The notes beneath the pieces are model-generated. The model saw nothing but the letters and a program-made list of their open reading frames with translations, had not been told where the DNA came from and did no database searches. This document shows positions 1-64,000 of a stretch of DNA of 64,000 bases, in pieces. Source of the DNA: an uncultured Spirochaetaceae bacterium (GTDB lineage: Bacteria > Spirochaetota > Spirochaetia > Sphaerochaetales > Sphaerochaetaceae); assembly GCA_944392935.1 (NCBI GenBank), contig CALXYI010000003.1, positions 1 through 64,000 of the forward strand, given 5' to 3'. Positions within the stretch are counted from its first letter, which is position 1; every line of letters starts with the position of its first letter. The position numbers were made by a program, and so were the translations under genes.

Positions 1-18
1 AATTTCTTTGGTTAACAT
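1..18 (-). CDS. start of a leftward gene, cut by the window edge
   Basis: Only six codons are visible (ATG at 18-16, reading M-L-T-K-E-I). A strong ribosome site, AAAAGGAG on the minus strand at 35-28, sits 9 nt upstream, which is why I call a true start. Nothing can be said about function. It is divergent from the truncated aldolase next to it. Confidence 0.5.
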
Positions 19-33
19 TGAAGTGATCTCCTT

Positions 34-450
34 TTGCATGCGGTAAGGCAAGCTTTTTTGGTTTTAGACCATGGTATTGCCGAATCCGCGATCCTGCAAA
101 TCCGAGGTCACTTCATATTGTTTGAGTTCATGGATAACATTGATGAGATCATGAGCGTAGATGGCATTGACGGCATCAATTTCGGACCTGCGGATTTCGG
201 TTCTTCGAAATGCATGAAGACTTTCTATAATCTTGCAGATCCAGTGATTGAAGCCGCCCTTAAGGAGATAATTGCAAAGGCAAAGCCAAGAGGAATGCAT
301 GTGATGGCTCCTGTTGCTCCGCCATCACCAGAGAAGCTGGATGCTGCGATTGCCCTAGGTGCAGATATGCTGATTCTCGGGAATGATGTTTATAACCAGA
401 ATAAGATGTGCTCAACAATAATGAAGGAGTGTGTGCAGAAGTATCTTTGA
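34..450 (+). pseudogene. 5'-truncated HpcH/HpaI-family aldolase
   Basis: The C-terminal half resembles the HpcH/HpaI aldolase / citrate lyase beta family, class II metal-dependent aldolases that cleave 2-keto-3-deoxy acids or their CoA analogues. The stretch EFMDNIDEIMSVDGIDG followed by GPADFG matches the region holding the metal-binding Glu and Asp. The family is about 250 residues long; here only about 110 are recognisable, and the codons before them (roughly 34-125) do not resemble the barrel. In-frame stops lie just upstream at 13-15 and 19-21. The only in-frame start is a TTG with no ribosome site, and that spot is occupied by the ribosome site of the divergent gene. I infer a deletion or recombination that removed the N-terminal half, so an active enzyme is unlikely. 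It precedes L-fucose isomerase and may once have served a deoxy-sugar pathway. Confidence 0.6.
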
Positions 451-463
451 TATCTGATTGATT

Positions 464-486
464 GGGGGCTGTTTCGTACAGTCCCC
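464..486 (+). terminator. stem-loop after the aldolase remnant
   Basis: Nine-base-pair stem (464-472 with 478-486, one G-U pair) and a 5-nt loop, starting 14 nt after the aldolase stop. The 3' flank is only ATTGTATT, so termination would be weak. It separates the remnant from fucose isomerase. Confidence 0.45.
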
Positions 487-550
487 ATTGTATTACATAG
501 TTATACCAACCAATAAAAGCCAATGCTTGGGAATAATAAGGAGATACGCC

Positions 551-2335
551 GTGAGATTGTTCGGACAGGTTCCTGTCATAGGAATCAGGCCAATTATAGA
601 TGCAAGGGAAGGAATGCTCGATGTCAGGGGATCGCTCGAGCAGCAGACTCGCAATATGGCAGAGTCTGTAAAGAAGCTGCTTGAGGAGAATGTTTTTACA
701 AGTGATGGAAAACCTGTAAGAACCATAATAGCCAGCAGATCCATTGGACGTGTAGCTGAAGCTGCTATGTGCCGTGATGAATTCCAGAAGGAAGGAGTAT
801 CCATAACGATCAGCGTTACTCCTTGTTGGTGTTACGGTTCAGAGACAATGGATACGGATCCTATGACGATCAAGGCTGTATGGGGTCTCAATGCAACAGA
901 AAGACCTGGGGCGGTATATCTAGCTTCTGTATTGGCGGGATATGCAAGAAAAGGATTGCCTGCATTCGGAATATATGGTCGGGATGTCCAGAAACCGGAT
1001 GCGGAAATGACGGAAGATGTTAAGGAAAAGCTTCTCAGGTTCGCGAAGGCTGCGGTTGCTGCTGTAAGCATGAGAGGACGCTCTTATCTGCAGATCGGGA
1101 GTCAGTGCATGGGTATCTCAGGATCGATGATCGATCCGGATTTCTTTGAAGAGTATCTTGGTATGCGTGTCGAATCCATTGATGAGGTAGAGGTCCTGAG
1201 GCGTATTGAGAAGGGGATATATGATGAATCCGAATTCAGGAAAGCAATGGAATGGAGGAAGAAATACTGTCCAGAAGGGTTCGACAAGAATCCTGTCGAA
1301 GCACAGAAGTCTCGCGAAGACAAAGATAAGGATTGGGAATTCTCGGTTAAATGCGCAATCATCATCAAGGATTTGATGCACGGTAATCCGAAGCTATCAG
1401 AAAAAGGATACAGGGAAGAGAGCCTCGGGCATAATGCATTGGCTGCAGGGTTCCAGGGGCAGCGGCAGTGGACAGATTATTTCCCCAATACGGATTTTGC
1501 TGAGGCGATTCTGAATTCATCATTTGATTGGAATGGAGCGCGTGAGCCGATTATCTTGGCGACCGAGAATGATACGCTTAATGCGACAAGCATGCTTTTC
1601 CTGAAACTGCTGACAGGAAGAGCTCAGATGTTCGCTGATGTCAGGACCTGCTGGACTAGCGAGGCCGTAGAGAATGAATATGGCTATAGGCTGGAAGGGA
1701 AAGCCAAGGAGGCAGGAGGTTTCATTCACCTAATCAATTCAGGAGCCTGCTGCCTTGATGCCTGCGGTAAGACTGTGGATGCCGGAGGAAACCATGCGAT
1801 AAAGCCATTCTGGGAAATGAGCGAGAAGGATATAACTGCCTGTCTTAAAGCAACAGAATGGGCACCTGCTGATCTTGGATATTTCAGAGGGGGAGGGTAT
1901 TCTTCAAGGTTCATCACAACAGAGGAAATGCCGATGACGATGATCCGGCTCAATATAATCAAGGGGCTTGGGCCTGTCATGCAGATTGTTGAGGGATATA
2001 CCGTGGTATTGCCGGATTCAATTGCCGACGCAATCTGGAAACGTACAGATTATACGTGGCCTTGCACATGGTTTGCACCGCGTGTCACAGGAGATCTGCC
2101 GTTTGAAGATGCATACTCCGTTATGAACGCATGGGGGGCAAATCATGGGGCAATCAGCTATGGACATGTAGGCAAGGATGTAATCACACTGTGTTCTATG
2201 CTTCGAATCCCTGTCTGCATGCATAATGTGCCTGATTGCGATATATTCCGACCTGCTGTCTGGAAAGCCTTTGGCATGGATACAGAGGCTGCGGATTATA
2301 GAGCCTGCCGGTCTTTTGGCCCGCTTTATAAGTAG
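551..2335 (+). CDS. fucI: L-fucose isomerase
   Basis: Cytoplasmic enzyme interconverting L-fucose and L-fuculose (often also D-arabinose and D-ribulose), first step of L-fucose use. It is 594 residues; E. coli FucI is 591. Family blocks run the full length: PVIGIRPIID near the start, TPCWCYGSETMD, NATERPGAVYLA, AILNSSFDWNGAREP, ATENDT, MFADVRTCW, FRGGGYSSRF and GANHGAISYGHVG. The Glu of ATEND, the Asp of FADVR and the His of GANHG correspond to the manganese ligands. I chose GTG at 551 because AAGGAG lies 7 nt upstream (538-543) and homology begins there; an upstream in-frame start at 458 would add unrelated residues. No fuculokinase or fuculose-phosphate aldolase lies in the window, and the aldolase next door is broken, so the pathway must be completed elsewhere. 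Confidence 0.95.
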   Translation: MRLFGQVPVIGIRPIIDAREGMLDVRGSLEQQTRNMAESVKKLLEENVFTSDGKPVRTIIASRSIGRVAEAAMCRDEFQKEGVSITISVTPCWCYGSETMDTDPMTIKAVWGLNATERPGAVYLASVLAGYARKGLPAFGIYGRDVQKPDAEMTEDVKEKLLRFAKAAVAAVSMRGRSYLQIGSQCMGISGSMIDPDFFEEYLGMRVESIDEVEVLRRIEKGIYDESEFRKAMEWRKKYCPEGFDKNPVEAQKSREDKDKDWEFSVKCAIIIKDLMHGNPKLSEKGYREESLGHNALAAGFQGQRQWTDYFPNTDFAEAILNSSFDWNGAREPIILATENDTLNATSMLFLKLLTGRAQMFADVRTCWTSEAVENEYGYRLEGKAKEAGGFIHLINSGACCLDACGKTVDAGGNHAIKPFWEMSEKDITACLKATEWAPADLGYFRGGGYSSRFITTEEMPMTMIRLNIIKGLGPVMQIVEGYTVVLPDSIADAIWKRTDYTWPCTWFAPRVTGDLPFEDAYSVMNAWGANHGAISYGHVGKDVITLCSMLRIPVCMHNVPDCDIFRPAVWKAFGMDTEAADYRACRSFGPLYK

Positions 2336-2600
2336 TTATCGGGTTAATTTGATGCCACTTGAACGGATAAGCAGTTCTTGTGGCATTTTCATTTTTGATA
2401 CATTCTCCAACGATTCCGGGAACCAGGGAAGGGCCGCATCCCCACCTCCGAGTCGATAGGCTATGAAATCACCGATGACCGCTATGTATAGCTCCCCTAT
2501 ACGACCGTTCTGCGGCAGGATGCATAGTCCGGCAGACAGGCCTGCAGAGCCCGTTCTGCGGGCATTAACCGGTAAAGTTTTTCCTTCATGAGATTTTTCC
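2336..2600 (-). pseudogene. possible remnant of a LacI-type regulator
   Basis: The leftward frame ending in a TAA at 2338-2336 finishes with MPQELLIRSSGIKLTR, typical of the C-terminus of LacI/GalR repressors. About 45 residues earlier it has IAVIGDFIAYRL, resembling the VIGFDD strand. The intervening PPLTTV region is missing or scrambled and no N-terminal DNA-binding domain exists in the window. If this reading is right, it is a decayed sugar-responsive repressor between fucI and the ABC operon. The similarity is short, so this is tentative. Confidence 0.35.
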
Positions 2601-2639
2601 TTGACAATTGGGATTTCTACTTTAACATCAGGATTAAAG
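2601..2639 (+). promoter_or_regulatory. promoter and palindrome before the sugar ABC operon
   Basis: TTGACA at 2601-2606 is a perfect -35 box. TAACAT at 2623-2628, 16 bp downstream, is a 4/6 match to the -10 box. An inverted repeat, CTTTAA (2620-2625) and TTAAAG (2634-2639) with 8 bp between arms, overlaps the -10 and could be an operator. The transcript would start about 85 nt before the binding-protein gene. Confidence 0.5.
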
Positions 2640-2721
2640 GAGCGTGCTCGAGCACTCTGCGGGACCTGTGGGGGCCTGGGTGCACGGCATGACGCAGAAA
2701 TACCTAAAAAGGAGTTTTGGA

Positions 2722-3963
2722 ATGAAGAAGTTTCTGAGCATTGTGATGGTTTCGCTTCTTGCTGCTTCCTTCGTTTTCGCAGGAGGTTCAAAGGAGAGTG
2801 CCGCTGCAGATGATGGAAAGACCACAATCGAGCTTTGGTATCACATTTCGCCTAACCAGGCTGCCATCCTTCTTGAGATGGTCGATAAGTTCGAGGAAGA
2901 GAATCCTGACGTCGTTGTCGAGACCCAGAGCATCGCTTTCGCAGAGATCAAGAAGCAGCTCACCATCGGTGCTGCAGCCAGGCAGGTTCCTGATGTGACG
3001 CTCTGCGACACGGTCGACAATGCCTCCTTCGCAGCAGCAGGCGTTGCTGTCGATATCACTGATGAAGTCGAGGCATGGGGCGAGATCGACAATTACTTCG
3101 ATGCTCCGAGGATGTCCGCTATGTATGAAGGCCGCTACTATGGCCTGCCGTACTACAGCAACTGTCTAGCCATCATGTACAACAAGGACATCTTTGACGA
3201 GATGGGCGTACCGTATCCTACAGCGGACTGGACATGGGATGATTTCGTAAGGCTCGCCAAGGAGCTCACGACTCCTGAGCACTATGGCCTGACGATGTGC
3301 CTCTACAGATCGGAAGAGGGTACATTCAACGTCCTTCCGTTCATCTGGCAGGCCGGAGCTGACTGGGATTCCCTCGATACTCCTGAGGCAGCAGAGGCCC
3401 TTACGATGATCAATGATCTCTATCAGGGCGGCTACATGAGCAAGGAGCTCATCTCCATGACCCAGGCTGACATGACATCCGCGCTCTTCGCCTCCGGCAA
3501 GTCCGCCATGATGGTCGCTGGCAGCTGGCTCAACACCAACATCCAGAATGAGAATCCTGACCTCAACTATGGTGTCGTCACATTCGCGCATGGTCCGGCG
3601 AATGCAGCATCCTGCATCGGCGGTGGAAACATAATGATGCTCAAGGATGACAACAAGGAAGCATCCTGGCGCCTCATGAAGTTCCTCAGCGAGCCAGAGA
3701 ACTCACTCTACTACAACGAGAAATGCGGCTACATCTCCCCGAGAGAGGATGCAGTTGCGATGAGCGAGCTCTGGACAACGGATCCGATCCTCTCTGTCTA
3801 TGCAGAGCAGCTCTCCACATCGCTTCCGCGTGGACCGCACCCGCGCTGGCCTGAGGTATCAAGCGCTATCCAGACAGCTTTCCAGAGCGTGCTCTCCAAC
3901 AACGCTACAGTCGAGGCTGCACTTGCTACAGCTGCTGCGACAATCGCAGAGATCGAAGGCTGA
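2722..3963 (+). CDS. ABC sugar transporter, solute-binding protein
   Basis: Periplasmic family 1 (MalE/UgpB-like) sugar-binding protein, 413 residues, that would deliver an oligosaccharide to the two permeases that follow. The N-terminus has a charged start, a hydrophobic core and FVFAGGSKE, a signal peptidase I site with no lipobox cysteine. The mature part shows family features (ELWYHISPNQ, NPDVVVETQS, YNKDIFDEMGVPYPTADWTWDDF, SGKSAMMVAGSW). Start ATG at 2722 has AAAAAGGAG upstream (2706-2713); the longer frame from 2644 has no ribosome site. A stem-loop separates it from the permeases, as is common when the binding protein must be made in excess. No ATPase gene lies in the locus, so a shared MsiK/UgpC-type ATPase is presumably used. 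Confidence 0.9.
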   Translation: MKKFLSIVMVSLLAASFVFAGGSKESAAADDGKTTIELWYHISPNQAAILLEMVDKFEEENPDVVVETQSIAFAEIKKQLTIGAAARQVPDVTLCDTVDNASFAAAGVAVDITDEVEAWGEIDNYFDAPRMSAMYEGRYYGLPYYSNCLAIMYNKDIFDEMGVPYPTADWTWDDFVRLAKELTTPEHYGLTMCLYRSEEGTFNVLPFIWQAGADWDSLDTPEAAEALTMINDLYQGGYMSKELISMTQADMTSALFASGKSAMMVAGSWLNTNIQNENPDLNYGVVTFAHGPANAASCIGGGNIMMLKDDNKEASWRLMKFLSEPENSLYYNEKCGYISPREDAVAMSELWTTDPILSVYAEQLSTSLPRGPHPRWPEVSSAIQTAFQSVLSNNATVEAALATAAATIAEIEG

Positions 3964-3978
3964 GACTGATCTTATTGT

Positions 3979-4002
3979 CCCCCTGTCCCTGAAAGCAGGG
4001 GG
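3979..4002 (+). other. intergenic stem-loop between binding protein and permease
   Basis: CCCCCTG (3979-3985) pairs with CAGGGGG (3996-4002) around a 10-nt loop. The 3' side is ATATTATT, not a T-run. A role in mRNA stabilisation or partial termination that gives more binding protein than permease is inferred from its position. Confidence 0.6.
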
Positions 4003-4052
4003 ATATTATTCCCGGATTCCTCCTGGAAACCGGTTTATCCGAGGGGTTGACT

Positions 4053-4967
4053 GTGACTACGACAAACAAACTGAGAAGAAGAAATACGCTGCTGTTCCTG
4101 TCTTTCGTGCTTCCGGCAGCCATATATATGGTGCTGATGGTGATATTCCCCATCTTCTATAACATCGCGATCAGCTTCAAGAACGTTGATCTTATGAATT
4201 TCGCCAGAGGCGGCAGTGAATTCGTCGGCCTGCAGGTATACAAGGATATCTTCGAGGACCCGATACTCGGGACTTCGCTGAAGAACACTCTTGTCTTCAC
4301 TTTCTGGTGCCTCCTCTTCCAGTTCCCTATCGGATTCGCGATAGCTATGCTGTTCTCCAGGTCCTTCCCCGGCGCACCTGCGCTCCGCGGAATAAACTTC
4401 ATCCCCTGGATGATCCCGATGGTAGCTGTCGCCGGTATCTTCAAGTACATGTTCAATGCTGATATCGGAATCATCAACAGGCTTCTGACGAGCCTCCATA
4501 TAATATCAGAGCCTATCCAGTGGCTTGCCTATGGCGATACCGCCATGGCTTCCGTTGTCGTCGCCAATATATGGAAGGGCGTTCCCTTCAATATGATCCT
4601 CCTCGCCACAGCGCTCACGACGCTACCTGAGGATGTCTATGAGGCGGCTATCATCGATGGTGCATCTCCGGTTCAGAGGTTCTTCAGGATAACCGTCCCG
4701 CTCCTCAAGCCTGCGATGCTCTCCGTCCTTACCCTTGGATTCATCTATACCTTCAAGGTATTCGATCTCATATACGTCATGACAGGAGGCGGTCCCGGCG
4801 CATCGACGGAGGTTCTCTCCAGCCTTGCATACCGCTTCTCGTTCACCGAGTACAACTTCTCAGAAGGAGCTGCTGTTGCCAACGTGCTCTTCGTCCTCCT
4901 GATGATCGTCGGTCTCTTCTATATTCACCTTGTCAACAAGGAAGACAGGGAAAGGAGCGGAAAATGA
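4053..4967 (+). CDS. ABC sugar transporter permease, MalF/UgpA-like
   Basis: Inner-membrane permease, 304 residues, with six apparent membrane spans. The conserved cytoplasmic EAA loop is seen as YEAAIIDGASPVQRFFRITVPLLKP. It forms a heterodimeric channel with the next gene and uses the preceding binding protein. I chose GTG at 4053, 6 nt after GAGGGG (4041-4046); the TTG at 4047 directly abuts that site. Its ATG-A stop overlaps the next start by 4 bp, so the two permeases are translationally coupled. Confidence 0.9.
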   Translation: MTTTNKLRRRNTLLFLSFVLPAAIYMVLMVIFPIFYNIAISFKNVDLMNFARGGSEFVGLQVYKDIFEDPILGTSLKNTLVFTFWCLLFQFPIGFAIAMLFSRSFPGAPALRGINFIPWMIPMVAVAGIFKYMFNADIGIINRLLTSLHIISEPIQWLAYGDTAMASVVVANIWKGVPFNMILLATALTTLPEDVYEAAIIDGASPVQRFFRITVPLLKPAMLSVLTLGFIYTFKVFDLIYVMTGGGPGASTEVLSSLAYRFSFTEYNFSEGAAVANVLFVLLMIVGLFYIHLVNKEDRERSGK

Positions 4968-5809
4968 GCATTGCAATGAAGCAGAAGCAGAAGGCTTCAA
5001 GGGTCATCTACCTGATACTCGGCATAGCCGTGACATGTCTCTTCCTGTTCCCGCTCTACTGGATGGTATCCACATCCCTCAGAGCTCCGGGATCGACATT
5101 CATAAACCCATCGTTCTTCCCTGAGTCCATACAGTTCACCGCATATGTTCTTGAGACGGAGAACGGCGTATCGATCTGGTCATACTTCATGAACAGCGTG
5201 GTCGTATCGCTTGGCACCACGATCCTCACGACGATACTGGCAATCCCTGCTGCCTATGCGATCGGAAGGTTCCGCAACAAGACCGTCAGCACCATAATCT
5301 TCATATTCCTGGTCGCGCAGATGATGCCGAGCTCGCTGATCCTCACTCCGCTCTTCGTGACGTTCAGCAATCTCGGGCTCATAAACAACCATCTAGGAGT
5401 CATGCTTGCCGATGCCACGATAACGATACCGTTCTCGGTGATCATCCTCCGCACATATTTCAAGGATATCCCCAAGGAGCTTGAAGAGGCTGCCCTCATA
5501 GACGGTGCAGGGCCGTATGCGACATTCCTCAGGATAATGGTTCCTGTCACATACCCTGGCATCATCACCGCTATCTCGATGTCCCTGATCATGTCCTGGG
5601 GTGATATGGTATTCTCCCTCACGCTCCTTACGAAGGACAGCCTGAGGACGCTCCCCCTCATCCTCTACAAGGCGATGGGTGAGCTGGGTGTCAGATGGGA
5701 AGTGCTCATGGCATACGCCACGATAGTAATCCTCCCGATCATAATCATGTTCGTATTCCTGCAGCGGTTCCTTATCAGCGGCCTTACCGCCGGATCCGTC
5801 AAGGGATGA
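4964..5809 (+). CDS. ABC sugar transporter permease, MalG/UgpE-like
   Basis: Second inner-membrane permease of the importer, 281 residues, with about six membrane spans. The EAA loop reads LEEAALIDGAGPYATFLRIMVPV and the C-terminus LISGLTAGSVKG is typical of MalG-type subunits. AAGGAG (4952-4957) lies 6 nt before the ATG, and the start overlaps the upstream stop. The alpha-xylosidase gene follows after 30 bp, tying this importer to GH31 substrates. Confidence 0.9.
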   Translation: MSIAMKQKQKASRVIYLILGIAVTCLFLFPLYWMVSTSLRAPGSTFINPSFFPESIQFTAYVLETENGVSIWSYFMNSVVVSLGTTILTTILAIPAAYAIGRFRNKTVSTIIFIFLVAQMMPSSLILTPLFVTFSNLGLINNHLGVMLADATITIPFSVIILRTYFKDIPKELEEAALIDGAGPYATFLRIMVPVTYPGIITAISMSLIMSWGDMVFSLTLLTKDSLRTLPLILYKAMGELGVRWEVLMAYATIVILPIIIMFVFLQRFLISGLTAGSVKG

Positions 5810-5839
5810 TGATTCATTTCCCAAAAAGGAGGTTTTCCT

Positions 5840-8302
5840 ATGGACAGGAAGAAAGGGAATGTGGATTTAGGGAATATAATGCACGGACTGTCCGATCAGT
5901 CACTCGTGCCGGATGAGGCGGTTTTCGTCAACATGCCGCATTTCCCGTCAGTCAGCGAGGGCAAGGGCATATCGATGCTTCTCTGCTCATCGCTGAAGAG
6001 GTGGGAGCTTGCCGCTCCTGACCGTGTCGACTGCTATGTGGACGGCGTTTACATCAAGGAAGGTTATACATACAGATACTTCGATTACAGGCAGGTGTTC
6101 AGCGAGCAGAAGGACCATGGCCCGATCATGGTATCCGTGCAGCTCGCATACAGCGATACGGTCCGCATCAGCATGCACAGAGGCTTCGGCCGCGCTCTTG
6201 AGGATACTGAGATGATAGCCTGCCATGAGCCTTTCGATCAGAAAGTCTCGATAACCGACAGCAGGGATACCCTCGTTATCTCGAATGGCCGCCTTAGTGT
6301 CGTGATAGACAAGGATCCATGGCATCTCAGGATCGAGAAGGATGGAAAGCCTCTTATGTCCGAGTTCGGCAAGGACTGCCATTCATTCATGCCCTATGAG
6401 GTGTGCCCGGCAGGCTTCCTCTTCGACAGCGACGGGGAGTCATATGCCTGCACCTCGTTCAGCTTCGGACCATATGAGAATATCTACGGCTCAGGCGAGA
6501 ACTTCTCCGGCCTCAACAGGCGGGGCAGGGCTTTCACCCTCTGGAATACGAATGCGCTTGGCGTGAACACCAACCGTGCCTATAAGAACATCCCGTTCTT
6601 CCACAGTTCGAATGGCTATGCCGTGATGATCAACTCATCGCATAAGATCCATGCGGATTACGGCTGCAAGCTCTCCAAGGCCATAGAGCTGATGGTCGGA
6701 GGGGAGGCCCTGGAGTACTTCGTATTCGCAGGTGATTCATTCCAGGACCGCCTCAGGGCATACTACCGCCTTACCGGCATGCCTGCCATCCCTCCTGCAT
6801 GGTCATTCGGTCTCTGGATCGGCAAGATCAGCTACAGGAGCGAGGAAGAGGTCCGCACAGTCGCGAAGAAGTTCAGGGACGAGGATATCCCGTGCGATGT
6901 GATACATGTTGATACGGACTGGTTCGAGGAGAACTGGGTCTGTGACTGGAAGTTCGCGAAGGACAGGTTCCCCGATGAGAAGAAGATGATCGATGACCTG
7001 CATAAGGCAGGCTACAGGCTCTCGCTCTGGCAGCTGCCGTATGTGGAGCGCGGCAATATATCGACGGAAGTCTATGACGAGGGAGTCTCCAAGGGCTATT
7101 TCGCCTCTCTCGAGAACGGGGACATGATGTTCCCCCACGGGCTTATCGATATGTCGAATCCTGAGGCTGTCGAGTGGTATAAGGACAAGCTCCTGCGCCC
7201 GCTTCTCGAGGAAGGCGTGGATGTCATAAAGGTCGATTTCGGCGAGTCTGCACCGGAGTTCTTCCGCTATGCCGGAGCAGCCAGCGAGGAGATGCACAAT
7301 CTCTATGCGCTTCTCTACAACAAGGCTGTCTACGAGGTGACGAAGGAAGTCAAGGGCAGCGAGGCCATGATATGGGCAAGGAGCGCATGGGCCGGATCAC
7401 AGCGCTATCCTGTCCATTGGGGCGGCGATGCCGGCACGGACTTCGGAAGCCTGGCCACATCGCTCCGGAGCTGTCTCTCGCTCTCCCTCAGCGGTCTTCC
7501 GTTCTGGTCGAGCGATGTCGGCGGATTCTGGTTCGATTCCGATCCGGAGCTCTATGTCAGATGGTCGCAGTTCGGCATGTTCTGCTCCCATGCCCGCCTC
7601 CATGGCTTCTATACGCGTGAGCCCTGGGATTTCGGCAAGGAGGCAGAGGATATCTTCCGCAGCTATGTGAAGCTCAGGTACTCGCTGATGCCGTATATAC
7701 TGAACCAGGCACGCGCAGTCGCCGATGGCTCGCTGATGCACCGTGCGATGATATACAGCTATCCCGATGATCCGAATACGGAGAATATCGAGACGGAGTA
7801 CATGTTCGGAAGCGAGATACTTGTATCCCCGGTCCTTGAAAGGGGCGGAAGGGCAAGGACATATCTTCCGGCCGGGCTCTGGACGAATCTCGTCTCCGGT
7901 GAGAAGGTGGAAGGCGGCAGGTGGATAGACCGTGTCTATGCGCTTGATGAGTTCCCTGTATTCGCAGCTCCCAATGCGATCATCGCAAGAGGGCCGTCGA
8001 TGAACTATGTCGGCGAGATAAGCAATCCGGATCTCACGCTGGATATCTATCCAGACAGGACAGGCGAGAGGAGCATAAGGCTCTCGGATCCTGCTGTCTC
8101 ATGCACTCTCTCATCATCCCCCGAGGCTGTGACGATAGCCCTTGATGGCGATTATGCCGGAAAGCTCTACATCGAAATACATGATTCGGACATCGTTTCC
8201 GTGATGGCAGGAGATGAGGAAGCAGCTGTCGTGAAGACGGGAAGCGGCATTCGCTTCGAGGCTGTGAAAGGCAAGGCAGCATATGTCTGCAGGAGGGCAT
8301 AG
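5840..8302 (+). CDS. yicI: GH31 alpha-xylosidase, YicI-like
   Basis: Predicted intracellular exo-alpha-xylosidase releasing xylose from the non-reducing end of isoprimeverose or xyloglucan oligosaccharides; 820 residues without a signal peptide. The catalytic barrel follows E. coli YicI closely: KVDFGE carries nucleophile Asp466, ARSAWAGSQRYPVHWGGD ends in acid/base Asp530, and SSDVGGF and CSHARLHG follow. An N-terminal beta-sandwich holds FGPYENIYGSGENFSGLNRRG, and beta domains complete the C-terminus. It is some 45 residues longer than YicI (772), with an N-terminal extension. AAAAAGGAGG (5823-5832) lies just before the ATG. Third-position codon use matches the operon. Substrate is inferred from family likeness; alpha-glucosidase activity is the main alternative. 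Confidence 0.85.
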   Translation: MDRKKGNVDLGNIMHGLSDQSLVPDEAVFVNMPHFPSVSEGKGISMLLCSSLKRWELAAPDRVDCYVDGVYIKEGYTYRYFDYRQVFSEQKDHGPIMVSVQLAYSDTVRISMHRGFGRALEDTEMIACHEPFDQKVSITDSRDTLVISNGRLSVVIDKDPWHLRIEKDGKPLMSEFGKDCHSFMPYEVCPAGFLFDSDGESYACTSFSFGPYENIYGSGENFSGLNRRGRAFTLWNTNALGVNTNRAYKNIPFFHSSNGYAVMINSSHKIHADYGCKLSKAIELMVGGEALEYFVFAGDSFQDRLRAYYRLTGMPAIPPAWSFGLWIGKISYRSEEEVRTVAKKFRDEDIPCDVIHVDTDWFEENWVCDWKFAKDRFPDEKKMIDDLHKAGYRLSLWQLPYVERGNISTEVYDEGVSKGYFASLENGDMMFPHGLIDMSNPEAVEWYKDKLLRPLLEEGVDVIKVDFGESAPEFFRYAGAASEEMHNLYALLYNKAVYEVTKEVKGSEAMIWARSAWAGSQRYPVHWGGDAGTDFGSLATSLRSCLSLSLSGLPFWSSDVGGFWFDSDPELYVRWSQFGMFCSHARLHGFYTREPWDFGKEAEDIFRSYVKLRYSLMPYILNQARAVADGSLMHRAMIYSYPDDPNTENIETEYMFGSEILVSPVLERGGRARTYLPAGLWTNLVSGEKVEGGRWIDRVYALDEFPVFAAPNAIIARGPSMNYVGEISNPDLTLDIYPDRTGERSIRLSDPAVSCTLSSSPEAVTIALDGDYAGKLYIEIHDSDIVSVMAGDEEAAVVKTGSGIRFEAVKGKAAYVCRRA

Positions 8303-8305
8303 CAT

Positions 8306-10318
8306 ATGGCTTATTACGTAGTCCCCGACTTCGACGGGAAGAGGGAAGGCAACCGCCTTACCCTGATGCTCAACGGCGAGCTCGTGTATCTGGAGCCGTA
8401 TGGCAGGAATGCCATCAGGTTCAGATCGTCCAAGTCGCTGAGGATAGATACCAGCCTCAACTGGAATCTCCTGCCCGTGGAGGATACCGATGTCGAGATC
8501 TCGATCTCCAGGGAGAAGGGTGTGCTGGTCAATGGCGATATAACCGCGGAGATCTCCGGGGACGGAACGGTCGAGTATTTCCGCACCAGCACGCATGAGC
8601 TCCTTCTCGGGGAGTCGTGGATAGATGGCAGGGTGCATACCGCTCCGCTGCGCAGGGCAAGGGAGTTCCGTGTGCTCTCCGGCGATTCCTTCAAGGTCGA
8701 TCTCTATTTCAGGGCCGACAGGGATGAGCATTTCTACGGGATGGGGCAGGATGCCAATGACTGCTTCGACCTCAAGGGCTCCACTGTCGATCTCTTCCAG
8801 AAGAACGGCAAGTGCACGATTCCATATGTCTATTCATCGAAGGGCTATGGATTCATGTGGAACAATCCATCGGTCGGAAGGGCGGAGTTCGTCAACAACC
8901 ATACCCTCTGGCATTCGGAATGCTGCCGCCAGATCGATTACATCATCATGACAGGGTCAAGCCTGCCTGAGATCAACAGGACATTCACAGCGATCACAGG
9001 AAGGGCTCCGAAGTTCCCTGAGTGGGCAGCGGGGCTCTGGCAGAGCAAGCTCAGGTATGAGACGCAGGAGGAGCTCCTGTCGGTTGCACGGGAGTATAAG
9101 AGGAGGGGACTTCCTCTTTCCGTGATCGTCATCGATTACTTCCACTGGACGATGCAGGGCGAATGGAAGTTCGATCCTGAGAAGTGGCCCGATCCCAAGG
9201 CGATGGTCGAAGAGCTGGATTCCATGGGCATAAAGCTGATGGTCTCGATCTGGCCTACAGTCGATCCGAGGAGCGAGAACTATGACTACATGAGCCGCCA
9301 TAACCTCTTCATAAGAGGAGAGCGCGGCGTGGATGTGAACTTCATGTTCTTCGGTCCCCAGACATCATTCGATGCGACCTATCCCGAAGCGCAGCAGTTC
9401 GTATGGTCCAGGGCCAGGAAGAACTACTATGACTATGGCATAAGGATGTTCTGGCTCGATGAGGCCGAGCCTGAGATGCGTCCATACGACTATGACAATG
9501 TCAGGATGTACCTCGGGAATGCGGCAGAGGTGGGGAATCTCTACTGCGTCGGATATGCGAAGGGATTCTACGACGGGCTAAGGGCAGAGGGCGAGACTGA
9601 GATCTGCAATCTTGTCCGCTGCGCATGGTTCGGTACCCAGCGCTATGGCGCGGTCCTCTGGTCCGGCGACATAGCCTCCACGTTCGACAGTCTCCGCAAG
9701 CAGCTCAAGGCAGGTCTGAACGTATCGCTGTGCGGAATCCCATGGTGGACAACCGATACAGGAGGCTTCCTCAATGGCGACCCTGATGATCCTGTCTTCC
9801 GCGAGCTTATCGTCAGGTGGTTCCAGTTCAGCGTGTTCTGCCCTGTGCTGCGCCTCCATGGCTTCCGTCTCCCGGAGCCTGTGCGCCACCCGCTCGATCC
9901 CGATGGATACTGCGGCTCCGGCGGCCCCAATGAGCTCTGGAGCTTCGGCGATGAGGCATATGGCATACTCTCGGACTTCCTTTCACGGCGGCAGAAGCTC
10001 ATCCCGTATATCATGAAGCAGATGGATAAGGCGAGCGAGGACGGCACTCCTCTGCTCCGTCCGCTCTTCTATGATTTCGAGGGCGACAGGAGGACATTCC
10101 TTGTCGAGGACCAGTACATGTTCGGTCCTGGCCTCCTTGTGGCTCCTGTGGTCGAGTATGGAGCGAGGGAGAGGAAGGTCTATCTGCCAGCCGGTGCCTC
10201 CTGGACGGATGCGAGGGACGGCAGGAAGTACGGGGGCGGCGAGGAGATAACGGTTCCTGCCGGTCTTGATACCATCCCTGTCTTCTATCGCGGAGATGCT
10301 GATCTGGGACTGTTCTGA
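8306..10318 (+). CDS. second GH31 glycoside hydrolase, probable alpha-xylosidase or alpha-glucosidase
   Basis: A 670-residue GH31 enzyme of a different subfamily from its neighbour. MFWLDEAEPE carries nucleophile Asp385 and LWSGDIAS acid/base Asp455; YGMGQDANDCFDLKG and PWWTTDTGGF are further family blocks. The WLDEAEP form of the nucleophile motif resembles xyloglucan-type alpha-xylosidases such as those of Bacteroides. No signal peptide is seen, so it should act in the cytoplasm on imported oligosaccharides. AGGAGGG (8291-8297) precedes the ATG, and only 3 bp separate it from the preceding stop. Two GH31 enzymes in tandem may share the work on differently branched oligosaccharides; exact specificity cannot be read from sequence. 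Confidence 0.85.
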   Translation: MAYYVVPDFDGKREGNRLTLMLNGELVYLEPYGRNAIRFRSSKSLRIDTSLNWNLLPVEDTDVEISISREKGVLVNGDITAEISGDGTVEYFRTSTHELLLGESWIDGRVHTAPLRRAREFRVLSGDSFKVDLYFRADRDEHFYGMGQDANDCFDLKGSTVDLFQKNGKCTIPYVYSSKGYGFMWNNPSVGRAEFVNNHTLWHSECCRQIDYIIMTGSSLPEINRTFTAITGRAPKFPEWAAGLWQSKLRYETQEELLSVAREYKRRGLPLSVIVIDYFHWTMQGEWKFDPEKWPDPKAMVEELDSMGIKLMVSIWPTVDPRSENYDYMSRHNLFIRGERGVDVNFMFFGPQTSFDATYPEAQQFVWSRARKNYYDYGIRMFWLDEAEPEMRPYDYDNVRMYLGNAAEVGNLYCVGYAKGFYDGLRAEGETEICNLVRCAWFGTQRYGAVLWSGDIASTFDSLRKQLKAGLNVSLCGIPWWTTDTGGFLNGDPDDPVFRELIVRWFQFSVFCPVLRLHGFRLPEPVRHPLDPDGYCGSGGPNELWSFGDEAYGILSDFLSRRQKLIPYIMKQMDKASEDGTPLLRPLFYDFEGDRRTFLVEDQYMFGPGLLVAPVVEYGARERKVYLPAGASWTDARDGRKYGGGEEITVPAGLDTIPVFYRGDADLGLF

Positions 10319-10339
10319 GAGACGCTGAGGGAGGATTGG

Positions 10340-11332
10340 ATGCGAATCGGAATAACGATAGGCGATCCGGCTGGAGTCGGACCGGAGATAGTGCTGAAGG
10401 CGGTTTCCGCCTTCAGCGTCCCCGATGCGGCGCTTGTGGCTTTCGGTGACATGCGGATACTGAAGAGGGCCATGGGCTATCCCGGAATGCCGCGCATCGC
10501 ACTGCGTCCTGCTGCATCTCCAGAGGATGCCGTGGCCGGACCGGGAATCCTGAATGTCGTTGATATCCCATGCATCCAGATGGATGCATTCCAGGAGGGA
10601 AGGGAGGATGCTGCCTGCGGCAGGGCTGCCTACAGGTATATAGAGGAGAGCATCCATGCGGCCATGGCCGGCAGCATCGATGCCGTGTGCACAGCCCCGA
10701 TAAACAAGGTCTCCCTCCATATGGCCGAGGTCCCGTACATAGGCCATACCGAGATATTCGCAGCCCTGACCGGGACGCAGGATCCCCTCACCATGTTCCA
10801 GGTGGACAGCCTGAGGATATTCTTCCTCACCCGGCATGTAGCGCTCCGCAAGGCATGCGATATGGTCACTTACGACCGCCTTATGGATTACGGGAGGCGC
10901 TGCATGAGGGCGCTCAGGCAGCTCGGTGTCTGCAGCGGCACTATGGCCATCGCCGGGCTCAATCCCCACAGCGGGGACCATGGGCTGTTCGGCAGCGAGG
11001 AAGAGGAGATAGTGAAGGCCGTCAGGGATCTCAGGGCCGAAGGGCTGGACGTTGAAGGACCTGCAAGCGCCGACTCCGTCTTCCACCAGGCTCTTCAGGG
11101 CAGGTACAGCAGCGTGCTGAGCCTGTATCATGATCAGGGGCATATAGCAGCGAAGACATACAGCTTCGACAGGACGATATCGCTTACGCTCGGGATGCCG
11201 ATCCTGCGGACATCCGTCGACCATGGGACAGCCATGGATATCGCGGGGAAGGGGATTGCCTCCGAGACAGGCATGGCAGAGGCACTGAAGGCTGCATGCA
11301 GCTATGCTCCGGCCTTCAGAAGGGAGGCCTGA
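10340..11332 (+). CDS. pdxA2: PdxA2-type 4-phosphate dehydrogenase (threonate/erythronate pathway)
   Basis: A 330-residue member of the PdxA family, NAD-dependent decarboxylating dehydrogenases. The opening GITIGDPAGVGPEI is diagnostic. Histidines of YIGHTEIF, YHDQGHIAAKT and TSVDHGTAMDIAGKG provide the metal site. True PdxA makes vitamin B6, but here the gene overlaps a four-carbon acid sugar kinase, the pairing known for D-threonate, L-threonate or D-erythronate degradation. There this PdxA2 oxidises the 4-phosphate and decarboxylates it to dihydroxyacetone phosphate. GGGAGGA precedes the ATG. The stop overlaps the kinase start by one base (TGATG). Confidence 0.85.
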   Translation: MRIGITIGDPAGVGPEIVLKAVSAFSVPDAALVAFGDMRILKRAMGYPGMPRIALRPAASPEDAVAGPGILNVVDIPCIQMDAFQEGREDAACGRAAYRYIEESIHAAMAGSIDAVCTAPINKVSLHMAEVPYIGHTEIFAALTGTQDPLTMFQVDSLRIFFLTRHVALRKACDMVTYDRLMDYGRRCMRALRQLGVCSGTMAIAGLNPHSGDHGLFGSEEEEIVKAVRDLRAEGLDVEGPASADSVFHQALQGRYSSVLSLYHDQGHIAAKTYSFDRTISLTLGMPILRTSVDHGTAMDIAGKGIASETGMAEALKAACSYAPAFRREA

Positions 11333-12765
11333 TGAAGCTCAGCGAGCTCTCCGAACTCTATTCGCACTATCCTGATGGATCCACGGAGTGGTGGAATGCA
11401 GCGGCTTCGCCTATTGCGGATGTCACGGTGATACTCGATGACGATCCTCTGGGCGGGCAGGCTGTCAGCGGGGTCCCTGTCTATCTTGCCTGGGATCCGG
11501 AGACGATGTCCGAGGCTGTCCGCAGCAGGGCTTTCTTCATCCTGACATCCTCTCGCAGCCTTCCGGAGAAGGAAGCTGCTGCCGTATGCTACGAAGCGGC
11601 ATGCAATGCTGCCCGCGCGGCTGCGGCAGCGGGGAAGACAGTGCAGATGGTATGCCGTTCGGATTCCACCCTCAGGATACATTATCCTGCGGAGAAGGAG
11701 GCTGTCGCATCGGCTCTTGCTGATGCCGGCATGCCGCAGTCAGGAGAGATATTCTTCCCGTTCTTCGAGGAAGGGGAGCGCTATACATATGGCCTGAAGC
11801 AGTACGGGATCCGTCCAGGCGGCTCCCTCATACCCGTTTCCGATATGGAATACGCCCACGACAGGACCTTCGGATTCTCCACGTCGTTCATCCCCGGATG
11901 GATGGAGATGAAAAGCGGCGGCAGGATACCAGCGGATTCGGTGGTCCGCCTGCCTCTGGATATCATCCGCAGGGGATCGGGAGAGATCGCAAGGAGGCTT
12001 GCAGGAGGAAGCGGCTTCATCCATGCAGTTGCAGACTGCATAGAGTACAGGGATGCGTTCTCGATAGTGCGTGCCGTTGCTGAGCTCCGCGCAGAGGGGC
12101 GGCATTTCATGATCCGCACAGCGGCTTCAGGAGTGCGGGCCGCTATATTCAATCATCCCGATCCGGTCCCGCCATGCCTTGCTGCGGAAGGCAGGATACT
12201 CATCGTCGCAGGATCGCATATAAGGAAGACGACCGAGCAGATCAGATGCCTTCTTGAATCAGAGGGAAGGATCAGGGCTGTTGTCTTCGACCAGAAGTGC
12301 ATATTCTCGCCGGAGGCTGCGGAAGCGGAGAAGGCGAGGGCTGTGAAGGAGATAATGGAGGCTGCGGAGGCAGGTTTCGATGTGCTCCTGGAAACAGGGC
12401 GGGAACGCATAGATCTTCCGTCAGCCTCCCCTGAGGAGCAGCTGGCGCTCACTGTCGGAATCTCGCATGCATTCCTTTCCGTCGCAGCTTCCGTCAGGAA
12501 GGGATTCGATGCATTCATCGCGAAGGGAGGCAATACCGCCAGCGATCTCGTGCGCGGCTGCTTCGGAGCCAGATCCGCGCTTGTGGCAGGACAGGTCATA
12601 AGAGGCGTGCCCGCGTGGCGTCTGCCTGATGGGCATCTCGTTGCCGTGTTCGCGGGGAATGTCGGGGATGAGAAGAGCCTTCTGGAGGCTTACAGGAGGA
12701 TGCGTGACGGTATCATCTCCTCATCACTACTACAGGCTGTATCGGATTCAGATGCGGTATCGTGA
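11332..12765 (+). CDS. four-carbon acid sugar kinase (DUF1537, OtnK/DtnK family)
   Basis: A 477-residue kinase that would phosphorylate threonate or erythronate at C4 for the preceding PdxA2 enzyme. The N-terminal substrate domain has DVTVILDDDPLGGQ, where most relatives read DDDPTGTQ. The C-terminal ATP domain has AKGGNTASDLVRGCFGA and FAGNVGDEKSL, close to the family's AKGGITSSD and PGNVGG. ATG at 11332 is preceded by GGGAGG and couples to the upstream stop; the longer frame from 11296 lies inside pdxA2. Its last 53 bp overlap the tail of the convergent sensor kinase, and no terminator lies between. Whether threonate or erythronate is the substrate is open. Confidence 0.85.
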   Translation: MKLSELSELYSHYPDGSTEWWNAAASPIADVTVILDDDPLGGQAVSGVPVYLAWDPETMSEAVRSRAFFILTSSRSLPEKEAAAVCYEAACNAARAAAAAGKTVQMVCRSDSTLRIHYPAEKEAVASALADAGMPQSGEIFFPFFEEGERYTYGLKQYGIRPGGSLIPVSDMEYAHDRTFGFSTSFIPGWMEMKSGGRIPADSVVRLPLDIIRRGSGEIARRLAGGSGFIHAVADCIEYRDAFSIVRAVAELRAEGRHFMIRTAASGVRAAIFNHPDPVPPCLAAEGRILIVAGSHIRKTTEQIRCLLESEGRIRAVVFDQKCIFSPEAAEAEKARAVKEIMEAAEAGFDVLLETGRERIDLPSASPEEQLALTVGISHAFLSVAASVRKGFDAFIAKGGNTASDLVRGCFGARSALVAGQVIRGVPAWRLPDGHLVAVFAGNVGDEKSLLEAYRRMRDGIISSSLLQAVSDSDAVS

Positions 12766-14479
12766 TCGTTACAGCGGTTCCTGCATCCAGCTCGGATTCT
12801 ATCGATAGGCCATACTCATCGCCGTAGTACAGCTTCAGCCTCTCGTTGATGTTCTCCAGGCCTATCCCGTTGCCGTCCGAGAGGTGGCTGCGGCTGCTTC
12901 CGGGATCGAGGAGCGATGAAAGCACATCCTGCGGCATCCCGACTCCGTTATCCGCTATCCTTATCGATATCCTGCTGCTCTCTTCGCTTACGGTGATCGT
13001 TATCCTTCCCTCTTCCTGAAGGTATTTGATCCCATGGTATATCGAATTCTCGACTATGGGCTGGATGATCAGCTTCACGGTCGGGGCATCCTCCAGGCTC
13101 TCTGGCAGGTCGATCGAGAAGCTGAACCTGTCCTTGTAGCGCATCGACTGTATCTCAAGATAGCTCCTGACATGCTGCAGCTCCTCCTTGAGGGTTATCA
13201 CATCATGGCCCTTGGCTATCGATATCCTGAAGAGATTGGCCAGGGCCGTCACCATCTTCACCACTCCTTCCCTGTTGCCTGTCTCCGCCATCCATACGAC
13301 GCTGTCGAGTGTGTTGTACAGGAAATGCGGGTTTATCTTGGCCTGCAGCGCGTCCAGCTCGCGCTGCCGCTTCACGGCCTCTGTCTTCCTCACTTCCTCC
13401 ATCAGCTCCTCGATGCGCCTTATCATCACCGAATATGATTCCGAGAGCGAGGCCACTTCCTTCGATCTCCCGCCTGGAACGGGAGCGGAGAAGTCGCCAT
13501 CCTGCACCCTGCGCATGCTCGCCTCGAGGCGCCTGAGGGGATTCGTGATGTATGAGGAAATGAGGCCAGAGAAGAGGAAGGCCAGCACCACGGCTGCCAC
13601 GAGGAGGGCGACCAGCGTATAGCGGAAGGCGGCAAGGGAGCCCATCAGCTCATCCATGAACGCAACTCCGACGATCCTCCATCTGGTCTGGCCCACAGTC
13701 TGGATTATCGTAAGCCTTTCCCGGCCGCCGTATTCCGAGATGAATGTCCCGTATACATGCTCGTCAACACCTCCGATGTCTTCCCTGAAGGTCCCTCTGT
13801 CCAGCATTTCCTGCAGGGGATGATAGACGATGCCTCCATCGTTGGAGATGATGTAGATATAGCCGCTGCTTGCGAGATGCGCGCCTGTCAGCAGCTCCGA
13901 GACAGCATTGAAGTTGAGGTCAATGAGGAGCACGGCGGTCTCCGTCTCATGCTCGGTATCCCCGTAGTTTATGACAGTGGAGTAGGAAATGACGTAATCG
14001 GAGTATGGCGATGATGAGATATCCTGCGGATGGGGGCCGGTGAAGAATATATCGCCTTCCCCGTCTATGGCGCGCACGAACCACTGCTGCGCCGTGATCT
14101 CCTCCGGCGGCATATCCATGCTCGGATCCGTGGAGACTATGGCGTGGCCGTCAGGATCGAGTATCACGATCCTTATCAGGTCATCCCTGGAGCTTATTAT
14201 CGCCTCCAGCCTGGTCGTTATCTCCTCCGTGCTGAGCTTCGATGTGATCCGGGACAGATTGCGGGCATAGTCGGATACATCGATGATGTCGGAGATATAG
14301 TAGCCGAGGTTGTTGTTCACCTGCGTGATTATCTCCGAGGCCGATTCAGCGGTATTCTCCGTCATGGCCCTTGTGAAGAAGCTGTTCACGACGATGCCCG
14401 TGATGAGCAGCGCTGCCGTTATTATGAGAGCCATGGCTCCTGCCATCAGCGTCCTTATCGAAACCGTCCTTCCCCTCAT
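12713..14479 (-). CDS. sensor histidine kinase, YesM-like
   Basis: Membrane sensor kinase of 588 residues. Two spans, near residues 10-35 and 275-300, bracket a periplasmic dCache-type sensor region; a HAMP linker follows. The His_kinase block INPHFLYNTLDSVVWMAE carries the phosphorylated histidine, and the ATPase part shows PIVENSIYHGIKY, ADNGVGMPQDV and GIGLENINERLKL. The start overlaps the response regulator stop by 4 bp (ATGA), making them a coupled pair. Such pairs usually sense extracellular sugar, often through a binding protein, and drive the neighbouring importer. Position makes the convergent ABC/GH31 operon the likely target. Its 3' end overlaps the kinase gene on the other strand by 53 bp. 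Confidence 0.9.
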   Translation of the reverse strand: MRGRTVSIRTLMAGAMALIITAALLITGIVVNSFFTRAMTENTAESASEIITQVNNNLGYYISDIIDVSDYARNLSRITSKLSTEEITTRLEAIISSRDDLIRIVILDPDGHAIVSTDPSMDMPPEEITAQQWFVRAIDGEGDIFFTGPHPQDISSSPYSDYVISYSTVINYGDTEHETETAVLLIDLNFNAVSELLTGAHLASSGYIYIISNDGGIVYHPLQEMLDRGTFREDIGGVDEHVYGTFISEYGGRERLTIIQTVGQTRWRIVGVAFMDELMGSLAAFRYTLVALLVAAVVLAFLFSGLISSYITNPLRRLEASMRRVQDGDFSAPVPGGRSKEVASLSESYSVMIRRIEELMEEVRKTEAVKRQRELDALQAKINPHFLYNTLDSVVWMAETGNREGVVKMVTALANLFRISIAKGHDVITLKEELQHVRSYLEIQSMRYKDRFSFSIDLPESLEDAPTVKLIIQPIVENSIYHGIKYLQEEGRITITVSEESSRISIRIADNGVGMPQDVLSSLLDPGSSRSHLSDGNGIGLENINERLKLYYGDEYGLSIESELDAGTAVTITIPHLNPIQPVVVMRR

Positions 14480-16056
14480 GCCCGATGCTGGCTCCTGTAC
14501 TGCGAGGGGGAGAGCCCTACGTTCTTCCTGAATGTGAATGAGAAGTAGTTGGGTTCCGAGAAGCCTGTCTTCTCTGCTATCTCATAGGTCTTCGCATCGC
14601 TGTTCTTGAGCATCTCCTTCGCTTTCTCCAGCCTTACATTCGTCAGATACTGCACGAATGATGTCCCCGTCTCCTTCTTGAATGTCGTCGAGAAGTATGC
14701 AGGGGAGACGGATATCTCATCCGCAAGCTGCTCCAGCCCGAATACCGGATCGGCGTACCGTTCCTTTATTATCCTCTTGGCATTCTCGATGAACTGTATA
14801 TGCGAGTTGGCCCTCGCTCCGGAGGCCATGCCGTTCGTCCTTACGGCCAGCTCTGCAAGGAGCTTCCCGGCACGGGATATGGTGTTTGCATGGGAGAGGG
14901 CCATGAAGAGATCCTCATCTTCCAGCAGCGTGGCGATATTCCGGCCATATGATGAGCATATCTCGGAGATTATCGATATCACGTTGAGCACCGTGTTCTG
15001 TATGTTCGCTGTATCAGTCAGCCCATGGAGGAAGCTGTGCACTGCCTTCTCCGTGTCCTCTGCATTCCCGAACTTGATGGCCATCACCAGCTCTGTCTTC
15101 TTGTCGGCCGCGGCTTCCTCATGCTCGTTCTCGACATTCTCCACATCCCCGATGCTTATTATGTGCTGCTCTGGATAGATGGAAGTGTAGTTTATCGCTT
15201 CCATGGCGCCCCTGTAGGATTCAGGGAGGCTCCTCAGCTGGGTCACTATCTCGCCGAGCCCCATGTTGAAAGGCCTTGAGAAGTAGTGGATTATCCTGGA
15301 CTGCAGCAGCGATAGCGAGCGGTATATCTGCCTCGAGAAGAGAGAGGAGAAGCTCTTGTCCATCCCGGAAGAGAATATCAGGACGGACTGGTTCTCGTAC
15401 TGGAACGGGATCATGTCCCGGCTGCTGCCAGCTGCTTCGTCAAGTATCTCCTCCATCGCGACGGATGAAAGCGTCTCTGGCGGAAGGTCTATCACGGAGA
15501 CGGCGAACATCCTGCCTGAGAGAGGCACCTCGCATTCCTCTGCCTTCTCCATGAGCACGGCATCATCCAGGCGGCGGGTAGGGGCTATCAGGGAGATGAG
15601 GAACTTCTCCTTGTAGATGTCTATCGCGCTGCGGTAGAAGGCCTGCAGCTTCTCCATGTCGGAAACCCTTGCGGTATCCGCATCAAGCCTGGCCCTTGCC
15701 CTTCCCAGGACCTCCTTCATGGAGCTGACGCTTACTGGCTTCAGCACGTATTCCGCGACATTGAGCCTCATGGCTGTCTGCGCGAACGTGAACTCATCAT
15801 AGCCAGAGAGGATTATCACATCCACGGTGGCCGAGTATTCCTCACGCACCCGCTCTATGAACTGGATGCCGTCCATGTATGGCATCCTTATGTCAGTGAT
15901 TATCACATCGGGCATCGACTCGGAGACGATCTCAAGCGCTTCCCTGCCGTTCGAGGCCTCTGCAGCGACAGTGAAGCCGTATTCCTCCCAGGGCGTGAGC
16001 TCCTTTATCGACTTCCTTGCCTCATCTTCATCTTCTACAAGGAGTATCGTGTTCAC
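14476..16056 (-). CDS. response regulator, YesN-like with AraC DNA-binding domain
   Basis: A 526-residue transcription activator. Receiver domain (residues about 2-120) has VEDEDEARKS, phospho-acceptor Asp55 in IITDIRMPYMDG and a lysine in VLKPVS. A long middle region of unknown fold follows. The last 100 residues form an AraC-type double helix-turn-helix (PVFGLEQLADEISVSPAYFS, then SEPNYFSFTFRKNVGLSPSQYR). I place the start at the GTG at 16056, where receiver homology begins; it overlaps the regulator stop upstream by 4 bp (GTGA). A frame extending to 16203 lies inside that regulator gene. It should act with the overlapping sensor kinase on the sugar operon that ends against it. Confidence 0.9.
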   Translation of the reverse strand: MNTILLVEDEDEARKSIKELTPWEEYGFTVAAEASNGREALEIVSESMPDVIITDIRMPYMDGIQFIERVREEYSATVDVIILSGYDEFTFAQTAMRLNVAEYVLKPVSVSSMKEVLGRARARLDADTARVSDMEKLQAFYRSAIDIYKEKFLISLIAPTRRLDDAVLMEKAEECEVPLSGRMFAVSVIDLPPETLSSVAMEEILDEAAGSSRDMIPFQYENQSVLIFSSGMDKSFSSLFSRQIYRSLSLLQSRIIHYFSRPFNMGLGEIVTQLRSLPESYRGAMEAINYTSIYPEQHIISIGDVENVENEHEEAAADKKTELVMAIKFGNAEDTEKAVHSFLHGLTDTANIQNTVLNVISIISEICSSYGRNIATLLEDEDLFMALSHANTISRAGKLLAELAVRTNGMASGARANSHIQFIENAKRIIKERYADPVFGLEQLADEISVSPAYFSTTFKKETGTSFVQYLTNVRLEKAKEMLKNSDAKTYEIAEKTGFSEPNYFSFTFRKNVGLSPSQYRSQHRA

Positions 16057-17018
16057 TCGCCGTACATCCTGAGTATGCTGTCCAGGAACGAGACAAGCTT
16101 CTTCCTGAAGCTCTCGGGTTCCAGCACCTTCACCGATGTCCCGCTCTGTATTATGCGGAGCATCAGCTCTATTGAGTTCTCTGCCTTCATCGTGCAGATC
16201 CATTCCCCGCTCTCTGTCCTCTCCAGCTTCGGCGGTTCATGGGCGATTGCGGACAGCGAGTTGAGCGCGCTCTTCTCCGTCAGCCTCAATGTGAGGGGGA
16301 TCATGTCGATCGCATCATACTGCGCTTCCTCTGCTTTCGAGAACGGCCGCAGGTTGTCGGGGATGGTATATGTCTCATCCAGCATCCTCGCTTCCGTTAT
16401 CGAGGCGATGTCGAGGGTGATTATGTCCTTCGTATGCCTCAGCCTGCCAGTGACGGTTATCGGCTTGCGGCCATCCCCTTCATCCTTGTATCCGATGAAG
16501 TAGGGGGCTATCTCTATCTCCTCCTTGTCCGGTATCGATGTCGATATCCTCGCGATGCGCCCGGAGACCCAGCAGTCTATGAGCACTTCCAGGATCGCAT
16601 TGTACCGTCCTGCCATGTTCCGGTTGCTCTGGATCGTCCTGTCTATCCTCTCCGCCAGGGACAGCGCGTTATCGCTGATCTTCGGAGCATAGGAGCGCAT
16701 GTTCATCGCAAGCTTCCTCAGCCCGGAGGCAAGATGGGGATTCGCGAATTCGGCGGAGGAGGCAAGGGCCTCTGCCCCCATATTGAAAGCCAGGCTCTCA
16801 TATATCGAGAGCTCCATCGGAGAGGAGTCGACATCCTTGTCCCTGAGCTTTATGAGGTTGTTCTCCTCGTAGATATCTATATGCTTCGAGAGGTCATCGA
16901 CATATCTCGATATCGTTGAGCGATGCACACCGAGGCGACGCGCGATCTCGGCTCTTCTTATCCCCTCCGGATGCGATCTCAGAAGCAGCTCAAGCTGGGC
17001 AACGCGTTCGCCTTTCAT
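16053..17018 (-). CDS. HTH/WYL-type transcriptional regulator
   Basis: A 321-residue regulator. The N-terminus is a DeoR-like winged helix (QLELLLRSHPEGIRRAEIARRLGVHRSTISRYVDDL is the helix-turn-helix region, quoted here in part: RRAEIARRLGVHRSTISRY). The C-terminal half resembles WYL regulators, which bind small molecules or nucleic acids. I chose ATG at 17018-17016, with an AGGAGG-like site about 7 nt upstream; the longer frame to 17087 overlaps slyX and has no ribosome site. It heads a three-gene leftward operon with the response regulator and sensor kinase, each joined by a 4-bp stop/start overlap. That arrangement suggests an added layer of control on the two-component pair. The ligand is unknown. 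Confidence 0.75.
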   Translation of the reverse strand: MKGERVAQLELLLRSHPEGIRRAEIARRLGVHRSTISRYVDDLSKHIDIYEENNLIKLRDKDVDSSPMELSIYESLAFNMGAEALASSAEFANPHLASGLRKLAMNMRSYAPKISDNALSLAERIDRTIQSNRNMAGRYNAILEVLIDCWVSGRIARISTSIPDKEEIEIAPYFIGYKDEGDGRKPITVTGRLRHTKDIITLDIASITEARMLDETYTIPDNLRPFSKAEEAQYDAIDMIPLTLRLTEKSALNSLSAIAHEPPKLERTESGEWICTMKAENSIELMLRIIQSGTSVKVLEPESFRKKLVSFLDSILRMYGE

Positions 17019-17043
17019 CTCTCCTCCTTCCTGACGTTCTATT

Positions 17044-17077
17044 GTATCATAAGCTTTGCCGAACCATAAGGAGGAAT
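17044..17077 (+). promoter_or_regulatory. -10 element and ribosome site of slyX
   Basis: TATCAT (17045-17050) in TTGTATCATAAG is a 5/6 -10 box with the TG one base nearer than usual. A leader of about 25 nt follows, ending in AAGGAGGAA. The same 63-bp gap must carry the promoter of the divergent WYL operon. Confidence 0.45.
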
Positions 17078-17081
17078 TCCC

Positions 17082-17282
17082 ATGCATGATGAGATAGAGA
17101 AGCTGGAGGTGAAGGTAAGCTATCTCGAGAGCCTGAATGCCGAGCTCAATGAGGTCGTGATTGCCCAGCAGAAGGAGATGGATCTCCTTGGGAAGAGGAT
17201 AGAGCTGCTTGAGAGGAAGGTTGAGGATCTGATAGAGGAGTCAGGGGAGGCCAGGCCTAACCGCCGTCCGCCCCATTACTGA
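17082..17282 (+). CDS. slyX: SlyX family protein
   Basis: A 66-residue, almost wholly coiled-coil protein: heptad-like helix from residue 3 to 52, then a short basic tail ending RRPPHY, which is the mark of SlyX. Its biochemical role is unknown. A perfect AAGGAGGAA site lies 4-7 nt before the ATG. It is divergent from the WYL operon and stands alone. An imperfect stem with a CATC loop follows at 17287-17302, but without a T-run. Confidence 0.8.
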   Translation: MHDEIEKLEVKVSYLESLNAELNEVVIAQQKEMDLLGKRIELLERKVEDLIEESGEARPNRRPPHY

Positions 17283-17345
17283 TTCCCTGCGGCATCCCGC
17301 AGCCCGGGTGCTGATATGGGGTTTCCCTATACCAGCCCTGCTGAT

Positions 17346-18149
17346 TCACCGTCTGACCCAGGTTGTCTCTGCCTCGAAGACGGGAATATCCTCTCCTTCC
17401 TCCGTCTTCTTCACGATGCGCGTGTAGAATGCCGGATTGCCTGCATCCAATGGCGATGGATCATCGGAGTATGTCTCTACGGCTATCCTGTCCCCATCGA
17501 ATGTCTGCTTTATCCAATGGCAGTCGATGCTTTCTATCCTGTGGCTGTCGAGGAAGGAGAACGGGAATGCATCGCATGTCCAGTTAATGTAGCTTATGTT
17601 GTTTATGTGCCCGTTCGTGTCAGTATCATAGTAGTTCGTCACAGGAGCGAGGTCAGGAAGCCTGTATCCCGTGAAATCCTCTGCGATCCTCAGCTTGCCT
17701 ATATCCGGATCGATGTATCTGATGCTCCTGTCAGGGATGGTGAAGTACTGCAGGGCCTCGTTCGGCCTTACGGGGCGCTTGCGCTCCATGTCAATCACTA
17801 CCCAGTGGCTTATGGCGGTGAAGACCGGCGAGCCATCGGCGCCGCGGCCGGTTGCGAGACGCGGTGCGAACATCCTGAAGGGCTCCTCCGGCCATGTCTC
17901 AAGCTCCACCGTCTCCATCCAGTCCGGAAGCCTGTCTATGATCATCTTCGCACGTACGATGACCCATGTCTTGCTCTCCCTCTGCATCAGCTCGGCAATG
18001 CCGCAGTGGACAGCTGTGGAATGCTTGGCCGCGACTTCCTGGAGCATCGAGAAGAAGAATGGGACCTTTGCCTTGAAGAACCTGTCGGTATCGGCGCTGC
18101 GGACTTCCATCCCATCCCGTCCGATTCCGTTCTCATCTATCCTGAACAT
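17346..18149 (-). CDS. acyl-ACP thioesterase (FatA/FatB-like)
   Basis: A 267-residue double hot-dog protein that would release fatty acids from acyl carrier protein in the cytoplasm. Family marks: RSADTDRFFKAKVPFFFSMLQEVA at the start (shown in part: VPFFFSMLQEVA), RAKMIIDRLPDW, ETWPEEPFRMFAPR, and in the second hot-dog DTDTNGHINNISYINW, where the Asn and His are the usual active-site residues. I chose ATG at 18149-18147 with AGGAG upstream; it overlaps the rsmD tail by 17 bp. Gut anaerobes commonly have this enzyme, but its physiological role is unclear. Confidence 0.85.
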   Translation of the reverse strand: MFRIDENGIGRDGMEVRSADTDRFFKAKVPFFFSMLQEVAAKHSTAVHCGIAELMQRESKTWVIVRAKMIIDRLPDWMETVELETWPEEPFRMFAPRLATGRGADGSPVFTAISHWVVIDMERKRPVRPNEALQYFTIPDRSIRYIDPDIGKLRIAEDFTGYRLPDLAPVTNYYDTDTNGHINNISYINWTCDAFPFSFLDSHRIESIDCHWIKQTFDGDRIAVETYSDDPSPLDAGNPAFYTRIVKKTEEGEDIPVFEAETTWVRR

Positions 18150-18684
18150 CCGCTCTCCTGTAGAAAAGCAGGATCGACCTGCCGTATTTCCTTTCATCAA
18201 CGAGATGGAAGGTTCTGTATGAATCCTCCCACAGCTTCCTTTCCTCCGTGGGGATATGGATTATGAAAAGCCCATGCTCCTTGACGGTCCCGCTCTCTGC
18301 AGCAGCCCTGAGTATCGAGACCTTGTCCTCCATTGGGAACGGTGGATCGGCATAGGCTATCGAATATGAATAGGCCTGTGATGACAGGAACCTGAAGGCA
18401 TCCATGGTAAAGAGCCTCCAGGTCTCTTCGACGAATGAGAGATTCGACTCGATCGTGCTTTTCTTTCCCTTGTCCATCTCAACGAGATGCACGGGATCCG
18501 CGCCTCTGGAAGCGGCTTCTATCGCCACGCATCCCGATCCCGAGTACAGATCAAGGAAGGAAAGCCCTGAAAGGTCCCCCAGTATCGCGAAAAGCGATTC
18601 CCTCATCCTGTCCATGGCCGGCCTTATGATGCCTGGCGGGCATTTGATCTGCCGCCTGACATACTTACCGCCTGTGATCCTCAT
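18133..18684 (-). CDS. rsmD: 16S rRNA (guanine966-N2)-methyltransferase
   Basis: A 183-residue class I methyltransferase that modifies G966 of 16S rRNA. It opens with MRITGGKYVRRQIKCPPG, as RsmD proteins do. SAM site is FLDLYSGSGCVAIEAASRGA, and the catalytic motif IV is ADPPF. The start overlaps the stop of the HD-protein gene by 4 bp, and its tail overlaps the thioesterase start, so the three genes form one leftward unit. Confidence 0.92.
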   Translation of the reverse strand: MRITGGKYVRRQIKCPPGIIRPAMDRMRESLFAILGDLSGLSFLDLYSGSGCVAIEAASRGADPVHLVEMDKGKKSTIESNLSFVEETWRLFTMDAFRFLSSQAYSYSIAYADPPFPMEDKVSILRAAAESGTVKEHGLFIIHIPTEERKLWEDSYRTFHLVDERKYGRSILLFYRRADVQDR

Positions 18685-19253
18685 TCTGCCTCGTCCGGCC
18701 AGAGTCCGAGCTGTGGGGCGATCCTGGTCATCCCGTCGATAGCCAGCTGTATCACGTCATTCACATCCATCTCCAGCATTGCCGCTCCATCGGATATGAG
18801 GGTGCGGTTCACTCCTGCCGCGAATGACTTGTCCTTCCATTTCTTCTTTATGGACTTGACCGTGATGCCCTTCATCTTCTCCGGCCTCATGAGAGCCGTG
18901 GCTGTTATCAGCCCTGTGAGCTCATCTACGGTATAGAGCATCTTCTCCATCCTGTGCTCGGGCTTCACATCCGATACAAGTCCGTATCCATGGCTGCAGA
19001 CAGCGTGGATCAGCTCATCCGGGGCATCTATCTCCTTCAGCAGCTCAGGTGCCTTCCTGCAATGCTCCTCCGGGAACTTCTCCCAGTCGATATCATGCAG
19101 GAATCCGACGATTCCCCAGAATTCCGGATCCTCGCCGTATCTTTCCGCAGCCTCCCTCATCACGGTTTCTACCGAAAGCGCGTGATGGTAAAGGCTCTCC
19201 GATTCATTGTATTTCCTGAAAAGCTCTTCAGCCTGCTGCCTTGTAACCGGCAT
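18681..19253 (-). CDS. HD-domain phosphohydrolase-like protein
   Basis: A 190-residue HD-superfamily protein. HHALSVETVMREAAERYG and FLHDIDWEKFP supply the metal-binding histidines and the HD pair, and SHGY with VDELTG completes the site. Similar proteins are annotated as predicted hydrolases of nucleotides, but the substrate is not known. AGGAGG (about 7 nt upstream) fixes the start. It leads the HD-rsmD-thioesterase operon. Confidence 0.75.
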   Translation of the reverse strand: MPVTRQQAEELFRKYNESESLYHHALSVETVMREAAERYGEDPEFWGIVGFLHDIDWEKFPEEHCRKAPELLKEIDAPDELIHAVCSHGYGLVSDVKPEHRMEKMLYTVDELTGLITATALMRPEKMKGITVKSIKKKWKDKSFAAGVNRTLISDGAAMLEMDVNDVIQLAIDGMTRIAPQLGLWPDEAE

Positions 19254-19304
19254 CCTATCGCCTCCTACCCACAGAAAATTATTGCATTTGCCTGAATATG
19301 TCCA

Positions 19305-20486
19305 TCATCCAGCCCTCTCAGGCTTCCTTCTGAGAGCGGCAAGGGCGGCTATCATGGAGAGCGGGAAGATGATCGCCGCGGCGATCCCTGCCTTGAGCGA
19401 GCCCCCTGCCGCATCCGAGATGATGCCGACAAGAAGCGGGCCAGCCGCGCAGCCTATGTCTCCGGCAAGAGCCAGGAATGCGAAGACCGCTGTTCCTCCG
19501 CCCCTGAGCGCAGAGGAGGCCATGCTGAATGTCCCCGGCCACATTATCCCGACGGAGAGGCCGCAGAGGGCGCATCCCGAGAGGTTGATGACAGGAGGAA
19601 GGGGAGATGATGCGATGATATATGCAATGGCGCAGAGTGAGGCGCTGATGATCATGAACGATCCCAAGGCTATTCCCGTTCCGCGTTTTCCGCAGACAGC
19701 CCTCACTGTTCCCATCAGGACGGCAAAGGCAAGCGGTCCGGCAAGATCCCCGGCAGCCTTGCTTATGCCCAGTCCTTCCTCCGCGAATACGGAGGCCCAC
19801 TGCGCGATTGACATCTCGCAGGCGCCTGCGGCGAACATCACGAGAAGGAAGAGCCAGAAGGCAGGGGTGCGGAATATGGACCGGGCAGTCTGCATCCCCG
19901 CGTATCCTTCATTCCCGTTCTTCGCAAGCGGGGTGAAGAGGAAGATCATGCCGTTGGCTATCGGGATGATCGCCCAGAGGAATGCCAGGATCTTCCACTT
20001 CCCGATACCGAATGCATGGAAGAAGAGAGTGGAGAGAAGCACGACAGCCGCGGATCCCCAGCAGTAGAACGAGTGCAGCAGGCTCATCGCCTTCTCCTTG
20101 TTCTCTGTCGGGCAGCTCTCCATTATCGGGCTGAGAAGCACTTCCAGGAGCCCGCCGCCGATGGCATATACCGAAATCGATACAGCTACGGCAGTGAAGG
20201 GATCGATCATGTCAGGAAGGATGGCAAGGAGCGCGAAGCCTGCTGCGGAGAAGATGTGCGCAGCTGTTATCATCGGTCTGTATCCGATCCTGTCCGCTAT
20301 CCTTGCCGCCACTGCATCCGATGCAAGCTGCACAGAGAAGTTGAGGGCCGCTAGCATCGATATCCTCGACAGAGGTATCCCATAAGCTTCGTTGAAATGG
20401 GCGAACAGAAGGGGAGCGAAGCTGTTGACTATGGCTTGGACTATGTATCCTGCAAAGCAGGCCTTGATGGTTGTTCTGTAGTTCAT
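19305..20486 (-). CDS. MFS transporter
   Basis: A 393-residue major facilitator with about 12 membrane spans. The loop between spans 2 and 3, RIADRIGYRPM, is the family's signature. General shape resembles sugar/H+ symporters of the FHS and related groups. Its position next to the GH42 gene suggests a sugar, but this is inference. I chose ATG at 20486-20484; an in-frame ATG at 20525 would start inside a hairpin. Neither has a close ribosome site: the only GGAG is in the hairpin loop 20 nt upstream. A promoter of its own sits over the end of the GH42 gene. Confidence 0.75.
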   Translation of the reverse strand: MNYRTTIKACFAGYIVQAIVNSFAPLLFAHFNEAYGIPLSRISMLAALNFSVQLASDAVAARIADRIGYRPMITAAHIFSAAGFALLAILPDMIDPFTAVAVSISVYAIGGGLLEVLLSPIMESCPTENKEKAMSLLHSFYCWGSAAVVLLSTLFFHAFGIGKWKILAFLWAIIPIANGMIFLFTPLAKNGNEGYAGMQTARSIFRTPAFWLFLLVMFAAGACEMSIAQWASVFAEEGLGISKAAGDLAGPLAFAVLMGTVRAVCGKRGTGIALGSFMIISASLCAIAYIIASSPLPPVINLSGCALCGLSVGIMWPGTFSMASSALRGGGTAVFAFLALAGDIGCAAGPLLVGIISDAAGGSLKAGIAAAIIFPLSMIAALAALRRKPERAG

Positions 20487-20494
20487 CGCAGATG

Positions 20495-20524
20495 AATGCT
20501 GCCGCGCTCCGCAGCACGGCAGCA
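20495..20524 (-). repeat. near-perfect 30-bp palindrome before the MFS gene
   Basis: ATGCTGCCG (20495-20503) and CGGCAGCAT (20516-20524) form a 9-bp arm; GCT/AGC continues after one mismatch. As RNA it is a strong hairpin 8 nt before the MFS start, with GGAG in the loop. As DNA it could be an operator just downstream of the predicted promoter. Confidence 0.6.
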
Positions 20525-20551
20525 TGATACATGCGTTTGCCTATTTCCTCA
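20523..20551 (-). promoter_or_regulatory. promoter of the MFS gene
   Basis: On the minus strand, TTGAGG (-35, 20551-20546) is followed by a 17-bp spacer and TATCAT (-10, 20528-20523). The -35 overlaps the last codons of the GH42 gene. Transcription would begin inside the palindrome. Confidence 0.5.
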
Positions 20552-22550
20552 ATACAGCATAGCCGTATGGCTTCAGGGTGCATTCGCTCTTCCTGTCTCC
20601 TGAGAGCACATCCGACATTGCGCAGGGCAGGGTGACCGTCCTTTCTTCCGTGGCATAGTTCAGGAGGAAGAGGTAGTCGCCTCTTGCTGCCGCGCTCACG
20701 CCTTCAGGTGTGTCTAGCACAGGCTTGACCCCGGAATCGGAGACCGCGGCATCCAGTATCCTCCAGAGGCCTTCCTTGTCAGGCTTCGCTCCGATGTAGA
20801 TGCACTCTCCCTTCCCGAGCCTGTTGCGTGTGAGGCACGGCATGCCGCTGTAGTAGTCATCGGCATAGACCGCAAGCGTCTCTGCGCTCTCGATGCGGAT
20901 CACATCGCACATATATGAAACGCTGCATCTCGTGCCATCATGGAACACCATCGCGTTGCTCTCCTCCGGCTTGAGGCCATCGATTTCCTCCACCCAGAGA
21001 CCTGCGGTCTTCCTCAGAGGCCCAGGCTGTCCTCCCAGGTATGAGTAGTCGCATTCATTCGTGTATCCGGAGAAGTAGGTGAGGACCAGCGTGCCTCCGT
21101 TCTCGACGAACTTCTCGAGAGCCTTGGCATATTCCTCCCTTATCATGCAGAGCATCGGGGCGACAATGAGCCTGTAGCGCGAGAAATCCTGATCGAGGGA
21201 AATCACGTCAACGGGGATGTTCTTCCTGTTGAAATAGCTGTAGTAGTACCTGACTTCCTCCGTGTAGTCGATTCCCTTCTGTATCGAGCAGGGGATCTCC
21301 ACTCCGAGCTTCTCATCCCAGTCATGGATGACCGCAGCCTCTGCCTTCACTGTCTGTCCGAGCAGATCCAGCGGAAGCTTCCCGAGGTCAGCGCTCAGTG
21401 CCTTTAGCTCCCTCGCGATCCTTGTATCAAGATGGCCTGCGTGGGAGATCATTGCACCATGGAACTTCTCGAATCCAGCCGGTGTCCTCCTGATCTGGAA
21501 ATAGAGGGCTGAGTTGGCTCCATGTGCGATATTGGCAATGGCATACAGCCCGATCTCGCCCGGCCTCTTCGTAGCGCATACCTTTGCCCAGCTTGCCTGG
21601 TTCGGTGTCATCTCCATGATGAGGAATGGCTTGTCCTGGGAGATGAAGTTCCTCGAGATGTCGAGATTGAAGGCAGCCTTTGCAGGATCCTCGCCCTTTT
21701 CCGGATAGATATCCAGCGAGATTATATCAAGAGGCTCTGCTATCCTGTGGTAATCGAAGCGGCCGCGGAACTGGTAGTTGTTCGTGCAGACAGCATCGGG
21801 AATGGCAGCCTTGATGCATTCTGTCTCCATCCTGAAGAGCTTCTCGTGTGAGAGGGACATGAACCGTGCATACTCTATCGCTTCCGTAGGAAGGGAATCG
21901 AGGTCAGCCCCATCCCCGTTCACATTCAGATAGAGCTCATTCAGCTCTGTAGGTGCGAAGATATCCTCGAATGATGTATATGTGCGTCCCCACATCGCAG
22001 TGCACCATGCGGCATTGAGATTCTCTATCGTCCCGTACTTATCCTTGAGGTACCTGCGGAATTCCGCCTCGCAGTGCTCGCAGTAGCAGAAGCCGCTGAG
22101 CTCGTTGTTCAGATGCCAGAGAATGATGCCCTTCTCATCCTTGAAGTGCTCTGCAAGGGCAGTATCGAATTTCCTTACATAGCTAAGATAGGTCTCCGAT
22201 GTAGGACAGAACTTCTCGCGCACGCCGTACTTGTTCGCTCTTCCCTTTATGTCTGTCCTGATGACTCCATGGTCCTTCTGGTAAAGCCATGACGGCGGGG
22301 CTGTGGAGCCAGTCGCCATGATTATGTCGATATCGGCCTTCCTCAGCATCGATACCACATCATCAAGGAAGGAGAAGTCGATCTTCCCGTCTTCCTTCTC
22401 GCTCATTATCCAGGAGTGGACATTGATGGTCACTGTATTGACACCGAGCTCCTTCATCAGCCTGATGTCCTCGTCCCATACTTCGCGCGGCCACTGTTCG
22501 GGGGAATAGTCTCCCCCGAACGGTATACGCCTGAGATCCAGCGTATTCAT
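20541..22550 (-). CDS. GH42 beta-galactosidase
   Basis: A 669-residue intracellular beta-galactosidase of family GH42. The barrel has YSPEQWP near the start, acid/base Glu150 in HLNNELSG, and nucleophile Glu313 in FLIMEMTPNQ. The cluster CYCEHC right after Glu150 is the zinc-binding loop of many GH42 enzymes. The middle trimerisation domain and C-terminal beta domain are present. GAGGTGATC (22559-22551) is the ribosome site. It is four bases downstream of the binding-protein gene, so it is the last sugar-handling gene of the leftward importer operon. Substrates are likely imported galacto-oligosaccharides or galactosylated plant glycans. Confidence 0.92.
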   Translation of the reverse strand: MNTLDLRRIPFGGDYSPEQWPREVWDEDIRLMKELGVNTVTINVHSWIMSEKEDGKIDFSFLDDVVSMLRKADIDIIMATGSTAPPSWLYQKDHGVIRTDIKGRANKYGVREKFCPTSETYLSYVRKFDTALAEHFKDEKGIILWHLNNELSGFCYCEHCEAEFRRYLKDKYGTIENLNAAWCTAMWGRTYTSFEDIFAPTELNELYLNVNGDGADLDSLPTEAIEYARFMSLSHEKLFRMETECIKAAIPDAVCTNNYQFRGRFDYHRIAEPLDIISLDIYPEKGEDPAKAAFNLDISRNFISQDKPFLIMEMTPNQASWAKVCATKRPGEIGLYAIANIAHGANSALYFQIRRTPAGFEKFHGAMISHAGHLDTRIARELKALSADLGKLPLDLLGQTVKAEAAVIHDWDEKLGVEIPCSIQKGIDYTEEVRYYYSYFNRKNIPVDVISLDQDFSRYRLIVAPMLCMIREEYAKALEKFVENGGTLVLTYFSGYTNECDYSYLGGQPGPLRKTAGLWVEEIDGLKPEESNAMVFHDGTRCSVSYMCDVIRIESAETLAVYADDYYSGMPCLTRNRLGKGECIYIGAKPDKEGLWRILDAAVSDSGVKPVLDTPEGVSAAARGDYLFLLNYATEERTVTLPCAMSDVLSGDRKSECTLKPYGYAVLRK

Positions 22551-22554
22551 GTGA

Positions 22555-23808
22555 TCACCTCTGCTGTGAAAGTCTTACGAATATATCCTGAACGCTCTGG
22601 AGGAATGATGTCCTGTCGAGCCTGCCGGCTGCATACTCGATGATTGCATCTCCTATGGCATCTGCTGCTCCGTTAGGATACTTAGGCCACTCCCAGCCGA
22701 GAGCCCTGCCGTCGGCAACAGCCTCGCTTACAGCAGCAGAGAGAGGTCCTACGATTTCCTCCGTCACTGTCATTGTCGTGAGTCCGGGAACGAATCCGAA
22801 TACTTCCGTAAGATAGTACTGGCCCCTCTCGCTTGTGACGAGCCACTCGAGGAAGTCCTTTGCCTCCTCCTTGACAGCGCTGTCCTTGTTGACTACCCAG
22901 TATGTGGAAGGTCCGGCATAGAGGACATCGTTGAACTCAGGATCATCATTGATAGGCACAACCATGTATCCTGCGTTGATCTCGGGATTCATTTCCCTGA
23001 ATGATACCCACCCGCCGTTGTTTGCCATCGTTATCGCATTCTCCTCGAAGGCGAATGTGCTTATCTGGCCTGCGAAATCAAGGTCGAGAGGATTCCCGTA
23101 TGCGTGCTTGAGGCAGACATCAAGGAAGTCAACCCAGTCATTCATTATCTCATTGTTCACGAAATCAACCTCGCCACGGCAGGCAGCTTCGATGAATTCC
23201 GTAGGATTCTCCTGATGCGCTATCGCCACATTGAACATGAAGCGGCCAGGATTGTATGAGGAACCGAATGGCAGCCCTATAGGAGCAAAGCCGGCTTCCT
23301 CAAGCTTCGTGCAGAGGGCATCGAACTCGGAAAGCGTCATAGGAAGCTCCGTTATGCCGGCTGCTTCGAGCATATCAGGGTTATAGCAGAGGCCGTATCC
23401 CTCAAGGTAGAGCGGCAGTCCGTATACCTTGCCATCGATAGTGGCACCATCCTTTGCTGATGGAACCATATCACCGACCCAGGATTCAGCGGAGAGATCC
23501 TCGAGATGCTCCACCCATTCTCCCATCTGCGCGAATCCTTCATTGTTGAAGATGTCCGGAGCCTCGTTCCCGGCGAACTTCGTCCTCAGCAGCGTCTGAT
23601 AGCCGTCTGAGGATGTCGATTCGACTTCGACCTTGATGCCTGTGAGCTCCTCATACTCCTCCGCAAGCTGCTGGAGGCTGTCAGCGATCTCAACCTTGAA
23701 CTGGCAGATCCTGATGACTTTCTGGTCACCTGATTCCGCATTTCCGCTTGCGGAGATGACCGAGAGGGCGAGGAACGCAACGAGAATGACTGAAAGCAGC
23801 TTCTTCAT
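22555..23808 (-). CDS. ABC sugar transporter, solute-binding protein
   Basis: A 417-residue family 1 sugar-binding protein for the second importer. The signal peptide MKKLLSVILVAFLALSVISA ends at SASGNAE, with no lipobox cysteine, so it should be free in the periplasm. Mature features include GIKVEVESTSSDGYQTLL, PDIFNNEGFAQMGEW, LPLYLEGYGLCYNPDML and AKDFLEWLVTS. I chose ATG at 23808 because AAGGAG lies 6 nt upstream; the longer frame to 23847 enters the permease. Unlike the first locus, the binding protein follows the permeases. Confidence 0.9.
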   Translation of the reverse strand: MKKLLSVILVAFLALSVISASGNAESGDQKVIRICQFKVEIADSLQQLAEEYEELTGIKVEVESTSSDGYQTLLRTKFAGNEAPDIFNNEGFAQMGEWVEHLEDLSAESWVGDMVPSAKDGATIDGKVYGLPLYLEGYGLCYNPDMLEAAGITELPMTLSEFDALCTKLEEAGFAPIGLPFGSSYNPGRFMFNVAIAHQENPTEFIEAACRGEVDFVNNEIMNDWVDFLDVCLKHAYGNPLDLDFAGQISTFAFEENAITMANNGGWVSFREMNPEINAGYMVVPINDDPEFNDVLYAGPSTYWVVNKDSAVKEEAKDFLEWLVTSERGQYYLTEVFGFVPGLTTMTVTEEIVGPLSAAVSEAVADGRALGWEWPKYPNGAADAIGDAIIEYAAGRLDRTSFLQSVQDIFVRLSQQR

Positions 23809-23824
23809 TTCTTTCTCCTTATAT

Positions 23825-24646
23825 TTATCCCTTGACTGCTCCTGCAACCAATCCTGCTACGATATTGCGCTGCAGCAGGAAGAATGCTATTGCGGCAGGG
23901 ATGATGGACATCGTGAGTGCGGCGAGCGCGAGATCCCAACGTAGGGAATACTGTCCCATGAATGTGCTTATCGCGATGGGAAGGGTCCTGTACTGTGGCC
24001 GTGATATGACGATCAGCGGCAGGAGATAGTCATTCCAGAACCAGAATGTGTCGAGTATGACCAGCGTGAAGATTATCGATTTCAGGAGGGGGAAGACTAT
24101 CCTGAAGAATATATGCAGCTGTGAGGCCCCTTCTATCATGGCTGCTTCCTCAAGCTCCTTCGGTATGCTTTTGAGGAATCCTGAGAACATGAAGACACCC
24201 ATCGCTACGCCGAGTCCCCAGTTGGCGAAGATAAGGCCTGCGGTGGAATTCATCAGGCCCAGGGCATCGAGCACGATCACGAGGGGTATCATGATGACCT
24301 GGAATGGGATGATCATCTCTGCAAGGCAGAGTGAATAGATCAGTGCGTTGAAGCGTGATGGATGCCTCGTGATCCTGTATGCGGCCATGCTCGAGAAGAG
24401 TACGACGCCCATAAGGCTCACTATCGTGACTGTAAATGAGTTCATGAAAGCCTGCGGGAAGTCCATTCTCGTCCATGCAGCGGAGAAATTCGAGAACTGG
24501 ATGGTTTCCGGCAGGGCAGCTGTATCCTTGGTTATCTCCCCAAGAGGCTTCACTGCATTCAGAAGAAGAAAATAGAACGGCAGGAGGAATGCCGCGCATA
24601 TTATCGCAACGACTGTGACCCTCACCGCGGTGGACATCCTTCTCAT
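23825..24646 (-). CDS. ABC sugar transporter permease, MalG-like
   Basis: A 273-residue permease with about six spans. The EAA loop reads LEEAAMIEGASQLHIFFRIVFP and the end VAGLVAGAVKG is characteristic. The start overlaps the stop of the other permease by one base. Pairs with the next gene upstream in the membrane. Confidence 0.9.
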   Translation of the reverse strand: MRRMSTAVRVTVVAIICAAFLLPFYFLLLNAVKPLGEITKDTAALPETIQFSNFSAAWTRMDFPQAFMNSFTVTIVSLMGVVLFSSMAAYRITRHPSRFNALIYSLCLAEMIIPFQVIMIPLVIVLDALGLMNSTAGLIFANWGLGVAMGVFMFSGFLKSIPKELEEAAMIEGASQLHIFFRIVFPLLKSIIFTLVILDTFWFWNDYLLPLIVISRPQYRTLPIAISTFMGQYSLRWDLALAALTMSIIPAAIAFFLLQRNIVAGLVAGAVKG

Positions 24647-25563
24647 CAGTATTCAACCTCCTTCGACCTTGTGAATCTCACCTGCAGGAGTGCGAGAATG
24701 AGTATGAAAACGAAGAAGACTATGGCCTTGGCTGAGCCCAGGCCATAGTTGTTCCGTGAGAATGCCTCCTCATATAGCTGCATTGAGGCTGTCGTTGTTG
24801 AGTTGAATGGCCCTCCTACGGTCAGGGAGGATACCAGATCATACATCGTGAATGTCTTCACCATGACCCAGAAGAGGCAGATCGTGACCGATGGCATTAT
24901 GAGGGGAAGGGTAACAGAGAAGAACTCCCTGGCCTTCGAAGGCCCGTCCAGTATCGCGGCTTCCCTTATATCGCTGCTGATTCCGGTAAGCCCTGCGATG
25001 TATATGATCATCGTATAGCCTGAATACTGCCATGCTGACACTATGACTATCGCCCAGAAAGCAGGTCCGGGCTCACCGAGCCAGCTGACTCCCAGGAAAC
25101 CCAGCAGCGGCAGCTTGGAGAGGGCCAGGAAGACCTTCTGGAATATGAAGCGCCAGATGAATCCCATGATGACGCCTCCCATGATGTTCGGAAGCAGGAG
25201 GAGCGTACGCGGCAGCCCCTGGATCTTCTTCGGGAGGGATGAGACAAGAAGCGCGAATCCAAGCCCCATGATGTTGGAGATGATCGTTATCGCCACGGTC
25301 TGCCTTATCGAGAACCATATGGCCTGCCAGAATCCAGGATCATCCGTGAAGATGTTGATATAGTTCAGGAATCCTATGAAGACCTTCTCTGAGGATATGC
25401 CGTTCCATCGCATGAAGCTCATGTAGATTGCATAGAAGAACGGGATTATTATCACAGGGATAAAGCATAAAAGCATTGGCAGCAGGAAGATAGTCTCATT
25501 TGCCAGGCTTTCCTTCCGCCTTGTGCCAAACCGGCTGGTCGCAGATGTCCTGTCCTTATCCAT
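24646..25563 (-). CDS. ABC sugar transporter permease, MalF-like
   Basis: First gene of the leftward importer operon, 305 residues with about six spans. EAA loop: IREAAILDGPSKAREFFSVTLPLIMP. I chose ATG at 25563-25561, the first one before typical sequence; there is no Shine-Dalgarno site. A TACCCT lies 6 nt before the ATG (25575-25570), so this start may be leaderless, but the -10 match is weak. A frame reaching 25656 has no better start. The 96-bp gap to the divergent sensor kinase must hold both promoters. Confidence 0.8.
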   Translation of the reverse strand: MDKDRTSATSRFGTRRKESLANETIFLLPMLLCFIPVIIIPFFYAIYMSFMRWNGISSEKVFIGFLNYINIFTDDPGFWQAIWFSIRQTVAITIISNIMGLGFALLVSSLPKKIQGLPRTLLLLPNIMGGVIMGFIWRFIFQKVFLALSKLPLLGFLGVSWLGEPGPAFWAIVIVSAWQYSGYTMIIYIAGLTGISSDIREAAILDGPSKAREFFSVTLPLIMPSVTICLFWVMVKTFTMYDLVSSLTVGGPFNSTTTASMQLYEEAFSRNNYGLGSAKAIVFFVFILILALLQVRFTRSKEVEY

Positions 25564-25659
25564 ATATAGAGGGTAGAGCTGTGAAGAGATGGATTGGAAC
25601 CTCGTATTTTTACCTATAAGGTGGATTATTTTTACATGCAGTAATATGATGGACATGTC

Positions 25660-27423
25660 ATGCGGGCAACTCTGAAGCTGAAGACAATGGCTGTGTTCAT
25701 CCTTGCTCTGGCTCTTTCTGTCTCCATGATCCTTATTTCAAGCTATTACATGACGGTGAATCATCAGAGGCAGGAGTACATACGCTATAACAGCGGGATG
25801 CTTGAGCTTGCCTCTGAGAATCTGTCCTCAAGGCTGTACCAGGTCCTTGAATCATCGCTCACCATATACCGTGATGACAAGATGATGAATATCCTGAGAG
25901 GGGTTTCCAGGGATCTGTGGGACACAAGCACCATCAGGGATTCACTGAGGACGATATTCAGCTCGAATCCCTATATATGCCAGGTATATCTTTATTCCGA
26001 TGTGCTTGGCGCAGCCTATCTGGACAGGGGGAACGCAACTGCCCAAGGTACTGCCGGCGGCCTGATGCCCGGTGAGAGATACCCCTATAATTCAGTATCG
26101 CTGTCCGGGAAGATGCAGACCACCTATGGCTTTGCTCTGAATGTCCCTCCTGATAGGGAAGTCATCACGATGAGCCGCTCCATATATGATTTCCCAGGCG
26201 AACGCTACCTCGGTGAGCTCGATATAGATATAGATCCGGCATTCTTCGGGCATCTCGAGGATATCGTCACGGATGGAGCCGCGCTTGCATTCGTATCGGG
26301 GGATGGCACCATCCTCTATTCATCGGCTGCGGATTCCGCAGCCTTCGCGATAATCGATGACCTTGTCCTTTCAGGCTCTTCCGGAGTGTCGGAATGCAGC
26401 CATGAAGGCCATAAGCATACCGCGGTCTACAGCCTTGTGAAGCCGAATGCATCCTTCGATGACTTCTACATCATCAAGATCATCGCGGATGAGGCCATCA
26501 CGGCAAGCGCGCGGGAGCTTGCGATCCGAAATCTCATGATAGGCGGCCTGATCCTGTTCTTCGCCGTGCTTGCGATGGCGAAGATCTCATCAGGCTTCGC
26601 CCGTCCGTTCGACTACATCGACAGGCAGCTCAAGCGGATATCCGAGGGTAATCTCACCGTCAAGCTCGATATCCGGAACGATTCGGAGTTCGGGGTCTTC
26701 GCCAGGCAGTTCAATGCGATGATCGATTCGATAAACAATCTCATCATCCGGGATTACAAGCTCGAGATATCCAACAAGAACAACCAGCTCAAGGCGCTGC
26801 AGGCGCAGATGGATCCGCACTTCATAAACAATGCGCTGCAGAACATCGGGGCCGAGGCGCTGCGCAACGGCAACAGGCAGCTGTATGACCCGATAATGCA
26901 GTTCGGGGAGATGATGCGCTATACGATGGACTTCGCATCCCTGATGGTGCCTCTCGAGAAGGAGATGCGGTATACGGTGAACTACCTCAATCTCCAGGCG
27001 ATGCGATTCCGCGGCCGCTTCAGGTACAGCATCTCGAGCGAGGATGACTCACTCAGGGCAATCGTGCCGAAGCTCCTGCTGCAGCCGCTTGCCGAGAATG
27101 TGTTCAAGCATGGCAGATTCACCGATGACAGGGTCATGATGATAAGCATAGCCTCCAGCCTGCGCGATGGGGTGCTGCGGGTGGAATGCTCGAACGACGG
27201 AGAGGGAATCGACAGGGAGAGGCTCGCCAGGCTGCGCGGCATCATCGACAGGGCAAGGTTCACGGATGAGGAATCCTCCCACATAGGCCTCATAAACCTG
27301 TCCAGGAGGCTGTGGCTGATCTACGGCGAGAGGGGAAGCATACATATCGTCTCCGACCATGACAAGGGCTTCACGGTATCGATCGAGATAGAGGGGGTTG
27401 AGATTGGTCCTTCTGATAGTTGA
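25660..27423 (+). CDS. sensor histidine kinase, YesM-like
   Basis: Membrane sensor of 587 residues. Spans near residues 8-28 and 290-310 bracket a periplasmic Cache-like domain; HAMP follows. The phospho-histidine block is ALQAQMDPHFINNALQNIG, and the ATPase part has LLQPLAENVFKHG and CSNDGEGID. It is divergent from the GH42 importer operon, which is its likely target. No ribosome site precedes ATG 25660; TATGAT at 25645-25650 leaves 9 nt, so the leader would be about two bases. Its end overlaps the response regulator start by 20 bp. Confidence 0.88.
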   Translation: MRATLKLKTMAVFILALALSVSMILISSYYMTVNHQRQEYIRYNSGMLELASENLSSRLYQVLESSLTIYRDDKMMNILRGVSRDLWDTSTIRDSLRTIFSSNPYICQVYLYSDVLGAAYLDRGNATAQGTAGGLMPGERYPYNSVSLSGKMQTTYGFALNVPPDREVITMSRSIYDFPGERYLGELDIDIDPAFFGHLEDIVTDGAALAFVSGDGTILYSSAADSAAFAIIDDLVLSGSSGVSECSHEGHKHTAVYSLVKPNASFDDFYIIKIIADEAITASARELAIRNLMIGGLILFFAVLAMAKISSGFARPFDYIDRQLKRISEGNLTVKLDIRNDSEFGVFARQFNAMIDSINNLIIRDYKLEISNKNNQLKALQAQMDPHFINNALQNIGAEALRNGNRQLYDPIMQFGEMMRYTMDFASLMVPLEKEMRYTVNYLNLQAMRFRGRFRYSISSEDDSLRAIVPKLLLQPLAENVFKHGRFTDDRVMMISIASSLRDGVLRVECSNDGEGIDRERLARLRGIIDRARFTDEESSHIGLINLSRRLWLIYGERGSIHIVSDHDKGFTVSIEIEGVEIGPSDS

Positions 27424-28129
27424 TGACGAAGAGGCCGTCAGGCTCTCGATAAGGTTCCTTGCCGATCTTGCGGGCCTCGGCATAGATGAAGTGCATGAAG
27501 CTTCCGACGGGCATAAGGCAATGCAGTGCCTTGAAAGCCATCATGTCGATATAGTGATCACCGACATAAGCATGCCGCATTCCAACGGAATCACGCTCAT
27601 GTCGTATCTCCACAGCCGCTTCCCGGATGTGAGGATAATCGTCATAAGCGGCTATCAGAACTTCGAGTATGTGCGGGAATCGATGCGCAGCGGCGCCATC
27701 GACTACCTGCTCAAGCCGATAGACCCTGAGCAGCTCAACAGGGTGCTGAAGGAGGCGGTGGAGAGCATAGAGCCGGAGAGAGGGAAGCTCTCCGGACTCG
27801 ATGACATGAACTTCAGCGCGCTCCGCTCCTACATCGAGGAGAACCATCAGAGCGATATAAACCTCGATTCCCTGGCCTCCCGCTTCGGCTTCAATCCCTC
27901 ATATCTCTCGCGCCGCTTCAAGCAGAAGTACGGTATCGGGATCATAGACTACCTTGCGCAGGTGAGGATACGCCATGCCTGCTCGCTCCTTGCCTCTACA
28001 GATCTGCGCATCTCCGATATCGCAGGCTATGTCGGATATTCCGACGAGAAGTACTTCAGCCGCATCTTCTCCCGGGAGATGCATATCAGCCCGAAGAACT
28101 ACAGGAAGAGGGACAGGAAGCAGCCTTAG
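27404..28129 (+). CDS. response regulator, YesN-like with AraC domain
   Basis: A 241-residue activator, much shorter than its 14.5-kb counterpart because it lacks the long middle region. Receiver: VDDEEAVRLS, phospho-acceptor Asp54 in VITDISMPHSNG, YLLKPID. AraC-type helix-turn-helix: INLDSLASRFGFNPSYLSRRF then ISDIAGYVGYSDEKYFSRIF (each shown in part). I chose TTG at 27404, 6 nt after GAGGGGG; the TTG at 27398 directly abuts that site. Coupled to the upstream kinase. Its stop overlaps the convergent recG stop by 4 bp. Confidence 0.88.
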   Translation: MVLLIVDDEEAVRLSIRFLADLAGLGIDEVHEASDGHKAMQCLESHHVDIVITDISMPHSNGITLMSYLHSRFPDVRIIVISGYQNFEYVRESMRSGAIDYLLKPIDPEQLNRVLKEAVESIEPERGKLSGLDDMNFSALRSYIEENHQSDINLDSLASRFGFNPSYLSRRFKQKYGIGIIDYLAQVRIRHACSLLASTDLRISDIAGYVGYSDEKYFSRIFSREMHISPKNYRKRDRKQP

Positions 28130-30165
28130 CCTTCGCTGCGCTTCCCGCTCTCCTGCATCCTCGCCATCTCCCTCCGGAGGACGGCATTCTCCGCCTTCAG
28201 CAGCCCTATGTCCTCCCTTACGAGCTTCTCTGCCTCGCTCCTGGCAAGCTCGATTAGCTCGAGGTCGCTGGTGAGCGATGCGAACTTCAGATGGAGGAAT
28301 CCTGACTGCCTGTCCCCTGATATATCCCCCGGGCCTCTTATCTGCAGGTCCTTCTCCGCGATCAGGAAGCCATCATTCGTCTCCTTCATCACGGACAGCC
28401 TTGCCTTTGCCTCTTCCGTCAGGCTGCGGCCATAGACAAGGAAGCAGTATGAGGGAAGCGTGCTCCTTCCGACCCTTCCCCTGAGCTGATGGAGGGCCGC
28501 AAGCCCGAAGCGCTCGGCATGCTCTATGACCATGCATGTCGCATCGGGGATGTCTATCCCGACCTCGACGACCGATGTCGCGACGAGATATGATAGCTTC
28601 CGGTCCCTGAATGCATGGAGTATTTCCATCTTCTCATCATCAGGCAGCCTTGAGTGGATGAGCGCCGATGGCACGCCGGGATACTCCTTCTGCAGGAAAT
28701 CGAACATCCTTGTCACATCCCTGAGGTCGCTCTCTCCCTCGTCATCTATCCTGGGGTAGACGAAATACGCCTGATGCCCTCTGGTGAATTCCACGCCTAC
28801 AGCGCGGTACATGCTCTCCCTGTTGTCCTCCCTCACGAGGTATGTGCGTATAGGGATCCTGCCTTTCGGCATCGTGCGTATCGTCGATACGCTGTAGCCT
28901 GCATAGAGCGTAAGGGCAAGCGAGCGGGGTATGGGGGTCGCTGACATGGACAGGATGCTGCAGCCCTCGCCTTTATGCGAGAGCGCTTCCCTCTGCTGCA
29001 CGCCGAAGCGATGCTGCTCATCTATGATCGCATACCTGAGGTTCCTGAATGAGACATCCTCGGAGAAGAGGGCATGCGTGCCGATGACAAGATCCGTCTC
29101 CCCGTTGCTGAGTGATTCAAGCAGCAGCCGCCTCTGCTCTCCCTTCACGCTTCCTGTTATGAATGCGATCCTCACCCCTGTCCCTTCCAGGAGGGCTGCC
29201 GCACCATCTGCATGCTGCCTTGCCAGAAGCTCTGTCGGCGCCATGAACGCAACCTGGGCACCGCTGTCTATCGCATGCAGCGCCGAAAGCCATGCCACGA
29301 GTGTCTTCCCCGAGCCTACATCCCCCTGCAGGAGCCTGTTCATGGGCATCCCCGAGTCAAGATCCTCACGGATCTCATCGGCTGCCCTGAGCTGGTCCCC
29401 GGTAAGGGTGAAGGGGAGCGAGGAGAGGAGCAGCCTCTCCCTCCTTGATGGCCGGGAGCGCACTCTCCTGCCTGTCCTTGCGCCTTTCCTGAGCAGCGAC
29501 AGCTCCATCATCAGCAGCTCCGTGAAGCCCAGCGTGCGGAGGGCTGCCGCAGCTTCATCCATGCTCTCCGGGAAATGCAGTGCCCTGTAGGCTTCCTCAT
29601 GCCGCATGAGTCCGAGGCGCCGGTACATTCCGTCAGGGAGCTCGTCTGGGATGGGGGAGAGGGCCTGGAGCGCATATGAGGCGGCAGAGCGCATCATCTT
29701 CTCCGAGAGCCTTCCGGAAAGGGGATAGACAGGCAGTATCCTTCCAAGCCCGATCTCCTCCCGTGTCCTCTTCACCTCGAATGATGATATCTGGTATATG
29801 CCCCTGATCCTCTGGACCTTCCCGTGGATATACCATTCCGAACCTATCGACAGCTGGCTTTTCAGGAAATACCTGTTGAAGCAGAGCAGCTCGATGCGCG
29901 TCCCGTCATCATCCACGGCAGCCACCTTCAGCGTCCTGCCGTTCCTCGTCGGGAAATCGGAATGCCCTATCACCGTTATCCTGCAGGCTATCGACGGATC
30001 ATCGACGCCTGCCATCCTCGCCCTCCTTTCCTCCCGTCTGTCATCATAGGCGCGGGGAGCGAAGCGGAGCATGTCGCCAAGCGTTGCTATCCCGAGGGCA
30101 GCGAGATCCTGCGCGGCCACTGCCCCGATTCCAGGGGCCTCGGTTATCCTCCCCGATGCTTTCAT
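28126..30165 (-). CDS. recG: ATP-dependent DNA helicase RecG
   Basis: A 679-residue branch-migration helicase that remodels stalled forks and Holliday junctions. N-terminal wedge/OB domain, then helicase motifs: Walker A LQGDVGSGKTLVAWL, DEQH box IIDEQHRFGV, SATPIPRS, and the C-terminal RVGRS and DLQIRGPGDI motifs of RecG. AGGAG 5 nt before the ATG overlaps the yggT stop region. It is the third gene of a dnaE-yggT-recG unit. Confidence 0.95.
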   Translation of the reverse strand: MKASGRITEAPGIGAVAAQDLAALGIATLGDMLRFAPRAYDDRREERRARMAGVDDPSIACRITVIGHSDFPTRNGRTLKVAAVDDDGTRIELLCFNRYFLKSQLSIGSEWYIHGKVQRIRGIYQISSFEVKRTREEIGLGRILPVYPLSGRLSEKMMRSAASYALQALSPIPDELPDGMYRRLGLMRHEEAYRALHFPESMDEAAAALRTLGFTELLMMELSLLRKGARTGRRVRSRPSRRERLLLSSLPFTLTGDQLRAADEIREDLDSGMPMNRLLQGDVGSGKTLVAWLSALHAIDSGAQVAFMAPTELLARQHADGAAALLEGTGVRIAFITGSVKGEQRRLLLESLSNGETDLVIGTHALFSEDVSFRNLRYAIIDEQHRFGVQQREALSHKGEGCSILSMSATPIPRSLALTLYAGYSVSTIRTMPKGRIPIRTYLVREDNRESMYRAVGVEFTRGHQAYFVYPRIDDEGESDLRDVTRMFDFLQKEYPGVPSALIHSRLPDDEKMEILHAFRDRKLSYLVATSVVEVGIDIPDATCMVIEHAERFGLAALHQLRGRVGRSTLPSYCFLVYGRSLTEEAKARLSVMKETNDGFLIAEKDLQIRGPGDISGDRQSGFLHLKFASLTSDLELIELARSEAEKLVREDIGLLKAENAVLRREMARMQESGKRSEG

Positions 30166-30173
30166 CCGGTCTC

Positions 30174-30770
30174 CTATATCGGCAGGTTGAGGGCCATCGG
30201 ATAGAGCAGCTCCAGGAAGAGGAACCTGAGCACGAAGTAGAGCGCTATGGTTATAGCCAGGGCAATCAGCGATACGGTGCTGTCGCGGGGGATGCTGCGT
30301 GAGAAGCAGCCTCTGACAAGATCCGTGATCGGATCGGAGAAGGCTGCCTGCATCCCTGCCTGGTACATCGCGCTGCTATGCGTGAAAGCGGCTATGAGGC
30401 GGAATATCTGCATCATGATGATGAAGAACAGGTATACGGAGATTCCGTATCCCCAGAATGCCGCTATCAGCTGCGAGATGATTATCCCGAGCGTAAGGCG
30501 GCCGAATGTCCCGAATACCGAGAGCAGCGATACCACGACCGAAAGCAGCCCTATGGCCACAAGAGGCGAGAAGTCGAGCCTTCCTGCCCTTGTCCTGTCC
30601 GAGCGGAATACGGCAAGGTACGGGTCGACTATCCTCGCTATATAGTATGTGAAGGATCCTACCCTGGGGTAGGGCCTGAACCAGGATATGATTATCCTGA
30701 TCCAGATGAGGAATGAGTATATCTCAAGCAGCCTCGCCGCGAAGAGCGAGAGTTTCATAAGCGCGTCCAT
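30174..30770 (-). CDS. YggT family membrane protein
   Basis: A 198-residue inner-membrane protein with two YggT repeats: each has a hydrophobic pair of helices and a motif like WIRIIISWFRPYP or YQAGMQAAFSDPITDLVRGCF (shown in part). The family has been linked to osmotic tolerance and, in cell-division clusters, to membrane organisation, but its function is not settled. ATG 30770 is preceded by AGGAGG; the longer frame to 30803 enters dnaE. It sits between dnaE and recG. Confidence 0.8.
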   Translation of the reverse strand: MDALMKLSLFAARLLEIYSFLIWIRIIISWFRPYPRVGSFTYYIARIVDPYLAVFRSDRTRAGRLDFSPLVAIGLLSVVVSLLSVFGTFGRLTLGIIISQLIAAFWGYGISVYLFFIIMMQIFRLIAAFTHSSAMYQAGMQAAFSDPITDLVRGCFSRSIPRDSTVSLIALAITIALYFVLRFLFLELLYPMALNLPI

Positions 30771-30790
30771 CCGGCCTCCTAATATGGAAT

Positions 30791-33700
30791 TTAAGAAATC
30801 CACACCTTTCTGACTATAGGCAGTTCCTCGAGATCGGCTATCAGTCCCTTTGAATACTCGACGGAGTACATCCCTCCAGCCCTGAGCTCCTCGTCCTCCA
30901 TGCTGTCGATCGTCAGCGATATCGGAGTGAATCCTTCATGCTGCTGCAGCTTCGAAGCCAGCATCCTCAGCTCGTCGGGATGGTATGACTGCCTCCTGCC
31001 GAGCTCGATGTGCACCATGGAGATCGCCTCCGGCTTGAGGTCGCCGGGAGCGCAGACCTCCGCTATCGTGAAGGAGAGCTTGCCTTCCTCTCCCTTCCTC
31101 GTGAAGGTTCCCCGGAAGCCGTAGACCTGATCCTCCGCAACGGTATCGCGGAGCGAGGCGTAGATGGAAGGGAAGGCGACGGCATCGATGTCCCCCTCCT
31201 TCGTCTGGAGGTTGTATATGCCCATCTTCTCCTTCTTCGCCTTCGTCATCACCTGCCTTATGGATGTGACGAGCGCTATGACCGATGTTTCCTGATCGAT
31301 AGGTATCGTCCGCGGATCGGACAGGTCGGCCCTGACGCATGCGGCTATCTGGTTCGAATATTCATCGAGGGGATGGCCGGAGATGTAGAAGCCGAGGTAT
31401 TCCTTCTCCATCTGCAGCTTCTCCTTCATCGGCATGGGCTCGGCGCTGCGCATCGTGAACTGCCCGATGGCCGGATCGTCATCCCCGAAGAGCGAGAGCT
31501 GCCCGTATGCCGTGGTCTCCTTCGTATCCCTGTCGAACCTGAGCGCATCCTCGAGATTCGCAAGCAGCGTGGCGGCATCGGTTCCCATCTCATCGAATGC
31601 CCCTGCCTTTATGAGGGACTCTATGGTCTTGGAATTCAGGCCATCGCCCTGGCGGGAAAGGAAGTCCATGAAGTCCTTGTACGGGCCGTTCTGCTCCCTT
31701 TCCCTTATGATCTCCCCGACGATGTTCTCGCCGACGTTCTTTATGCCTGCAAGCCCGTATACGATATCGCCGTTCACGACATTGAAGTGCTTCTCGGAGT
31801 TGTTGATCGACGGAGGCAGTATCCTCAGCCCGTATTTCGGAGCGAGATTGAGGTATTCCGTGAATTTCGCGGGATTGCCCATCTCGTTGGTGAGGTTCGC
31901 AGCGAGGAACTCCGCCGGATAGTTGGCCTTGAGGAATGCTGTCTGGTATGCGACGACGGAGTAGGCGACTGCATGCGATTTGTTGAATCCATAGCCTGCG
32001 AATGGCTCGAGGATATGGAATATCTCCTCTGCATGCTCTTCCGTGAAGCCGTTGCGTACAGCACCGGCCTTGAACTTCACCAGCTCCTCGGCAAGCTTCT
32101 CCTTCTTCTTCTTGCCCATTATCCTGCGGAGGTTATCGGCCTGGCCGAGCGTGTAGCCTGCGATTATCTGGGCTACCTTCATGACCTGCTCCTGATAGAC
32201 GATGACCCCGTATGTCTCCTTCAGCTCATCCTCTAGGCAGGGATCGGGATACTTGATCGGCACCCTGCCGAACTTGGCATCGATGAACTGGTCGATGAAC
32301 TGCATCGGGCCGGGCCTGTACAGGGCATTCAATGCGACAAGCTCCTCTATAGTCTGCGGGTGCTCGCGGCGGAGGATGTCTGCCATTCCGTCTGATTCGA
32401 ACTGGAACACGCACTTGGAATCGCCTTTGCACAGCATGTCGAATGTCTTCGCATCATGCTCATCGATCCTGCTGATGTCGAAATCAGGCTCCTTCTTGTG
32501 TATCAGCTCCACGGTATGCTTTATGAGCGTGAGCGTCTTGAGGCCGAGGAAGTCCATCTTCACCAGGCCGCAGTTCTCTATCTGCGTCATCGGATACTGC
32601 GTGGAGATCGCTCCTGTCTTCGGATCCGCATAGAGCGGCACATAGTGATCCAGCGGCTCGCGTCCTATCACGACGCCTGCTGCATGGAGGGATGAGTGCC
32701 TGTTCAGCCCTTCCAGGCGCCTTGCCGTATCGAAGAGCTCCGCATAGATAGGCCCGCTCTTCTCTATCTCCCTGAGCCTCGGCTCCTGCTCGAATGCCTT
32801 GTCGAGCGTCATCTTCAGCTCGTCAGGTATCAGTGAGCATATCCTGTTCGACTCATCATACGGGATGTCGAGCACACGGCATACGTCCTTCACCACGGCC
32901 TTGGGCTTGAGGGTTCCGAACGTGATTATCTGCCCGACCCTGTCCTTCCCGTAATGCTCTGTCACATAGTCTATGACCTGGCTCCGTCCTTCGAAGCAGA
33001 AGTCCACGTCGAAATCAGGGAGGGATACGCGTTCCGGATTCAGGAAGCGTTCGAAGATGAGGTTGTACTTCATCGGATCGACATCGGTGATCGTCGTGGA
33101 GTATGCGACGAGCGATCCGGCGCCGCTTCCGCGCCCGGGGCCTACCGGGATCCCGTGGGTCTTCGCCCAGTGGATGTAGTCGCGGACGATGAGGAAGTAG
33201 GCGGGAAAATCCATCTGTATGATGATGCTGAGCTCATAGTCAAGCCTCTGCTGGAGAGCGGGAGTGACTACGGGATACCTCTTCTTCAGCCCCTCGTTTG
33301 CGAGGTATGTGAGGTATTCCGCATCGGAGGAGAACTCCGGCGGGATGGTGCATTTGGGGAGTATCGGGCCGGGGAAGCTTATTTCAAGATGGCAGCGCTC
33401 CGCGATCTTCCCGGAGTTCTCAACCGCTTCCGGGCACCAGGAGAAGAGATCTGCCATCTCTTCCTCCGTGCGGAAGTAGTATACCCCTTCCTTGTACCTC
33501 AGCCTGTTCCTGTCCGTCTTCTTCGCCGCAGTCCCGATGCAGAGGAGCGTGTCATGGGCGTTCCAGTCATCCTTCTCTATGTAGTGGATATCATTGGTGC
33601 ATACCGGCGGTATCCCGCATTCCTTCGAGAGCCGCAGTATCCCCGGAAGCACCTCCCTGTCCTCGTCGAGCCCATGGTCCTGCATCTCCAGATAGTACCT

Positions 33701-34201
33701 GTCGCCGAAGAGATCCCTGTACCACAGCGCCGTCCTCTTCGCCTCATCATACCTGCCTGCGAGGATTTCCTGCGCGATCTCTCCGGCAAGGCATGCCGAC
33801 AGGCATATCAGGTCCTCGCTGTGCTCGGCAAGCACTTCATGGTCGATCCTCGGCTTGTAGTAGAAGCCTTCCTTGTAGGCGATCGAATTGAGCTCCATGA
33901 GATTGTGGTAGCCCCTGTCGCTCATCGCGAGGAGTATCAGATGGTAATACCTGTTGCCTTCCGAAGACGGGGAACGGTCCTTCCTGTCCTTCGCTATGTA
34001 GAACTCGCATCCTACGATCGGATTGATGCCTTCCTTCCTGCATGCCTCGTAGAACGATACGGCACCGAACATGTTCCCATGGTCGGTTATCGCGAGAGAG
34101 GTCATGCCTGTGGCCTTCGCCTTCGCAATGTACCTCGGAATCGAGGCTGCGCCGTCGAGAAGGGAGTAGTCCGTATGGTTATGGAGATGTACGAAGCTCA
34201 T
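30791..34201 (-). CDS. dnaE: DNA polymerase III alpha subunit
   Basis: Replicative polymerase, 1136 residues (E. coli DnaE is 1160). The PHP domain opens with HNHTDYSLLDGAAS; GRGSGAGSLVAY and LPDFDVDFCFEGR hold the polymerase active-site aspartates; FNKSHAVAYSVVAYQTAFLKA is the finger region; HhH and OB domains follow. The ATG at 34201 is where PHP homology starts. No ribosome site exists; TATAAT ends 8 nt before the ATG, so the mRNA is probably leaderless. It leads the dnaE-yggT-recG unit and follows the terminator of glycerate kinase. Confidence 0.97.
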   Translation of the reverse strand: MSFVHLHNHTDYSLLDGAASIPRYIAKAKATGMTSLAITDHGNMFGAVSFYEACRKEGINPIVGCEFYIAKDRKDRSPSSEGNRYYHLILLAMSDRGYHNLMELNSIAYKEGFYYKPRIDHEVLAEHSEDLICLSACLAGEIAQEILAGRYDEAKRTALWYRDLFGDRYYLEMQDHGLDEDREVLPGILRLSKECGIPPVCTNDIHYIEKDDWNAHDTLLCIGTAAKKTDRNRLRYKEGVYYFRTEEEMADLFSWCPEAVENSGKIAERCHLEISFPGPILPKCTIPPEFSSDAEYLTYLANEGLKKRYPVVTPALQQRLDYELSIIIQMDFPAYFLIVRDYIHWAKTHGIPVGPGRGSGAGSLVAYSTTITDVDPMKYNLIFERFLNPERVSLPDFDVDFCFEGRSQVIDYVTEHYGKDRVGQIITFGTLKPKAVVKDVCRVLDIPYDESNRICSLIPDELKMTLDKAFEQEPRLREIEKSGPIYAELFDTARRLEGLNRHSSLHAAGVVIGREPLDHYVPLYADPKTGAISTQYPMTQIENCGLVKMDFLGLKTLTLIKHTVELIHKKEPDFDISRIDEHDAKTFDMLCKGDSKCVFQFESDGMADILRREHPQTIEELVALNALYRPGPMQFIDQFIDAKFGRVPIKYPDPCLEDELKETYGVIVYQEQVMKVAQIIAGYTLGQADNLRRIMGKKKKEKLAEELVKFKAGAVRNGFTEEHAEEIFHILEPFAGYGFNKSHAVAYSVVAYQTAFLKANYPAEFLAANLTNEMGNPAKFTEYLNLAPKYGLRILPPSINNSEKHFNVVNGDIVYGLAGIKNVGENIVGEIIREREQNGPYKDFMDFLSRQGDGLNSKTIESLIKAGAFDEMGTDAATLLANLEDALRFDRDTKETTAYGQLSLFGDDDPAIGQFTMRSAEPMPMKEKLQMEKEYLGFYISGHPLDEYSNQIAACVRADLSDPRTIPIDQETSVIALVTSIRQVMTKAKKEKMGIYNLQTKEGDIDAVAFPSIYASLRDTVAEDQVYGFRGTFTRKGEEGKLSFTIAEVCAPGDLKPEAISMVHIELGRRQSYHPDELRMLASKLQQHEGFTPISLTIDSMEDEELRAGGMYSVEYSKGLIADLEELPIVRKVWIS

Positions 34202-34215
34202 GGATGGATATTATA
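34202..34215 (-). promoter_or_regulatory. -10 element abutting dnaE (leaderless start)
   Basis: Perfect TATAAT at 34215-34210, then 8 nt, then the ATG. The usual start 6-7 nt after a -10 would put the mRNA 5' end within two bases of the ATG. No Shine-Dalgarno is present. Confidence 0.6.
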
Positions 34216-34234
34216 AGGCAAGGGAGGGCGATGG

Positions 34235-34261
34235 AAAAGGCGGCAGGTCATCCCGCCGCCT
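34235..34261 (-). terminator. intrinsic terminator of the glycerate kinase gene
   Basis: On the minus strand a 10-bp GC-rich stem (34261-34252 with 34247-34238, one G-U pair) around an ATGA loop is followed by TTTT. It lies 23 bp past the glycerate kinase stop and just before the dnaE promoter. Confidence 0.8.
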
Positions 34262-34283
34262 CCTGCTGCGCTCCTGATCCCTG

Positions 34284-35417
34284 TCAGAGCCCCATGCTCT
34301 TCATGAATCTCAGGAGGTTGTCCATCGTCAGGCGCATATCGCTCTCTGCGCGTGTCTTCGCCTCCTTGAAAGGCACCGCGACGCGGTTGGTGGAGAATAT
34401 GCCGGTGACGCCATTCTCATATGCACCTTCGATATTGTCGCCTATATCGCCGACGATGGCGGCTACAGGGACTCCCATCTCCTTTGCCCTTCTCGCGACA
34501 CCGATGACCACCTTGCCTCTGAGCGACTGGCCGTCGATCTTGCCCTCGCCGGTGAAGATCAGATCGGCTCCTGCTGCAAGATTCACGAAATCCGTGACAT
34601 CGAGCACCGTGTCGATTCCCATCTGCAGCATGGCGCTGAAGAATGCCTTCATGCCGCCTCCCATGCCTCCGGCCGCTCCGCTTCCGGGAATCTGCTGGAG
34701 ATCGATCCCGATGTCCCTGATGATGACTTCAGAGAGCTTCCTCATCTTCCCGTCGAGTTCCTCGACCATGGCCGGGTCTGCACCTTTCTGTGGCCCGAAG
34801 ACCGCTGCAGCTCCTGTAGGTCCGTAGAACGGATTGTCGATATCGCACATGGCTGTTACGGGAAGTGCCTTGACTTCCTCTGCGAGGGTGCTTGTATCAA
34901 TGCGGGCAATCTTATCCAGCGTTCCGCCTACCGGTACGAATGCCTTCCCGTCTGCATCGTAGAATGATACTCCGCAGGCAGCTGCCGCACCGCATCCGGC
35001 ATCGTTGGTGGCGCTTCCTCCAAGACCGATGACAAGCTTCTTCGCGCCGTTCTTCGCAGCGTGGAGTATGAGCTGTCCGACACCGTAGGTAGTCGTCTTC
35101 GATGGATCCTTTCTGTCTCCGACCTGTGGAAGCCCTGCCGATGCGGCCATCTCGATCACGGCCGTCCCATCGGGGAGCATCCCATAGAAGCTGTCTATAT
35201 CCTCGTTCCATGGTCCCTTTGTCTTCACAGTGACCTTCTCGCCCCCGAGGGCCGCCAGGAAGGCATCCACGCTTCCTTCCCCTCCGTCCGCTACCGGTAT
35301 CGATACGATCTGGCAGTCGGGGTGGTAGGCGAGAATCCTCTCCTTCATGATGGAGATGATCTGTTCACTGGACATCGTCCCTTTGAATGAATCCGGAATA
35401 AGTACTGCTTTCTTCAT
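34284..35417 (-). CDS. glxK: glycerate kinase
   Basis: A 377-residue kinase of the GlxK/GarK family, converting D-glycerate to a phosphoglycerate. DSFKGTMSSEQ at the start, VADGGEGSVDAF, GLGGSATNDAGCGAAAACG and TGEGKIDGQSLRGK are the family blocks. I chose ATG 35417; an in-frame ATG 9 bp upstream is less well placed. Neither has a ribosome site. TGGTATCAT lies 7 nt before ATG 35417, predicting a leaderless mRNA. It ends in a clear terminator, so it is a single-gene unit. Confidence 0.92.
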   Translation of the reverse strand: MKKAVLIPDSFKGTMSSEQIISIMKERILAYHPDCQIVSIPVADGGEGSVDAFLAALGGEKVTVKTKGPWNEDIDSFYGMLPDGTAVIEMAASAGLPQVGDRKDPSKTTTYGVGQLILHAAKNGAKKLVIGLGGSATNDAGCGAAAACGVSFYDADGKAFVPVGGTLDKIARIDTSTLAEEVKALPVTAMCDIDNPFYGPTGAAAVFGPQKGADPAMVEELDGKMRKLSEVIIRDIGIDLQQIPGSGAAGGMGGGMKAFFSAMLQMGIDTVLDVTDFVNLAAGADLIFTGEGKIDGQSLRGKVVIGVARRAKEMGVPVAAIVGDIGDNIEGAYENGVTGIFSTNRVAVPFKEAKTRAESDMRLTMDNLLRFMKSMGL

Positions 35418-35433
35418 AGAAGCCATGATACCA
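35418..35433 (-). promoter_or_regulatory. extended -10 abutting glxK (leaderless start)
   Basis: TGG-TATCAT at 35433-35425 (extended -10, 5/6 match), 7 nt, then the ATG at 35417. No Shine-Dalgarno. Confidence 0.6.
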
Positions 35434-35489
35434 GATATCCGGTGAGTCTACATCCTTTTTCTTCCTGTCCGGATGCAGTTTGATGCGAT

Positions 35490-36392
35490 TCACGCCTCAT
35501 CGGAGGGCAGGGTGAGCGCCCTGACGTTCAGATCCTCTATGATGGAGCGGAGTATTCCGGCCGTGCGCACCTTCTGCAGCTCAGAGAGCCCCTGGAAGAA
35601 TGAATCGATGAATGTGAATACCATTCCCTCGAGATTCCCGAGCTCGGTTTCGTCAAGGGGGAAGCGCAGGGAGGAGAAGATATTGTCTATATCCCTTGAG
35701 TAGCAGATCCCGATGGATGGATAGGTGAAGGATATCCTCGGATTGAGGAGGATGTCCTGATCGAGGGTGCCTGTGAATGCCGCAGAGACAGCCTCATCCG
35801 GCTCAAGCATGAACGATCCTATCCTGGTGAAGTACTGGCAGTTCTTCTCCGTGAAGGCGATCCTGACCCTGGAGATCATTCCCTGCGGAGGCAGCATGAT
35901 GCGCCCGTTCCTGTCCAGGAGGCGGGTCAGCTGCATCCATCTGGAATGAAGCCTCTTCTTCTTTATGAACCTCACCTCCGCCATCGCATCGAGCGCGATG
36001 AGAGTACCCGGGAAGGATGTCGTGAAGCCCTCCGTGCATATCGTCCCCCCGATCGTCGCCCTGCGTGTTATGAGGCGGCTGCCTATCGATTCGATATTCT
36101 CTATGAGCACCTTCGGCAGCACGGCCTTGCCTGTGTTCAGTATCTCGTCAAGCGTCACCATCGCCCCGAATTCGGCGAACCTGTCGTTGCGCTGGAAGCG
36201 ATGGAGCTCCTCGATCTCGCCCAGGTAGATTATCTCGGCATTCATCCGCCTAGAAGGGTAGGAATCAGGGCGTGACATGATGAACGTTCCCCCTGCCCAG
36301 AGCGATGAGGCCGGGTAGTGCAGGATTATCGAGGCATATTCGCTCAGATTCGCGGGAGTATGGATATTAGGGGAGCTGAGACCTTCGTACAT
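35490..36392 (-). CDS. molybdenum hydroxylase-like FAD subunit
   Basis: A 300-residue FAD-binding subunit of the xanthine dehydrogenase/CO dehydrogenase CoxM type. WAGGTFIMSRPD and RRATIGGTICTEG correspond to the two FAD-binding loops (AGGT and TIGGN). The C-terminal CoxM-like domain is present. AAGGAGG lies just before the ATG. It overlaps the iron-sulfur subunit by 26 bp and is last of the three-gene operon. TIGGT in place of TIGGN is a small departure. Electron donor unknown, see the large subunit. Confidence 0.8.
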   Translation of the reverse strand: MYEGLSSPNIHTPANLSEYASIILHYPASSLWAGGTFIMSRPDSYPSRRMNAEIIYLGEIEELHRFQRNDRFAEFGAMVTLDEILNTGKAVLPKVLIENIESIGSRLITRRATIGGTICTEGFTTSFPGTLIALDAMAEVRFIKKKRLHSRWMQLTRLLDRNGRIMLPPQGMISRVRIAFTEKNCQYFTRIGSFMLEPDEAVSAAFTGTLDQDILLNPRISFTYPSIGICYSRDIDNIFSSLRFPLDETELGNLEGMVFTFIDSFFQGLSELQKVRTAGILRSIIEDLNVRALTLPSDEA

Positions 36393-36855
36393 TCCTCTTC
36401 CTCCTTAGCTCGATGCCACGCTGGACTATCATTATCTCGTCCTCCGGATCCATGCACGGGCATCGCACCATCGCCAGCTCGCGGAGTATCTGCTCCTTGT
36501 CCGTTATGGCCTCATCGATCAGCGATTCGAATATGATCGTGCGCGATGCATAGCAGTCAGGGCATGGATAGGCTCCGACGCTCTCATATGCCTTCTCTAT
36601 GTCGCGCATCCCGCGCGTCCGCCTGAAGCTCTCGAACGTGACGACTGTCTTCCCCCTGATCTCGAATGCGGGGACCATGCATGAGAGCATGGCCTTCCCG
36701 TCGACAAGGACCGCGCAGAGTCCGCACATGGCTCCTGAGCAGTGGTTCACGCTGCCTTCCTCCCCCATGTTCTCCCTGAGGATGAGGGAAAGGGGCTTGT
36801 CGGAATTGAGCGAGAGCGTAAGCGTCTTGCCGTCTATGGTGCAGTCGATCTTCAT
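36367..36855 (-). CDS. molybdenum hydroxylase-like [2Fe-2S] subunit
   Basis: A 162-residue two-cluster ferredoxin subunit. The plant-type cluster has CSGAMCGLC and a fourth Cys in KAMLSC. The second cluster has CPDC and CPC, matching the usual C-x2-C and C-x-C pairs. All eight cysteines are there, so both clusters should form. AGACAGGA precedes the ATG; the start overlaps the large-subunit stop by 4 bp. Confidence 0.85.
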   Translation of the reverse strand: MKIDCTIDGKTLTLSLNSDKPLSLILRENMGEEGSVNHCSGAMCGLCAVLVDGKAMLSCMVPAFEIRGKTVVTFESFRRTRGMRDIEKAYESVGAYPCPDCYASRTIIFESLIDEAITDKEQILRELAMVRCPCMDPEDEIMIVQRGIELRRKRNVRRSQLP

Positions 36856-38780
36856 TCCTGTCTCTCCCTGTATAGCTTCTCTATCTCGCCAGCGCTTACC
36901 GGAAGCTCTGCAGCCCTGCTTCCTATTGCCTGCGCAAGCGCGTTCATCAGCGCTCCGAGCGTGAGTCCCCTTGCAAGCTGCTGCACCGAGGATACGGTGT
37001 CATCCGTGCCTGTCTCCCTTATGCTTATGTGCATCCTGAAGGAAAGAGGTATCGAGATGCCGTTCTCCCTGAGCGTCAGGAGTATCGTGCGCCGTATGGA
37101 GTTGATCAGGGATATCCTGTCCATTATCGAGGGGAATGCGAAGGAACCCCAGACTTCCATGGCCATGGGGATCATGCTGCTGCGGTCGATCCTTATCCCG
37201 CATACGACAGAACCGTATCCCGAGTTCTCGAATTCGCATGGATATGATGTGTTCTCCGCATCGAAGCGCAGCGATACCGGGGCCTTCTCGCTGTCCTTGA
37301 GGACGCTGAGCCTCCTGGCGGCGCTCTCGAGCTGCGGCGTGAATGATGCGACAAGGCGCGAAAGCACATCCGGGCCGGTGTCTATCGTGTCCGGCCCATG
37401 GCTGAGGAACACCACGTCATCCGGCCTGCCCGGTATTATCCTCCCAGCGATGCGCTTCTTCCAGGAGCTTATCGTCCCGTGATGCTGCAGGGCTGATGTG
37501 TTGATCGTGACATTGCCTTTCTGCGTATATGTCATCATCGCGGAGAAACCGAGCTCCTTGGACAGCGTCGTTGAGAATCCCGATATCCCGGCACCGCTTG
37601 CGATCCCTATTCCCCTGAGGTACCCAAGTATCCCGAAATCCTCCTTCTGGAAGGTGTCTGCGGACCATTTCCTGTCATAGGAGGAGGCATCATCGGCTTC
37701 CCTGAGGCATTTCTTCACCTCATCGAGCTCGAATCCCGGGATGTAATCGGTGAATTTCCTCTTGTCCTTCTCAATGCTCGCCCTGTACAGGCTCGGAGTC
37801 CTGTCCAGAAGGCTTGCCACGCGCGATATGTGGTATTCAGTCGATGCAAGCGCCTCGCTGTATCCGAGGGAGCCGCAGAATGCAGCGGGGTGGTTAGGGG
37901 ATGAGGCGATCCTGACCGATGCGTGGTAGCTCTTCAGCGGATATGGCGGGATGAGCCCTGCCATGGCCTGCCTCTGGTATTCCTCGGGGGCGAATGCGAA
38001 GGCACCCTGGTCAACTGTCATCTGCACCCTCTCCGCAATCGGCTTTCCATCCCCATCGACGGATATGCTTCTCCTCACGATGATCTCGGGACGTGAGAAT
38101 ACGCCATCGCTCCTTATCTCCGAGGGAAGCCCTGTCCTTATCGTGGCGGTGGCTGCAATCGCTGCAAGCACCGCAGGATCCAGGAGGTATTCATCATGCT
38201 TGGCCGTGTATGGCAGCGCGTGCATTACTATGCTCCTCCTCGGATAGCCCGTAGCGCGCTCCACGGTGGAACGCACCAGCTCCATCCACTCCGTCGGGGC
38301 CTCGATGTGCATGTTGGCGCCTTCCATCCATGCCGTGACCGTATACAGCCTGCTGTTCCTCTGGTAGATCCTCCTGAGCCTGAACTCGGTATCGATCTCC
38401 TTCAGGTTTCCGTCATCCTCCGGCGCCTCTCCCCATCCGTATTCAAGGCTGTCAGGCAGATCAGGCTCCGCCAGATCCTCGATAGGTTCTGTCTTCACTG
38501 ATATCTCCCTCATCAGAAGCGATGCGGATTCGTAGTCGGGAGCGAAGAGGGCAAGCACGATCTGCCCGGGATAGGAGACTGTCTCCTTCGCTATGATCGG
38601 CATCGTGCGGCCGAGGAATGATATCTCATTGCTGCCCGGGATATCGCTCCCCGTTAGGACAAGGTATCTCGCATCGAGCGGCGGCAGGACAAGATCGGAG
38701 ATGCGCACTCCGCCTTCGGAGGCGTGCAGCAGTAGGCCGCATCGCATGTTGTAGCGGGAGAAGTTCTTGCTGTCTGCCAT
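36852..38780 (-). CDS. degenerate molybdenum hydroxylase-like large subunit
   Basis: A 642-residue protein in the place of a molybdopterin-binding subunit, but shorter than the usual 750 or more and poorly conserved. I can align CGSLGYSEALASTEYHISRVASLL with the family's RGFGxPQAxFAxExxxDExA region (shown in part) and ARGLTLGALMNALAQAIG with the segment after the catalytic Glu. The expected GGGFGGK, EMGQG/EFGQG and GEPP motifs are missing. So cofactor binding or catalysis by the classical route is doubtful. It may be a derived family with another role. ATG 38780 has no ribosome site; TGGTATCCT lies 7 nt upstream. It leads the operon with the iron-sulfur and FAD subunits. Confidence 0.65.
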   Translation of the reverse strand: MADSKNFSRYNMRCGLLLHASEGGVRISDLVLPPLDARYLVLTGSDIPGSNEISFLGRTMPIIAKETVSYPGQIVLALFAPDYESASLLMREISVKTEPIEDLAEPDLPDSLEYGWGEAPEDDGNLKEIDTEFRLRRIYQRNSRLYTVTAWMEGANMHIEAPTEWMELVRSTVERATGYPRRSIVMHALPYTAKHDEYLLDPAVLAAIAATATIRTGLPSEIRSDGVFSRPEIIVRRSISVDGDGKPIAERVQMTVDQGAFAFAPEEYQRQAMAGLIPPYPLKSYHASVRIASSPNHPAAFCGSLGYSEALASTEYHISRVASLLDRTPSLYRASIEKDKRKFTDYIPGFELDEVKKCLREADDASSYDRKWSADTFQKEDFGILGYLRGIGIASGAGISGFSTTLSKELGFSAMMTYTQKGNVTINTSALQHHGTISSWKKRIAGRIIPGRPDDVVFLSHGPDTIDTGPDVLSRLVASFTPQLESAARRLSVLKDSEKAPVSLRFDAENTSYPCEFENSGYGSVVCGIRIDRSSMIPMAMEVWGSFAFPSIMDRISLINSIRRTILLTLRENGISIPLSFRMHISIRETGTDDTVSSVQQLARGLTLGALMNALAQAIGSRAAELPVSAGEIEKLYRERQE

Positions 38781-38796
38781 ACCGAGAAGGATACCA
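38781..38796 (-). promoter_or_regulatory. extended -10 abutting the molybdenum-hydroxylase-like operon (leaderless start)
   Basis: TGG-TATCCT at 38796-38788, 7 nt, then ATG at 38780. No Shine-Dalgarno. The -10 hexamer is a 4/6 match. Confidence 0.5.
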
Positions 38797-38874
38797 CCTC
38801 TTACCTGCAGGCGCAACGGCAGCGGATGCTGTGGCGCGCCTGCTTTGGTGCTGATGCCCCATGGCACCCTCCTG

Positions 38875-38889
38875 TGCTATCATTCAGGC
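38875..38889 (+). promoter_or_regulatory. extended -10 abutting ligA (leaderless start)
   Basis: TGC-TATCAT at 38875-38883, 6 nt, then ATG at 38890. No Shine-Dalgarno. Confidence 0.6.
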
Positions 38890-40977
38890 ATGAATGCCAA
38901 GGAAGAGATAGATAAGCTGACAAGCGAGCTGAGGATATACCAGGATAAGTACTACAAGGAGGGAGTGTCGCTCATCGCGGACAGCGAGTACGACCGTCTT
39001 GCCGACCGCCTGATCGAGCTTGAGCGGGAGCATCCGGAGCTCCAGCATCCCGATTCCCCGACAAAGCGCGTAGGTTCCGATCTCACCAATGATTTCCCCG
39101 AGGTGAGGCATACGATACCTGTCCTCTCCCTGGACAAGGCCTACTCGGATGAGGCCGTCCTCGATTTCTTCTCCAGATCGATACAGAAGGAAGGGGGAGC
39201 GCTTTCGTTCGCGGCAGAGGAGAAGATAGACGGCATCTCGATGGTGCTCTATTACGAGGGCGGGGTGCTCCGCCGTGCCGTTACGAGGGGCAATGGAGAG
39301 ATCGGCAATGATGTCACGCCCAACATAATGACGATGAGGAGCGTCCCCCTCTCGCTTCCTGAGCCTGTCGATATAGCGGTGCGTGGGGAGGTCTATCTCG
39401 AGAAGTCGGATTTCCTCCGCCTGAACGCGGAGGAGGCGGACGAATCGAAGAGAGCTGCCAATCCGCGCAATCTCGCCGCGGGTACGGTAAGGCGGCAGAA
39501 GAGCATCGAGGCTGTACGCGTTCCCCTTACGATCTTCTGCTATGAGGGGTTCTGGAGCGACAGGTCCCAGACGCCTCCTGACCACCTCCATATCCTTGCC
39601 CGCCTCAAGGGCCTCGGCTTCAGGATCAATCCGCACCTCGCGTTCTTCGATTCGACAAGGGAGAAGGCCGAGGAGAAGCTGCGCTCTGCCGGACTTGACG
39701 GCAAGGCGTTCGCTTTCTCTGATATCGGCGGGTTCATAAGGGAGAAGAGCGCTGAGCGTCCATCGCTTGCCTATGAGATAGACGGGCTTGTCTTCAAGAT
39801 CAATGAGCTTGATGTGAGGGAGAGGCTCGGATACACCGAGCATCATCCGCGCTGGGCGATTGCCTATAAGTTCGAGGCGCCGCAGGCGGAGGCGAAGCTC
39901 CTGGACATAACGGTGCAGGTAGGGCGTACGGGGCGCATCACTCCCGTCGCGGAGATAACCCCTACGAAGCTCGGAGGCTCCACGATAAGGCGTGCCACGC
40001 TCCATAACCAGGAGTATATAGATGAGCTGGAGCTCGCCATCGGCGATACTGTCTCGATATCGAAGCGCGGGGATGTGATACCCGCTGTCGAGAGCGTGAC
40101 AGAGAAGAACAGCTCCGGCAATACCACTTTCGTGCTGCCTGCGGAATGCCCTTGCTGCCATGCTCCGATCGTGCAGGTAGGAGGGCTCCAGTACTGCCCG
40201 AATCCCGGATGCCCGGATCAGGTGAAGGGCAGGATAGCATATTTCGCATCCAGGGATGAGATGGATATAGAGTCCCTGGGCCCCAGGACTGTGGAGCTCC
40301 TGTATGATGCGGGGATCCTGAGGAGCGTGGAGGATATCTATACCGCCGATTACTCTGCCGCAGCCTCCCTTCCCGGCCTGGGGGAGAAGAGCATCGCGCT
40401 GCTCGAGAAGGGCGTGAGGGAGAGCCTTTCCCGCCCGTTCTCCACAGTCCTGTCTGCCCTCGGCGCTGCCGATATCGGCAGGAAGAGCGCGGAGATGCTG
40501 GTCCGCAGCGGCTTCGATTCCATAGAGAAGATCCAGAACGGCACGGTCTCTGGCTTCGCGGCTATCCCAGGCTTCGGGGAGCTTACCGGTGAGCGCATAG
40601 TCCAGGCATTCGCCTCGCCGTCCCTCAGGAAGACGATAGAAGGGCTCAGGAAGGCAGGCGTGCATCTCGATGCCAGCCAGGATGCGAAGGGAGAGGATCT
40701 CCCGAAGACGCTCTCAGGCACGGTCTGGTGCATAACAGGCTCGTTCGAGGCATTCAATCCGCGCTCGAAGGCTCTCAGGGAGATAGAGAAGCGAGGTGGA
40801 CGGACAGTCTCATCGGTCACCGGCAATACCACTCATCTGCTTGCGGGGAAGGGCGGAGGCTCGAAGAGGGCGGAGGCGGAGAGGCTGGGCGTGGAGATCG
40901 TCAGCGAGGAGGAGTTCATGCGTCTTATCGGCATGGAGGCAGCGGCTCCGGATGACGGGCAGCTCACCCTTTTCTGA
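38890..40977 (+). CDS. ligA: NAD-dependent DNA ligase
   Basis: A 695-residue ligase sealing nicks in replication and repair. The adenylated lysine is Lys112 in EEKIDGISM. The OB fold follows, then the zinc finger (CPCCHAPIV and CPNPGCP), four helix-hairpin-helix repeats and a C-terminal BRCT domain (WCITGSFEAFNPRSKALREI, in part). It ends in DDGQLTLF; QLTLF matches the sliding-clamp binding motif QL[SD]LF, placed at the extreme C-terminus. ATG 38890 is where homology begins; the frame reaching 38767 would add residues overlapping the divergent gene. The start is predicted leaderless. Confidence 0.96.
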   Translation: MNAKEEIDKLTSELRIYQDKYYKEGVSLIADSEYDRLADRLIELEREHPELQHPDSPTKRVGSDLTNDFPEVRHTIPVLSLDKAYSDEAVLDFFSRSIQKEGGALSFAAEEKIDGISMVLYYEGGVLRRAVTRGNGEIGNDVTPNIMTMRSVPLSLPEPVDIAVRGEVYLEKSDFLRLNAEEADESKRAANPRNLAAGTVRRQKSIEAVRVPLTIFCYEGFWSDRSQTPPDHLHILARLKGLGFRINPHLAFFDSTREKAEEKLRSAGLDGKAFAFSDIGGFIREKSAERPSLAYEIDGLVFKINELDVRERLGYTEHHPRWAIAYKFEAPQAEAKLLDITVQVGRTGRITPVAEITPTKLGGSTIRRATLHNQEYIDELELAIGDTVSISKRGDVIPAVESVTEKNSSGNTTFVLPAECPCCHAPIVQVGGLQYCPNPGCPDQVKGRIAYFASRDEMDIESLGPRTVELLYDAGILRSVEDIYTADYSAAASLPGLGEKSIALLEKGVRESLSRPFSTVLSALGAADIGRKSAEMLVRSGFDSIEKIQNGTVSGFAAIPGFGELTGERIVQAFASPSLRKTIEGLRKAGVHLDASQDAKGEDLPKTLSGTVWCITGSFEAFNPRSKALREIEKRGGRTVSSVTGNTTHLLAGKGGGSKRAEAERLGVEIVSEEEFMRLIGMEAAAPDDGQLTLF

Positions 40978-41004
40978 GGGTAGTGCCCCAAGGGGCGCAA
41001 AATA

Positions 41005-41029
41005 TGCTATAAGGAGGCTGGAGGCAAGG
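41005..41029 (+). promoter_or_regulatory. extended -10 and ribosome site of the aminotransferase operon
   Basis: TGC-TATAAG (41005-41013) is an extended -10 like those of the leaderless group, but here about 17 nt follow and contain GAGGCAAGGA, so a short leader with a ribosome site is expected. Confidence 0.45.
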
Positions 41030-41030
41030 A

Positions 41031-42332
41031 ATGAATATACTTGCAGAGGAACTGAACAGGACTCTTTCGGATTCGGTAGCCTATGGCTTCCTTTCTCCGG
41101 TCGGCCGGAGGATGTATTTCCCTAAGGGCATCGTTGCCCAGAGCGACGAGGCCAAGGAGAAGGCCAGGAGATACAATGCGACTGTCGGGCTTGCGACGAG
41201 CCATGGCGAGCCTTTCTATCTCGAGGATATCTATTCGGCTTTCCGCGAAGGGGAATTCAAGCCCTCGCAGATCTTCTCCTATGCCCCCGGCGGCGGCGAC
41301 AGGACGCTCCGGGCCCTCTGGCGTGACAGCATGATCGCGAAGAACCCCAGCCTCAAGGGGAAGAGGATGTCGCTTCCTCTCGTCACAGGAGGCCTTACGC
41401 ATGCGATAAGCATGGCCGCGATGCTCTTCGTCAGCGATGGCGATGAGGTGGTATGCCCGGATCTCTTCTGGGACAACTACGACCTGATCTTCTCCGATCT
41501 CATCGGAGCCAGGGCCGTCGCATTCCCGTTCTACGGCGAGGACGGAGGCTTCAATGTCAGCGGCATGAAGGAGGCCCTTCTCTCCGTGAAGGGCGACAGG
41601 GCGAGGATAATCCTCAATTTCCCGAACAATCCCACAGGCTACACGCCATCGAAGGATGAGATGAGGAGGATAGTGGAAGCGCTCGTTTCCGTTGCCGACA
41701 GCGGCAAGAAGCTCCTTGTGCTCTCCGATGATGCGTACTTCGGGCTCTTCTTCGAGGATGACACCGAGAAGGAATCGCTCTTCGCATACCTTGCGGATGC
41801 CCATGATGGCATCTTCGCGATCAAGGGAGATGCAGCGACGAAGGAGGAGATGGTGTGGGGTTTCAGGGTAGGGTTCCTCACATATGCCTCGAAGGGATTC
41901 ACCGATGCCCATCTTGATGCGCTGACGAAGAAGACACTGGGCGCCATAAGATGCACCGTCTCCAACTGCGACCGTCCGGGACAGAGCCTGATAGTGAAGG
42001 CGATGCAGGGCGGGGATCATTACAGGGTCGATAAGGAAAGGCTCTTCGAGGAGATGAGGAAGCGCTACCTGATAGTGCGCAGCGCAGTCGAGCGCCACAG
42101 CGGGGATAAGGTGCTGACGCCTTATAGCTTCAATTCCGGCTACTTCATGGCATTCAGCACCAATGGCCATGATGCGGAGGAGCTCAGGACGTATCTTCTC
42201 GACAAGTACCAGATCGGTGCGATAAACATCATGGGCCGCACGCTGCGGCTTGCATACTGCTCGGTAGAGCCTGAAGGTCTCGATGAGGTTGTCGATACAG
42301 TCTACAGGGCTGCAGGGGAGCTATGGAACTGA
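41031..42332 (+). CDS. PLP-dependent aminotransferase, class I/II
   Basis: A 433-residue fold-type I aminotransferase. NFPNNPTGYTPS carries the Asn that contacts PLP, SDDAYFG the Asp-Tyr pair, and the lysine of AIKGDAATKEEMVWGFRVG is the likely Schiff-base residue. Length and sequence suggest the aspartate/aromatic group, but the substrate cannot be told. Its stop overlaps the ModE-like gene by 10 bp. The operon then runs into phosphofructokinase. Confidence 0.8.
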   Translation: MNILAEELNRTLSDSVAYGFLSPVGRRMYFPKGIVAQSDEAKEKARRYNATVGLATSHGEPFYLEDIYSAFREGEFKPSQIFSYAPGGGDRTLRALWRDSMIAKNPSLKGKRMSLPLVTGGLTHAISMAAMLFVSDGDEVVCPDLFWDNYDLIFSDLIGARAVAFPFYGEDGGFNVSGMKEALLSVKGDRARIILNFPNNPTGYTPSKDEMRRIVEALVSVADSGKKLLVLSDDAYFGLFFEDDTEKESLFAYLADAHDGIFAIKGDAATKEEMVWGFRVGFLTYASKGFTDAHLDALTKKTLGAIRCTVSNCDRPGQSLIVKAMQGGDHYRVDKERLFEEMRKRYLIVRSAVERHSGDKVLTPYSFNSGYFMAFSTNGHDAEELRTYLLDKYQIGAINIMGRTLRLAYCSVEPEGLDEVVDTVYRAAGELWN

Positions 42333-42700
42333 GCACGAAGCTCTATATCCTCGGCGACGACGGCAGCAAGTTCCTTGGGGCCGGGGTATTATGGCTTCTT
42401 GAGAGCGTCGAGGAGAAGGGCTCATTGCTTTCTGCTGCGAAAAGCATGGGACTGTCCTATACAAAGGCCCGTGCCATGCTCGATAATCTTGAGAGGAATC
42501 TCGGCTGTCCTGTCCTGGACAGGAGGAAAGGCGGGGCAGAGCGCTCAGGTGCGACGCTTACGCCTTTCGCGCATAGACTGATCTCCCTGTACAGGGGATT
42601 CCAGGATGATGTGAAGGCAGAAGCCGACAGGCGCTTCTCATCCTTCCTTCTTTCCCTGGATAAGCTCATGGAGGAAGAGAATGAGCAGCGAACGATATGA
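42323..42700 (+). CDS. ModE N-terminal-like winged-helix protein
   Basis: A 125-residue DNA-binding protein similar to the N-terminal domain of ModE: LLESVEEKGSLLSAAKSMGLSYTKARAMLDNLERNLG (in part SLLSAAKSMGLSYTKARAML) and a GG-containing turn before ATLTPFAHRLI. The molybdate-binding domains of full ModE are absent, so if it regulates molybdenum genes it does not do so by binding molybdate itself. A nearby molybdenum-hydroxylase-like operon makes that link tempting but unproved. It overlaps both neighbours by 10 and 20 bp. Confidence 0.75.
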   Translation: MELSTKLYILGDDGSKFLGAGVLWLLESVEEKGSLLSAAKSMGLSYTKARAMLDNLERNLGCPVLDRRKGGAERSGATLTPFAHRLISLYRGFQDDVKAEADRRFSSFLLSLDKLMEEENEQRTI

Positions 42701-44015
42701 CTTCACGATCGAAACGCTTGGACCGGCGAAGCTGAACTCCCCGATAAGGATGTCCAAGAAGGGTGGCGACGGTCTTGCCGACTATGTTACCGACAACGAC
42801 CGCATCCTCTATTCGATAGAGACGAAGCAGGGAGCGGATGACAGCATACATCTGCAGAGGAGCGAGACGATAGAGCTGGCAGGGCCGCGTGAGAGGATCT
42901 ACTTCAATCCAGCCCATGTGCATGCCGCCATCTGCACGTGCGGGGGTCTCTGTCCCGGTCTCAACAATGTGATCAGATCCGTTGTCCGCTGCCTCTGGTA
43001 CCGCTATGGAGTGCGCCGCATCTCCGGAATACAGTATGGATACCTGGGCCTTCTGGAGAATTCCCCCTGGCCTGTCATGGAGCTCGATCCCGATGTCGTC
43101 GATGACATACAGGACAAGGGCGGCACGATCCTGGGCTCAGCGCGCGGCGGCGGCAAGCAGGTCGAGGAAATCGTCGACTCTCTGGAGAGGATGAACATAA
43201 ACATCCTCATATCCATAGGCGGCGACGGAACGCTCCGCGGTGCGTATGATATCGGGGAGGAGATCAGGAGAAGGGGCCTGAAGATATCCGTGGTGGGAGT
43301 CCCGAAGACGATAGACAACGATCTCTCCTTCATCGATGCATCCTTCGGCTTCGATACCGCCGTATCCATGGCGGCTCCTGTCATAAGGGGAGCCCATGTG
43401 GAGGCGAACGGATCCATAAACGGAGTTGGGATCGTGAAGGTGATGGGCCGCGAGTCAGGCTTCATCGCTGCCAATGCATCCCTTGCGCAGAGCGATGTGA
43501 ATTTCTGCCTCATCCCGGAATCCCCGTTCGATCTCGATGGGCCGAACGGCCTTCTGGAGAATCTGAAGAGGCGGCTTCTCGAGCGCGGGCATGCAGTCAT
43601 CCTCGTTGCGGAAGGCGCAGGGCAGGAGTTCATCCCGCCATCAGGCGAGACCGATGCCTCCGGCAACCTGAAGTTCCATGATATAGGGATATTCCTCAAG
43701 AACAGGATCAAGGAGTACTTCGCGGAGCAGGGGATAACCGCATCCATCAAGTACATCGATCCTTCCTACATCATACGCTCAGCTCCGGCGAACAGCTATG
43801 ATTCCATCTACTGCGCCCGCATCGGAGCCCACGCCGTGCATGCCGCGATGGCCGGAAAGACGCAGTGCATAGCATCCCGCGTGAACAACCAGTATGTGTA
43901 TATACCTATAAAGGTCGCCGTATCCCAGCGCAGCCATGTCGATACCGAAGGTTCGCTCTGGAGGGATGTCCTGGAGAATACAAGGCAGCCGTTCTCGATG
44001 AAGAACAATGCCTGA
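42681..44015 (+). CDS. phosphofructokinase, long group (ATP- or PPi-dependent)
   Basis: A 444-residue 6-phosphofructokinase, longer than the 320-residue bacterial PfkA, like the plant/trypanosome/spirochaete group. Substrate loop: CGGLCPGLNNVIR. Phosphoryl-donor loop: GGDGT at 180-184, with Gly183 as in ATP enzymes rather than the Asp of PPi enzymes. Catalytic loop: PKTIDND at 208-214, where Lys209 is shared by PPi enzymes and by ATP enzymes of this long group. I favour ATP but this needs assay. GAGGAAGAG precedes the ATG. A clear terminator follows. Confidence 0.9.
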   Translation: MSSERYDFTIETLGPAKLNSPIRMSKKGGDGLADYVTDNDRILYSIETKQGADDSIHLQRSETIELAGPRERIYFNPAHVHAAICTCGGLCPGLNNVIRSVVRCLWYRYGVRRISGIQYGYLGLLENSPWPVMELDPDVVDDIQDKGGTILGSARGGGKQVEEIVDSLERMNINILISIGGDGTLRGAYDIGEEIRRRGLKISVVGVPKTIDNDLSFIDASFGFDTAVSMAAPVIRGAHVEANGSINGVGIVKVMGRESGFIAANASLAQSDVNFCLIPESPFDLDGPNGLLENLKRRLLERGHAVILVAEGAGQEFIPPSGETDASGNLKFHDIGIFLKNRIKEYFAEQGITASIKYIDPSYIIRSAPANSYDSIYCARIGAHAVHAAMAGKTQCIASRVNNQYVYIPIKVAVSQRSHVDTEGSLWRDVLENTRQPFSMKNNA

Positions 44016-44022
44016 AAGCGAT

Positions 44023-44051
44023 GGGCGGGAGCGATCCCGCCCCTCTTTTTT
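44023..44051 (+). terminator. intrinsic terminator of the phosphofructokinase operon
   Basis: Perfect 8-bp stem GGGCGGGA/TCCCGCCC (44023-44030, 44035-44042), GCGA loop, then CTC and six Ts, 7 bp past the stop codon. Confidence 0.92.
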
Positions 44052-44274
44052 CCGTATACAATCAAGAGGATATCATTTCAAACAGCCTGCATATCCATCC
44101 AGCTATTTGCATGAACGCAAGGATTTGGCTTGATCAAATCCCTGAAACTCCAGAAATGGAATCACGTTTCATAAAAATCCGAAAATTATCAAGGAATTTT
44201 CTGAAAACCTCTTTTCATTGTTTTTCCATCTCGCTATATTGGGGTCAGAAAGTGGAAGCAGAACTTCCATTCTA

Positions 44275-44313
44275 ACCTCCTTTTGTTCCCCATAAGCGGT
44301 TTACCTCCTTTTG
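44275..44313. repeat. two copies of ACCTCCTTTTG
   Basis: The 11-mer occurs at 44275-44285 and 44303-44313. It matches the 3' tail of 16S rRNA; read on the minus strand each copy is an ideal Shine-Dalgarno site. The second lies inside the loop of the terminator-like hairpin. Confidence 0.6.
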
Positions 44314-44336
44314 CCCGCTGTGGGGTTTTTTATTTT
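44288..44336 (+). terminator. terminator-like hairpin with a long loop
   Basis: CCCCA (44288-44292) and AGCGG (44295-44299) pair with CCGCT (44315-44319) and TGGGG (44321-44325), followed by TTTTTTATTTT. No gene ends just upstream on this strand, so it would end an unannotated transcript or read-through. Confidence 0.6.
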
Positions 44337-44546
44337 CCGGGATAATTGCAGATTCACTACAGTCAAGACTTAGCAAATCGCTTCTTTACTGCAAGACTCC
44401 CGATTGACGAGGACCGCTTCGATGAGAATGGATCACTCTGAATCGAGTGGATGGATCTCGATTATCGCCGTACTCATCTGAAATCAAACATTCCTGATTG
44501 CAAAGCCCTTTTGCTCTATAGTAGAGTGAGTCTGATTTCCATTGAC

Positions 44547-44597
44547 GGAGGTAGTCGATGATTAGTGCAAGGGTTACCCCCCCCCCATCGCAGGGTG
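44547..44597 (+). promoter_or_regulatory. ribosome site, start codon and 10-C tract (candidate phase switch)
   Basis: GGAGG (44547-44551) lies 6 nt before ATG 44558. The run of ten Cs is at 44577-44586. From that ATG the frame with ten Cs stops after about 33 codons; with nine or twelve Cs it joins the lipoprotein frame and gives a longer, arginine-rich signal peptide start. Confidence 0.65.
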
Positions 44598-46349
44598 ATG
44601 CGTACATTTGCTTGGTCGATTTTAGCTTTATTCGCCATTCTTGCATTTCCATCCTGTGATGGTCACCTGGATTTACAGCCTCCCACGGATGATGAGGAAC
44701 GTCCTGTGGATTCCGATCTTCCACAGTATATTCCTGAAGCGGAGTTTGCCAGGATAGGGCTTCTTCCTCCTGAAGAGATGCCTGCAGGGGCAACTGTGGA
44801 TAAACGTTATGATTCCAGCCTTGCCAAGTCTTCTCTTTCAAGGGCTTCAGGAACGGGAGCGATGATTGCTGATATCACACTATCTGGTTATATGTACAAT
44901 GGTTACAGTTTCACAACCACAAATCCTGTCACTGTGACTTATCCTGCAGCACCTGCAGGGGAAGAAAATAGACATACGCTTGAGAAGTTCATCATCAATG
45001 TTGTTGATTTGATTATGGTTCCAGAAGGAGATGAAAACGGCAAGAAGGTCTCTGTCTTTGATTCTGCAGGGTACATTCCTTATGATGAGACCAAGGTAGC
45101 GGGCAATACTGTGATCACTGTTTCGGGTACATCAGTGACAGAAGTAGCGAATGTACCTGCATCCTCTGCTATAGTCCTGGATCCATATGAAGGCTCATAT
45201 GAGGTGAATGGAACGGAAGTCAGCAAGGAAGAAGCTGCAGGAATGGATGGCTCTGAAGAGAAGCCATATACGGTATCTAGGCTCAGTGATCTTCTTGTTC
45301 TGGATAGCCTGTTTGCTTCTTCCACGAGCGTTAATATCAGGCTTGAAAGCGATCTGGCTATAACAGCTGGGTGGGTAGTTGCAAATGATATGATGGATCC
45401 GATCACCATCTCTGCTGGGGAAAACGCAGCAATTGATTTCAATGGACATACGATTACATACGAAGTTGCTGGGGATCTCAGGCCATTCCTGGTGGAAAAG
45501 GGCGGTTCGCTGATATTCAATAACGGTCCATCCAATTCCATCGAGAATGGAAAAGGAGGAGTGACCATTACCAGCCCAGAAGCGCTTGGGCTTGTTGATA
45601 ACTATGGGAAGCTTACCATCAACGGCGGCAGTTATGACATCCGGACGAAACAGGGAACTTGTGCTATCAGATCGTTTGAGGATGCTACGATAACCATCAA
45701 TGATGCAAGATTCTATTTCCCGTATACAGGCGGAACGCTTCTCTCGTATGGAACTGCATATATAAACGATGGATATTACTATAGCAATTCAAACTCGCAG
45801 CTATATGGTGATCTGTATACATATAACATCAGGAATGCCGGCGGCAATATGATTATACGGGGCGGTGAGGTTTATGGCATTCAGGGTGGAATCTCTACTG
45901 CCTCTGGCTCGCTTGTTATTGATGATGTCTATTCTGAAACCGGAGAAAGAGAGGTAGAGGGGGAGATGGTGACAGCATCGTTCTATGCTGTTTATGTAGC
46001 AGGTGAGGCAGGTGAGACATCATGCACCATAAATGATGGGACTTTCGTTTCCGGTATCAGGAACGCCCTCCATGTAGGAAACAGCAATCCTGGTGGTGAT
46101 GGAGGAATCATGGCTGATGCTGCATGTGTGGTGAATGGTGGGACCTTCAGATCAAAAGAAGGCTCATATGATGTGGCTGTTGATTATGGAATCGGAGCGC
46201 TCACTCTTCGAGGCGGATCCTTTGCGCATAGGGCCGTCAACGTAACTGATGAGGGCACTGTAATCGAGCCATCAATCATTGATTCATACACAGCCAAGGG
46301 CTTCCACGTGGACGAGATGGCAGGAGGCTTTGCTGTTATAGCGGACTGA
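44598..46349 (+). CDS. putative surface lipoprotein with beta-helix-like repeats
   Basis: A 583-residue protein of unknown function. The signal region MRTFAWSILALFAILAFPSC ends in a lipobox-like FPSC, so it should be a lipoprotein. Acidic linker follows, then many short glycine/asparagine turns such as TINGGSYDI, TINDARFYF, IIRGGEVYG, TINDGTFVS and CVVNGGTFRS, suggesting a right-handed parallel beta-helix, as in surface and adhesin-like proteins. ATG 44598 is the only start inside the hydrophobic signal frame but has a poor ribosome site (AGGG 3 nt away). A better site and ATG lie upstream in another frame across the 10-C tract. Codon use and GC are lower than in neighbouring genes, suggesting acquired DNA. 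Confidence 0.7.
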   Translation: MRTFAWSILALFAILAFPSCDGHLDLQPPTDDEERPVDSDLPQYIPEAEFARIGLLPPEEMPAGATVDKRYDSSLAKSSLSRASGTGAMIADITLSGYMYNGYSFTTTNPVTVTYPAAPAGEENRHTLEKFIINVVDLIMVPEGDENGKKVSVFDSAGYIPYDETKVAGNTVITVSGTSVTEVANVPASSAIVLDPYEGSYEVNGTEVSKEEAAGMDGSEEKPYTVSRLSDLLVLDSLFASSTSVNIRLESDLAITAGWVVANDMMDPITISAGENAAIDFNGHTITYEVAGDLRPFLVEKGGSLIFNNGPSNSIENGKGGVTITSPEALGLVDNYGKLTINGGSYDIRTKQGTCAIRSFEDATITINDARFYFPYTGGTLLSYGTAYINDGYYYSNSNSQLYGDLYTYNIRNAGGNMIIRGGEVYGIQGGISTASGSLVIDDVYSETGEREVEGEMVTASFYAVYVAGEAGETSCTINDGTFVSGIRNALHVGNSNPGGDGGIMADAACVVNGGTFRSKEGSYDVAVDYGIGALTLRGGSFAHRAVNVTDEGTVIEPSIIDSYTAKGFHVDEMAGGFAVIAD

Positions 46350-46372
46350 AGGATCTGCATCCGTGCTATCAT

Positions 46373-46401
46373 GATCATCACCCTTCGACGGGGTGATGAT
46401 C
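46373..46401 (+). terminator. strong hairpin after the lipoprotein gene
   Basis: Perfect 11-bp stem (46373-46383 with 46391-46401) and 7-nt loop, 24 bp past the stop. The 3' side is TGTGCTTT, a weak T-run, so it may be a terminator or a processing signal. A TGCTATCAT element (46364-46372) abuts its 5' side. Confidence 0.5.
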
Positions 46402-46592
46402 TGTGCTTTATCACGCTTGTGAATTGGTCTGATGATTGGACAGGGCCTATTTCCGGATAGACGGAGAGCCTGCAGATGCAATCGGGGCTGTGCTGGAACG
46501 GTCTGGATGCAGGATCCCTGATGATAGTGCCCGGCTATATTCCTCCAAATCTGGAGAGTCTCAGGGATAGTCTGCTCTGACAGGCAGTGTGT

Positions 46593-46608
46593 ATAATCAT
46601 GGCGGAGG
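46593..46608 (+). promoter_or_regulatory. -10 element and ribosome site of the M16 peptidase gene
   Basis: TATAAT in GTGTATAATCATGG (46590-46595 region) is a consensus -10. GGAGG at 46604-46608 lies 4 nt before ATG 46613, so the leader is very short but carries a ribosome site. Confidence 0.5.
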
Positions 46609-46612
46609 CGAT

Positions 46613-49504
46613 ATGAAGAGACCCATCCTTCTGCTGTCTGTTCTTGCAGCGCTGCTGCCTGTTTGTGCTGATTCATTCACGCTTGTGGATGAGCATGAGT
46701 CCGGGATATATAGCTCGGTCTACCGGTCATATGTGCATGACGGGACGGGATTCATGGTTGTCTACGAGGAGAATGCCGCGGGGAACATGAGGGCAGATCT
46801 CGCATTCCGCACGCCTCAGCAGGATTATGGTGATCTCAATCATGTATTCGAGCATTCACTCCTCTCCGGCTCCGCCCGCTATCCTTCAAGCTATCTCTTC
46901 TTCGATCTGAGCAACCGGGCATACATATCGCAGGCGAATGCCGGTACGTATCAGGGAGTGACGGATTACTATATCGAATCGCCGAGCGCGGAGCAGCTCA
47001 TGAAGGGCATCGATATCCTGATGTCACTTGCCGAGGATCCGGATCTCATACGGAACGAGAATATCTACCGCAGGGAGGCCGTGCGCTATGATCTCAGGTC
47101 TCCTGATGATGATATCGTTCCTGCCGGCACTGTCTTCAATGAGGATATGGGCTACATAAGCAGTGAGCCGATGGTCATGTACAGGGAGATTATCAGCGGG
47201 CTGTACGGAGATACATGCGCCGGGTACTACATCGGACAGCTCCCGCTGCATCTGGAGGACAATGCATATTCCCGTATCCTGGAGATCTATGATGAGTACT
47301 ACAGATGGGACAATGCCGTTCTCTATCTATACGGTGAGCTTGATATCGAGGCTGTGCTCGATTTCCTGGACAGGGAGTACCTCGCAGGCTCGGAAAAGGT
47401 CGGTACTGATCTTTCAGTATACCTTGAAGGGGATCCTGAACCGGGTTTCAGGGAGAAGAAGGCCTCGCTTCCTGTCCCGTCCTATATTGAAGTCTCGGAT
47501 ACATCCTCCGCAATCGCCTATGCATTCGGCATCTCGGATCTCACAGGTGAGGAGCGGTATGTGCTGCAGCTGATCGCACAGTATATCTCGGCAGATGGAG
47601 GCATGCTCCAGAGAGCTGTGTCCGGCAGAGGTGTCCAGGGCAGGGCGACCTTCCTCTCCGGCGGTGCGATGACACGGCCTATGATGGCCTTCATCCTTGA
47701 ATATACCTCTCCAGATCAGGCTTTGCCGTTCAAGGAGGCTATTGATTCGATGCTGGAATCGCTGGCAGAGGAGGGTATTCCTGATGCCGAGCTTTCATCA
47801 TATGCGGAAGCGATTGCGGCATCGAGCGCCTACAGCGAGGAGATGGGCAGCATAGCTGCGGACAATGCCCTGAAGCTGCAGGCTTCGTTCGCCGCCACCG
47901 GCGGCATATGCGGTATACGGGATTATGAGTCCGCAGTCCTCAGCCTTGCGGAAGGAGGTGCATCCTCTGCCATGAAAGTCTTTGCTGCGCTGAGGGATGA
48001 GGCTCGGCCTTCCGTCATGGTGACGCTTTCTCCAGAGCCAGGGCTTCTTGAGGACATATACCAGGGATTGGATGATCATCTTGCAGAGATGAAGGAAGGG
48101 ATGTCCGATGAGGAGATAGCGGCTCTGGTGGAGGATACGAGGGAGTATTATGAGTGGGTCGGGCTTTCCGATATAAACCACTCCGTCGGGATAGACAGGA
48201 ACGATATACCTGATTTCACGGTGAGCATCGATCCGGAAGAGAGGATGGAGGATGGCGTCAGGATAGTGAGGATCCCGGTGGATGCTGCCCTTGTCTATGC
48301 TGAGATCCAGTTCGGAACGGGAGATATAGCACCGGAGGACAAGAACGTCCTTGCCCTCTTTCCCCTGCTTCTTTCCGCGATACCGACGGAGACGATGGAT
48401 ACCGATTCGATTGCCGCGGCTGTGCAGGATCTCTGCATGGATCTGGATTTCTCGCTTTCGGCAGGTATCGATGGCTCTCCAGTGCTCTCCGTTTCCTTCT
48501 ATGCCGAACCTGATGAGGCAGAAGCTGCCATATCGCTTGTGGCCGACCTGCTCTCATCATCGGATTTCACGGATCGAGAGGCCATCACCGATGTGATATC
48601 GCTGGAATACGAGGACTGGAATCCTCAGCGCATCGTTTCGAACCGTGCTCTGATGATCGAGATCGGCAGCAGCCTTGGATCAGCTGACGAGGCGTATTCC
48701 ATCGATCTCTATCTCTGCGGCTTCCATGATTATCTGATCGGTCTCCTTGATTCATATGATGAGGCGCTGCCTGAGAAGCTCCAGCGCGTCAGGGAACGGA
48801 TCCTCAGCCGTGGGGATATCTCTGTCATCATCGCGGGGGATGCAGAGACGATCGCTGCTGCAGATGAGGCAGTCATGGCCCGCCTTTCCACGCTTCCTAT
48901 GGGAAACTGCGAGATTCTTTATGAGATTCCGGAGCTTCCTGATAGGATCGCCCTGATAACAAACGGCACTGCCTCAGACCTTATCTGCACAATCCCCCTT
49001 TCCGGAGGGATTGAGGGCAGGTTCCTCCCCTGGATAACGGCAGCAACCACTATGGAAGTGCTGCCTCTCAGGCTTTCAGGCGGAGCGTATTCCGTGCTTT
49101 CCGCTGTCTCTCCTCGCCGGGATGCGGCTGTTGTCCTTACCGCAAGCGACTCCAGGCCTGTGGATAGCCTGAGGACGATAGGCGGCATGTGGAAGGCCAT
49201 GGCGGAAGAGGGTGTTTCGGATGCGGATATGAATGCCTATGCGCTATCTACGATGGCCGGAATGGCCTCTCCGCGCGGACCTCTCATGGATGCGGTTCTC
49301 CAGTATCATCTGATAGGCGATTTCGGGGAGGAACGCCTCCTTGATATCATGAATGGCCCCAAGGATTCCTCCCCAGAGGATAAGGAAGAAGCCCTCCGGG
49401 CTCTGGATGAGGCATTCGCCTCCGGACATATCCTGCTTTCAGGCCCATATGATCAGATATCCACAGTGCTTGATGGATTCGATGCTGTCATCGATCTGCG
49501 ATGA
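46613..49504 (+). CDS. secreted M16-family zinc metallopeptidase
   Basis: A 963-residue peptidase of the M16 (insulinase/presequence-protease) family. The signal peptide MKRPILLLSVLAALLPVCA predicts export. HVFEH at residues 77-81 is the inverted zinc motif HxxEH, followed by SLLSGSARYPSS typical of the M16C type. The full length covers the two homologous halves of a single-chain M16C enzyme, which enclose small peptides in a chamber. It probably degrades short peptides in the periplasm. Start ATG 46613 with GGAGG 4 nt upstream; the frame to 46589 lacks a site. The gene ends close to the convergent Rpn-like gene. Confidence 0.85.
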   Translation: MKRPILLLSVLAALLPVCADSFTLVDEHESGIYSSVYRSYVHDGTGFMVVYEENAAGNMRADLAFRTPQQDYGDLNHVFEHSLLSGSARYPSSYLFFDLSNRAYISQANAGTYQGVTDYYIESPSAEQLMKGIDILMSLAEDPDLIRNENIYRREAVRYDLRSPDDDIVPAGTVFNEDMGYISSEPMVMYREIISGLYGDTCAGYYIGQLPLHLEDNAYSRILEIYDEYYRWDNAVLYLYGELDIEAVLDFLDREYLAGSEKVGTDLSVYLEGDPEPGFREKKASLPVPSYIEVSDTSSAIAYAFGISDLTGEERYVLQLIAQYISADGGMLQRAVSGRGVQGRATFLSGGAMTRPMMAFILEYTSPDQALPFKEAIDSMLESLAEEGIPDAELSSYAEAIAASSAYSEEMGSIAADNALKLQASFAATGGICGIRDYESAVLSLAEGGASSAMKVFAALRDEARPSVMVTLSPEPGLLEDIYQGLDDHLAEMKEGMSDEEIAALVEDTREYYEWVGLSDINHSVGIDRNDIPDFTVSIDPEERMEDGVRIVRIPVDAALVYAEIQFGTGDIAPEDKNVLALFPLLLSAIPTETMDTDSIAAAVQDLCMDLDFSLSAGIDGSPVLSVSFYAEPDEAEAAISLVADLLSSSDFTDREAITDVISLEYEDWNPQRIVSNRALMIEIGSSLGSADEAYSIDLYLCGFHDYLIGLLDSYDEALPEKLQRVRERILSRGDISVIIAGDAETIAAADEAVMARLSTLPMGNCEILYEIPELPDRIALITNGTASDLICTIPLSGGIEGRFLPWITAATTMEVLPLRLSGGAYSVLSAVSPRRDAAVVLTASDSRPVDSLRTIGGMWKAMAEEGVSDADMNAYALSTMAGMASPRGPLMDAVLQYHLIGDFGEERLLDIMNGPKDSSPEDKEEALRALDEAFASGHILLSGPYDQISTVLDGFDAVIDLR

Positions 49505-49545
49505 GAATGGAAAATCCCCAGGCTTTCCTTCCTGCAGGATGGCAG

Positions 49546-49914
49546 TTACTTCCGCTGCCCTCTGATTCTTTCAGCCAGCTTCTCGACTTCCTCGACAGAA
49601 AGTCCAGTGGAATCCGCAATCAAGGGCATGCTCAGCCCCTTCCTTATCAGATTCATGGCTATCTGCTCTCCATCCTTCCCCTCAGCGAATATGTCGAGGA
49701 TGACGGAGTGGCTGCCTATGCTTGAGAGGTGCTTCTGGGCCTGCACGCTGATGACGGTGATGTCATCCCGTCCTGTGAGGGTGCGCACGAGATGCTCCGT
49801 GCCCTCTATATTGCCGTCGAATCCCCGCATGAAGCCGATGTCATCGGCAAGCGTCAGCTCCTCTATCCTCTTACGGTATTCCTCTGGAATGGGCGGAATC
49901 ATCTTTCCCTTCAT
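49546..49914 (-). CDS. internally deleted Rpn-family-like protein
   Basis: A 122-residue protein. The N-terminal half (IPPIPEEYRKRIEELTLADD through DIFAEGKDG) matches the start of Rpn recombination-promoting nucleases (PD-(D/E)XK family, usually about 290 residues). The last 35 residues (NLIRKGLSMPLIADSTGLSVEEVEKLAERI) match their C-terminal helices. The segment between, holding the catalytic E-x-Q motif, is missing; the junction is near residue 83. Frame and a perfect AGGAGAAACAT ribosome site are intact. It is either a decaying remnant or a small DNA/protein-binding derivative; nuclease activity is not expected. Confidence 0.6.
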   Translation of the reverse strand: MKGKMIPPIPEEYRKRIEELTLADDIGFMRGFDGNIEGTEHLVRTLTGRDDITVISVQAQKHLSSIGSHSVILDIFAEGKDGEQIAMNLIRKGLSMPLIADSTGLSVEEVEKLAERIRGQRK

Positions 49915-50006
49915 ATGTTTCTCCTAAAGGGATATACGCCTCAACCTCTGATTCCTGCCGTATTCTTCATTCATTGATGCTGATCTCTAGCCATATGCGT
50001 AAGCCA

Positions 50007-50020
50007 TGCTATCATTGGGC
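50007..50020 (+). promoter_or_regulatory. extended -10 abutting the PNPOx gene (leaderless start)
   Basis: TGC-TATCAT at 50007-50015, 5 nt, then ATG at 50021. No Shine-Dalgarno. Confidence 0.6.
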
Positions 50021-50701
50021 ATGAGTGAATATACATGCCAGAGCTGCGGGCTTGGAATCGATGACGAGTCGATGCTGGGTACGTATCCAGATGGAAGGAA
50101 GAATGCGGATTACTGCAGCCACTGCTTCAGGGACGGAGGATTCACGCATCCGGATATCACCATGGAGGAGCAGATCGAGCTCAATATCTCAGGCGACAGC
50201 CTGGAGGAATTCAACAGGAAGGAGGATGTCTCATTCTCCTCTGCGGGGGCGAGGAATGTGATGGCTATGTACTTCCCGCGTCTCAAGAGGTGGATGGACA
50301 CGGAGAGGAAGATCGGTTGGATGATCGAACGCATCGGCTATGCCGTGCTCTCCACGCTCTCTGAAGAGGGATATCCTCGGCCCTCCGCTGTCGATATCAT
50401 CGCAAGACATGGCATCAGGGAGCTCTGGATGACGACGCATTCATCCTCGGCGAAGGCTGGGAACATAAGGCGGGATCCACGCACCGGGCTGTGCTTCGTG
50501 CATGAGGCCGACAGCGTATCGCTGACGGGAACCGCCGGGATCATCTCTGACAAGGAAAACCTTGAGCGCTTCTGGGAGGACCGCATGCTTCGCTATTTCC
50601 CCCTCGGACTGGATGATCCTGAGTACTGCCTCATCCGCTTCCGTCCGGATCATGCCTCTTTCTGGATCGATGGGGCCAGAGGGGAGCTTACCATCGGATG
50701 A
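50021..50701 (+). CDS. zinc-ribbon plus pyridoxamine-phosphate-oxidase-like protein
   Basis: A 226-residue two-domain protein. N-terminal putative zinc ribbon has CQSC near residue 6 and CSHC near residue 32. The rest has the split-barrel flavin fold of the PNPOx/general-stress-protein family: YAVLSTLSEEGYPRPSAVDII, TTHSSSAKAGNIRRDPRTG (in part) and VHEADSVSLTGTAGII. Relatives bind FMN, F420 or haem; the true activity is unknown. ATG 50021 begins the ribbon motif; the ATG at 50006 overlaps the -10 element. Predicted leaderless. It stands alone between the divergent Rpn-like gene and ktrB. Confidence 0.75.
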   Translation: MSEYTCQSCGLGIDDESMLGTYPDGRKNADYCSHCFRDGGFTHPDITMEEQIELNISGDSLEEFNRKEDVSFSSAGARNVMAMYFPRLKRWMDTERKIGWMIERIGYAVLSTLSEEGYPRPSAVDIIARHGIRELWMTTHSSSAKAGNIRRDPRTGLCFVHEADSVSLTGTAGIISDKENLERFWEDRMLRYFPLGLDDPEYCLIRFRPDHASFWIDGARGELTIG

Positions 50702-50732
50702 TGGCCGCTTCCTTCCAATTGTCCTCTGCTTC

Positions 50733-50747
50733 TGCTATGATGGCAGC
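50733..50747 (+). promoter_or_regulatory. extended -10 abutting ktrB (leaderless start)
   Basis: TGC-TATGAT at 50733-50741, 6 nt, then ATG at 50748. No Shine-Dalgarno. Confidence 0.6.
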
Positions 50748-52043
50748 ATGCAGAGGAGGAGGAAGCTGCAGCCGGGACTGCAGCTTGCATTGGGGTTCTT
50801 GCTCATAATAGCGGTGGGTGCGGTTCTGCTGTATCTGCCTGTGTCGCATCAGGAAGGGGTGGACCTTCCGTTTCTGGATGCGCTCTTCGTCTCTGTCTCC
50901 GCAGTCTGCGTAACCGGTCTTACTCCTGTGGATATCTCAGCGACCCTATCCCTTTTCGGATCTACGGTCCTGATGCTCCTGATACAGCTCGGCGGGCTCG
51001 GATACGCTGTCGTGGCTGTCATCATCATACGCCTGGCAAGCGGCAGGATAGATGTCTCGACAGGCAAGCTCCTGCATGATTCCCTGGGTGCGGACCATAG
51101 GGTAGGCACAAGGAAGCTCCTGCTGCTGGCCCTTTCCGTCACAGGTATCGCCGAGGCGCTTGGAGCCATCATGCTCTTCATCCCGTTCTCTTCCCGCTAT
51201 CCCCTTGGATGGGCTGCGTATCTTGCTGTATTCCACTCCGTCTCGGCATTCAATAATGCGGGCTTCGATCTCTTCTCCGACAGCCTGATGAAATGGAACG
51301 ATGATCCTGCAGTGCTGATTGCCATCGCCTCCCTTATAGTCCTCGGCGGCCTCGGATTCATCCTCTATGGGGATATCCTGGATCATGCAAGGCATGGCAG
51401 GAAGGTCTCGATCCATAGCAGGATAGTGCTGTCCACCACAGCCTTCCTCATCATCTCCGGCACGGTCCTCTTCCGCCTCATACTGCCGGACGCAGACTGG
51501 AAGAATGCATTCTTCCAATCCGTGACGACCAGGACCGCTGGCTATTTCTCCTACGATCAGTCCACGCTGCCGCCTGCTGGCATCGTGCTTACCGTGATCC
51601 TCATGTTCATAGGCGCCTCTCCCGGCTCTACGGGAGGAGGCGTGAAGACCACATCGTTCTATACAGCGGTCAAGGCCGCATTCTCCCTTCTCCTCCTGGG
51701 ACGCGGTCCCTCTGCATTCAGGCGCGGGATAAGCCTTGATTCGGTGATGCATGCATTCTTCGCGATCATCTTCTCGGTGCTGATCATCTTCTCCGCATCA
51801 TTCCTTCTTGCCATCACCGATCCGCAGTTCTCCGTAGGGGAGATCCTCTATGAGACTGTATCCGCATATGCGACAGTGGGGCTGACCATGGGCATAACGC
51901 CGTACATCTCGCCTGCGGGCAGGATCATCCTGATCATACTGATGTATCTGGGCAGGGTAGGATTCATGACTATAATATCGGCATTCGCACGTCGCAGTGC
52001 GTCAGGCACGAAGTACATAGAGGAAAGGGTCATCATAGGTTGA
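50748..52043 (+). CDS. ktrB: potassium uptake channel subunit KtrB
   Basis: A 431-residue inner-membrane K+ (Na+-linked) transporter subunit of the TrkH/KtrB family with four M1-P-M2 repeats. Selectivity-loop glycines are visible in VCVTGLTPVD, FNNAGFDL, TRTAGYF and YATVGLTMG. The GASPGSTGGGVKT stretch is a hallmark. ATG 50748 is where homology begins; the frame extending to 50562 overlaps the previous gene. Its stop precedes ktrA by a single base. Confidence 0.92.
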   Translation: MQRRRKLQPGLQLALGFLLIIAVGAVLLYLPVSHQEGVDLPFLDALFVSVSAVCVTGLTPVDISATLSLFGSTVLMLLIQLGGLGYAVVAVIIIRLASGRIDVSTGKLLHDSLGADHRVGTRKLLLLALSVTGIAEALGAIMLFIPFSSRYPLGWAAYLAVFHSVSAFNNAGFDLFSDSLMKWNDDPAVLIAIASLIVLGGLGFILYGDILDHARHGRKVSIHSRIVLSTTAFLIISGTVLFRLILPDADWKNAFFQSVTTRTAGYFSYDQSTLPPAGIVLTVILMFIGASPGSTGGGVKTTSFYTAVKAAFSLLLLGRGPSAFRRGISLDSVMHAFFAIIFSVLIIFSASFLLAITDPQFSVGEILYETVSAYATVGLTMGITPYISPAGRIILIILMYLGRVGFMTIISAFARRSASGTKYIEERVIIG

Positions 52044-52044
52044 T

Positions 52045-52716
52045 ATGGGAAGGAAGGACGGAAATCAGGTATTCGGCATAATCGGGACGGGCAGATTCGG
52101 GCTGGCAGTGGCAGAGGAGCTTCTCCAGCGGGGGAAGGATGTCATAGCCATCGATCAGGACCAGCTGCAGCTCAAACCTCTCTACGATACTCCGGCTGAG
52201 GTGTTCGTAATCAGCGACATCTCCCGTGAATCGCTGATGGAGACGGGCATACAGGAGGCTGACACGGTGGTTGTCGGAATCGGCAAGGATGTTGAAGGAT
52301 CCATCCTCGCAGCCCTGAATACCATGGAGCTTGGTGTGCAGCATGTCGTATGCAAGGCCATAAGCGATGACCATGCGAAGATACTGAGGAAGATAGGCGC
52401 TGAGGTCGTCTATCCGGAGATAGAGATGGGCAGGCGCACTGCGATCAAGCTCACGGAGAAGCTTGCGGAGGATATCCTGCCGCTGTCTGAGGAGTTCTCC
52501 ATCATCCAGATACGCACGCCGCAGGAGCTTGACGGGCAGAGCGTGAAGGACATCAGGATACGCGAGCGTTTCGGCATCACGCTCATAGCCGTCGTCAAGG
52601 ATGGCAGGGCAAGCGGAAGCATCGGCCCTGACACCGTCCTCCATGCTGATGAGATGATGGTGCTCTCAGGAACCAACAGGAGCCTCGGGAAGTTCCAGGA
52701 TTCCCTTCAGTCCTGA
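52045..52716 (+). CDS. ktrA: potassium uptake gating subunit KtrA
   Basis: A 223-residue cytoplasmic regulator of KtrB. The N-terminal Rossmann (RCK_N) domain has GIIGTGRFGLAVAEEL; the C-terminal RCK_C domain starts near residue 140. ATP/ADP and c-di-AMP binding control such rings in known cases. Expressed with ktrB: one base lies between them, and the ribosome site is weak, so translation is probably coupled. Confidence 0.92.
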   Translation: MGRKDGNQVFGIIGTGRFGLAVAEELLQRGKDVIAIDQDQLQLKPLYDTPAEVFVISDISRESLMETGIQEADTVVVGIGKDVEGSILAALNTMELGVQHVVCKAISDDHAKILRKIGAEVVYPEIEMGRRTAIKLTEKLAEDILPLSEEFSIIQIRTPQELDGQSVKDIRIRERFGITLIAVVKDGRASGSIGPDTVLHADEMMVLSGTNRSLGKFQDSLQS

Positions 52717-52763
52717 TCCGTGATTTCCATCCGGTGAATATTGTTGTCGTGCGTCCATTGGCT

Positions 52764-52784
52764 TATAATCACTGGGTAAAAGGA
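52764..52784 (+). promoter_or_regulatory. promoter -10 and ribosome site of a MATE gene
   Basis: Perfect TATAAT at 52764-52769. AAAAGGA (52778-52784) lies 8 nt before the TTG start at 52793. Confidence 0.5.
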
Positions 52785-52792
52785 CGCTGGAA

Positions 52793-54184
52793 TTGAAGGT
52801 GCATCAGGCTGACTTCTCGAAAGGGAAGGTATCGACTCTTATTCTCCGTGTATCGCTTCCACTCATAGTGGCGGAGCTTGTGAACCTGCTTTACAACATG
52901 GTGGACAGGATATATATAGGCCATCTTGCGGAGAATGGCTCCCTTGCCCTCACCGGTCTGGGGCTTTGCTTCCCGATAATCTCCCTCATAAGCGCTTTCG
53001 CAAAGCTTTTCGGCTCGAATGGAGGTGCGCCGCTATGCGCGATGGAGAGGGGCAGGGGCGACCATAGGGAAGCTTCGCTCGTGATGGGCAGCTCATTCAC
53101 GCTTTCGGTCGTGACGGGATTCCTGCTGATGATGATCGTCCTTATATTCCACCGCCCCATACTCTATGCATTCGGAGCCAGCGATTCGACATATCCATAT
53201 GCCAGGGACTACATGCTCATATACTCGATAGGTACCATCCCCGTGCTTGTCACGCTGAGCATGAATGCCTTCATAAACAGCCAGGGATTCGCGACGGTCG
53301 GCATGATAACCGTCATAATCGGAGCCGTTCTCAACATCATCCTCGATCCGATCCTCATCTTCGTCTGCGGCCTCGGAGTCAAGGGCGCTGCGATAGCCAC
53401 CGTTTTCAGCCAGACTGTCTCGTGCATCTTCGCCATCGCCTTCCTCAGGGGGAAGAGCGTTGAGCTCAAGCTCCGCTTCTCCGATATGCATCTCGATCTC
53501 CACAGGAGCCTTAAGATCATGGGGCTCGGCACCAGCGGATTCACGATGGGGGCGACGAATTCCGTCGTGCAGCTCGTATGCAACAAGTGCGCATTCATCT
53601 GGGGAGGGGATCTGTATGTTGGCGTCATGACGATCCTCAACTCAGTCAGGGAGATCTACAATACCTTCATCCAGGGAATCGGCGGAGGCGCCACTCCTGT
53701 CATGAGCTACAACTACGGAGCTAAGGATGGCGAGAGGACGCGCAAGGCCAGCGATTTCACGCTGCTCTGCATCTTCGTCTATGCCCTCGTGGCATGGATC
53801 GTGATCATCACATTCCCGCGTACGATGGCGATGTTCTTCACCCAGGATGCGGCTATGCTTGAAGCTTCCGTGCCCGCGATGAGGATCTACTTCTTCGGCT
53901 TCATATTCATGGCGTTCCAGACAGCGGGCCAGCAGACATTCGTAGCGCTTGGCAAGGCCAGGCATGCTGTCTTCTTCTCCCTATTCAGGAAGGTCATCAT
54001 AGTCGTTCCCCTTACGATGATCCTCCCGTACTTCTTCGGCATAGACGGCGTCATGCTCGCCGAACCGATAAGCAATGTCGTCGGAGGCACCATAGCCTAT
54101 CTCTCGATGCGCCATGTCGTAATGCCCGAGCTGCGGGCGATGAAGAAGGAGAAGGACGCCGCTTCCGCCTCTTCAGATACGTGA
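52793..54184 (+). CDS. MATE-family efflux transporter
   Basis: A 463-residue pump with 12 apparent spans and the NorM/DinF-type internal repeat. RVSLPLIVAELVNLLYNMVDRIYIG (in part LLYNMVDRIYIG) opens the first half, and INSQGFATVGM the middle. Usual export coupling is Na+ or H+, substrate often a cationic drug or metabolite. Start TTG 52793 has a ribosome site; a GTG at 52799 is possible. The tail overlaps pyruvate kinase (convergent) by 12 bp. One of three MATE genes here. Confidence 0.85.
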   Translation: MKVHQADFSKGKVSTLILRVSLPLIVAELVNLLYNMVDRIYIGHLAENGSLALTGLGLCFPIISLISAFAKLFGSNGGAPLCAMERGRGDHREASLVMGSSFTLSVVTGFLLMMIVLIFHRPILYAFGASDSTYPYARDYMLIYSIGTIPVLVTLSMNAFINSQGFATVGMITVIIGAVLNIILDPILIFVCGLGVKGAAIATVFSQTVSCIFAIAFLRGKSVELKLRFSDMHLDLHRSLKIMGLGTSGFTMGATNSVVQLVCNKCAFIWGGDLYVGVMTILNSVREIYNTFIQGIGGGATPVMSYNYGAKDGERTRKASDFTLLCIFVYALVAWIVIITFPRTMAMFFTQDAAMLEASVPAMRIYFFGFIFMAFQTAGQQTFVALGKARHAVFFSLFRKVIIVVPLTMILPYFFGIDGVMLAEPISNVVGGTIAYLSMRHVVMPELRAMKKEKDAASASSDT

Positions 54185-55585
54185 TATCTGCATCGAGTCC
54201 GCATGCTGGTAGCCAGGAAGGGAGCCTGTGATTATCACGGCGAGATCCCCTTCCTTCAGCAATCCTGACTTCATTGCAAGATCTATTGACTGCTGCCTCA
54301 TCTGGTCCTTGTCCTCCGTGAAGGCCGCAAGGATCGGTACGACTCCATAGGCAAGCCTCAGCTGCCTTGTGGCCTTCGGATCGGTGACGCAGGCGATGAT
54401 CGGGCAGGATGGGCGATGCGAAGAGGCAAGCCATGCCGTGCGGCCTGTGTTCGTCATGCAGATTATCGCATCGGCATCCATCGAGAATGAGGCATCCACC
54501 GCTGCGATCGCTATCGTTTCCGGGATATCCTCCGCCTTCTGCCCGCTTGAGAAGAAGAGCTGCCTGCGGTCGATCTGGCTCTCGGTGTATTCGGCAACCT
54601 CAGCCATCGTCCTCACGGCCTCGACAGGGTGCTTCCCGGCGGCGGTCTCCCCGCTGAGCATCGTGCATGCCGTTCCGTCATAGATCGCATTCGCGATGTC
54701 CGATACCTCAGCCCTGGTGGGGCGGGAATGCTCTGTCATCGATTCCAGCATCTGCGTTGCCGTGACAACGATCCTGCCTTTGAGATAGCACTTCCTGACT
54801 ATCATCTTCTGGATGGCAGGGAGCTCCTTGAAAGGTATCTCCACTCCCATATCGCCTCTGGCGACCATTATCCCATCAGCTTCATCGATGATGCTGTCGA
54901 GGTTGTCTATGCCGCTTCGGCTCTCGATCTTCGCGATTATCTTGATCCTGTCGCCGCCATTGACGGCAAGGAGCTTCCGCATCTTCCTCACATCATCCGC
55001 GCTTCGCACGAAAGAGGCTGCGATGTAATCCACATCCTCCTCGATCCCGAAGATCAGGTCCGCCCTGTCTGCTTCCGATATGAACTGCTGGTCGATGTCC
55101 ACGCCGGGGATGTTGATCGACTTGTTGTCCGATATCCTTGCCGTATTGTTGACACGGCATATCACATCCCGCCCGCTGAGCCCTGTTACGGTCAGGGAGC
55201 ACAGCCCGTCATCTATCAGTATCGCCGTTCCGGGCTCGACTTCCTCCGCAAGATATGGATATGTGATGGCGACTCCCGTGCTGTCCCCTTCATGCCGTCT
55301 GTCAGGATATAGCGTGAAGGATGAGCCTTCCTCGAGGATGGCGCTTCCGCCGCGGAAGCCGAGTGTCCTTATCTCAGGACCGCGTGTGTCGAGTATGATG
55401 GGGATGTGGGTGCCGAGCCTGTCCGCCACGCGTCTTACGCGCTCGATGCGCGCTCTGTGCTCATCGTGGGATCCATGGGAGAAATTGAGCCTTGCGGCAT
55501 CCATTCCGTTGCTTATGAGGGCTTCTACCATCTCGTCTGAATCAACAGCCGGTCCGAGGGTGCAAATTATCCTGGTTCTGCGCAT
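54173..55585 (-). CDS. pyk: pyruvate kinase
   Basis: A 470-residue glycolytic enzyme making pyruvate and ATP from phosphoenolpyruvate. TRIICTLGPA and RLNFSHGSHDEH start it; ILDTRGPEIRT, IIAKIESRSGIDN, MVARGDMGVEIP and ATQMLESM are active-site blocks, with the lysine of AKIES catalytic. A C-terminal domain is present. AGAAGG lies 5 nt before the ATG. It has its own promoter and is convergent with a MATE gene. Confidence 0.97.
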   Translation of the reverse strand: MRRTRIICTLGPAVDSDEMVEALISNGMDAARLNFSHGSHDEHRARIERVRRVADRLGTHIPIILDTRGPEIRTLGFRGGSAILEEGSSFTLYPDRRHEGDSTGVAITYPYLAEEVEPGTAILIDDGLCSLTVTGLSGRDVICRVNNTARISDNKSINIPGVDIDQQFISEADRADLIFGIEEDVDYIAASFVRSADDVRKMRKLLAVNGGDRIKIIAKIESRSGIDNLDSIIDEADGIMVARGDMGVEIPFKELPAIQKMIVRKCYLKGRIVVTATQMLESMTEHSRPTRAEVSDIANAIYDGTACTMLSGETAAGKHPVEAVRTMAEVAEYTESQIDRRQLFFSSGQKAEDIPETIAIAAVDASFSMDADAIICMTNTGRTAWLASSHRPSCPIIACVTDPKATRQLRLAYGVVPILAAFTEDKDQMRQQSIDLAMKSGLLKEGDLAVIITGSLPGYQHADSMQISRI

Positions 55586-55608
55586 ATAGACCTTCTTATA
55601 GTCAGGAT

Positions 55609-55636
55609 ATTATAGATATTGTCGGACTTTTGTGAA
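55609..55636 (-). promoter_or_regulatory. promoter of pyruvate kinase
   Basis: TTCACA (-35, 5/6, 55636-55631), 16-bp spacer, TATAAT (-10, 55614-55609) on the minus strand, then a short leader with AGAAGG before the ATG. Confidence 0.65.
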
Positions 55637-57058
55637 CTAGATCCGTAAACCCTCTTTCTCGCGTCTTGCAAGGATAGGATCAAGCTGCGTCCGCATAAGG
55701 ACTGTGCCTATAACGCATGAGAGTATATCCGATATGCCTTCCGAGAAGAACGCGGCTTCGGCTCCGAAGAAGATCGGGAGCGTCACGGAGGCTATGAGGA
55801 AAGTCACCTTGCGCGTAAGCGAGAGAGGCAGCGAGATGCGTATCTGCCCGAGCGCTGTCATCATATCCACATTGATATACTGGAATGACAGCGGGATGAT
55901 CATGCACTCGTATATGAGCATATACCTCGAGGCCCTTGCCAGTATCTGGGCATCGGATGTGAATAGGGAGGCGAAGAGCGATGAGCCGATGACCGTGAGG
56001 ATGAGCATCACCGCAGTGTACCCTGTGACGAGCAGCTGCAGGTCCCGGATGCTTTTCCTCACCCTGTCAGAGAAGCCTGCGCCGTAGTTGTAGCTCACAA
56101 GACCCTGGCAGCCTGCGGTCATGCCACCCATCGGGTATGTCACCAGTATATGGTAGCTCTGCACGATGGTCGCGCACGAGATGAGGATATCGCCCATATC
56201 CGGGCCTCCGTACTTCTGCAGCATCGCGTTGAGGATGATCAGCAGGAGGCTGTCGGTGGAGATTATTATGAATGATGAGAGCCCGAACTTGATGATCCTC
56301 TTCACCTGCTTCGGCAGGAAGCCGCGGAACCGGAGCCTTATCTCCGTATTGCCCGTCCTCAGCGCTGCGATGCAGATCGAGGCAGAGCATATCTGTGAGA
56401 TTACAGTCGCTATCGCGGCACCTTTCACTCCGAGGCCGAATGCGAATATGAATACCGGATCGAGCACGATGTTCATGCATGCCCCCGCAAGCACCGATAT
56501 CATTCCTTTCTTCGACTGCCCCTGGTTTATTATGAAGCTGTTCAGACCTGTGGCAAGCAGGGCGAACGGTGTTCCCAGTATGTACCATCCGAGGTATTCA
56601 GAGGCATACGGCAGGGTCGTGCTGGAAGCTCCGAATGCCATCAGCAGCGGATCGCGCAGGATGAAGAACAGCGGTGTCAGGACCGCTGAGGCGGCTATCA
56701 GTAGATAGAAGCCCGTGGTGAGTATCTTCTGTGCGGTCGCATGGTCGCCGTGCCCTTCATGCATAGCCATGATAGGGGCTCCTCCCATGCCGATGAGTGT
56801 CGCGAATGATGAGAGGAATGTTGCTATCGGGGCCGCGACACCGACACCCGCAAGCGCTATGTCGCCATATACCGCTATATGCCCTATGAACATCCTGTCA
56901 ACGATTGCGTATAGGACATTGACAGCCTGGGCCAGTGCCGTCGGGATCGCCAGGCTGAGGACAAGGAACCAGATTCCATCCTTGCCAAGATCGTAATTCC
57001 TGCTTCTTCTCATAGCTGCACCATTGACTGCTTGGAAAGCTTCGCGTCCCATAGGCAT
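55637..57058 (-). CDS. MATE-family efflux transporter
   Basis: A 473-residue pump of the same family, 12 spans: LVLSLAIPTALAQAVNVLYAIVDRMFIGH (in part VNVLYAIVDRMFIGH) and the mid-repeat FIINQGQSKKGMISVLAG. Substrate unknown. The start is uncertain: ATG 57058, 57052 and 57013 are in frame, and none has a ribosome site or a good adjacent -10. It could be transcribed towards pyruvate kinase, which has its own promoter. Confidence 0.85.
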   Translation of the reverse strand: MPMGREAFQAVNGAAMRRSRNYDLGKDGIWFLVLSLAIPTALAQAVNVLYAIVDRMFIGHIAVYGDIALAGVGVAAPIATFLSSFATLIGMGGAPIMAMHEGHGDHATAQKILTTGFYLLIAASAVLTPLFFILRDPLLMAFGASSTTLPYASEYLGWYILGTPFALLATGLNSFIINQGQSKKGMISVLAGACMNIVLDPVFIFAFGLGVKGAAIATVISQICSASICIAALRTGNTEIRLRFRGFLPKQVKRIIKFGLSSFIIISTDSLLLIILNAMLQKYGGPDMGDILISCATIVQSYHILVTYPMGGMTAGCQGLVSYNYGAGFSDRVRKSIRDLQLLVTGYTAVMLILTVIGSSLFASLFTSDAQILARASRYMLIYECMIIPLSFQYINVDMMTALGQIRISLPLSLTRKVTFLIASVTLPIFFGAEAAFFSEGISDILSCVIGTVLMRTQLDPILARREKEGLRI

Positions 57059-57204
57059 GCATCATGATCAATGCCTGCCTACCGCTACGCGCTTCAAATC
57101 GGCGTGTCCGGCACCTACTGCGCGATATCATATATCCCTTGATACTGTCTGTCCATGCCCATAGTAAGCAATCATTCCTAATGGTTCCGCACATCTTCCC
57201 CTGC

Positions 57205-57220
57205 TGCTAATATGACAGGC
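57205..57220 (+). promoter_or_regulatory. extended -10 abutting mutT (leaderless start)
   Basis: TGC-TAATAT at 57205-57213, 7 nt, then ATG at 57221. No Shine-Dalgarno. Confidence 0.55.
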
Positions 57221-57619
57221 ATGAAGAGCATCAGGGTAAGTGCGGCAGTCATCCATTCCGATGGCAGGGTATATGCGACAAGACGCGGTCATGGCGAGTT
57301 CCGCGGGCTATGGGAATTCCCCGGAGGCAAGCAGGAGCCTGGCGAGACCGGCGAGGCAGCAGCCATCCGCGAGATAAGGGAAGAGCTCGGAGCCATGATC
57401 GGCATCGAGAAGCATCTCTGCACAGTTGAGTATCAGTATCCGTCATTCCATCTCACGATGGACTGCTATCTCTCATATGTGAAGGAAGGGCAGCTCACCC
57501 TGTCAGAGCATGATGATGCAGCATGGCTGTCAATCGATGAGCTCGATGCAGTCCAGTGGCTGCCTGCGGATGTCCTTGTCGTGGAGGAGCTGAAGAAGCA
57601 CTTCGCCAGCGTGCTGTGA
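57221..57619 (+). CDS. MutT-like NUDIX pyrophosphohydrolase
   Basis: A 132-residue NUDIX protein. The box runs from Gly36 to about 58: GKQEPGE then AAAIREIREELG, with the metal-binding glutamates. WEFPGGK and the short length resemble MutT, which removes 8-oxo-dGTP from the nucleotide pool. The gene ends exactly against the stop of the PLD-helicase gene on the other strand, with no spacer. It might serve general nucleotide sanitation or belong with that helicase. Predicted leaderless. Confidence 0.85.
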   Translation: MKSIRVSAAVIHSDGRVYATRRGHGEFRGLWEFPGGKQEPGETGEAAAIREIREELGAMIGIEKHLCTVEYQYPSFHLTMDCYLSYVKEGQLTLSEHDDAAWLSIDELDAVQWLPADVLVVEELKKHFASVL

Positions 57620-60493
57620 TCATACCGATGATGTTAGATAGTCATAGATATCGCTGCGGACAGGGATCTTGAGCCTGTAGAGGATCTCGAATGCGGGTTT
57701 CCCGTCTACCTGGACCGGAACAGGTTCACCCTCTGCTTCTATCTCCCCGAGGAAGTAGAACTCCTTGCGTCCATCATCCTTGTTCTTCCTGACGAAAAGA
57801 TAGATGCGGTTATCCTTGTCCTCCGGAGTGCGCTTGTAGATATGATCAGCATCGCTGCTGTCGATCGACCTTGGCTTCTTTGAGAAGGCTATTATCTCAG
57901 AGGGAGACAGGAAACGGTCATCGTAGCTTATCGCATCCGGTTCCTTCTCGTAGTTGATGAATACTGGCAACGTCTTTGTGGGCTTGTCATATTTATAGCC
58001 TCCTATATTGAGGGGTGTCTCACTTCTTTCCCAGCAGAGCAGCCTGCATACATCTTCATAAGTATACTTCTCGGAAAGGACGAATGACGTGCCTGGATAA
58101 GGGTTGCTGTATGCTTCCATGTATCTGGCAAGTCCATCTTCAACAATATCCCGAAGCTCTGAGCAGAATGCTGGATCGTACAGCATCCTGCGGAATCCGT
58201 CAGTCAGCAGGCCTGTCTGCTCATCGATTATGGCACAGCCTGAGTATTTACCTCTTTGGTCTGCCGTCTTTGGGAACAAGCAGGCGAGATTGACGGAAAT
58301 GGAGTGCAGCAATGGACCATCCATTCCATATGCTGCTGTTTTGCCTGCAGCCTGAAGCAGCTCCCCCTCAAGGACTTCTGCGAGGAATTCAAGTTCATAT
58401 CTGCGTTTTCCGGATGAGAAACTCTCGGAGATGTATACAAGCATGTTTTCCTGAGCCTCCGTGAGAGCTGCCTTGAAATCCGGTTCGGCTTTCTTCAGGA
58501 AGCTGTAGTATGAGCCGTACTTATCCACATATAGCTGGATGTCTATCGTATTGTCCTTCCTGAAATCGCTTATGCGGGGTATGCGGCCGAGCTTGTTCTT
58601 CAGGTCCAGGTATTTCTCCTTGAGGAACCTGGCTTGTGAGAAATCCGCATTGTCTATCCTGCGGTAGATCATGTCCCTGGCTATCGGATCGAAATCAATC
58701 GTCGAACAGCCGGGAATCATCCTTGTTCCTTCCAGGGATATTCTTCTCAGATTATCCTTGTCATACGATGTATCGCCAGATAGTGCCACAGGTATGAGAT
58801 AGTTCCTGTCATAGTTCGCGATGAAATCAAGGACGATCACGAAATCCTTTTCCGGATCCTTCCTGAGTCCCCTTCCAAGCTGCTGGACGAACACTATCAC
58901 GGACTGTGTGGGGCGAAGCATGATTATCTGGTTCACTTTCGGTAGATCCACGCCTTCGTTCATCACGTCAACGGAGAGGATATAGTCAAGTGCCTCGCTC
59001 CCTTCCTCTGCCTGAAGCCTCTCCGAGAACCTGATCCTCTCATCGATCGATGTGCTTCCGGATACCGCGGCTGTCCTCAGCCCCCTCTCATTCATGAGCC
59101 GTGAGAGCTCCTCGGCCTCCTCGGTCCTGCTGCAGAATATGAGTCCTTTGACCCTGTCCCCTGCATGCCCGTAGAACCTTGCCTTCTCGATGATCCTGTC
59201 CACCCGTTCCTCTGATACGAGATGGGAGAATGCCTCCTTATCCTCCAGCTGCCGTCCATCCACGGCGATATCGCTTATCCCGAAATAATGGAAAGGGCAC
59301 AGAAGATCGTTCTCCAGCGCCTCCTGGAGACGTATGTCGCATGCGATATTGTAGTCGAAAAGCTCATAGATGTTGAAATGATCAGTCCTATCAGGTGTCG
59401 CTGACATGCCGAGGAGGAAGGCCGGGGTGAAATAATCCAGTATCCTCCTGTATGATTCAGCTCCGGCCCTGTGCACTTCATCAATGATGATGTAATCAAA
59501 GAAATCCGGCGGGAATGCGCGGTAGACATCCTCCTTGGCGAAGGTGGATATGGTTGAGAATATGTACTTCCTGTCTGTTTCCCTCCTTCCGCCTGTAAGG
59601 TACCCGATATCCTTGCATATTCCTGATCCCAGTATCTTCTCGAAGCTTTCTGCGGTCTTTTCCAGTATCTGTCCTCTGTGCACCAGATAAAGCATATGCT
59701 TGGGATTGAATGCCTTGACATCAAAGCAGCTGAGATATGTCTTCCCTGTACCAGTTGCCGCTATTATGAGGGCCTTCCTCTTTCCTTCCCTCCTGAGAAG
59801 CTGCAGGGCTTCAGTGGCTTTCCGCTGCATCAGGTTCGGTTTCGTTATATACGTCTCGATATGCTCCCCCTGATCACGGAGCAGCCTGGCTTTTCTGTGG
59901 TATTCCCTGTAGCGGATCTCGTATTCCCTGATCCAGCCATATGAGAGGGGAATGGCCTTTTCCCATAGTTCCTCGAATGCAGCAATGAAGTCAGCTGTAT
60001 ACTGGCCATTATTCATTGATGTTATATAAACATTCCATTCACGGTTTGTTTTCAGTGCAGTCTGTGTTATATTCGAGCTTCCGATTATGATGGTTGCCTG
60101 CTCTCCGGAGATGAAGCCGTATCCTTTTGTATGGAAGCCTTCGCCCGTTATGACCTTCGTTTCGATGAAGGAGGAAAGCGACAGAAGCCGCTTCAGGGCC
60201 TGAGGCTCGCTGAATGTGAGGTAATCTGTTGTTATTATCCGGCCTTTTACTCCTCTTTCCTCCGCTTCGGCAAGGCTCTGCAGCAGTACCTCGAGTCCGC
60301 TCTGGTTTATGAATGCAACAGAGAACATGAAGCTGTCTGCCTGTCGCAGCTCGCTGTTGAGGCAGTCACAGAGAAGCCGGGTCTCCTTTGTGTTCGCTAT
60401 TATCTGTGGCTGCAGCTTCCGCTGGCTCTGTGCCCTGTGGTCTACGAAAGCTGTGTATGAGGCTTTCGTGATCTCCTCTGCTGTTGCTGTCAT
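57620..60493 (-). CDS. PLD nuclease-DEAD helicase fusion with DUF3427-like C-terminus
   Basis: A 957-residue multidomain protein. Residues 40-180 form a phospholipase D-like nuclease domain: H121-T-K123 and GSSN at 138-141 are an HKD motif (a second copy is not evident, so a dimer may be required). Residues 225-560 are a superfamily 2 helicase: ATGTGKT at 246-252, DEVH at 338-341, SATPDR at 364-369 and QLGRGLRKDPE as motif VI. Homology then continues to a C-terminal DUF3427-like domain (YLFVRKNKDDGRKEFYFLG, in part). Such proteins often sit with restriction or other defence genes. Here the neighbours are MutT, a small lipoprotein and Vsr. A role in acting on foreign or damaged DNA is inferred, not shown. 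TGCTATCCT lies 6 nt before the ATG, so it is predicted leaderless. Confidence 0.85.
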   Translation of the reverse strand: MTATAEEITKASYTAFVDHRAQSQRKLQPQIIANTKETRLLCDCLNSELRQADSFMFSVAFINQSGLEVLLQSLAEAEERGVKGRIITTDYLTFSEPQALKRLLSLSSFIETKVITGEGFHTKGYGFISGEQATIIIGSSNITQTALKTNREWNVYITSMNNGQYTADFIAAFEELWEKAIPLSYGWIREYEIRYREYHRKARLLRDQGEHIETYITKPNLMQRKATEALQLLRREGKRKALIIAATGTGKTYLSCFDVKAFNPKHMLYLVHRGQILEKTAESFEKILGSGICKDIGYLTGGRRETDRKYIFSTISTFAKEDVYRAFPPDFFDYIIIDEVHRAGAESYRRILDYFTPAFLLGMSATPDRTDHFNIYELFDYNIACDIRLQEALENDLLCPFHYFGISDIAVDGRQLEDKEAFSHLVSEERVDRIIEKARFYGHAGDRVKGLIFCSRTEEAEELSRLMNERGLRTAAVSGSTSIDERIRFSERLQAEEGSEALDYILSVDVMNEGVDLPKVNQIIMLRPTQSVIVFVQQLGRGLRKDPEKDFVIVLDFIANYDRNYLIPVALSGDTSYDKDNLRRISLEGTRMIPGCSTIDFDPIARDMIYRRIDNADFSQARFLKEKYLDLKNKLGRIPRISDFRKDNTIDIQLYVDKYGSYYSFLKKAEPDFKAALTEAQENMLVYISESFSSGKRRYELEFLAEVLEGELLQAAGKTAAYGMDGPLLHSISVNLACLFPKTADQRGKYSGCAIIDEQTGLLTDGFRRMLYDPAFCSELRDIVEDGLARYMEAYSNPYPGTSFVLSEKYTYEDVCRLLCWERSETPLNIGGYKYDKPTKTLPVFINYEKEPDAISYDDRFLSPSEIIAFSKKPRSIDSSDADHIYKRTPEDKDNRIYLFVRKNKDDGRKEFYFLGEIEAEGEPVPVQVDGKPAFEILYRLKIPVRSDIYDYLTSSV

Positions 60494-60508
60494 GTGTCCA
60501 GGATAGCA
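60494..60508 (-). promoter_or_regulatory. extended -10 abutting the helicase gene (leaderless start)
   Basis: TGC-TATCCT at 60508-60500, 6 nt, then ATG at 60493. No Shine-Dalgarno. Confidence 0.55.
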
Positions 60509-60621
60509 GCAGAAGCGGAAAATGTGCAGCTTCCTGCTGCTGTCAAGCCGTCACATTATGTTTTCGCTGGTTGCTCCCGGGAGTTGGCATTTCCGTTCAT
60601 TCTCTGCGTATTGGAGGTTCT

Positions 60622-60957
60622 ATGAGGATAATCGCTGTTTGTCTTATCGCGCTCCTTGCCATTGCGGGCTGCGATATGTCTGGGATGCTGGGAATCGACA
60701 GGCTCTATGAGTCGGCTATGGACAGGAGCCTTCCGCTTGTCTCCGGCGATAGCATGCTCTATTTCGGGTTCAGGGTCGAGAGCGCGGAGGCTGCAGGCAG
60801 CAGTCTCCATGTCCATGGTGATAAGGACGAGGTCTTCATCATCTCCAGCGGCATGATCACGAATGCCATGGGGGACAGGATAGCAGTGGAGGCAGGAGAG
60901 GGGAGGATACAGCTCATGCTTGCCGGCTGCGATCCTCTCGTCTTCTCTGCATCGTGA
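60622..60957 (+). CDS. small putative lipoprotein
   Basis: A 111-residue protein with a signal peptide ending in LLAIAGC, a clear lipobox. Mature part is about 95 residues with no motif I recognise. GGAGG (60613-60617) lies 4 nt before the ATG; a frame extending to 60484 overlaps the helicase start. Divergent from the helicase and overlaps the convergent vsr tail by 44 bp. Function unknown. Confidence 0.65.
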   Translation: MRIIAVCLIALLAIAGCDMSGMLGIDRLYESAMDRSLPLVSGDSMLYFGFRVESAEAAGSSLHVHGDKDEVFIISSGMITNAMGDRIAVEAGEGRIQLMLAGCDPLVFSAS

Positions 60958-61363
60958 CTTTCCTCTCGGCTATGATCCTTTCGATCATGGCCGAGACATC
61001 CTCCGGACTCTGCCTTATCTCATGCTCCCAGACACGGATGACCGTGTAACCCATGCTCTCAAGCACATGGTTCACTTCCACGTCCTTCTGCATATTCCTC
61101 TCGATCTTCGGTATCCAGTAGTCCCTGTGCGACTTTATGCTGTCCTTTCTGTTCTCCCAGTCGTAGCCATGCCAGAAATCACCATCGCAGAAGATGGCTA
61201 TCCTGTATTTCCTTATCGATATATCCGGATGCCCGTATACGGCCTTGCTGTTCTTCCGGAAGCGCAGGCCTCTGTGCCATAGGGAACGGGAGAGGATCCT
61301 CTCGATGGATGTATCCCTTCCCCGTATCCTGGACATGCAGTAGCTGCGCTGCTCCTCCGTCAT
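60914..61363 (-). CDS. vsr: Vsr-like DNA mismatch endonuclease
   Basis: A 149-residue very-short-patch-repair-type endonuclease, normally nicking beside T:G mismatches produced by deaminated 5-methylcytosine. MSRIRGRDTSIERIL opens it; catalytic Asp47 is in GHPDISI and His65 in FCDGDFWHG; WIPKIERNMQKD and VIRVWEHEI follow. The zinc-binding cysteines of E. coli Vsr are absent, with DWENR in place of the CPCH region. No cytosine methyltransferase is in the window, so its usual partner is missing. It starts one base into the esterase stop (TGATG), so it may be coupled to that gene. Confidence 0.8.
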   Translation of the reverse strand: MTEEQRSYCMSRIRGRDTSIERILSRSLWHRGLRFRKNSKAVYGHPDISIRKYRIAIFCDGDFWHGYDWENRKDSIKSHRDYWIPKIERNMQKDVEVNHVLESMGYTVIRVWEHEIRQSPEDVSAMIERIIAERKVTMQRRREDRSRQA

Positions 61364-62376
61364 CAGAGCCTCTTCTCTTCTCCGAGCTCCCGTTCGGTGA
61401 CGAGCTGGACATTCTCAGGTGACCTGCCTGCGATGAACTGCCTGGCGGCGCATTCCCCTTCAAGCCTTCCCGGGGCACTGCGGTATGCCATGAAGCCATG
61501 GTATGCCCCCTTCGCTTCAAGGGCCTTCGCCTTGGTGCCTGCGGCATTGAGGGCATCTGCGTAAAGCTTGCCATCATCGGAAAGCGGATCGAGCTCTGCT
61601 GTGATGATCAGTGCAGGCGGGAGGCGCGAAAGGTCGGGGCTCAGGGCTGGTGAGAACATCGGCGAGAGTATGTCCTTGGGTTCGCGCTCATAGTTCTTCA
61701 CATAGAATGAGAGCATCCTCTCGTTGAGCATCGGGCTGTCCTTGTGGTCAAGCATCGACTGCGTCCTGAGACGGCAGTCAGTGATCGGGTAGAACAGCAG
61801 CTGGCCAGCCAGCTGCGGGCCTTTCCTGTCGCGGGCGAGGAGGGCTGTCACTGCTGCGAGGTTCCCTCCTGCGCTGTCCCCCGCGATGAATATCCTGTCT
61901 GGATCGACCTTCCAGTATTTCGCTCCTTCTGCTGCCCACAGCAGTGCATCGTAGCAGTCTTCCGCAGCTGTCGGGAACCTGTATCTGGGAGCAAGGCGGT
62001 AGTCTATCATCAGCACCGCGGATCCGGTGACCTCGGCGAAATGCTGCATGAACGCAGAGTAGAACCCCATGTTCCCGAATACCCATCCGCCGCCATGGCA
62101 GAAGATCGTGAGGGGTACAAGCCCGGTGAGCGCGGAGAGCTTGGGATTGGAGAAGTAGTATCCTGTGACAGCTCCGTTCGTCACCGGTATGACGAATGTC
62201 GAGACGTAGATGTCCTTAGAGGAGCGTACGAGCTGCCTTGCATCACGCCGCGTGATCGTCATTGTATTTATATTGTTTATCAGGTCGTCCGAAAGGGATT
62301 CCGGGTCTCTTGCCTGGAAGCGGCTTGAGAGCTCGATAATCCTCCTCATCCGGCCTGTCAGCTTATATTCCGGCAT
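61363..62376 (-). CDS. alpha/beta-hydrolase, hormone-sensitive lipase/esterase family
   Basis: A 337-residue esterase of the acetyl-esterase type. HGGG at 94-97 forms the oxyanion hole, Ser168 is the nucleophile in GDSAGG, and ITAELDPLSDDG and YHGFMAY supply the acid and histidine. Likely a cytoplasmic acyl or acetyl esterase of small esters; no signal peptide. No ribosome site precedes ATG 62376; TACGAT lies 6 nt upstream, a weak candidate -10. It is transcribed into vsr. Confidence 0.85.
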   Translation of the reverse strand: MPEYKLTGRMRRIIELSSRFQARDPESLSDDLINNINTMTITRRDARQLVRSSKDIYVSTFVIPVTNGAVTGYYFSNPKLSALTGLVPLTIFCHGGGWVFGNMGFYSAFMQHFAEVTGSAVLMIDYRLAPRYRFPTAAEDCYDALLWAAEGAKYWKVDPDRIFIAGDSAGGNLAAVTALLARDRKGPQLAGQLLFYPITDCRLRTQSMLDHKDSPMLNERMLSFYVKNYEREPKDILSPMFSPALSPDLSRLPPALIITAELDPLSDDGKLYADALNAAGTKAKALEAKGAYHGFMAYRSAPGRLEGECAARQFIAGRSPENVQLVTERELGEEKRL

Positions 62377-62425
62377 AATGACATCGTATAGTTAATAAGC
62401 TGTGCAGGCAAGTGCAAAAGCCTTT

Positions 62426-63784
62426 TCAGGGCTCTGGTGGCCCTTTGATGAGTATCTTCCCCAGGTTCAGCAGGAATACCGCGGCTGTCACGGAGGCGGA
62501 CAGGGCGTCTGAGATCGACTCCGCAAGGAATACGCCTTTTACCCCCAGCGGGGTGGATGAGAGGATATAGACGAGGGGGATGAGCAGGATGATCTTCCGG
62601 AATATGGCCAGGAAGAGGGAGATCCTGGCCTGCTCGAGGCCGAGGAACGTGTTCTGGGAGCAGCTCTGGAGACCGAATATCGCGAAGCCCGTTATGAAGA
62701 ACTTCATGTATGGAGAGGCGTATGCGATGAGGGCCTTGTCGGATGTGAACATCCCTATGATGGCTGCGGGGAGGAGGTTGCATGCGGATGAGATGATGAA
62801 GCAGTACGCTGCCTCCACTGCCAGTGCGAATCCGTATATCTCCTTCACCCTCCCGTTGAGGCGGGCGCCGAAGTTGTAGCTCACAAGCGGGGTGACTGCC
62901 TGGTTCATCCCCATGAGAGGCATCATCGCGAATGACATGACGGAGGAGAATATGGTCATCGTGCCCACTGCCATGTCGCCGGCGAGGAACTGGAGACGGG
63001 AATTGAATACCACGTTTATGGCGGCTTCAGTCGCGCTCATTATGAACGGGGATACGCCGAGGGCTGTTATCTGCATCAGCAGCCTCCTGCTGATGACCGG
63101 CTTCTGCATGCGTAGCCTCATGGTGCTGCGCCGGCTGGAGAGGAAGAGAACGACATACAGCGCGGAGGCTCCCTGGCTCAGCACGGTGGCTATCGCCGCG
63201 CCGGAGGCACCCATTCCGAATACGAATATGAAGACAGGGTCAAGGATGATGTTGATGATGGCTCCTATCACGACAGTGAGCATGCTCATCGTTGTCCTTC
63301 CCTGTGCTGATATGAATGGATTGAGCCCCAGCGTCAGCAGTACGAACGGGGTCCCTATGAGATAGATGGAAAGGTATTCATCCGCGTAGGCGGCTGTTGT
63401 CTCCGAGGCGCCGAAAAGGTATATGAGGTCTGCCTTCAGCGCATAGAAGGCAGCCATCAGGATGAATGACAGCACCACCAGCGATGCAGCAGCTGTGCCG
63501 AGGATCTCCTCTGCCTTCCTCTCCTGCTTCTGCCCGAGCCTGATCGCGGCAAGGGGACCGCCTCCGTTCCCTATGAGATTGGAGAATGCCGTGATGAGCA
63601 GGATCACGGGATAGGTGATGCCCACGCCCGTGAGGATATCCGCACCGGCAGCTTCGATGTGGCCGAGGTATATGCGGTCCACTATGTTGTAAAGCCCGTT
63701 GACAAGCTGCGCGACGATAAGGGGCAATGCCATAGACAACACAAGCCCCGGCACACGCTTCGTACCCAGTTCGCTCTGCTGCAT
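62426..63784 (-). CDS. MATE-family efflux transporter
   Basis: Third MATE pump, 452 residues, 12 spans; LSMALPLIVAQLVNGLYNIVDRIYLGH (in part NGLYNIVDRIYLGH) and the mid-repeat FISAQGRTTMSMLTV are diagnostic. Substrate unknown. TGGTATGGT lies 6 nt before ATG 63784, a leaderless arrangement. The esterase gene is 50 bp downstream on the same strand. Confidence 0.85.
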   Translation of the reverse strand: MQQSELGTKRVPGLVLSMALPLIVAQLVNGLYNIVDRIYLGHIEAAGADILTGVGITYPVILLITAFSNLIGNGGGPLAAIRLGQKQERKAEEILGTAAASLVVLSFILMAAFYALKADLIYLFGASETTAAYADEYLSIYLIGTPFVLLTLGLNPFISAQGRTTMSMLTVVIGAIINIILDPVFIFVFGMGASGAAIATVLSQGASALYVVLFLSSRRSTMRLRMQKPVISRRLLMQITALGVSPFIMSATEAAINVVFNSRLQFLAGDMAVGTMTIFSSVMSFAMMPLMGMNQAVTPLVSYNFGARLNGRVKEIYGFALAVEAAYCFIISSACNLLPAAIIGMFTSDKALIAYASPYMKFFITGFAIFGLQSCSQNTFLGLEQARISLFLAIFRKIILLIPLVYILSSTPLGVKGVFLAESISDALSASVTAAVFLLNLGKILIKGPPEP

Positions 63785-63799
63785 GGCATGACCATACCA
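63785..63799 (-). promoter_or_regulatory. extended -10 abutting a MATE gene (leaderless start)
   Basis: TGG-TATGGT at 63799-63791, 6 nt, then ATG at 63784. No Shine-Dalgarno. The -10 is a 4/6 match. Confidence 0.45.
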
Positions 63800-63851
63800 C
63801 TAAGCCCCTAAACAGTGAATAACCCTGCGGAATCCGATAAAAAACTGCATA

Positions 63852-63905
63852 TTGCATTAAATATTTATGCAAGGTAGTGGCATAATAGGCTTGTTTGTGT
63901 ATAAT
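63852..63905 (+). promoter_or_regulatory. argC promoter with a palindromic operator candidate
   Basis: GTGGCA (63877-63882) and TATAAT (63900-63905), 17-bp spacer, make a good promoter. Upstream, TTGCAT and ATGCAA (63852-63857, 63867-63872) form an AT-rich inverted repeat in the size range of ArgR sites. Regulation by arginine is inferred from the gene downstream. Confidence 0.55.
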
Positions 63906-63928
63906 TATGCCATATTCTGGAGGTGGTT

Positions 63929-64000
63929 ATGGTCAAAGCGGCAATACTCGGTGCTACAGGCTATGCCGGAGCGGAGCTCGTCCGCCTGCTTTCATATCAT
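63929..64000 (+). CDS. argC: N-acetyl-gamma-glutamyl-phosphate reductase, cut by the window edge
   Basis: The first 24 codons are visible. AAILGATGYAGAELVRLL is the NADP-binding opening of ArgC, third enzyme of arginine biosynthesis, reducing N-acetylglutamyl phosphate to the semialdehyde. GGAGG (63919-63923) lies 5 nt before the ATG. The rest of the gene and any arg operon lie beyond the window. Confidence 0.85.
   Translation, partial: MVKAAILGATGYAGAELVRLLSYH

Follow-up and report, generated by a model that had tools for sequence, protein, structure and literature searches.

A class of genes in this spirochaete is very probably leaderless, with RNA polymerase predicted to initiate at the first base of the ATG or no more than about 3 nt away. 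The DNA comes from a MAG of 1.8 Mb that lies close to Candidatus Ornithospirochaeta, and the class would comprise about a quarter of the transcript-leading genes of that genome, judging from sequence. This reading is well supported by the exact placement of a TANNNT motif at -12, a -35 element at the standard distance, depletion of Shine-Dalgarno (SD) sequences, concentration in leading genes and recurrence in relatives, so that the original prediction of leaderless genes was borne out at the level of sequence. What is observed is the geometry between promoter and ATG, from which we infer the RNA start. In the proposed mechanism the promoter would consist of a T-rich, TTG-like -35, a 17-nt spacer and TANNNT at -12 to -7, sometimes with TG in front. 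A leaderless mRNA would have no room for an SD, and the ribosome would therefore have to begin on the 5'-terminal AUG, by analogy with known leaderless translation.

The starting point was a set of nine genes in the window (the whole 64,000-nucleotide stretch analyzed), proposed to lack an SD and to share an extended -10 ending 5-8 nt before the ATG. Each of the nine elements was confirmed, with the letters and ATG distances given, and TGS directly precedes TANNNT in eight of them. They are listed here with the dnaE gene and one SD-led gene considered below:

30791..34201, minus strand: dnaE (DNA polymerase III alpha), predicted leaderless; matches NCBIfam NF004226 over cut-off
34210..34215, minus strand: -10 TATAAT of dnaE; first T at -14, 8 nt before the ATG at 34201
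35425..35430, minus strand: -10 TATCAT with TGG in front, glycerate kinase gene (glxK; glycerate kinase model TIGR00045); first T at -13, 7 nt before the ATG at 35417
38788..38793, minus strand: -10 TATCCT with TGG in front, Mo-hydroxylase-like gene (weak xanthine dehydrogenase similarity, below cut-off); first T at -13, 7 nt before the ATG at 38780
38878..38883, plus strand: -10 TATCAT with TGC in front, ligA (LigA model over cut-off); first T at -12, 6 nt before the ATG at 38890
50010..50015, plus strand: -10 TATCAT with TGC in front, PNPOx-domain gene (PNPOx_N over cut-off); first T at -11, 5 nt before the ATG at 50021
50736..50741, plus strand: -10 TATGAT with TGC in front, TrkH/KtrB-type potassium transporter gene (ktrB; TrkH family, below cut-off); first T at -12, 6 nt before the ATG at 50748
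57208..57213, plus strand: -10 TAATAT with TGC in front, mutT-like NUDIX gene (NUDIX over cut-off, MutT model below cut-off); first T at -13, 7 nt before the ATG at 57221
60500..60505, minus strand: -10 TATCCT with TGC in front, helicase gene (resembles type I restriction R subunits and RadD, below cut-offs); first T at -12, 6 nt before the ATG at 60493
63791..63796, minus strand: -10 TATGGT with TGG in front, MATE transporter gene (TIGR00797 over cut-off); first T at -12, 6 nt before the ATG at 63784
17082..17282, plus strand: 66-aa coiled-coil gene, SD-led (AAGGAGG) in the window

A T also stands at -35 in 9/9 of these genes, a feature absent from the original prediction. The proposed lack of an SD is arguable for the Mo-hydroxylase-like gene, an ambiguous member with GAGGTG at -20 to -15, beyond the usual SD distance. 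A second TANNNT, TAATAT, lies at -12 in dnaE, and it is through this motif that the gene enters the genome-scale set described below; TATAAT at -14 is the likelier -10 of the two.

Such elements might be chance matches picked by eye, since TANNNT ends 5-8 nt before the ATG at 105 of the 3105 ATGs in the window, and the initial stress on TG looks like selection. The pattern TGSTANNNT-N5-8-ATG, however, occurs 10 times on both strands of the window, eight of them at the listed gene starts, where a first-order Markov model gives a mean of 3.1 and a maximum of 6 (60 simulations). Enrichment beyond the window had been set as a test beforehand, and it was found in a sample of 678 kb of the same genome in which starts were called blind to upstream motifs: TANNNT starts exactly at -12 in 37/248 transcript-leading genes, against a mean of 4.0 and a maximum of 12 in 1000 shuffles. 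We consider the chance explanation scarcely credible.

The spike is sharp, with TANNNT at -13 in 10 leading genes and at -11 in 4, and it tops all patterns of the form XY...Z by position (37 vs 17 for the runner-up). Starts were picked by coding signal in two gene callings whose training differed slightly (543 starts, 248 leading; 548 starts, 249 leading); that coding signal begins at the ATG in the -12 set is thus partly circular. Internal genes carry TANNNT at -12 in 5/221 cases, itself a small excess over a background of 1.7. The same procedure applied to E. coli K-12 gave no excess (1/92 vs a background of 2.5), and likewise with flexible starts. When start-calling errors are allowed for, the leaderless share is estimated at roughly 27% of leading genes, or 12% of all called starts. 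Sphaerochaeta halotolerans has a small excess, at 5% of leading genes, and the class appears to vary in frequency across other Spirochaetia, mostly lying below its level in this genome.

The -12 genes seem to carry a whole sigma-70-type promoter, for which the A of the ATG is the predicted +1. T occurs at exactly -35 in 30/37 of them (P 4e-12) and TTG at -35 in 8/37 vs 3/211 other leading genes, and the -35 and -10 are spaced about 17 bp apart. TG at -15/-14 is enriched (11/37 vs 6.9% background), but as a minority feature it does not define the class; an extended -10 (TGN) is therefore not the signature it had been taken for. The idea that TG compensates a weak -35 was considered and found unconvincing, with 1-4 of 6 matches to TTGCCA in genes with TG and 1-6 of 6 in the others.

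An SD within -15 to -5 is found in 1/37 of the -12 genes vs 48% of the other 211 leading genes, and TANNNT at -12/-13 is anticorrelated with SD (P 4e-5 among leading genes and 9e-10 over all genes). Weaker SD-like matches of 4 to 5 nt anywhere in -20 to -4 occur in 10/37 (27%), and at 21-28% in shifted windows. The anticorrelation would also be expected if TANNNT at -12 had no role as a promoter and acted in translation, as an A/T-rich element drawing ribosomes to leaders that lack an SD. This we hold to be extremely unlikely, given the -35 at a fixed distance, the enrichment of TG, the concentration in leading genes and the behavior of dnaE in a neighboring clade, where TATAAT begins 25-29 nt before an SD-led start in 8/10 relatives, as a promoter would.

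Genes with good ribosome sites had been predicted to have their -10 further away, and this agrees with a promoter search of the 86 leading genes whose SD match was at least 5 (four more with TANNNT at -12 were excluded). A promoter match exceeded the cut-off in 54 of the 86, with the predicted +1 at -9 to -37 in 38 and at -3 to 0 in 3. Among SD-less leading genes, 37/107 had a predicted +1 at 0 to -3, using a matrix trained on the -12 genes themselves.

It is also conceivable that these are short-leader mRNAs translated from an SD-preceded codon further downstream in frame, the near ATG having been misassigned. Two close in-frame ATGs do lie near the -10 in glxK, PNPOx and mutT, one of them overlapping the -10 or its TG. 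Downstream in-frame starts with an SD are nevertheless rarer in the -12 set (3/37) than in SD-led leading genes (19/105), and the alignments of nearly all dnaE and ligA relatives begin at query residues 1-7, which leaves scant room for a later start. Misassigned starts are thus a very improbable account, and leaderless transcription remains our preferred reading.

The leaderless state appears to be kept by dnaE, ligA and ktrB in many relatives. Of 79 dnaE loci, a duplicate and a locus lacking a start were dropped, and TANNNT at -11 to -16 without an SD was found in 45/77. The leaderless starts (n = 45) comprise 44 ATG, 1 GTG and no TTG, and the SD-led starts (n = 24) 11 ATG and 13 TTG. Our first counts had barred TTG from the leaderless category by definition, and a recount without this bar still gave no TTG. 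The leaderless state of dnaE goes with ATG, not TTG, which fits translation from a 5'-terminal AUG. In the dnaE tree, 5/78 rows in neither state were excluded from the count of changes, and row L032 is doubtful because the near-identical L031 and L033 lack the motif. For ligA, 39 relatives matched and all 29 fetched family loci were examined; 18/29 are leaderless, and in 6 of these 18 the start is displaced by -18 to +6 nt with the -10 moved along. Five ligA loci from 10 named genomes were used (others, matching at 31-33%, were dropped), and 4/5 are leaderless.

For each of the next three genes 29 loci were fetched. Among 24 ktrB relatives examined, 8 are leaderless and 8 have a short leader; 22/27 glxK relatives are SD-led; and 17 MATE relatives divide into 4 leaderless, 5 with an SD and 8 with neither. 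The glxK and MATE counts speak against the leaderless reading. The 66-aa coiled-coil gene, SD-led in the window, is of the leaderless type in 10/14 relatives; like dnaE and ligA, it probably occurs in both states. For conservation of state across the whole leaderless set, 3/33 genes have relatives in the DNA compared, as do 27/96 SD genes.

The basic phenomenon is already known, although descriptions from this bacterial branch are few. Zheng et al. 2011 (PMC3160421) read a TANNNT lying about 12 bp before the start as the sign of a leaderless (TA-led) gene, and the present genes share this motif above shuffled background, the lack of an SD and a position as first genes of transcription units. 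Their predictions cover 6/18 Spirochaetes genomes (mean 3.9%, range 1.8-6.9); our share is higher, but it was obtained by a different method on a sample. They also describe SD-like and TA-like signals swapping among orthologues in Actinobacteria, and fewer leaderless genes in translation. The fixed-distance -35, and the occurrence of dnaE and ligA in both states among spirochaetes, come from the present analysis. In Leptospira interrogans, of the same phylum but another spirochaete lineage, about 440 leaderless mRNAs (5'UTR <10 nt) were mapped by dRNA-seq (PMC5243855), whereas our set is predicted from DNA sequence; apart from sigma-54, that study describes no promoter motif in common, and the present set clearly shows one of sigma-70 type. 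Contrary to the original prediction, then, spirochaetes do have described leaderless sets. Mycobacterium tuberculosis (505 leaderless mRNAs) and Deinococcus deserti (1174), as quoted in PMC5243855, similarly have a large leaderless class beside leadered genes, in other phyla and from RNA data. With both start types in one genome and the same gene switching naturally between them, this lineage allows the cost and use of leaderless translation to be tested, and start callers that rely on the SD may misplace leaderless starts.

Replication and repair functions account for 6/37 motif-blind leaderless genes (DnaE, DnaA, a RadD-like helicase, UvrC, a spore-photoproduct-lyase-like protein and an AlkZ-related protein) vs 0/36 SD-led leading genes (36 of 96 scanned, LexA excluded). 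This surplus is suggestive only, as the category was defined after the list was seen and the E-value cut-offs used for most leaderless genes (1e-3 for NCBIfam, 1e-5 for Pfam) were looser than the 1e-8 applied to controls. One could speculate that the leaderless or SD-led state of Spirochaetia core genes is an evolving switch, dnaE being leaderless in most sampled outgroups, SD-led with TTG in the clades adjoining that of the window and once more leaderless, with ATG, in the clade of the window itself. On this view, genes for replicating and repairing DNA would also tend to stay leaderless, possibly as a way of tying their translation to the state of the 70S/IF2 machinery; we regard this combined proposal as tentative and rather unlikely.

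Divergent leaderless pairs showed no coupling (18/74 vs 15.2 expected). Divergence from the adjacent gene is more frequent among leaderless genes (33/37) than among other leading genes (123/211; P 2e-4), but their intergenic gaps showed no significant shortening (P 0.14).

When genes are called by coding signal alone, blind to upstream motifs, in 678 kb made up of the window and 40 further stretches of its genome (1.80 Mb in 66 contigs, ~94% complete), a promoter-like hexamer emerges at one fixed distance from the start codon. Of the 543 starts called, 248 lead a transcription unit, a leading gene being one that has a divergent neighbour or lies >80 nt from a co-directional one. Among these 248, TANNNT begins at -12 in 37 and at -13 in 10, with ≤11 at each other position from -50 on; the motif enrichment before starts that the original prediction called for is found in these 678 kb. 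Dinucleotide shuffles place TANNNT at -12 in a mean of 4.0 genes (sd 2.0, maximum 12 in 1000 shuffles) vs the 37 observed, and among all XY...Z-by-position patterns TA...T at -12 ranks first, with 17 genes for the runner-up. Internal genes carry it at -12 in 5 of 221 cases, and all 32455 ATGs on both strands show no comparable TANNNT excess there (0.87% vs 0.78%).

The 37 genes are nearly devoid of Shine-Dalgarno (SD) sites, with a motif between -15 and -5 in 1 of them vs 48% of the remaining 211 leading genes. Genes with good ribosome sites had been described as having a more distant -10, and this holds for predicted promoters: 86 leading genes match SD at ≥5 and lack TANNNT at -12, and the promoter match exceeds the cut-off in 54 of them, with +1 at -9 to -37 in 38 and at -3 to 0 in 3. 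For the 107 leading genes without SD, a matrix trained on the -12 genes predicts +1 at 0 to -3 in 37, including 24 at 0. Standard sigma-70 promoter numbering puts the +1 of such a gene, whose hexamer spans -12 to -7 and whose -35 element lies at -35, on the A of ATG. Transcription would start at the AUG itself, and the ribosome would use initiator tRNA and IF2 to initiate on this 5'-terminal AUG, the mode that PMC10783764 describes for leaderless mRNAs.

Of the 37, 30 also have T at -35 and 25 have C at -1, and the set shows a weak TTGCCA spanning -35 to -30. The nine -10 motifs first noted in the window, from dnaE to the MATE gene, are all present at their reported distances from ATG, and T at -35, overlooked at the time, occurs in 9/9. 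TGSTANNNT-N5-8-ATG occurs 10 times in the window, 8 of them at starts of these genes (chance mean 3.1, maximum 6 in 60 first-order Markov simulations). TGS stands before TANNNT in eight of the nine, but TG does not define the class: at -15/-14 it is found in 11/37 of the motif-blind set.

Coding log-odds rise above zero at the ATG, just as they do for SD genes, although the starts had been picked by coding signal, and an in-frame downstream start with SD exists for 3/37 vs 19/105 SD-led leading genes. If any plausible in-frame ATG or GTG is accepted as start, genes without SD have TANNNT at -12 in 56 cases and at -13 in 31, vs 10.5 at each control position, which leaves 66 genes in excess, equal to 27% of the leading genes and 12% of all genes called. 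By codon, the flexible-start excess at -12/-13 is 52 for 815 ATG candidates and 8 for 365 GTG candidates, whereas 118 TTG candidates show none; many of the GTG and TTG candidates are probably not true starts.

The same procedure gives leaderless shares of leading genes, rough because each genome was sampled at 140-236 kb only, of 31% in Ca. O. stercoravium, 20% in SZUA-475, 18% in Spirochaetaceae bin81 (the genome of dnaE locus L016), 17% in Treponema putidum, 12% in T. vincentii, 11% in Ca. Marispirochaeta, 5% in Sphaerochaeta halotolerans and -2% in E. coli K-12. Under strict starts the -12 spike stands out in Ca. O. stercoravium (P 2e-6) and in SZUA-475 (4e-5); the five remaining relatives show it weakly (P 0.02-0.17). 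In pooled dnaE neighbourhoods of relatives, whose genes are orthologues and not independent, TANNNT at -12 is found, for example, in 20/78 leading genes in the window's clade, 15/51 and 7/47 in other clades, and 18/225 in outgroups.

The original prediction knew of no well-described leaderless set in spirochaetes; this is not borne out by PMC3160421, which predicts bacterial leaderless genes with TANNNT near -12 in 6/18 Spirochaetes genomes (1.8-6.9%), or by PMC5243855, which reports ~440 leaderless mRNAs by dRNA-seq in Leptospira. PMC3160421 also describes a TG peak ahead of the Pribnow box in low-GC genomes, e.g. Lactococcus, orthologues in which a TA signal takes the place of an SD signal or the reverse, and a less frequent leaderless state in translation genes. 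A GeneMarkS-2 study, as quoted in PMC9581028, predicts that 21.6% of bacterial species have leaderless transcription. An analysis of non-SD genes covers six Spirochaetes, with no leaderless set in the passages concerned (PMC5397173), and our literature search, to which subscription journals were mostly closed so that absence for the family is unproven, returned no paper pairing 'leaderless' with 'Sphaerochaeta' and three pairing it with 'Spirochaetota', PMC10783764 among them.

Both states occur among orthologues. The top dnaE matches in the species collection (84-86% identity) are uncultured Spirochaetaceae/Spirochaetales MAGs and Candidatus Ornithospirochaeta (Spirochaetia). Across 77 relatives, dnaE has TANNNT at -11 to -16 without SD in 45, is SD-led in 24 and neither in 8; the leaderless copies start with ATG (44) or GTG (1) and never TTG, the SD-led ones with ATG (11) or TTG (13). 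It is leaderless or short-leader in 15/15 of the window's own clade and 27/37 outgroups, and SD-led in 10/10 of the adjacent clade, where TATAAT starts 25-29 nt before the start in 8/10; these eight have GGAG at -10/-11 and begin with TTG. This arrangement, with SD-led TTG-start dnaE and TATAAT beginning 25-29 nt upstream, is seen at the relatives' loci L012-L018 and L021. A quick dnaE tree places the entirely leaderless clade of the window (16 rows, SH-aLRT 100) among SD-led clades and calls for at least 6 changes of state (73/78 rows scored, one doubtful), a count that cannot separate gain from loss.

With leaderless defined by -12/-13 spacing, ligA is leaderless in 18 of 29 family loci, SD-led in 10 and neither in 1 (leaderless in 4 of 5 named relatives); in 6/18 leaderless loci the -10 has followed a start shifted by -18 to +6 nt. 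Leaderless, short-leader, SD and neither number 8, 8, 2 and 6 for ktrB (24 relatives), and MATE (17 relatives) is leaderless in 4, SD in 5 and neither in 8. glxK is SD-led in 22/27 relatives, making the window copy the exception. Conversely, a 66-aa coiled-coil gene (window 17082-17282), which we take to be SlyX-like, is SD-led here vs leaderless-type in 10/14 relatives.

In the own-genome stretches L081-L120, leaderless-type sets include SecA and several genes for replication and repair (DnaA, UvrC, Pol IV, AlkZ-related); SD-led controls include EF-G, RpoB, S2, L25 and GroES. Some divergent pairs have 29-49 nt between ATGs, the gap being filled by two interleaved leaderless-type promoters; one, 49 nt apart, joins uvrC and a spore-photoproduct-lyase-like gene.

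Close divergent leaderless-type pairs in stretches of the window's own genome
L103, 10046-10096: close divergent pair
L094, 3332-3362: close divergent pair
L100, 5968-6014: close divergent pair
L113, 4557-4603: close divergent pair

Follow-up and report, generated by a model that had tools for sequence, protein, structure and literature searches.

A ten-cytosine tract between leader and signal peptide as a candidate translational switch of a lipoprotein gene in an uncultured Spirochaetales genus

How a gene can be translated when its well-spaced ribosome site opens a different reading frame is the question raised by a lipoprotein locus in the window, the 64,000-nucleotide stretch of DNA analysed here, whose source genome assembly comprises 1.8 Mb in 66 contigs. 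On the forward strand, as for all features of the locus given below, a Shine-Dalgarno (SD) sequence GGAGG (44547–44551), read from the sequence and matched by a GGAG before the ATG of the orthologue in a related genome (G008), stands six bases from an ATG at 44558. This start and its leader codons (MISARV, 44558–44576), also kept in that orthologue, run into a tract of ten Cs (44577–44586), the proposed slippage site, recognized by sequence reading and run counts. With ten Cs, the frame of ATG 44558 (MISARVTPPPSQGD...) ends after 33 codons; the lipoprotein frame as assembled (44565–46349), which comprises a signal peptide, the lipobox FPSC with its Cys codon at 44655–44657 and a strand-rich C-terminal part, stays open over 594 codons, beginning at GTG 44565 and closing with a stop codon whose last base is 46349. 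The two frames fuse with 9 or 12 Cs, the nine-C form yielding a predicted N-terminus MISARVTPPHRRVMRTFAWSILALFAILAFPSC, and the tract is so positioned that a change in its length toggles the frame behind a proper SD-ATG start. The preliminary description of this DNA, which had proposed a well-spaced GGAGG and ATG, ten Cs with an ATG frame of about 33 codons, fusion at nine or twelve Cs, and an arginine pair before the hydrophobic signal and lipobox, is borne out on these points. Two alternative starts are in frame with the lipoprotein: GTG 44565, 13 nt from GGAGG, and ATG 44598, whose sole SD-like bases (AGGG, 44592–44595) are 2 nt away. The gene is flanked by a phosphofructokinase gene upstream and an M16-type peptidase gene downstream. 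A weak candidate promoter read by eye, TTGCAA-18-TAGAGT (44498–44527), lacks a G tract and aligns roughly with TTGTTT-17-TAGAAT of the G008 orthologue; a consensus scan returned no convincing promoter at the window gene and missed this one too, and inspection of the upstream sequence found no poly-G between a −35 and a −10 element. A terminator-like hairpin 3′ of the gene (46373–46401) is a consensus match, and the predicted RNA structure over the start region is no more stable than that of shuffled sequences.

A tract of this length is not what the composition of the genome would produce. In the window, runs of G or C number 277 of length 4, 57 of length 5, two of length 6, none of lengths 7 to 9 and one of length 10. 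A 367-kb sample of the window's genome, made up of contigs picked partly for containing tracts, gives 1644, 285, 18 and 0 for lengths 4 to 7 and 1, 1, 3 and 2 for lengths 8 to 11. C10 does not belong to a chance tail, and long G/C runs form a class separate from the chance length distribution. Close to contig ends, two tracts have in common a 127-bp end that probably belongs to an insertion sequence; they are unrelated to the window tract.

The encoded protein has the sequence hallmarks of a lipoprotein, with an n-region RR-V-M-R followed by a hydrophobic stretch and lipobox cysteine, AWSILALFAILAFPSC, and the cysteine is invariant among four homologues. Pfam assigned no family to it. An AlphaFold2 model built from four sequences has a mean pLDDT of 68, with a strand-rich region from about residue 280 mostly at pLDDT 80–95, and its PDB matches come largely from the beta-helix class (tailspikes, pectate lyases and SRRP adhesins), at a best E value of 5e-4 and a TM score of about 0.3. 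With regard to the beta-helix-like repeats announced in the preliminary description, the strand-rich C-terminal part of the model and these weak PDB matches make a right-handed beta-helix a plausible, even likely, fold for the window lipoprotein and not a proven one.

A search of 40 genomes found the protein encoded in three apart from the window's own, each of the same genus: G008, at 74% identity to the window protein, and G007 and G014, each at about 38%. A contig scan for a second strain of the window species gave only same-genus relatives that were already known and a single weak, unrelated match. In the G008 orthologue, where SD, ATG and leader are conserved, the tract is C6, which, like C10 in the window, exceeds an in-frame length by exactly one C and so leaves the gene out of frame. 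The tract length differs, C10 versus C6, between the window gene and its closest orthologue (in different species at 74% identity); it also varies among same-design homologous loci. Neither GTG 44565 nor ATG 44598 has a counterpart in G008, in which the earliest start codon of the lipoprotein frame falls within the hydrophobic core, and the SD-ATG is therefore the plausible start in both species. Comparison of the window and G008 genes over 574 codons gives a dN of 0.16, a dS of 1.6–2.0 and a dN/dS of about 0.1, which points to purifying selection on the protein despite the OFF state of both assembled genes. The C6 of G008 is the chief unexplained fact, since six Cs should slip rarely and the gene is nonetheless out of frame; this locus (L009:1434–1460), one base out, conserved, and devoid of a usable alternative start, could be either locked OFF or a frameshift site. 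The more distant G007 and G014 genes carry no 5′-coding tract; their G tract, G10 or G9, is instead part of a promoter-like spacer (TTGACA-N9-G10-TACGCT and TTGACG-N8-G9-TATTAT) followed by an SD-ATG, and the poly-G lies between −35 and −10 in homologue loci L010 and L011.

The design of the window locus recurs across the genus, which belongs to the uncultured Spirochaetales. A search of 48 same-genus genomes for SD-ATG-N6..36-tract, in which a locus was counted if some post-tract frame had a hydrophobic segment and a lipobox, returned 31 distinct lipoprotein loci with SD-ATG, n-region, C/G tract of 8–11, hydrophobic segment and lipobox, some of them members of one gene family and hence not fully independent. 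Their phases are evenly split, with 11 ON, 10 carrying one extra base and 10 carrying two (chi-square p 0.97). Such uniformity is predicted by free slippage; a fixed in-frame tract would leave all loci ON, and with a fixed recoding site the OFF copies would fall into a single class. For G-type coding tracts the reversed-pattern control could not be used, since the reversed pattern also picks up promoter-type tracts that precede a GGAGG, and phase statistics were used instead. Homologous loci differ in tract length and state, as in L137 (G10, OFF) versus L148 (G9, ON) and in the trio L039 (G10, OFF), L146 (G9, ON) and L147 (G11, OFF). The leaders are mostly charged n-regions (e.g. MKKRSLFTIIQ, MEKIRRSIL and MRKNHHTSR), and OFF copies retain long open frames, many of at least 500 codons, the maximum length scored, as expected under reversible silencing. 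The window's genome holds a second coding-type locus, L140 (G8, OFF). In several species (L014, L015, L100 and L110), C8–C12 also sits right after the start of a short gene that does not encode a lipoprotein (an MKKSKKV-like leader followed by INELFYL/EKIIDLY).

The promoter placement seen in the distant homologues is likewise common in the genus. The pattern TTGA-N8..14-G7-N0..6-TANNNT occurs in 40 of the 48 genus genomes, commonly 5–15 times each; the reversed pattern, used as a control, gave about five matches in total over these 48. In the window's genome (G000) there are seven such sites, each with G9 and each before a gene with a lipoprotein-type N-terminus. These seven TTGAC-N-G9-TANNNT lipoprotein genes are on contigs C11, C12, C22, C26, C32, C38 and C41 (L062 and L071–L076), and L076 has an A between the tract and the −10, with another G9 lying directly upstream. 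Among 129 genus sites listed, G length ranges from 7 to 12 (mode 9) and spacer length from 14 to 23 (mode 19), and 13 spacer sequences recur with differing G lengths, some inside one genome. The modal spacer exceeds the optimum of 17 reported for tp0126 of T. pallidum (PMC7864442). Across 393 genomes of the phylum, which represent 167 genera, a stricter form of the promoter was present in 76 genomes and 24 genera, against one reversed match overall. Poly-G spacer promoters are also present in other families of the phylum (e.g. G388, G414 and G324), on very long contigs, with up to 20 per genome (G324) and tracts reaching about 17 Gs. G000 has two further tracts. A G11 (L003:1501–1511; C8:3995–4005), for which no clear −35 could be placed, precedes by about 70 nt the start of a gene whose product has a PapD-like N-terminal domain. 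A G10 (L005:1501–1510; C11:34570–34579) falls, without breaking the frame, within the linker of a response regulator of OmpR type (Response_reg and Trans_reg_C), possibly a phase-variable regulator that would be ON as assembled.

Three other accounts of the window tract were weighed against this background. The gene might always be expressed from GTG 44565 or ATG 44598, both in the lipoprotein frame as assembled, with the tract an incidental leader, and initiation at ATG 44598 would indeed give an acceptable signal peptide, MRTFAWSILALFAILAFPSC. At 13 nt and 2 nt, however, SD spacing is poor for each of them, neither start is conserved in G008, and constant expression would leave both the tract and the genus-wide set unexplained, so that this account seems improbable. 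The narrower proposition, raised in the preliminary description as one that would speak against a switch, that translation starts only at ATG 44598 meets the same objections, a poor SD and a start that is not conserved in G008, where the SD-ATG is kept. Some low-level translation of the C10 form could nevertheless come from either alternative start.

A fixed out-of-frame tract could also yield protein by recoding, if the ribosome or RNA polymerase slipped on the C run. Programmed +1 frameshifting was considered because the window and G008 are both +1: a shift at CCC-C would suit C10 and C6 alike, each one base too long, and a tendency to +1 shifts is known for CCC-C, a frameshift-prone site for tRNA-Pro (PMC4519876, PMC6335274). 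Recoding would in addition account for the purifying selection in the window and G008 genes. The phases of the class are uniform, however, with in-frame copies, two-base shifts and G tracts, for which reason +1 frameshifting was set aside as a general explanation, and we rate recoding at the window locus a shade less probable than constant expression. That the gene is in fact in frame behind a tract of nine Cs, ten being an assembly or sequencing error, is very unlikely, even though the window sequence comes from a single MAG and homopolymers are prone to error: a tract one base off would remain far longer than chance, the even phase split over 31 loci would require about two thirds of the calls to be wrong, and promoter-type tracts are found in genomes with very long contigs too.

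The reading that we favour, at a probability of roughly 0.8, is that the C10 tract acts as a slipped-strand contingency switch at the translation of a phase-variable lipoprotein. Its support comes from the anatomy of the locus, the improbability of the tract, the uniform phases, the purifying selection and the alternative tract placement in homologues. Translation would start at ATG 44558, and the tract would gain or lose Cs during replication in living populations. With 9 or 12 Cs the leader would be in frame with the signal peptide and the beta-helix-type lipoprotein would be made (ON); tract lengths of 10 or 11 would end translation after a short peptide (OFF), the predicted state of the assembled ten-C sequence. 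The phase-switch candidate put forward in the preliminary description is supported by comparative data, namely the 31 loci of the same design, their uniform phases, the length differences between homologues and the poly-G spacers of distant homologues. The window locus would then belong to a genus-wide set of lipoprotein switches, with either a 5′-coding tract or a poly-G in the promoter spacer, and surface exposure and use in adhesion or in escape from immunity or phage may be supposed. We consider it probable, with less confidence than for the switch itself, that this uncultured Spirochaetales genus possesses combinatorial lipoprotein switches, with most species carrying from several to about fifteen poly-G spacers in each genome in addition to the signal-peptide G/C tracts in 5′-coding regions, and both placements in one protein family across species; the response-regulator tract may add a switch at the level of a regulator. 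If so, a good part of the lipoprotein surface would be switchable through two interchangeable tract placements, each switch state could be read directly from metagenomic reads, and one could test which surface proteins selection favours ON or OFF in a host and whether phage, immunity or adhesion is the driver.

To our knowledge, homopolymer phase variation in spirochaetes has been documented for a limited number of T. pallidum genes. Searches of the openly licensed literature, in part under a guessed family name, found nothing on this genus and no report of a genus-wide, two-placement switch set. The T. pallidum genes tp0126, tprE/G/J and tprL (PMC7864442) likewise combine a spirochaete host, poly-G tracts of about 7–11 and surface proteins, and the tp0126 tract lies between −35 and −10, as in L010, L011 and the genus promoter set. 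The window tract differs from these poly-G promoters in lying in the 5′ coding region of a gene with no promoter tract, in the proteins concerned and in being known here from sequence. Also related are the coding homopolymers that mediate translational phase variation in Neisseria hmbR/hpuA (poly-G; PMC3786947) and Listeria inlA (poly-A; PMC2831843), where length changes of a tract within the coding sequence, close to the start codon in the case of inlA, toggle the frame of a surface protein; the likeness is one of design, and the window tract is set apart by being a G/C tract between the n-region and the hydrophobic part of a lipoprotein signal peptide, an arrangement repeated at many loci. 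Promoter G or C tracts that alter transcription of porA and opc in Neisseria meningitidis (as in PMC7864442) resemble the promoter-type tracts of the genus, a likeness that concerns the homologues and other lipoproteins and not the window gene. The mechanism is therefore already known in kind and the locus itself is new, the more interesting part being the many-locus, two-placement scale in an uncultured genus.
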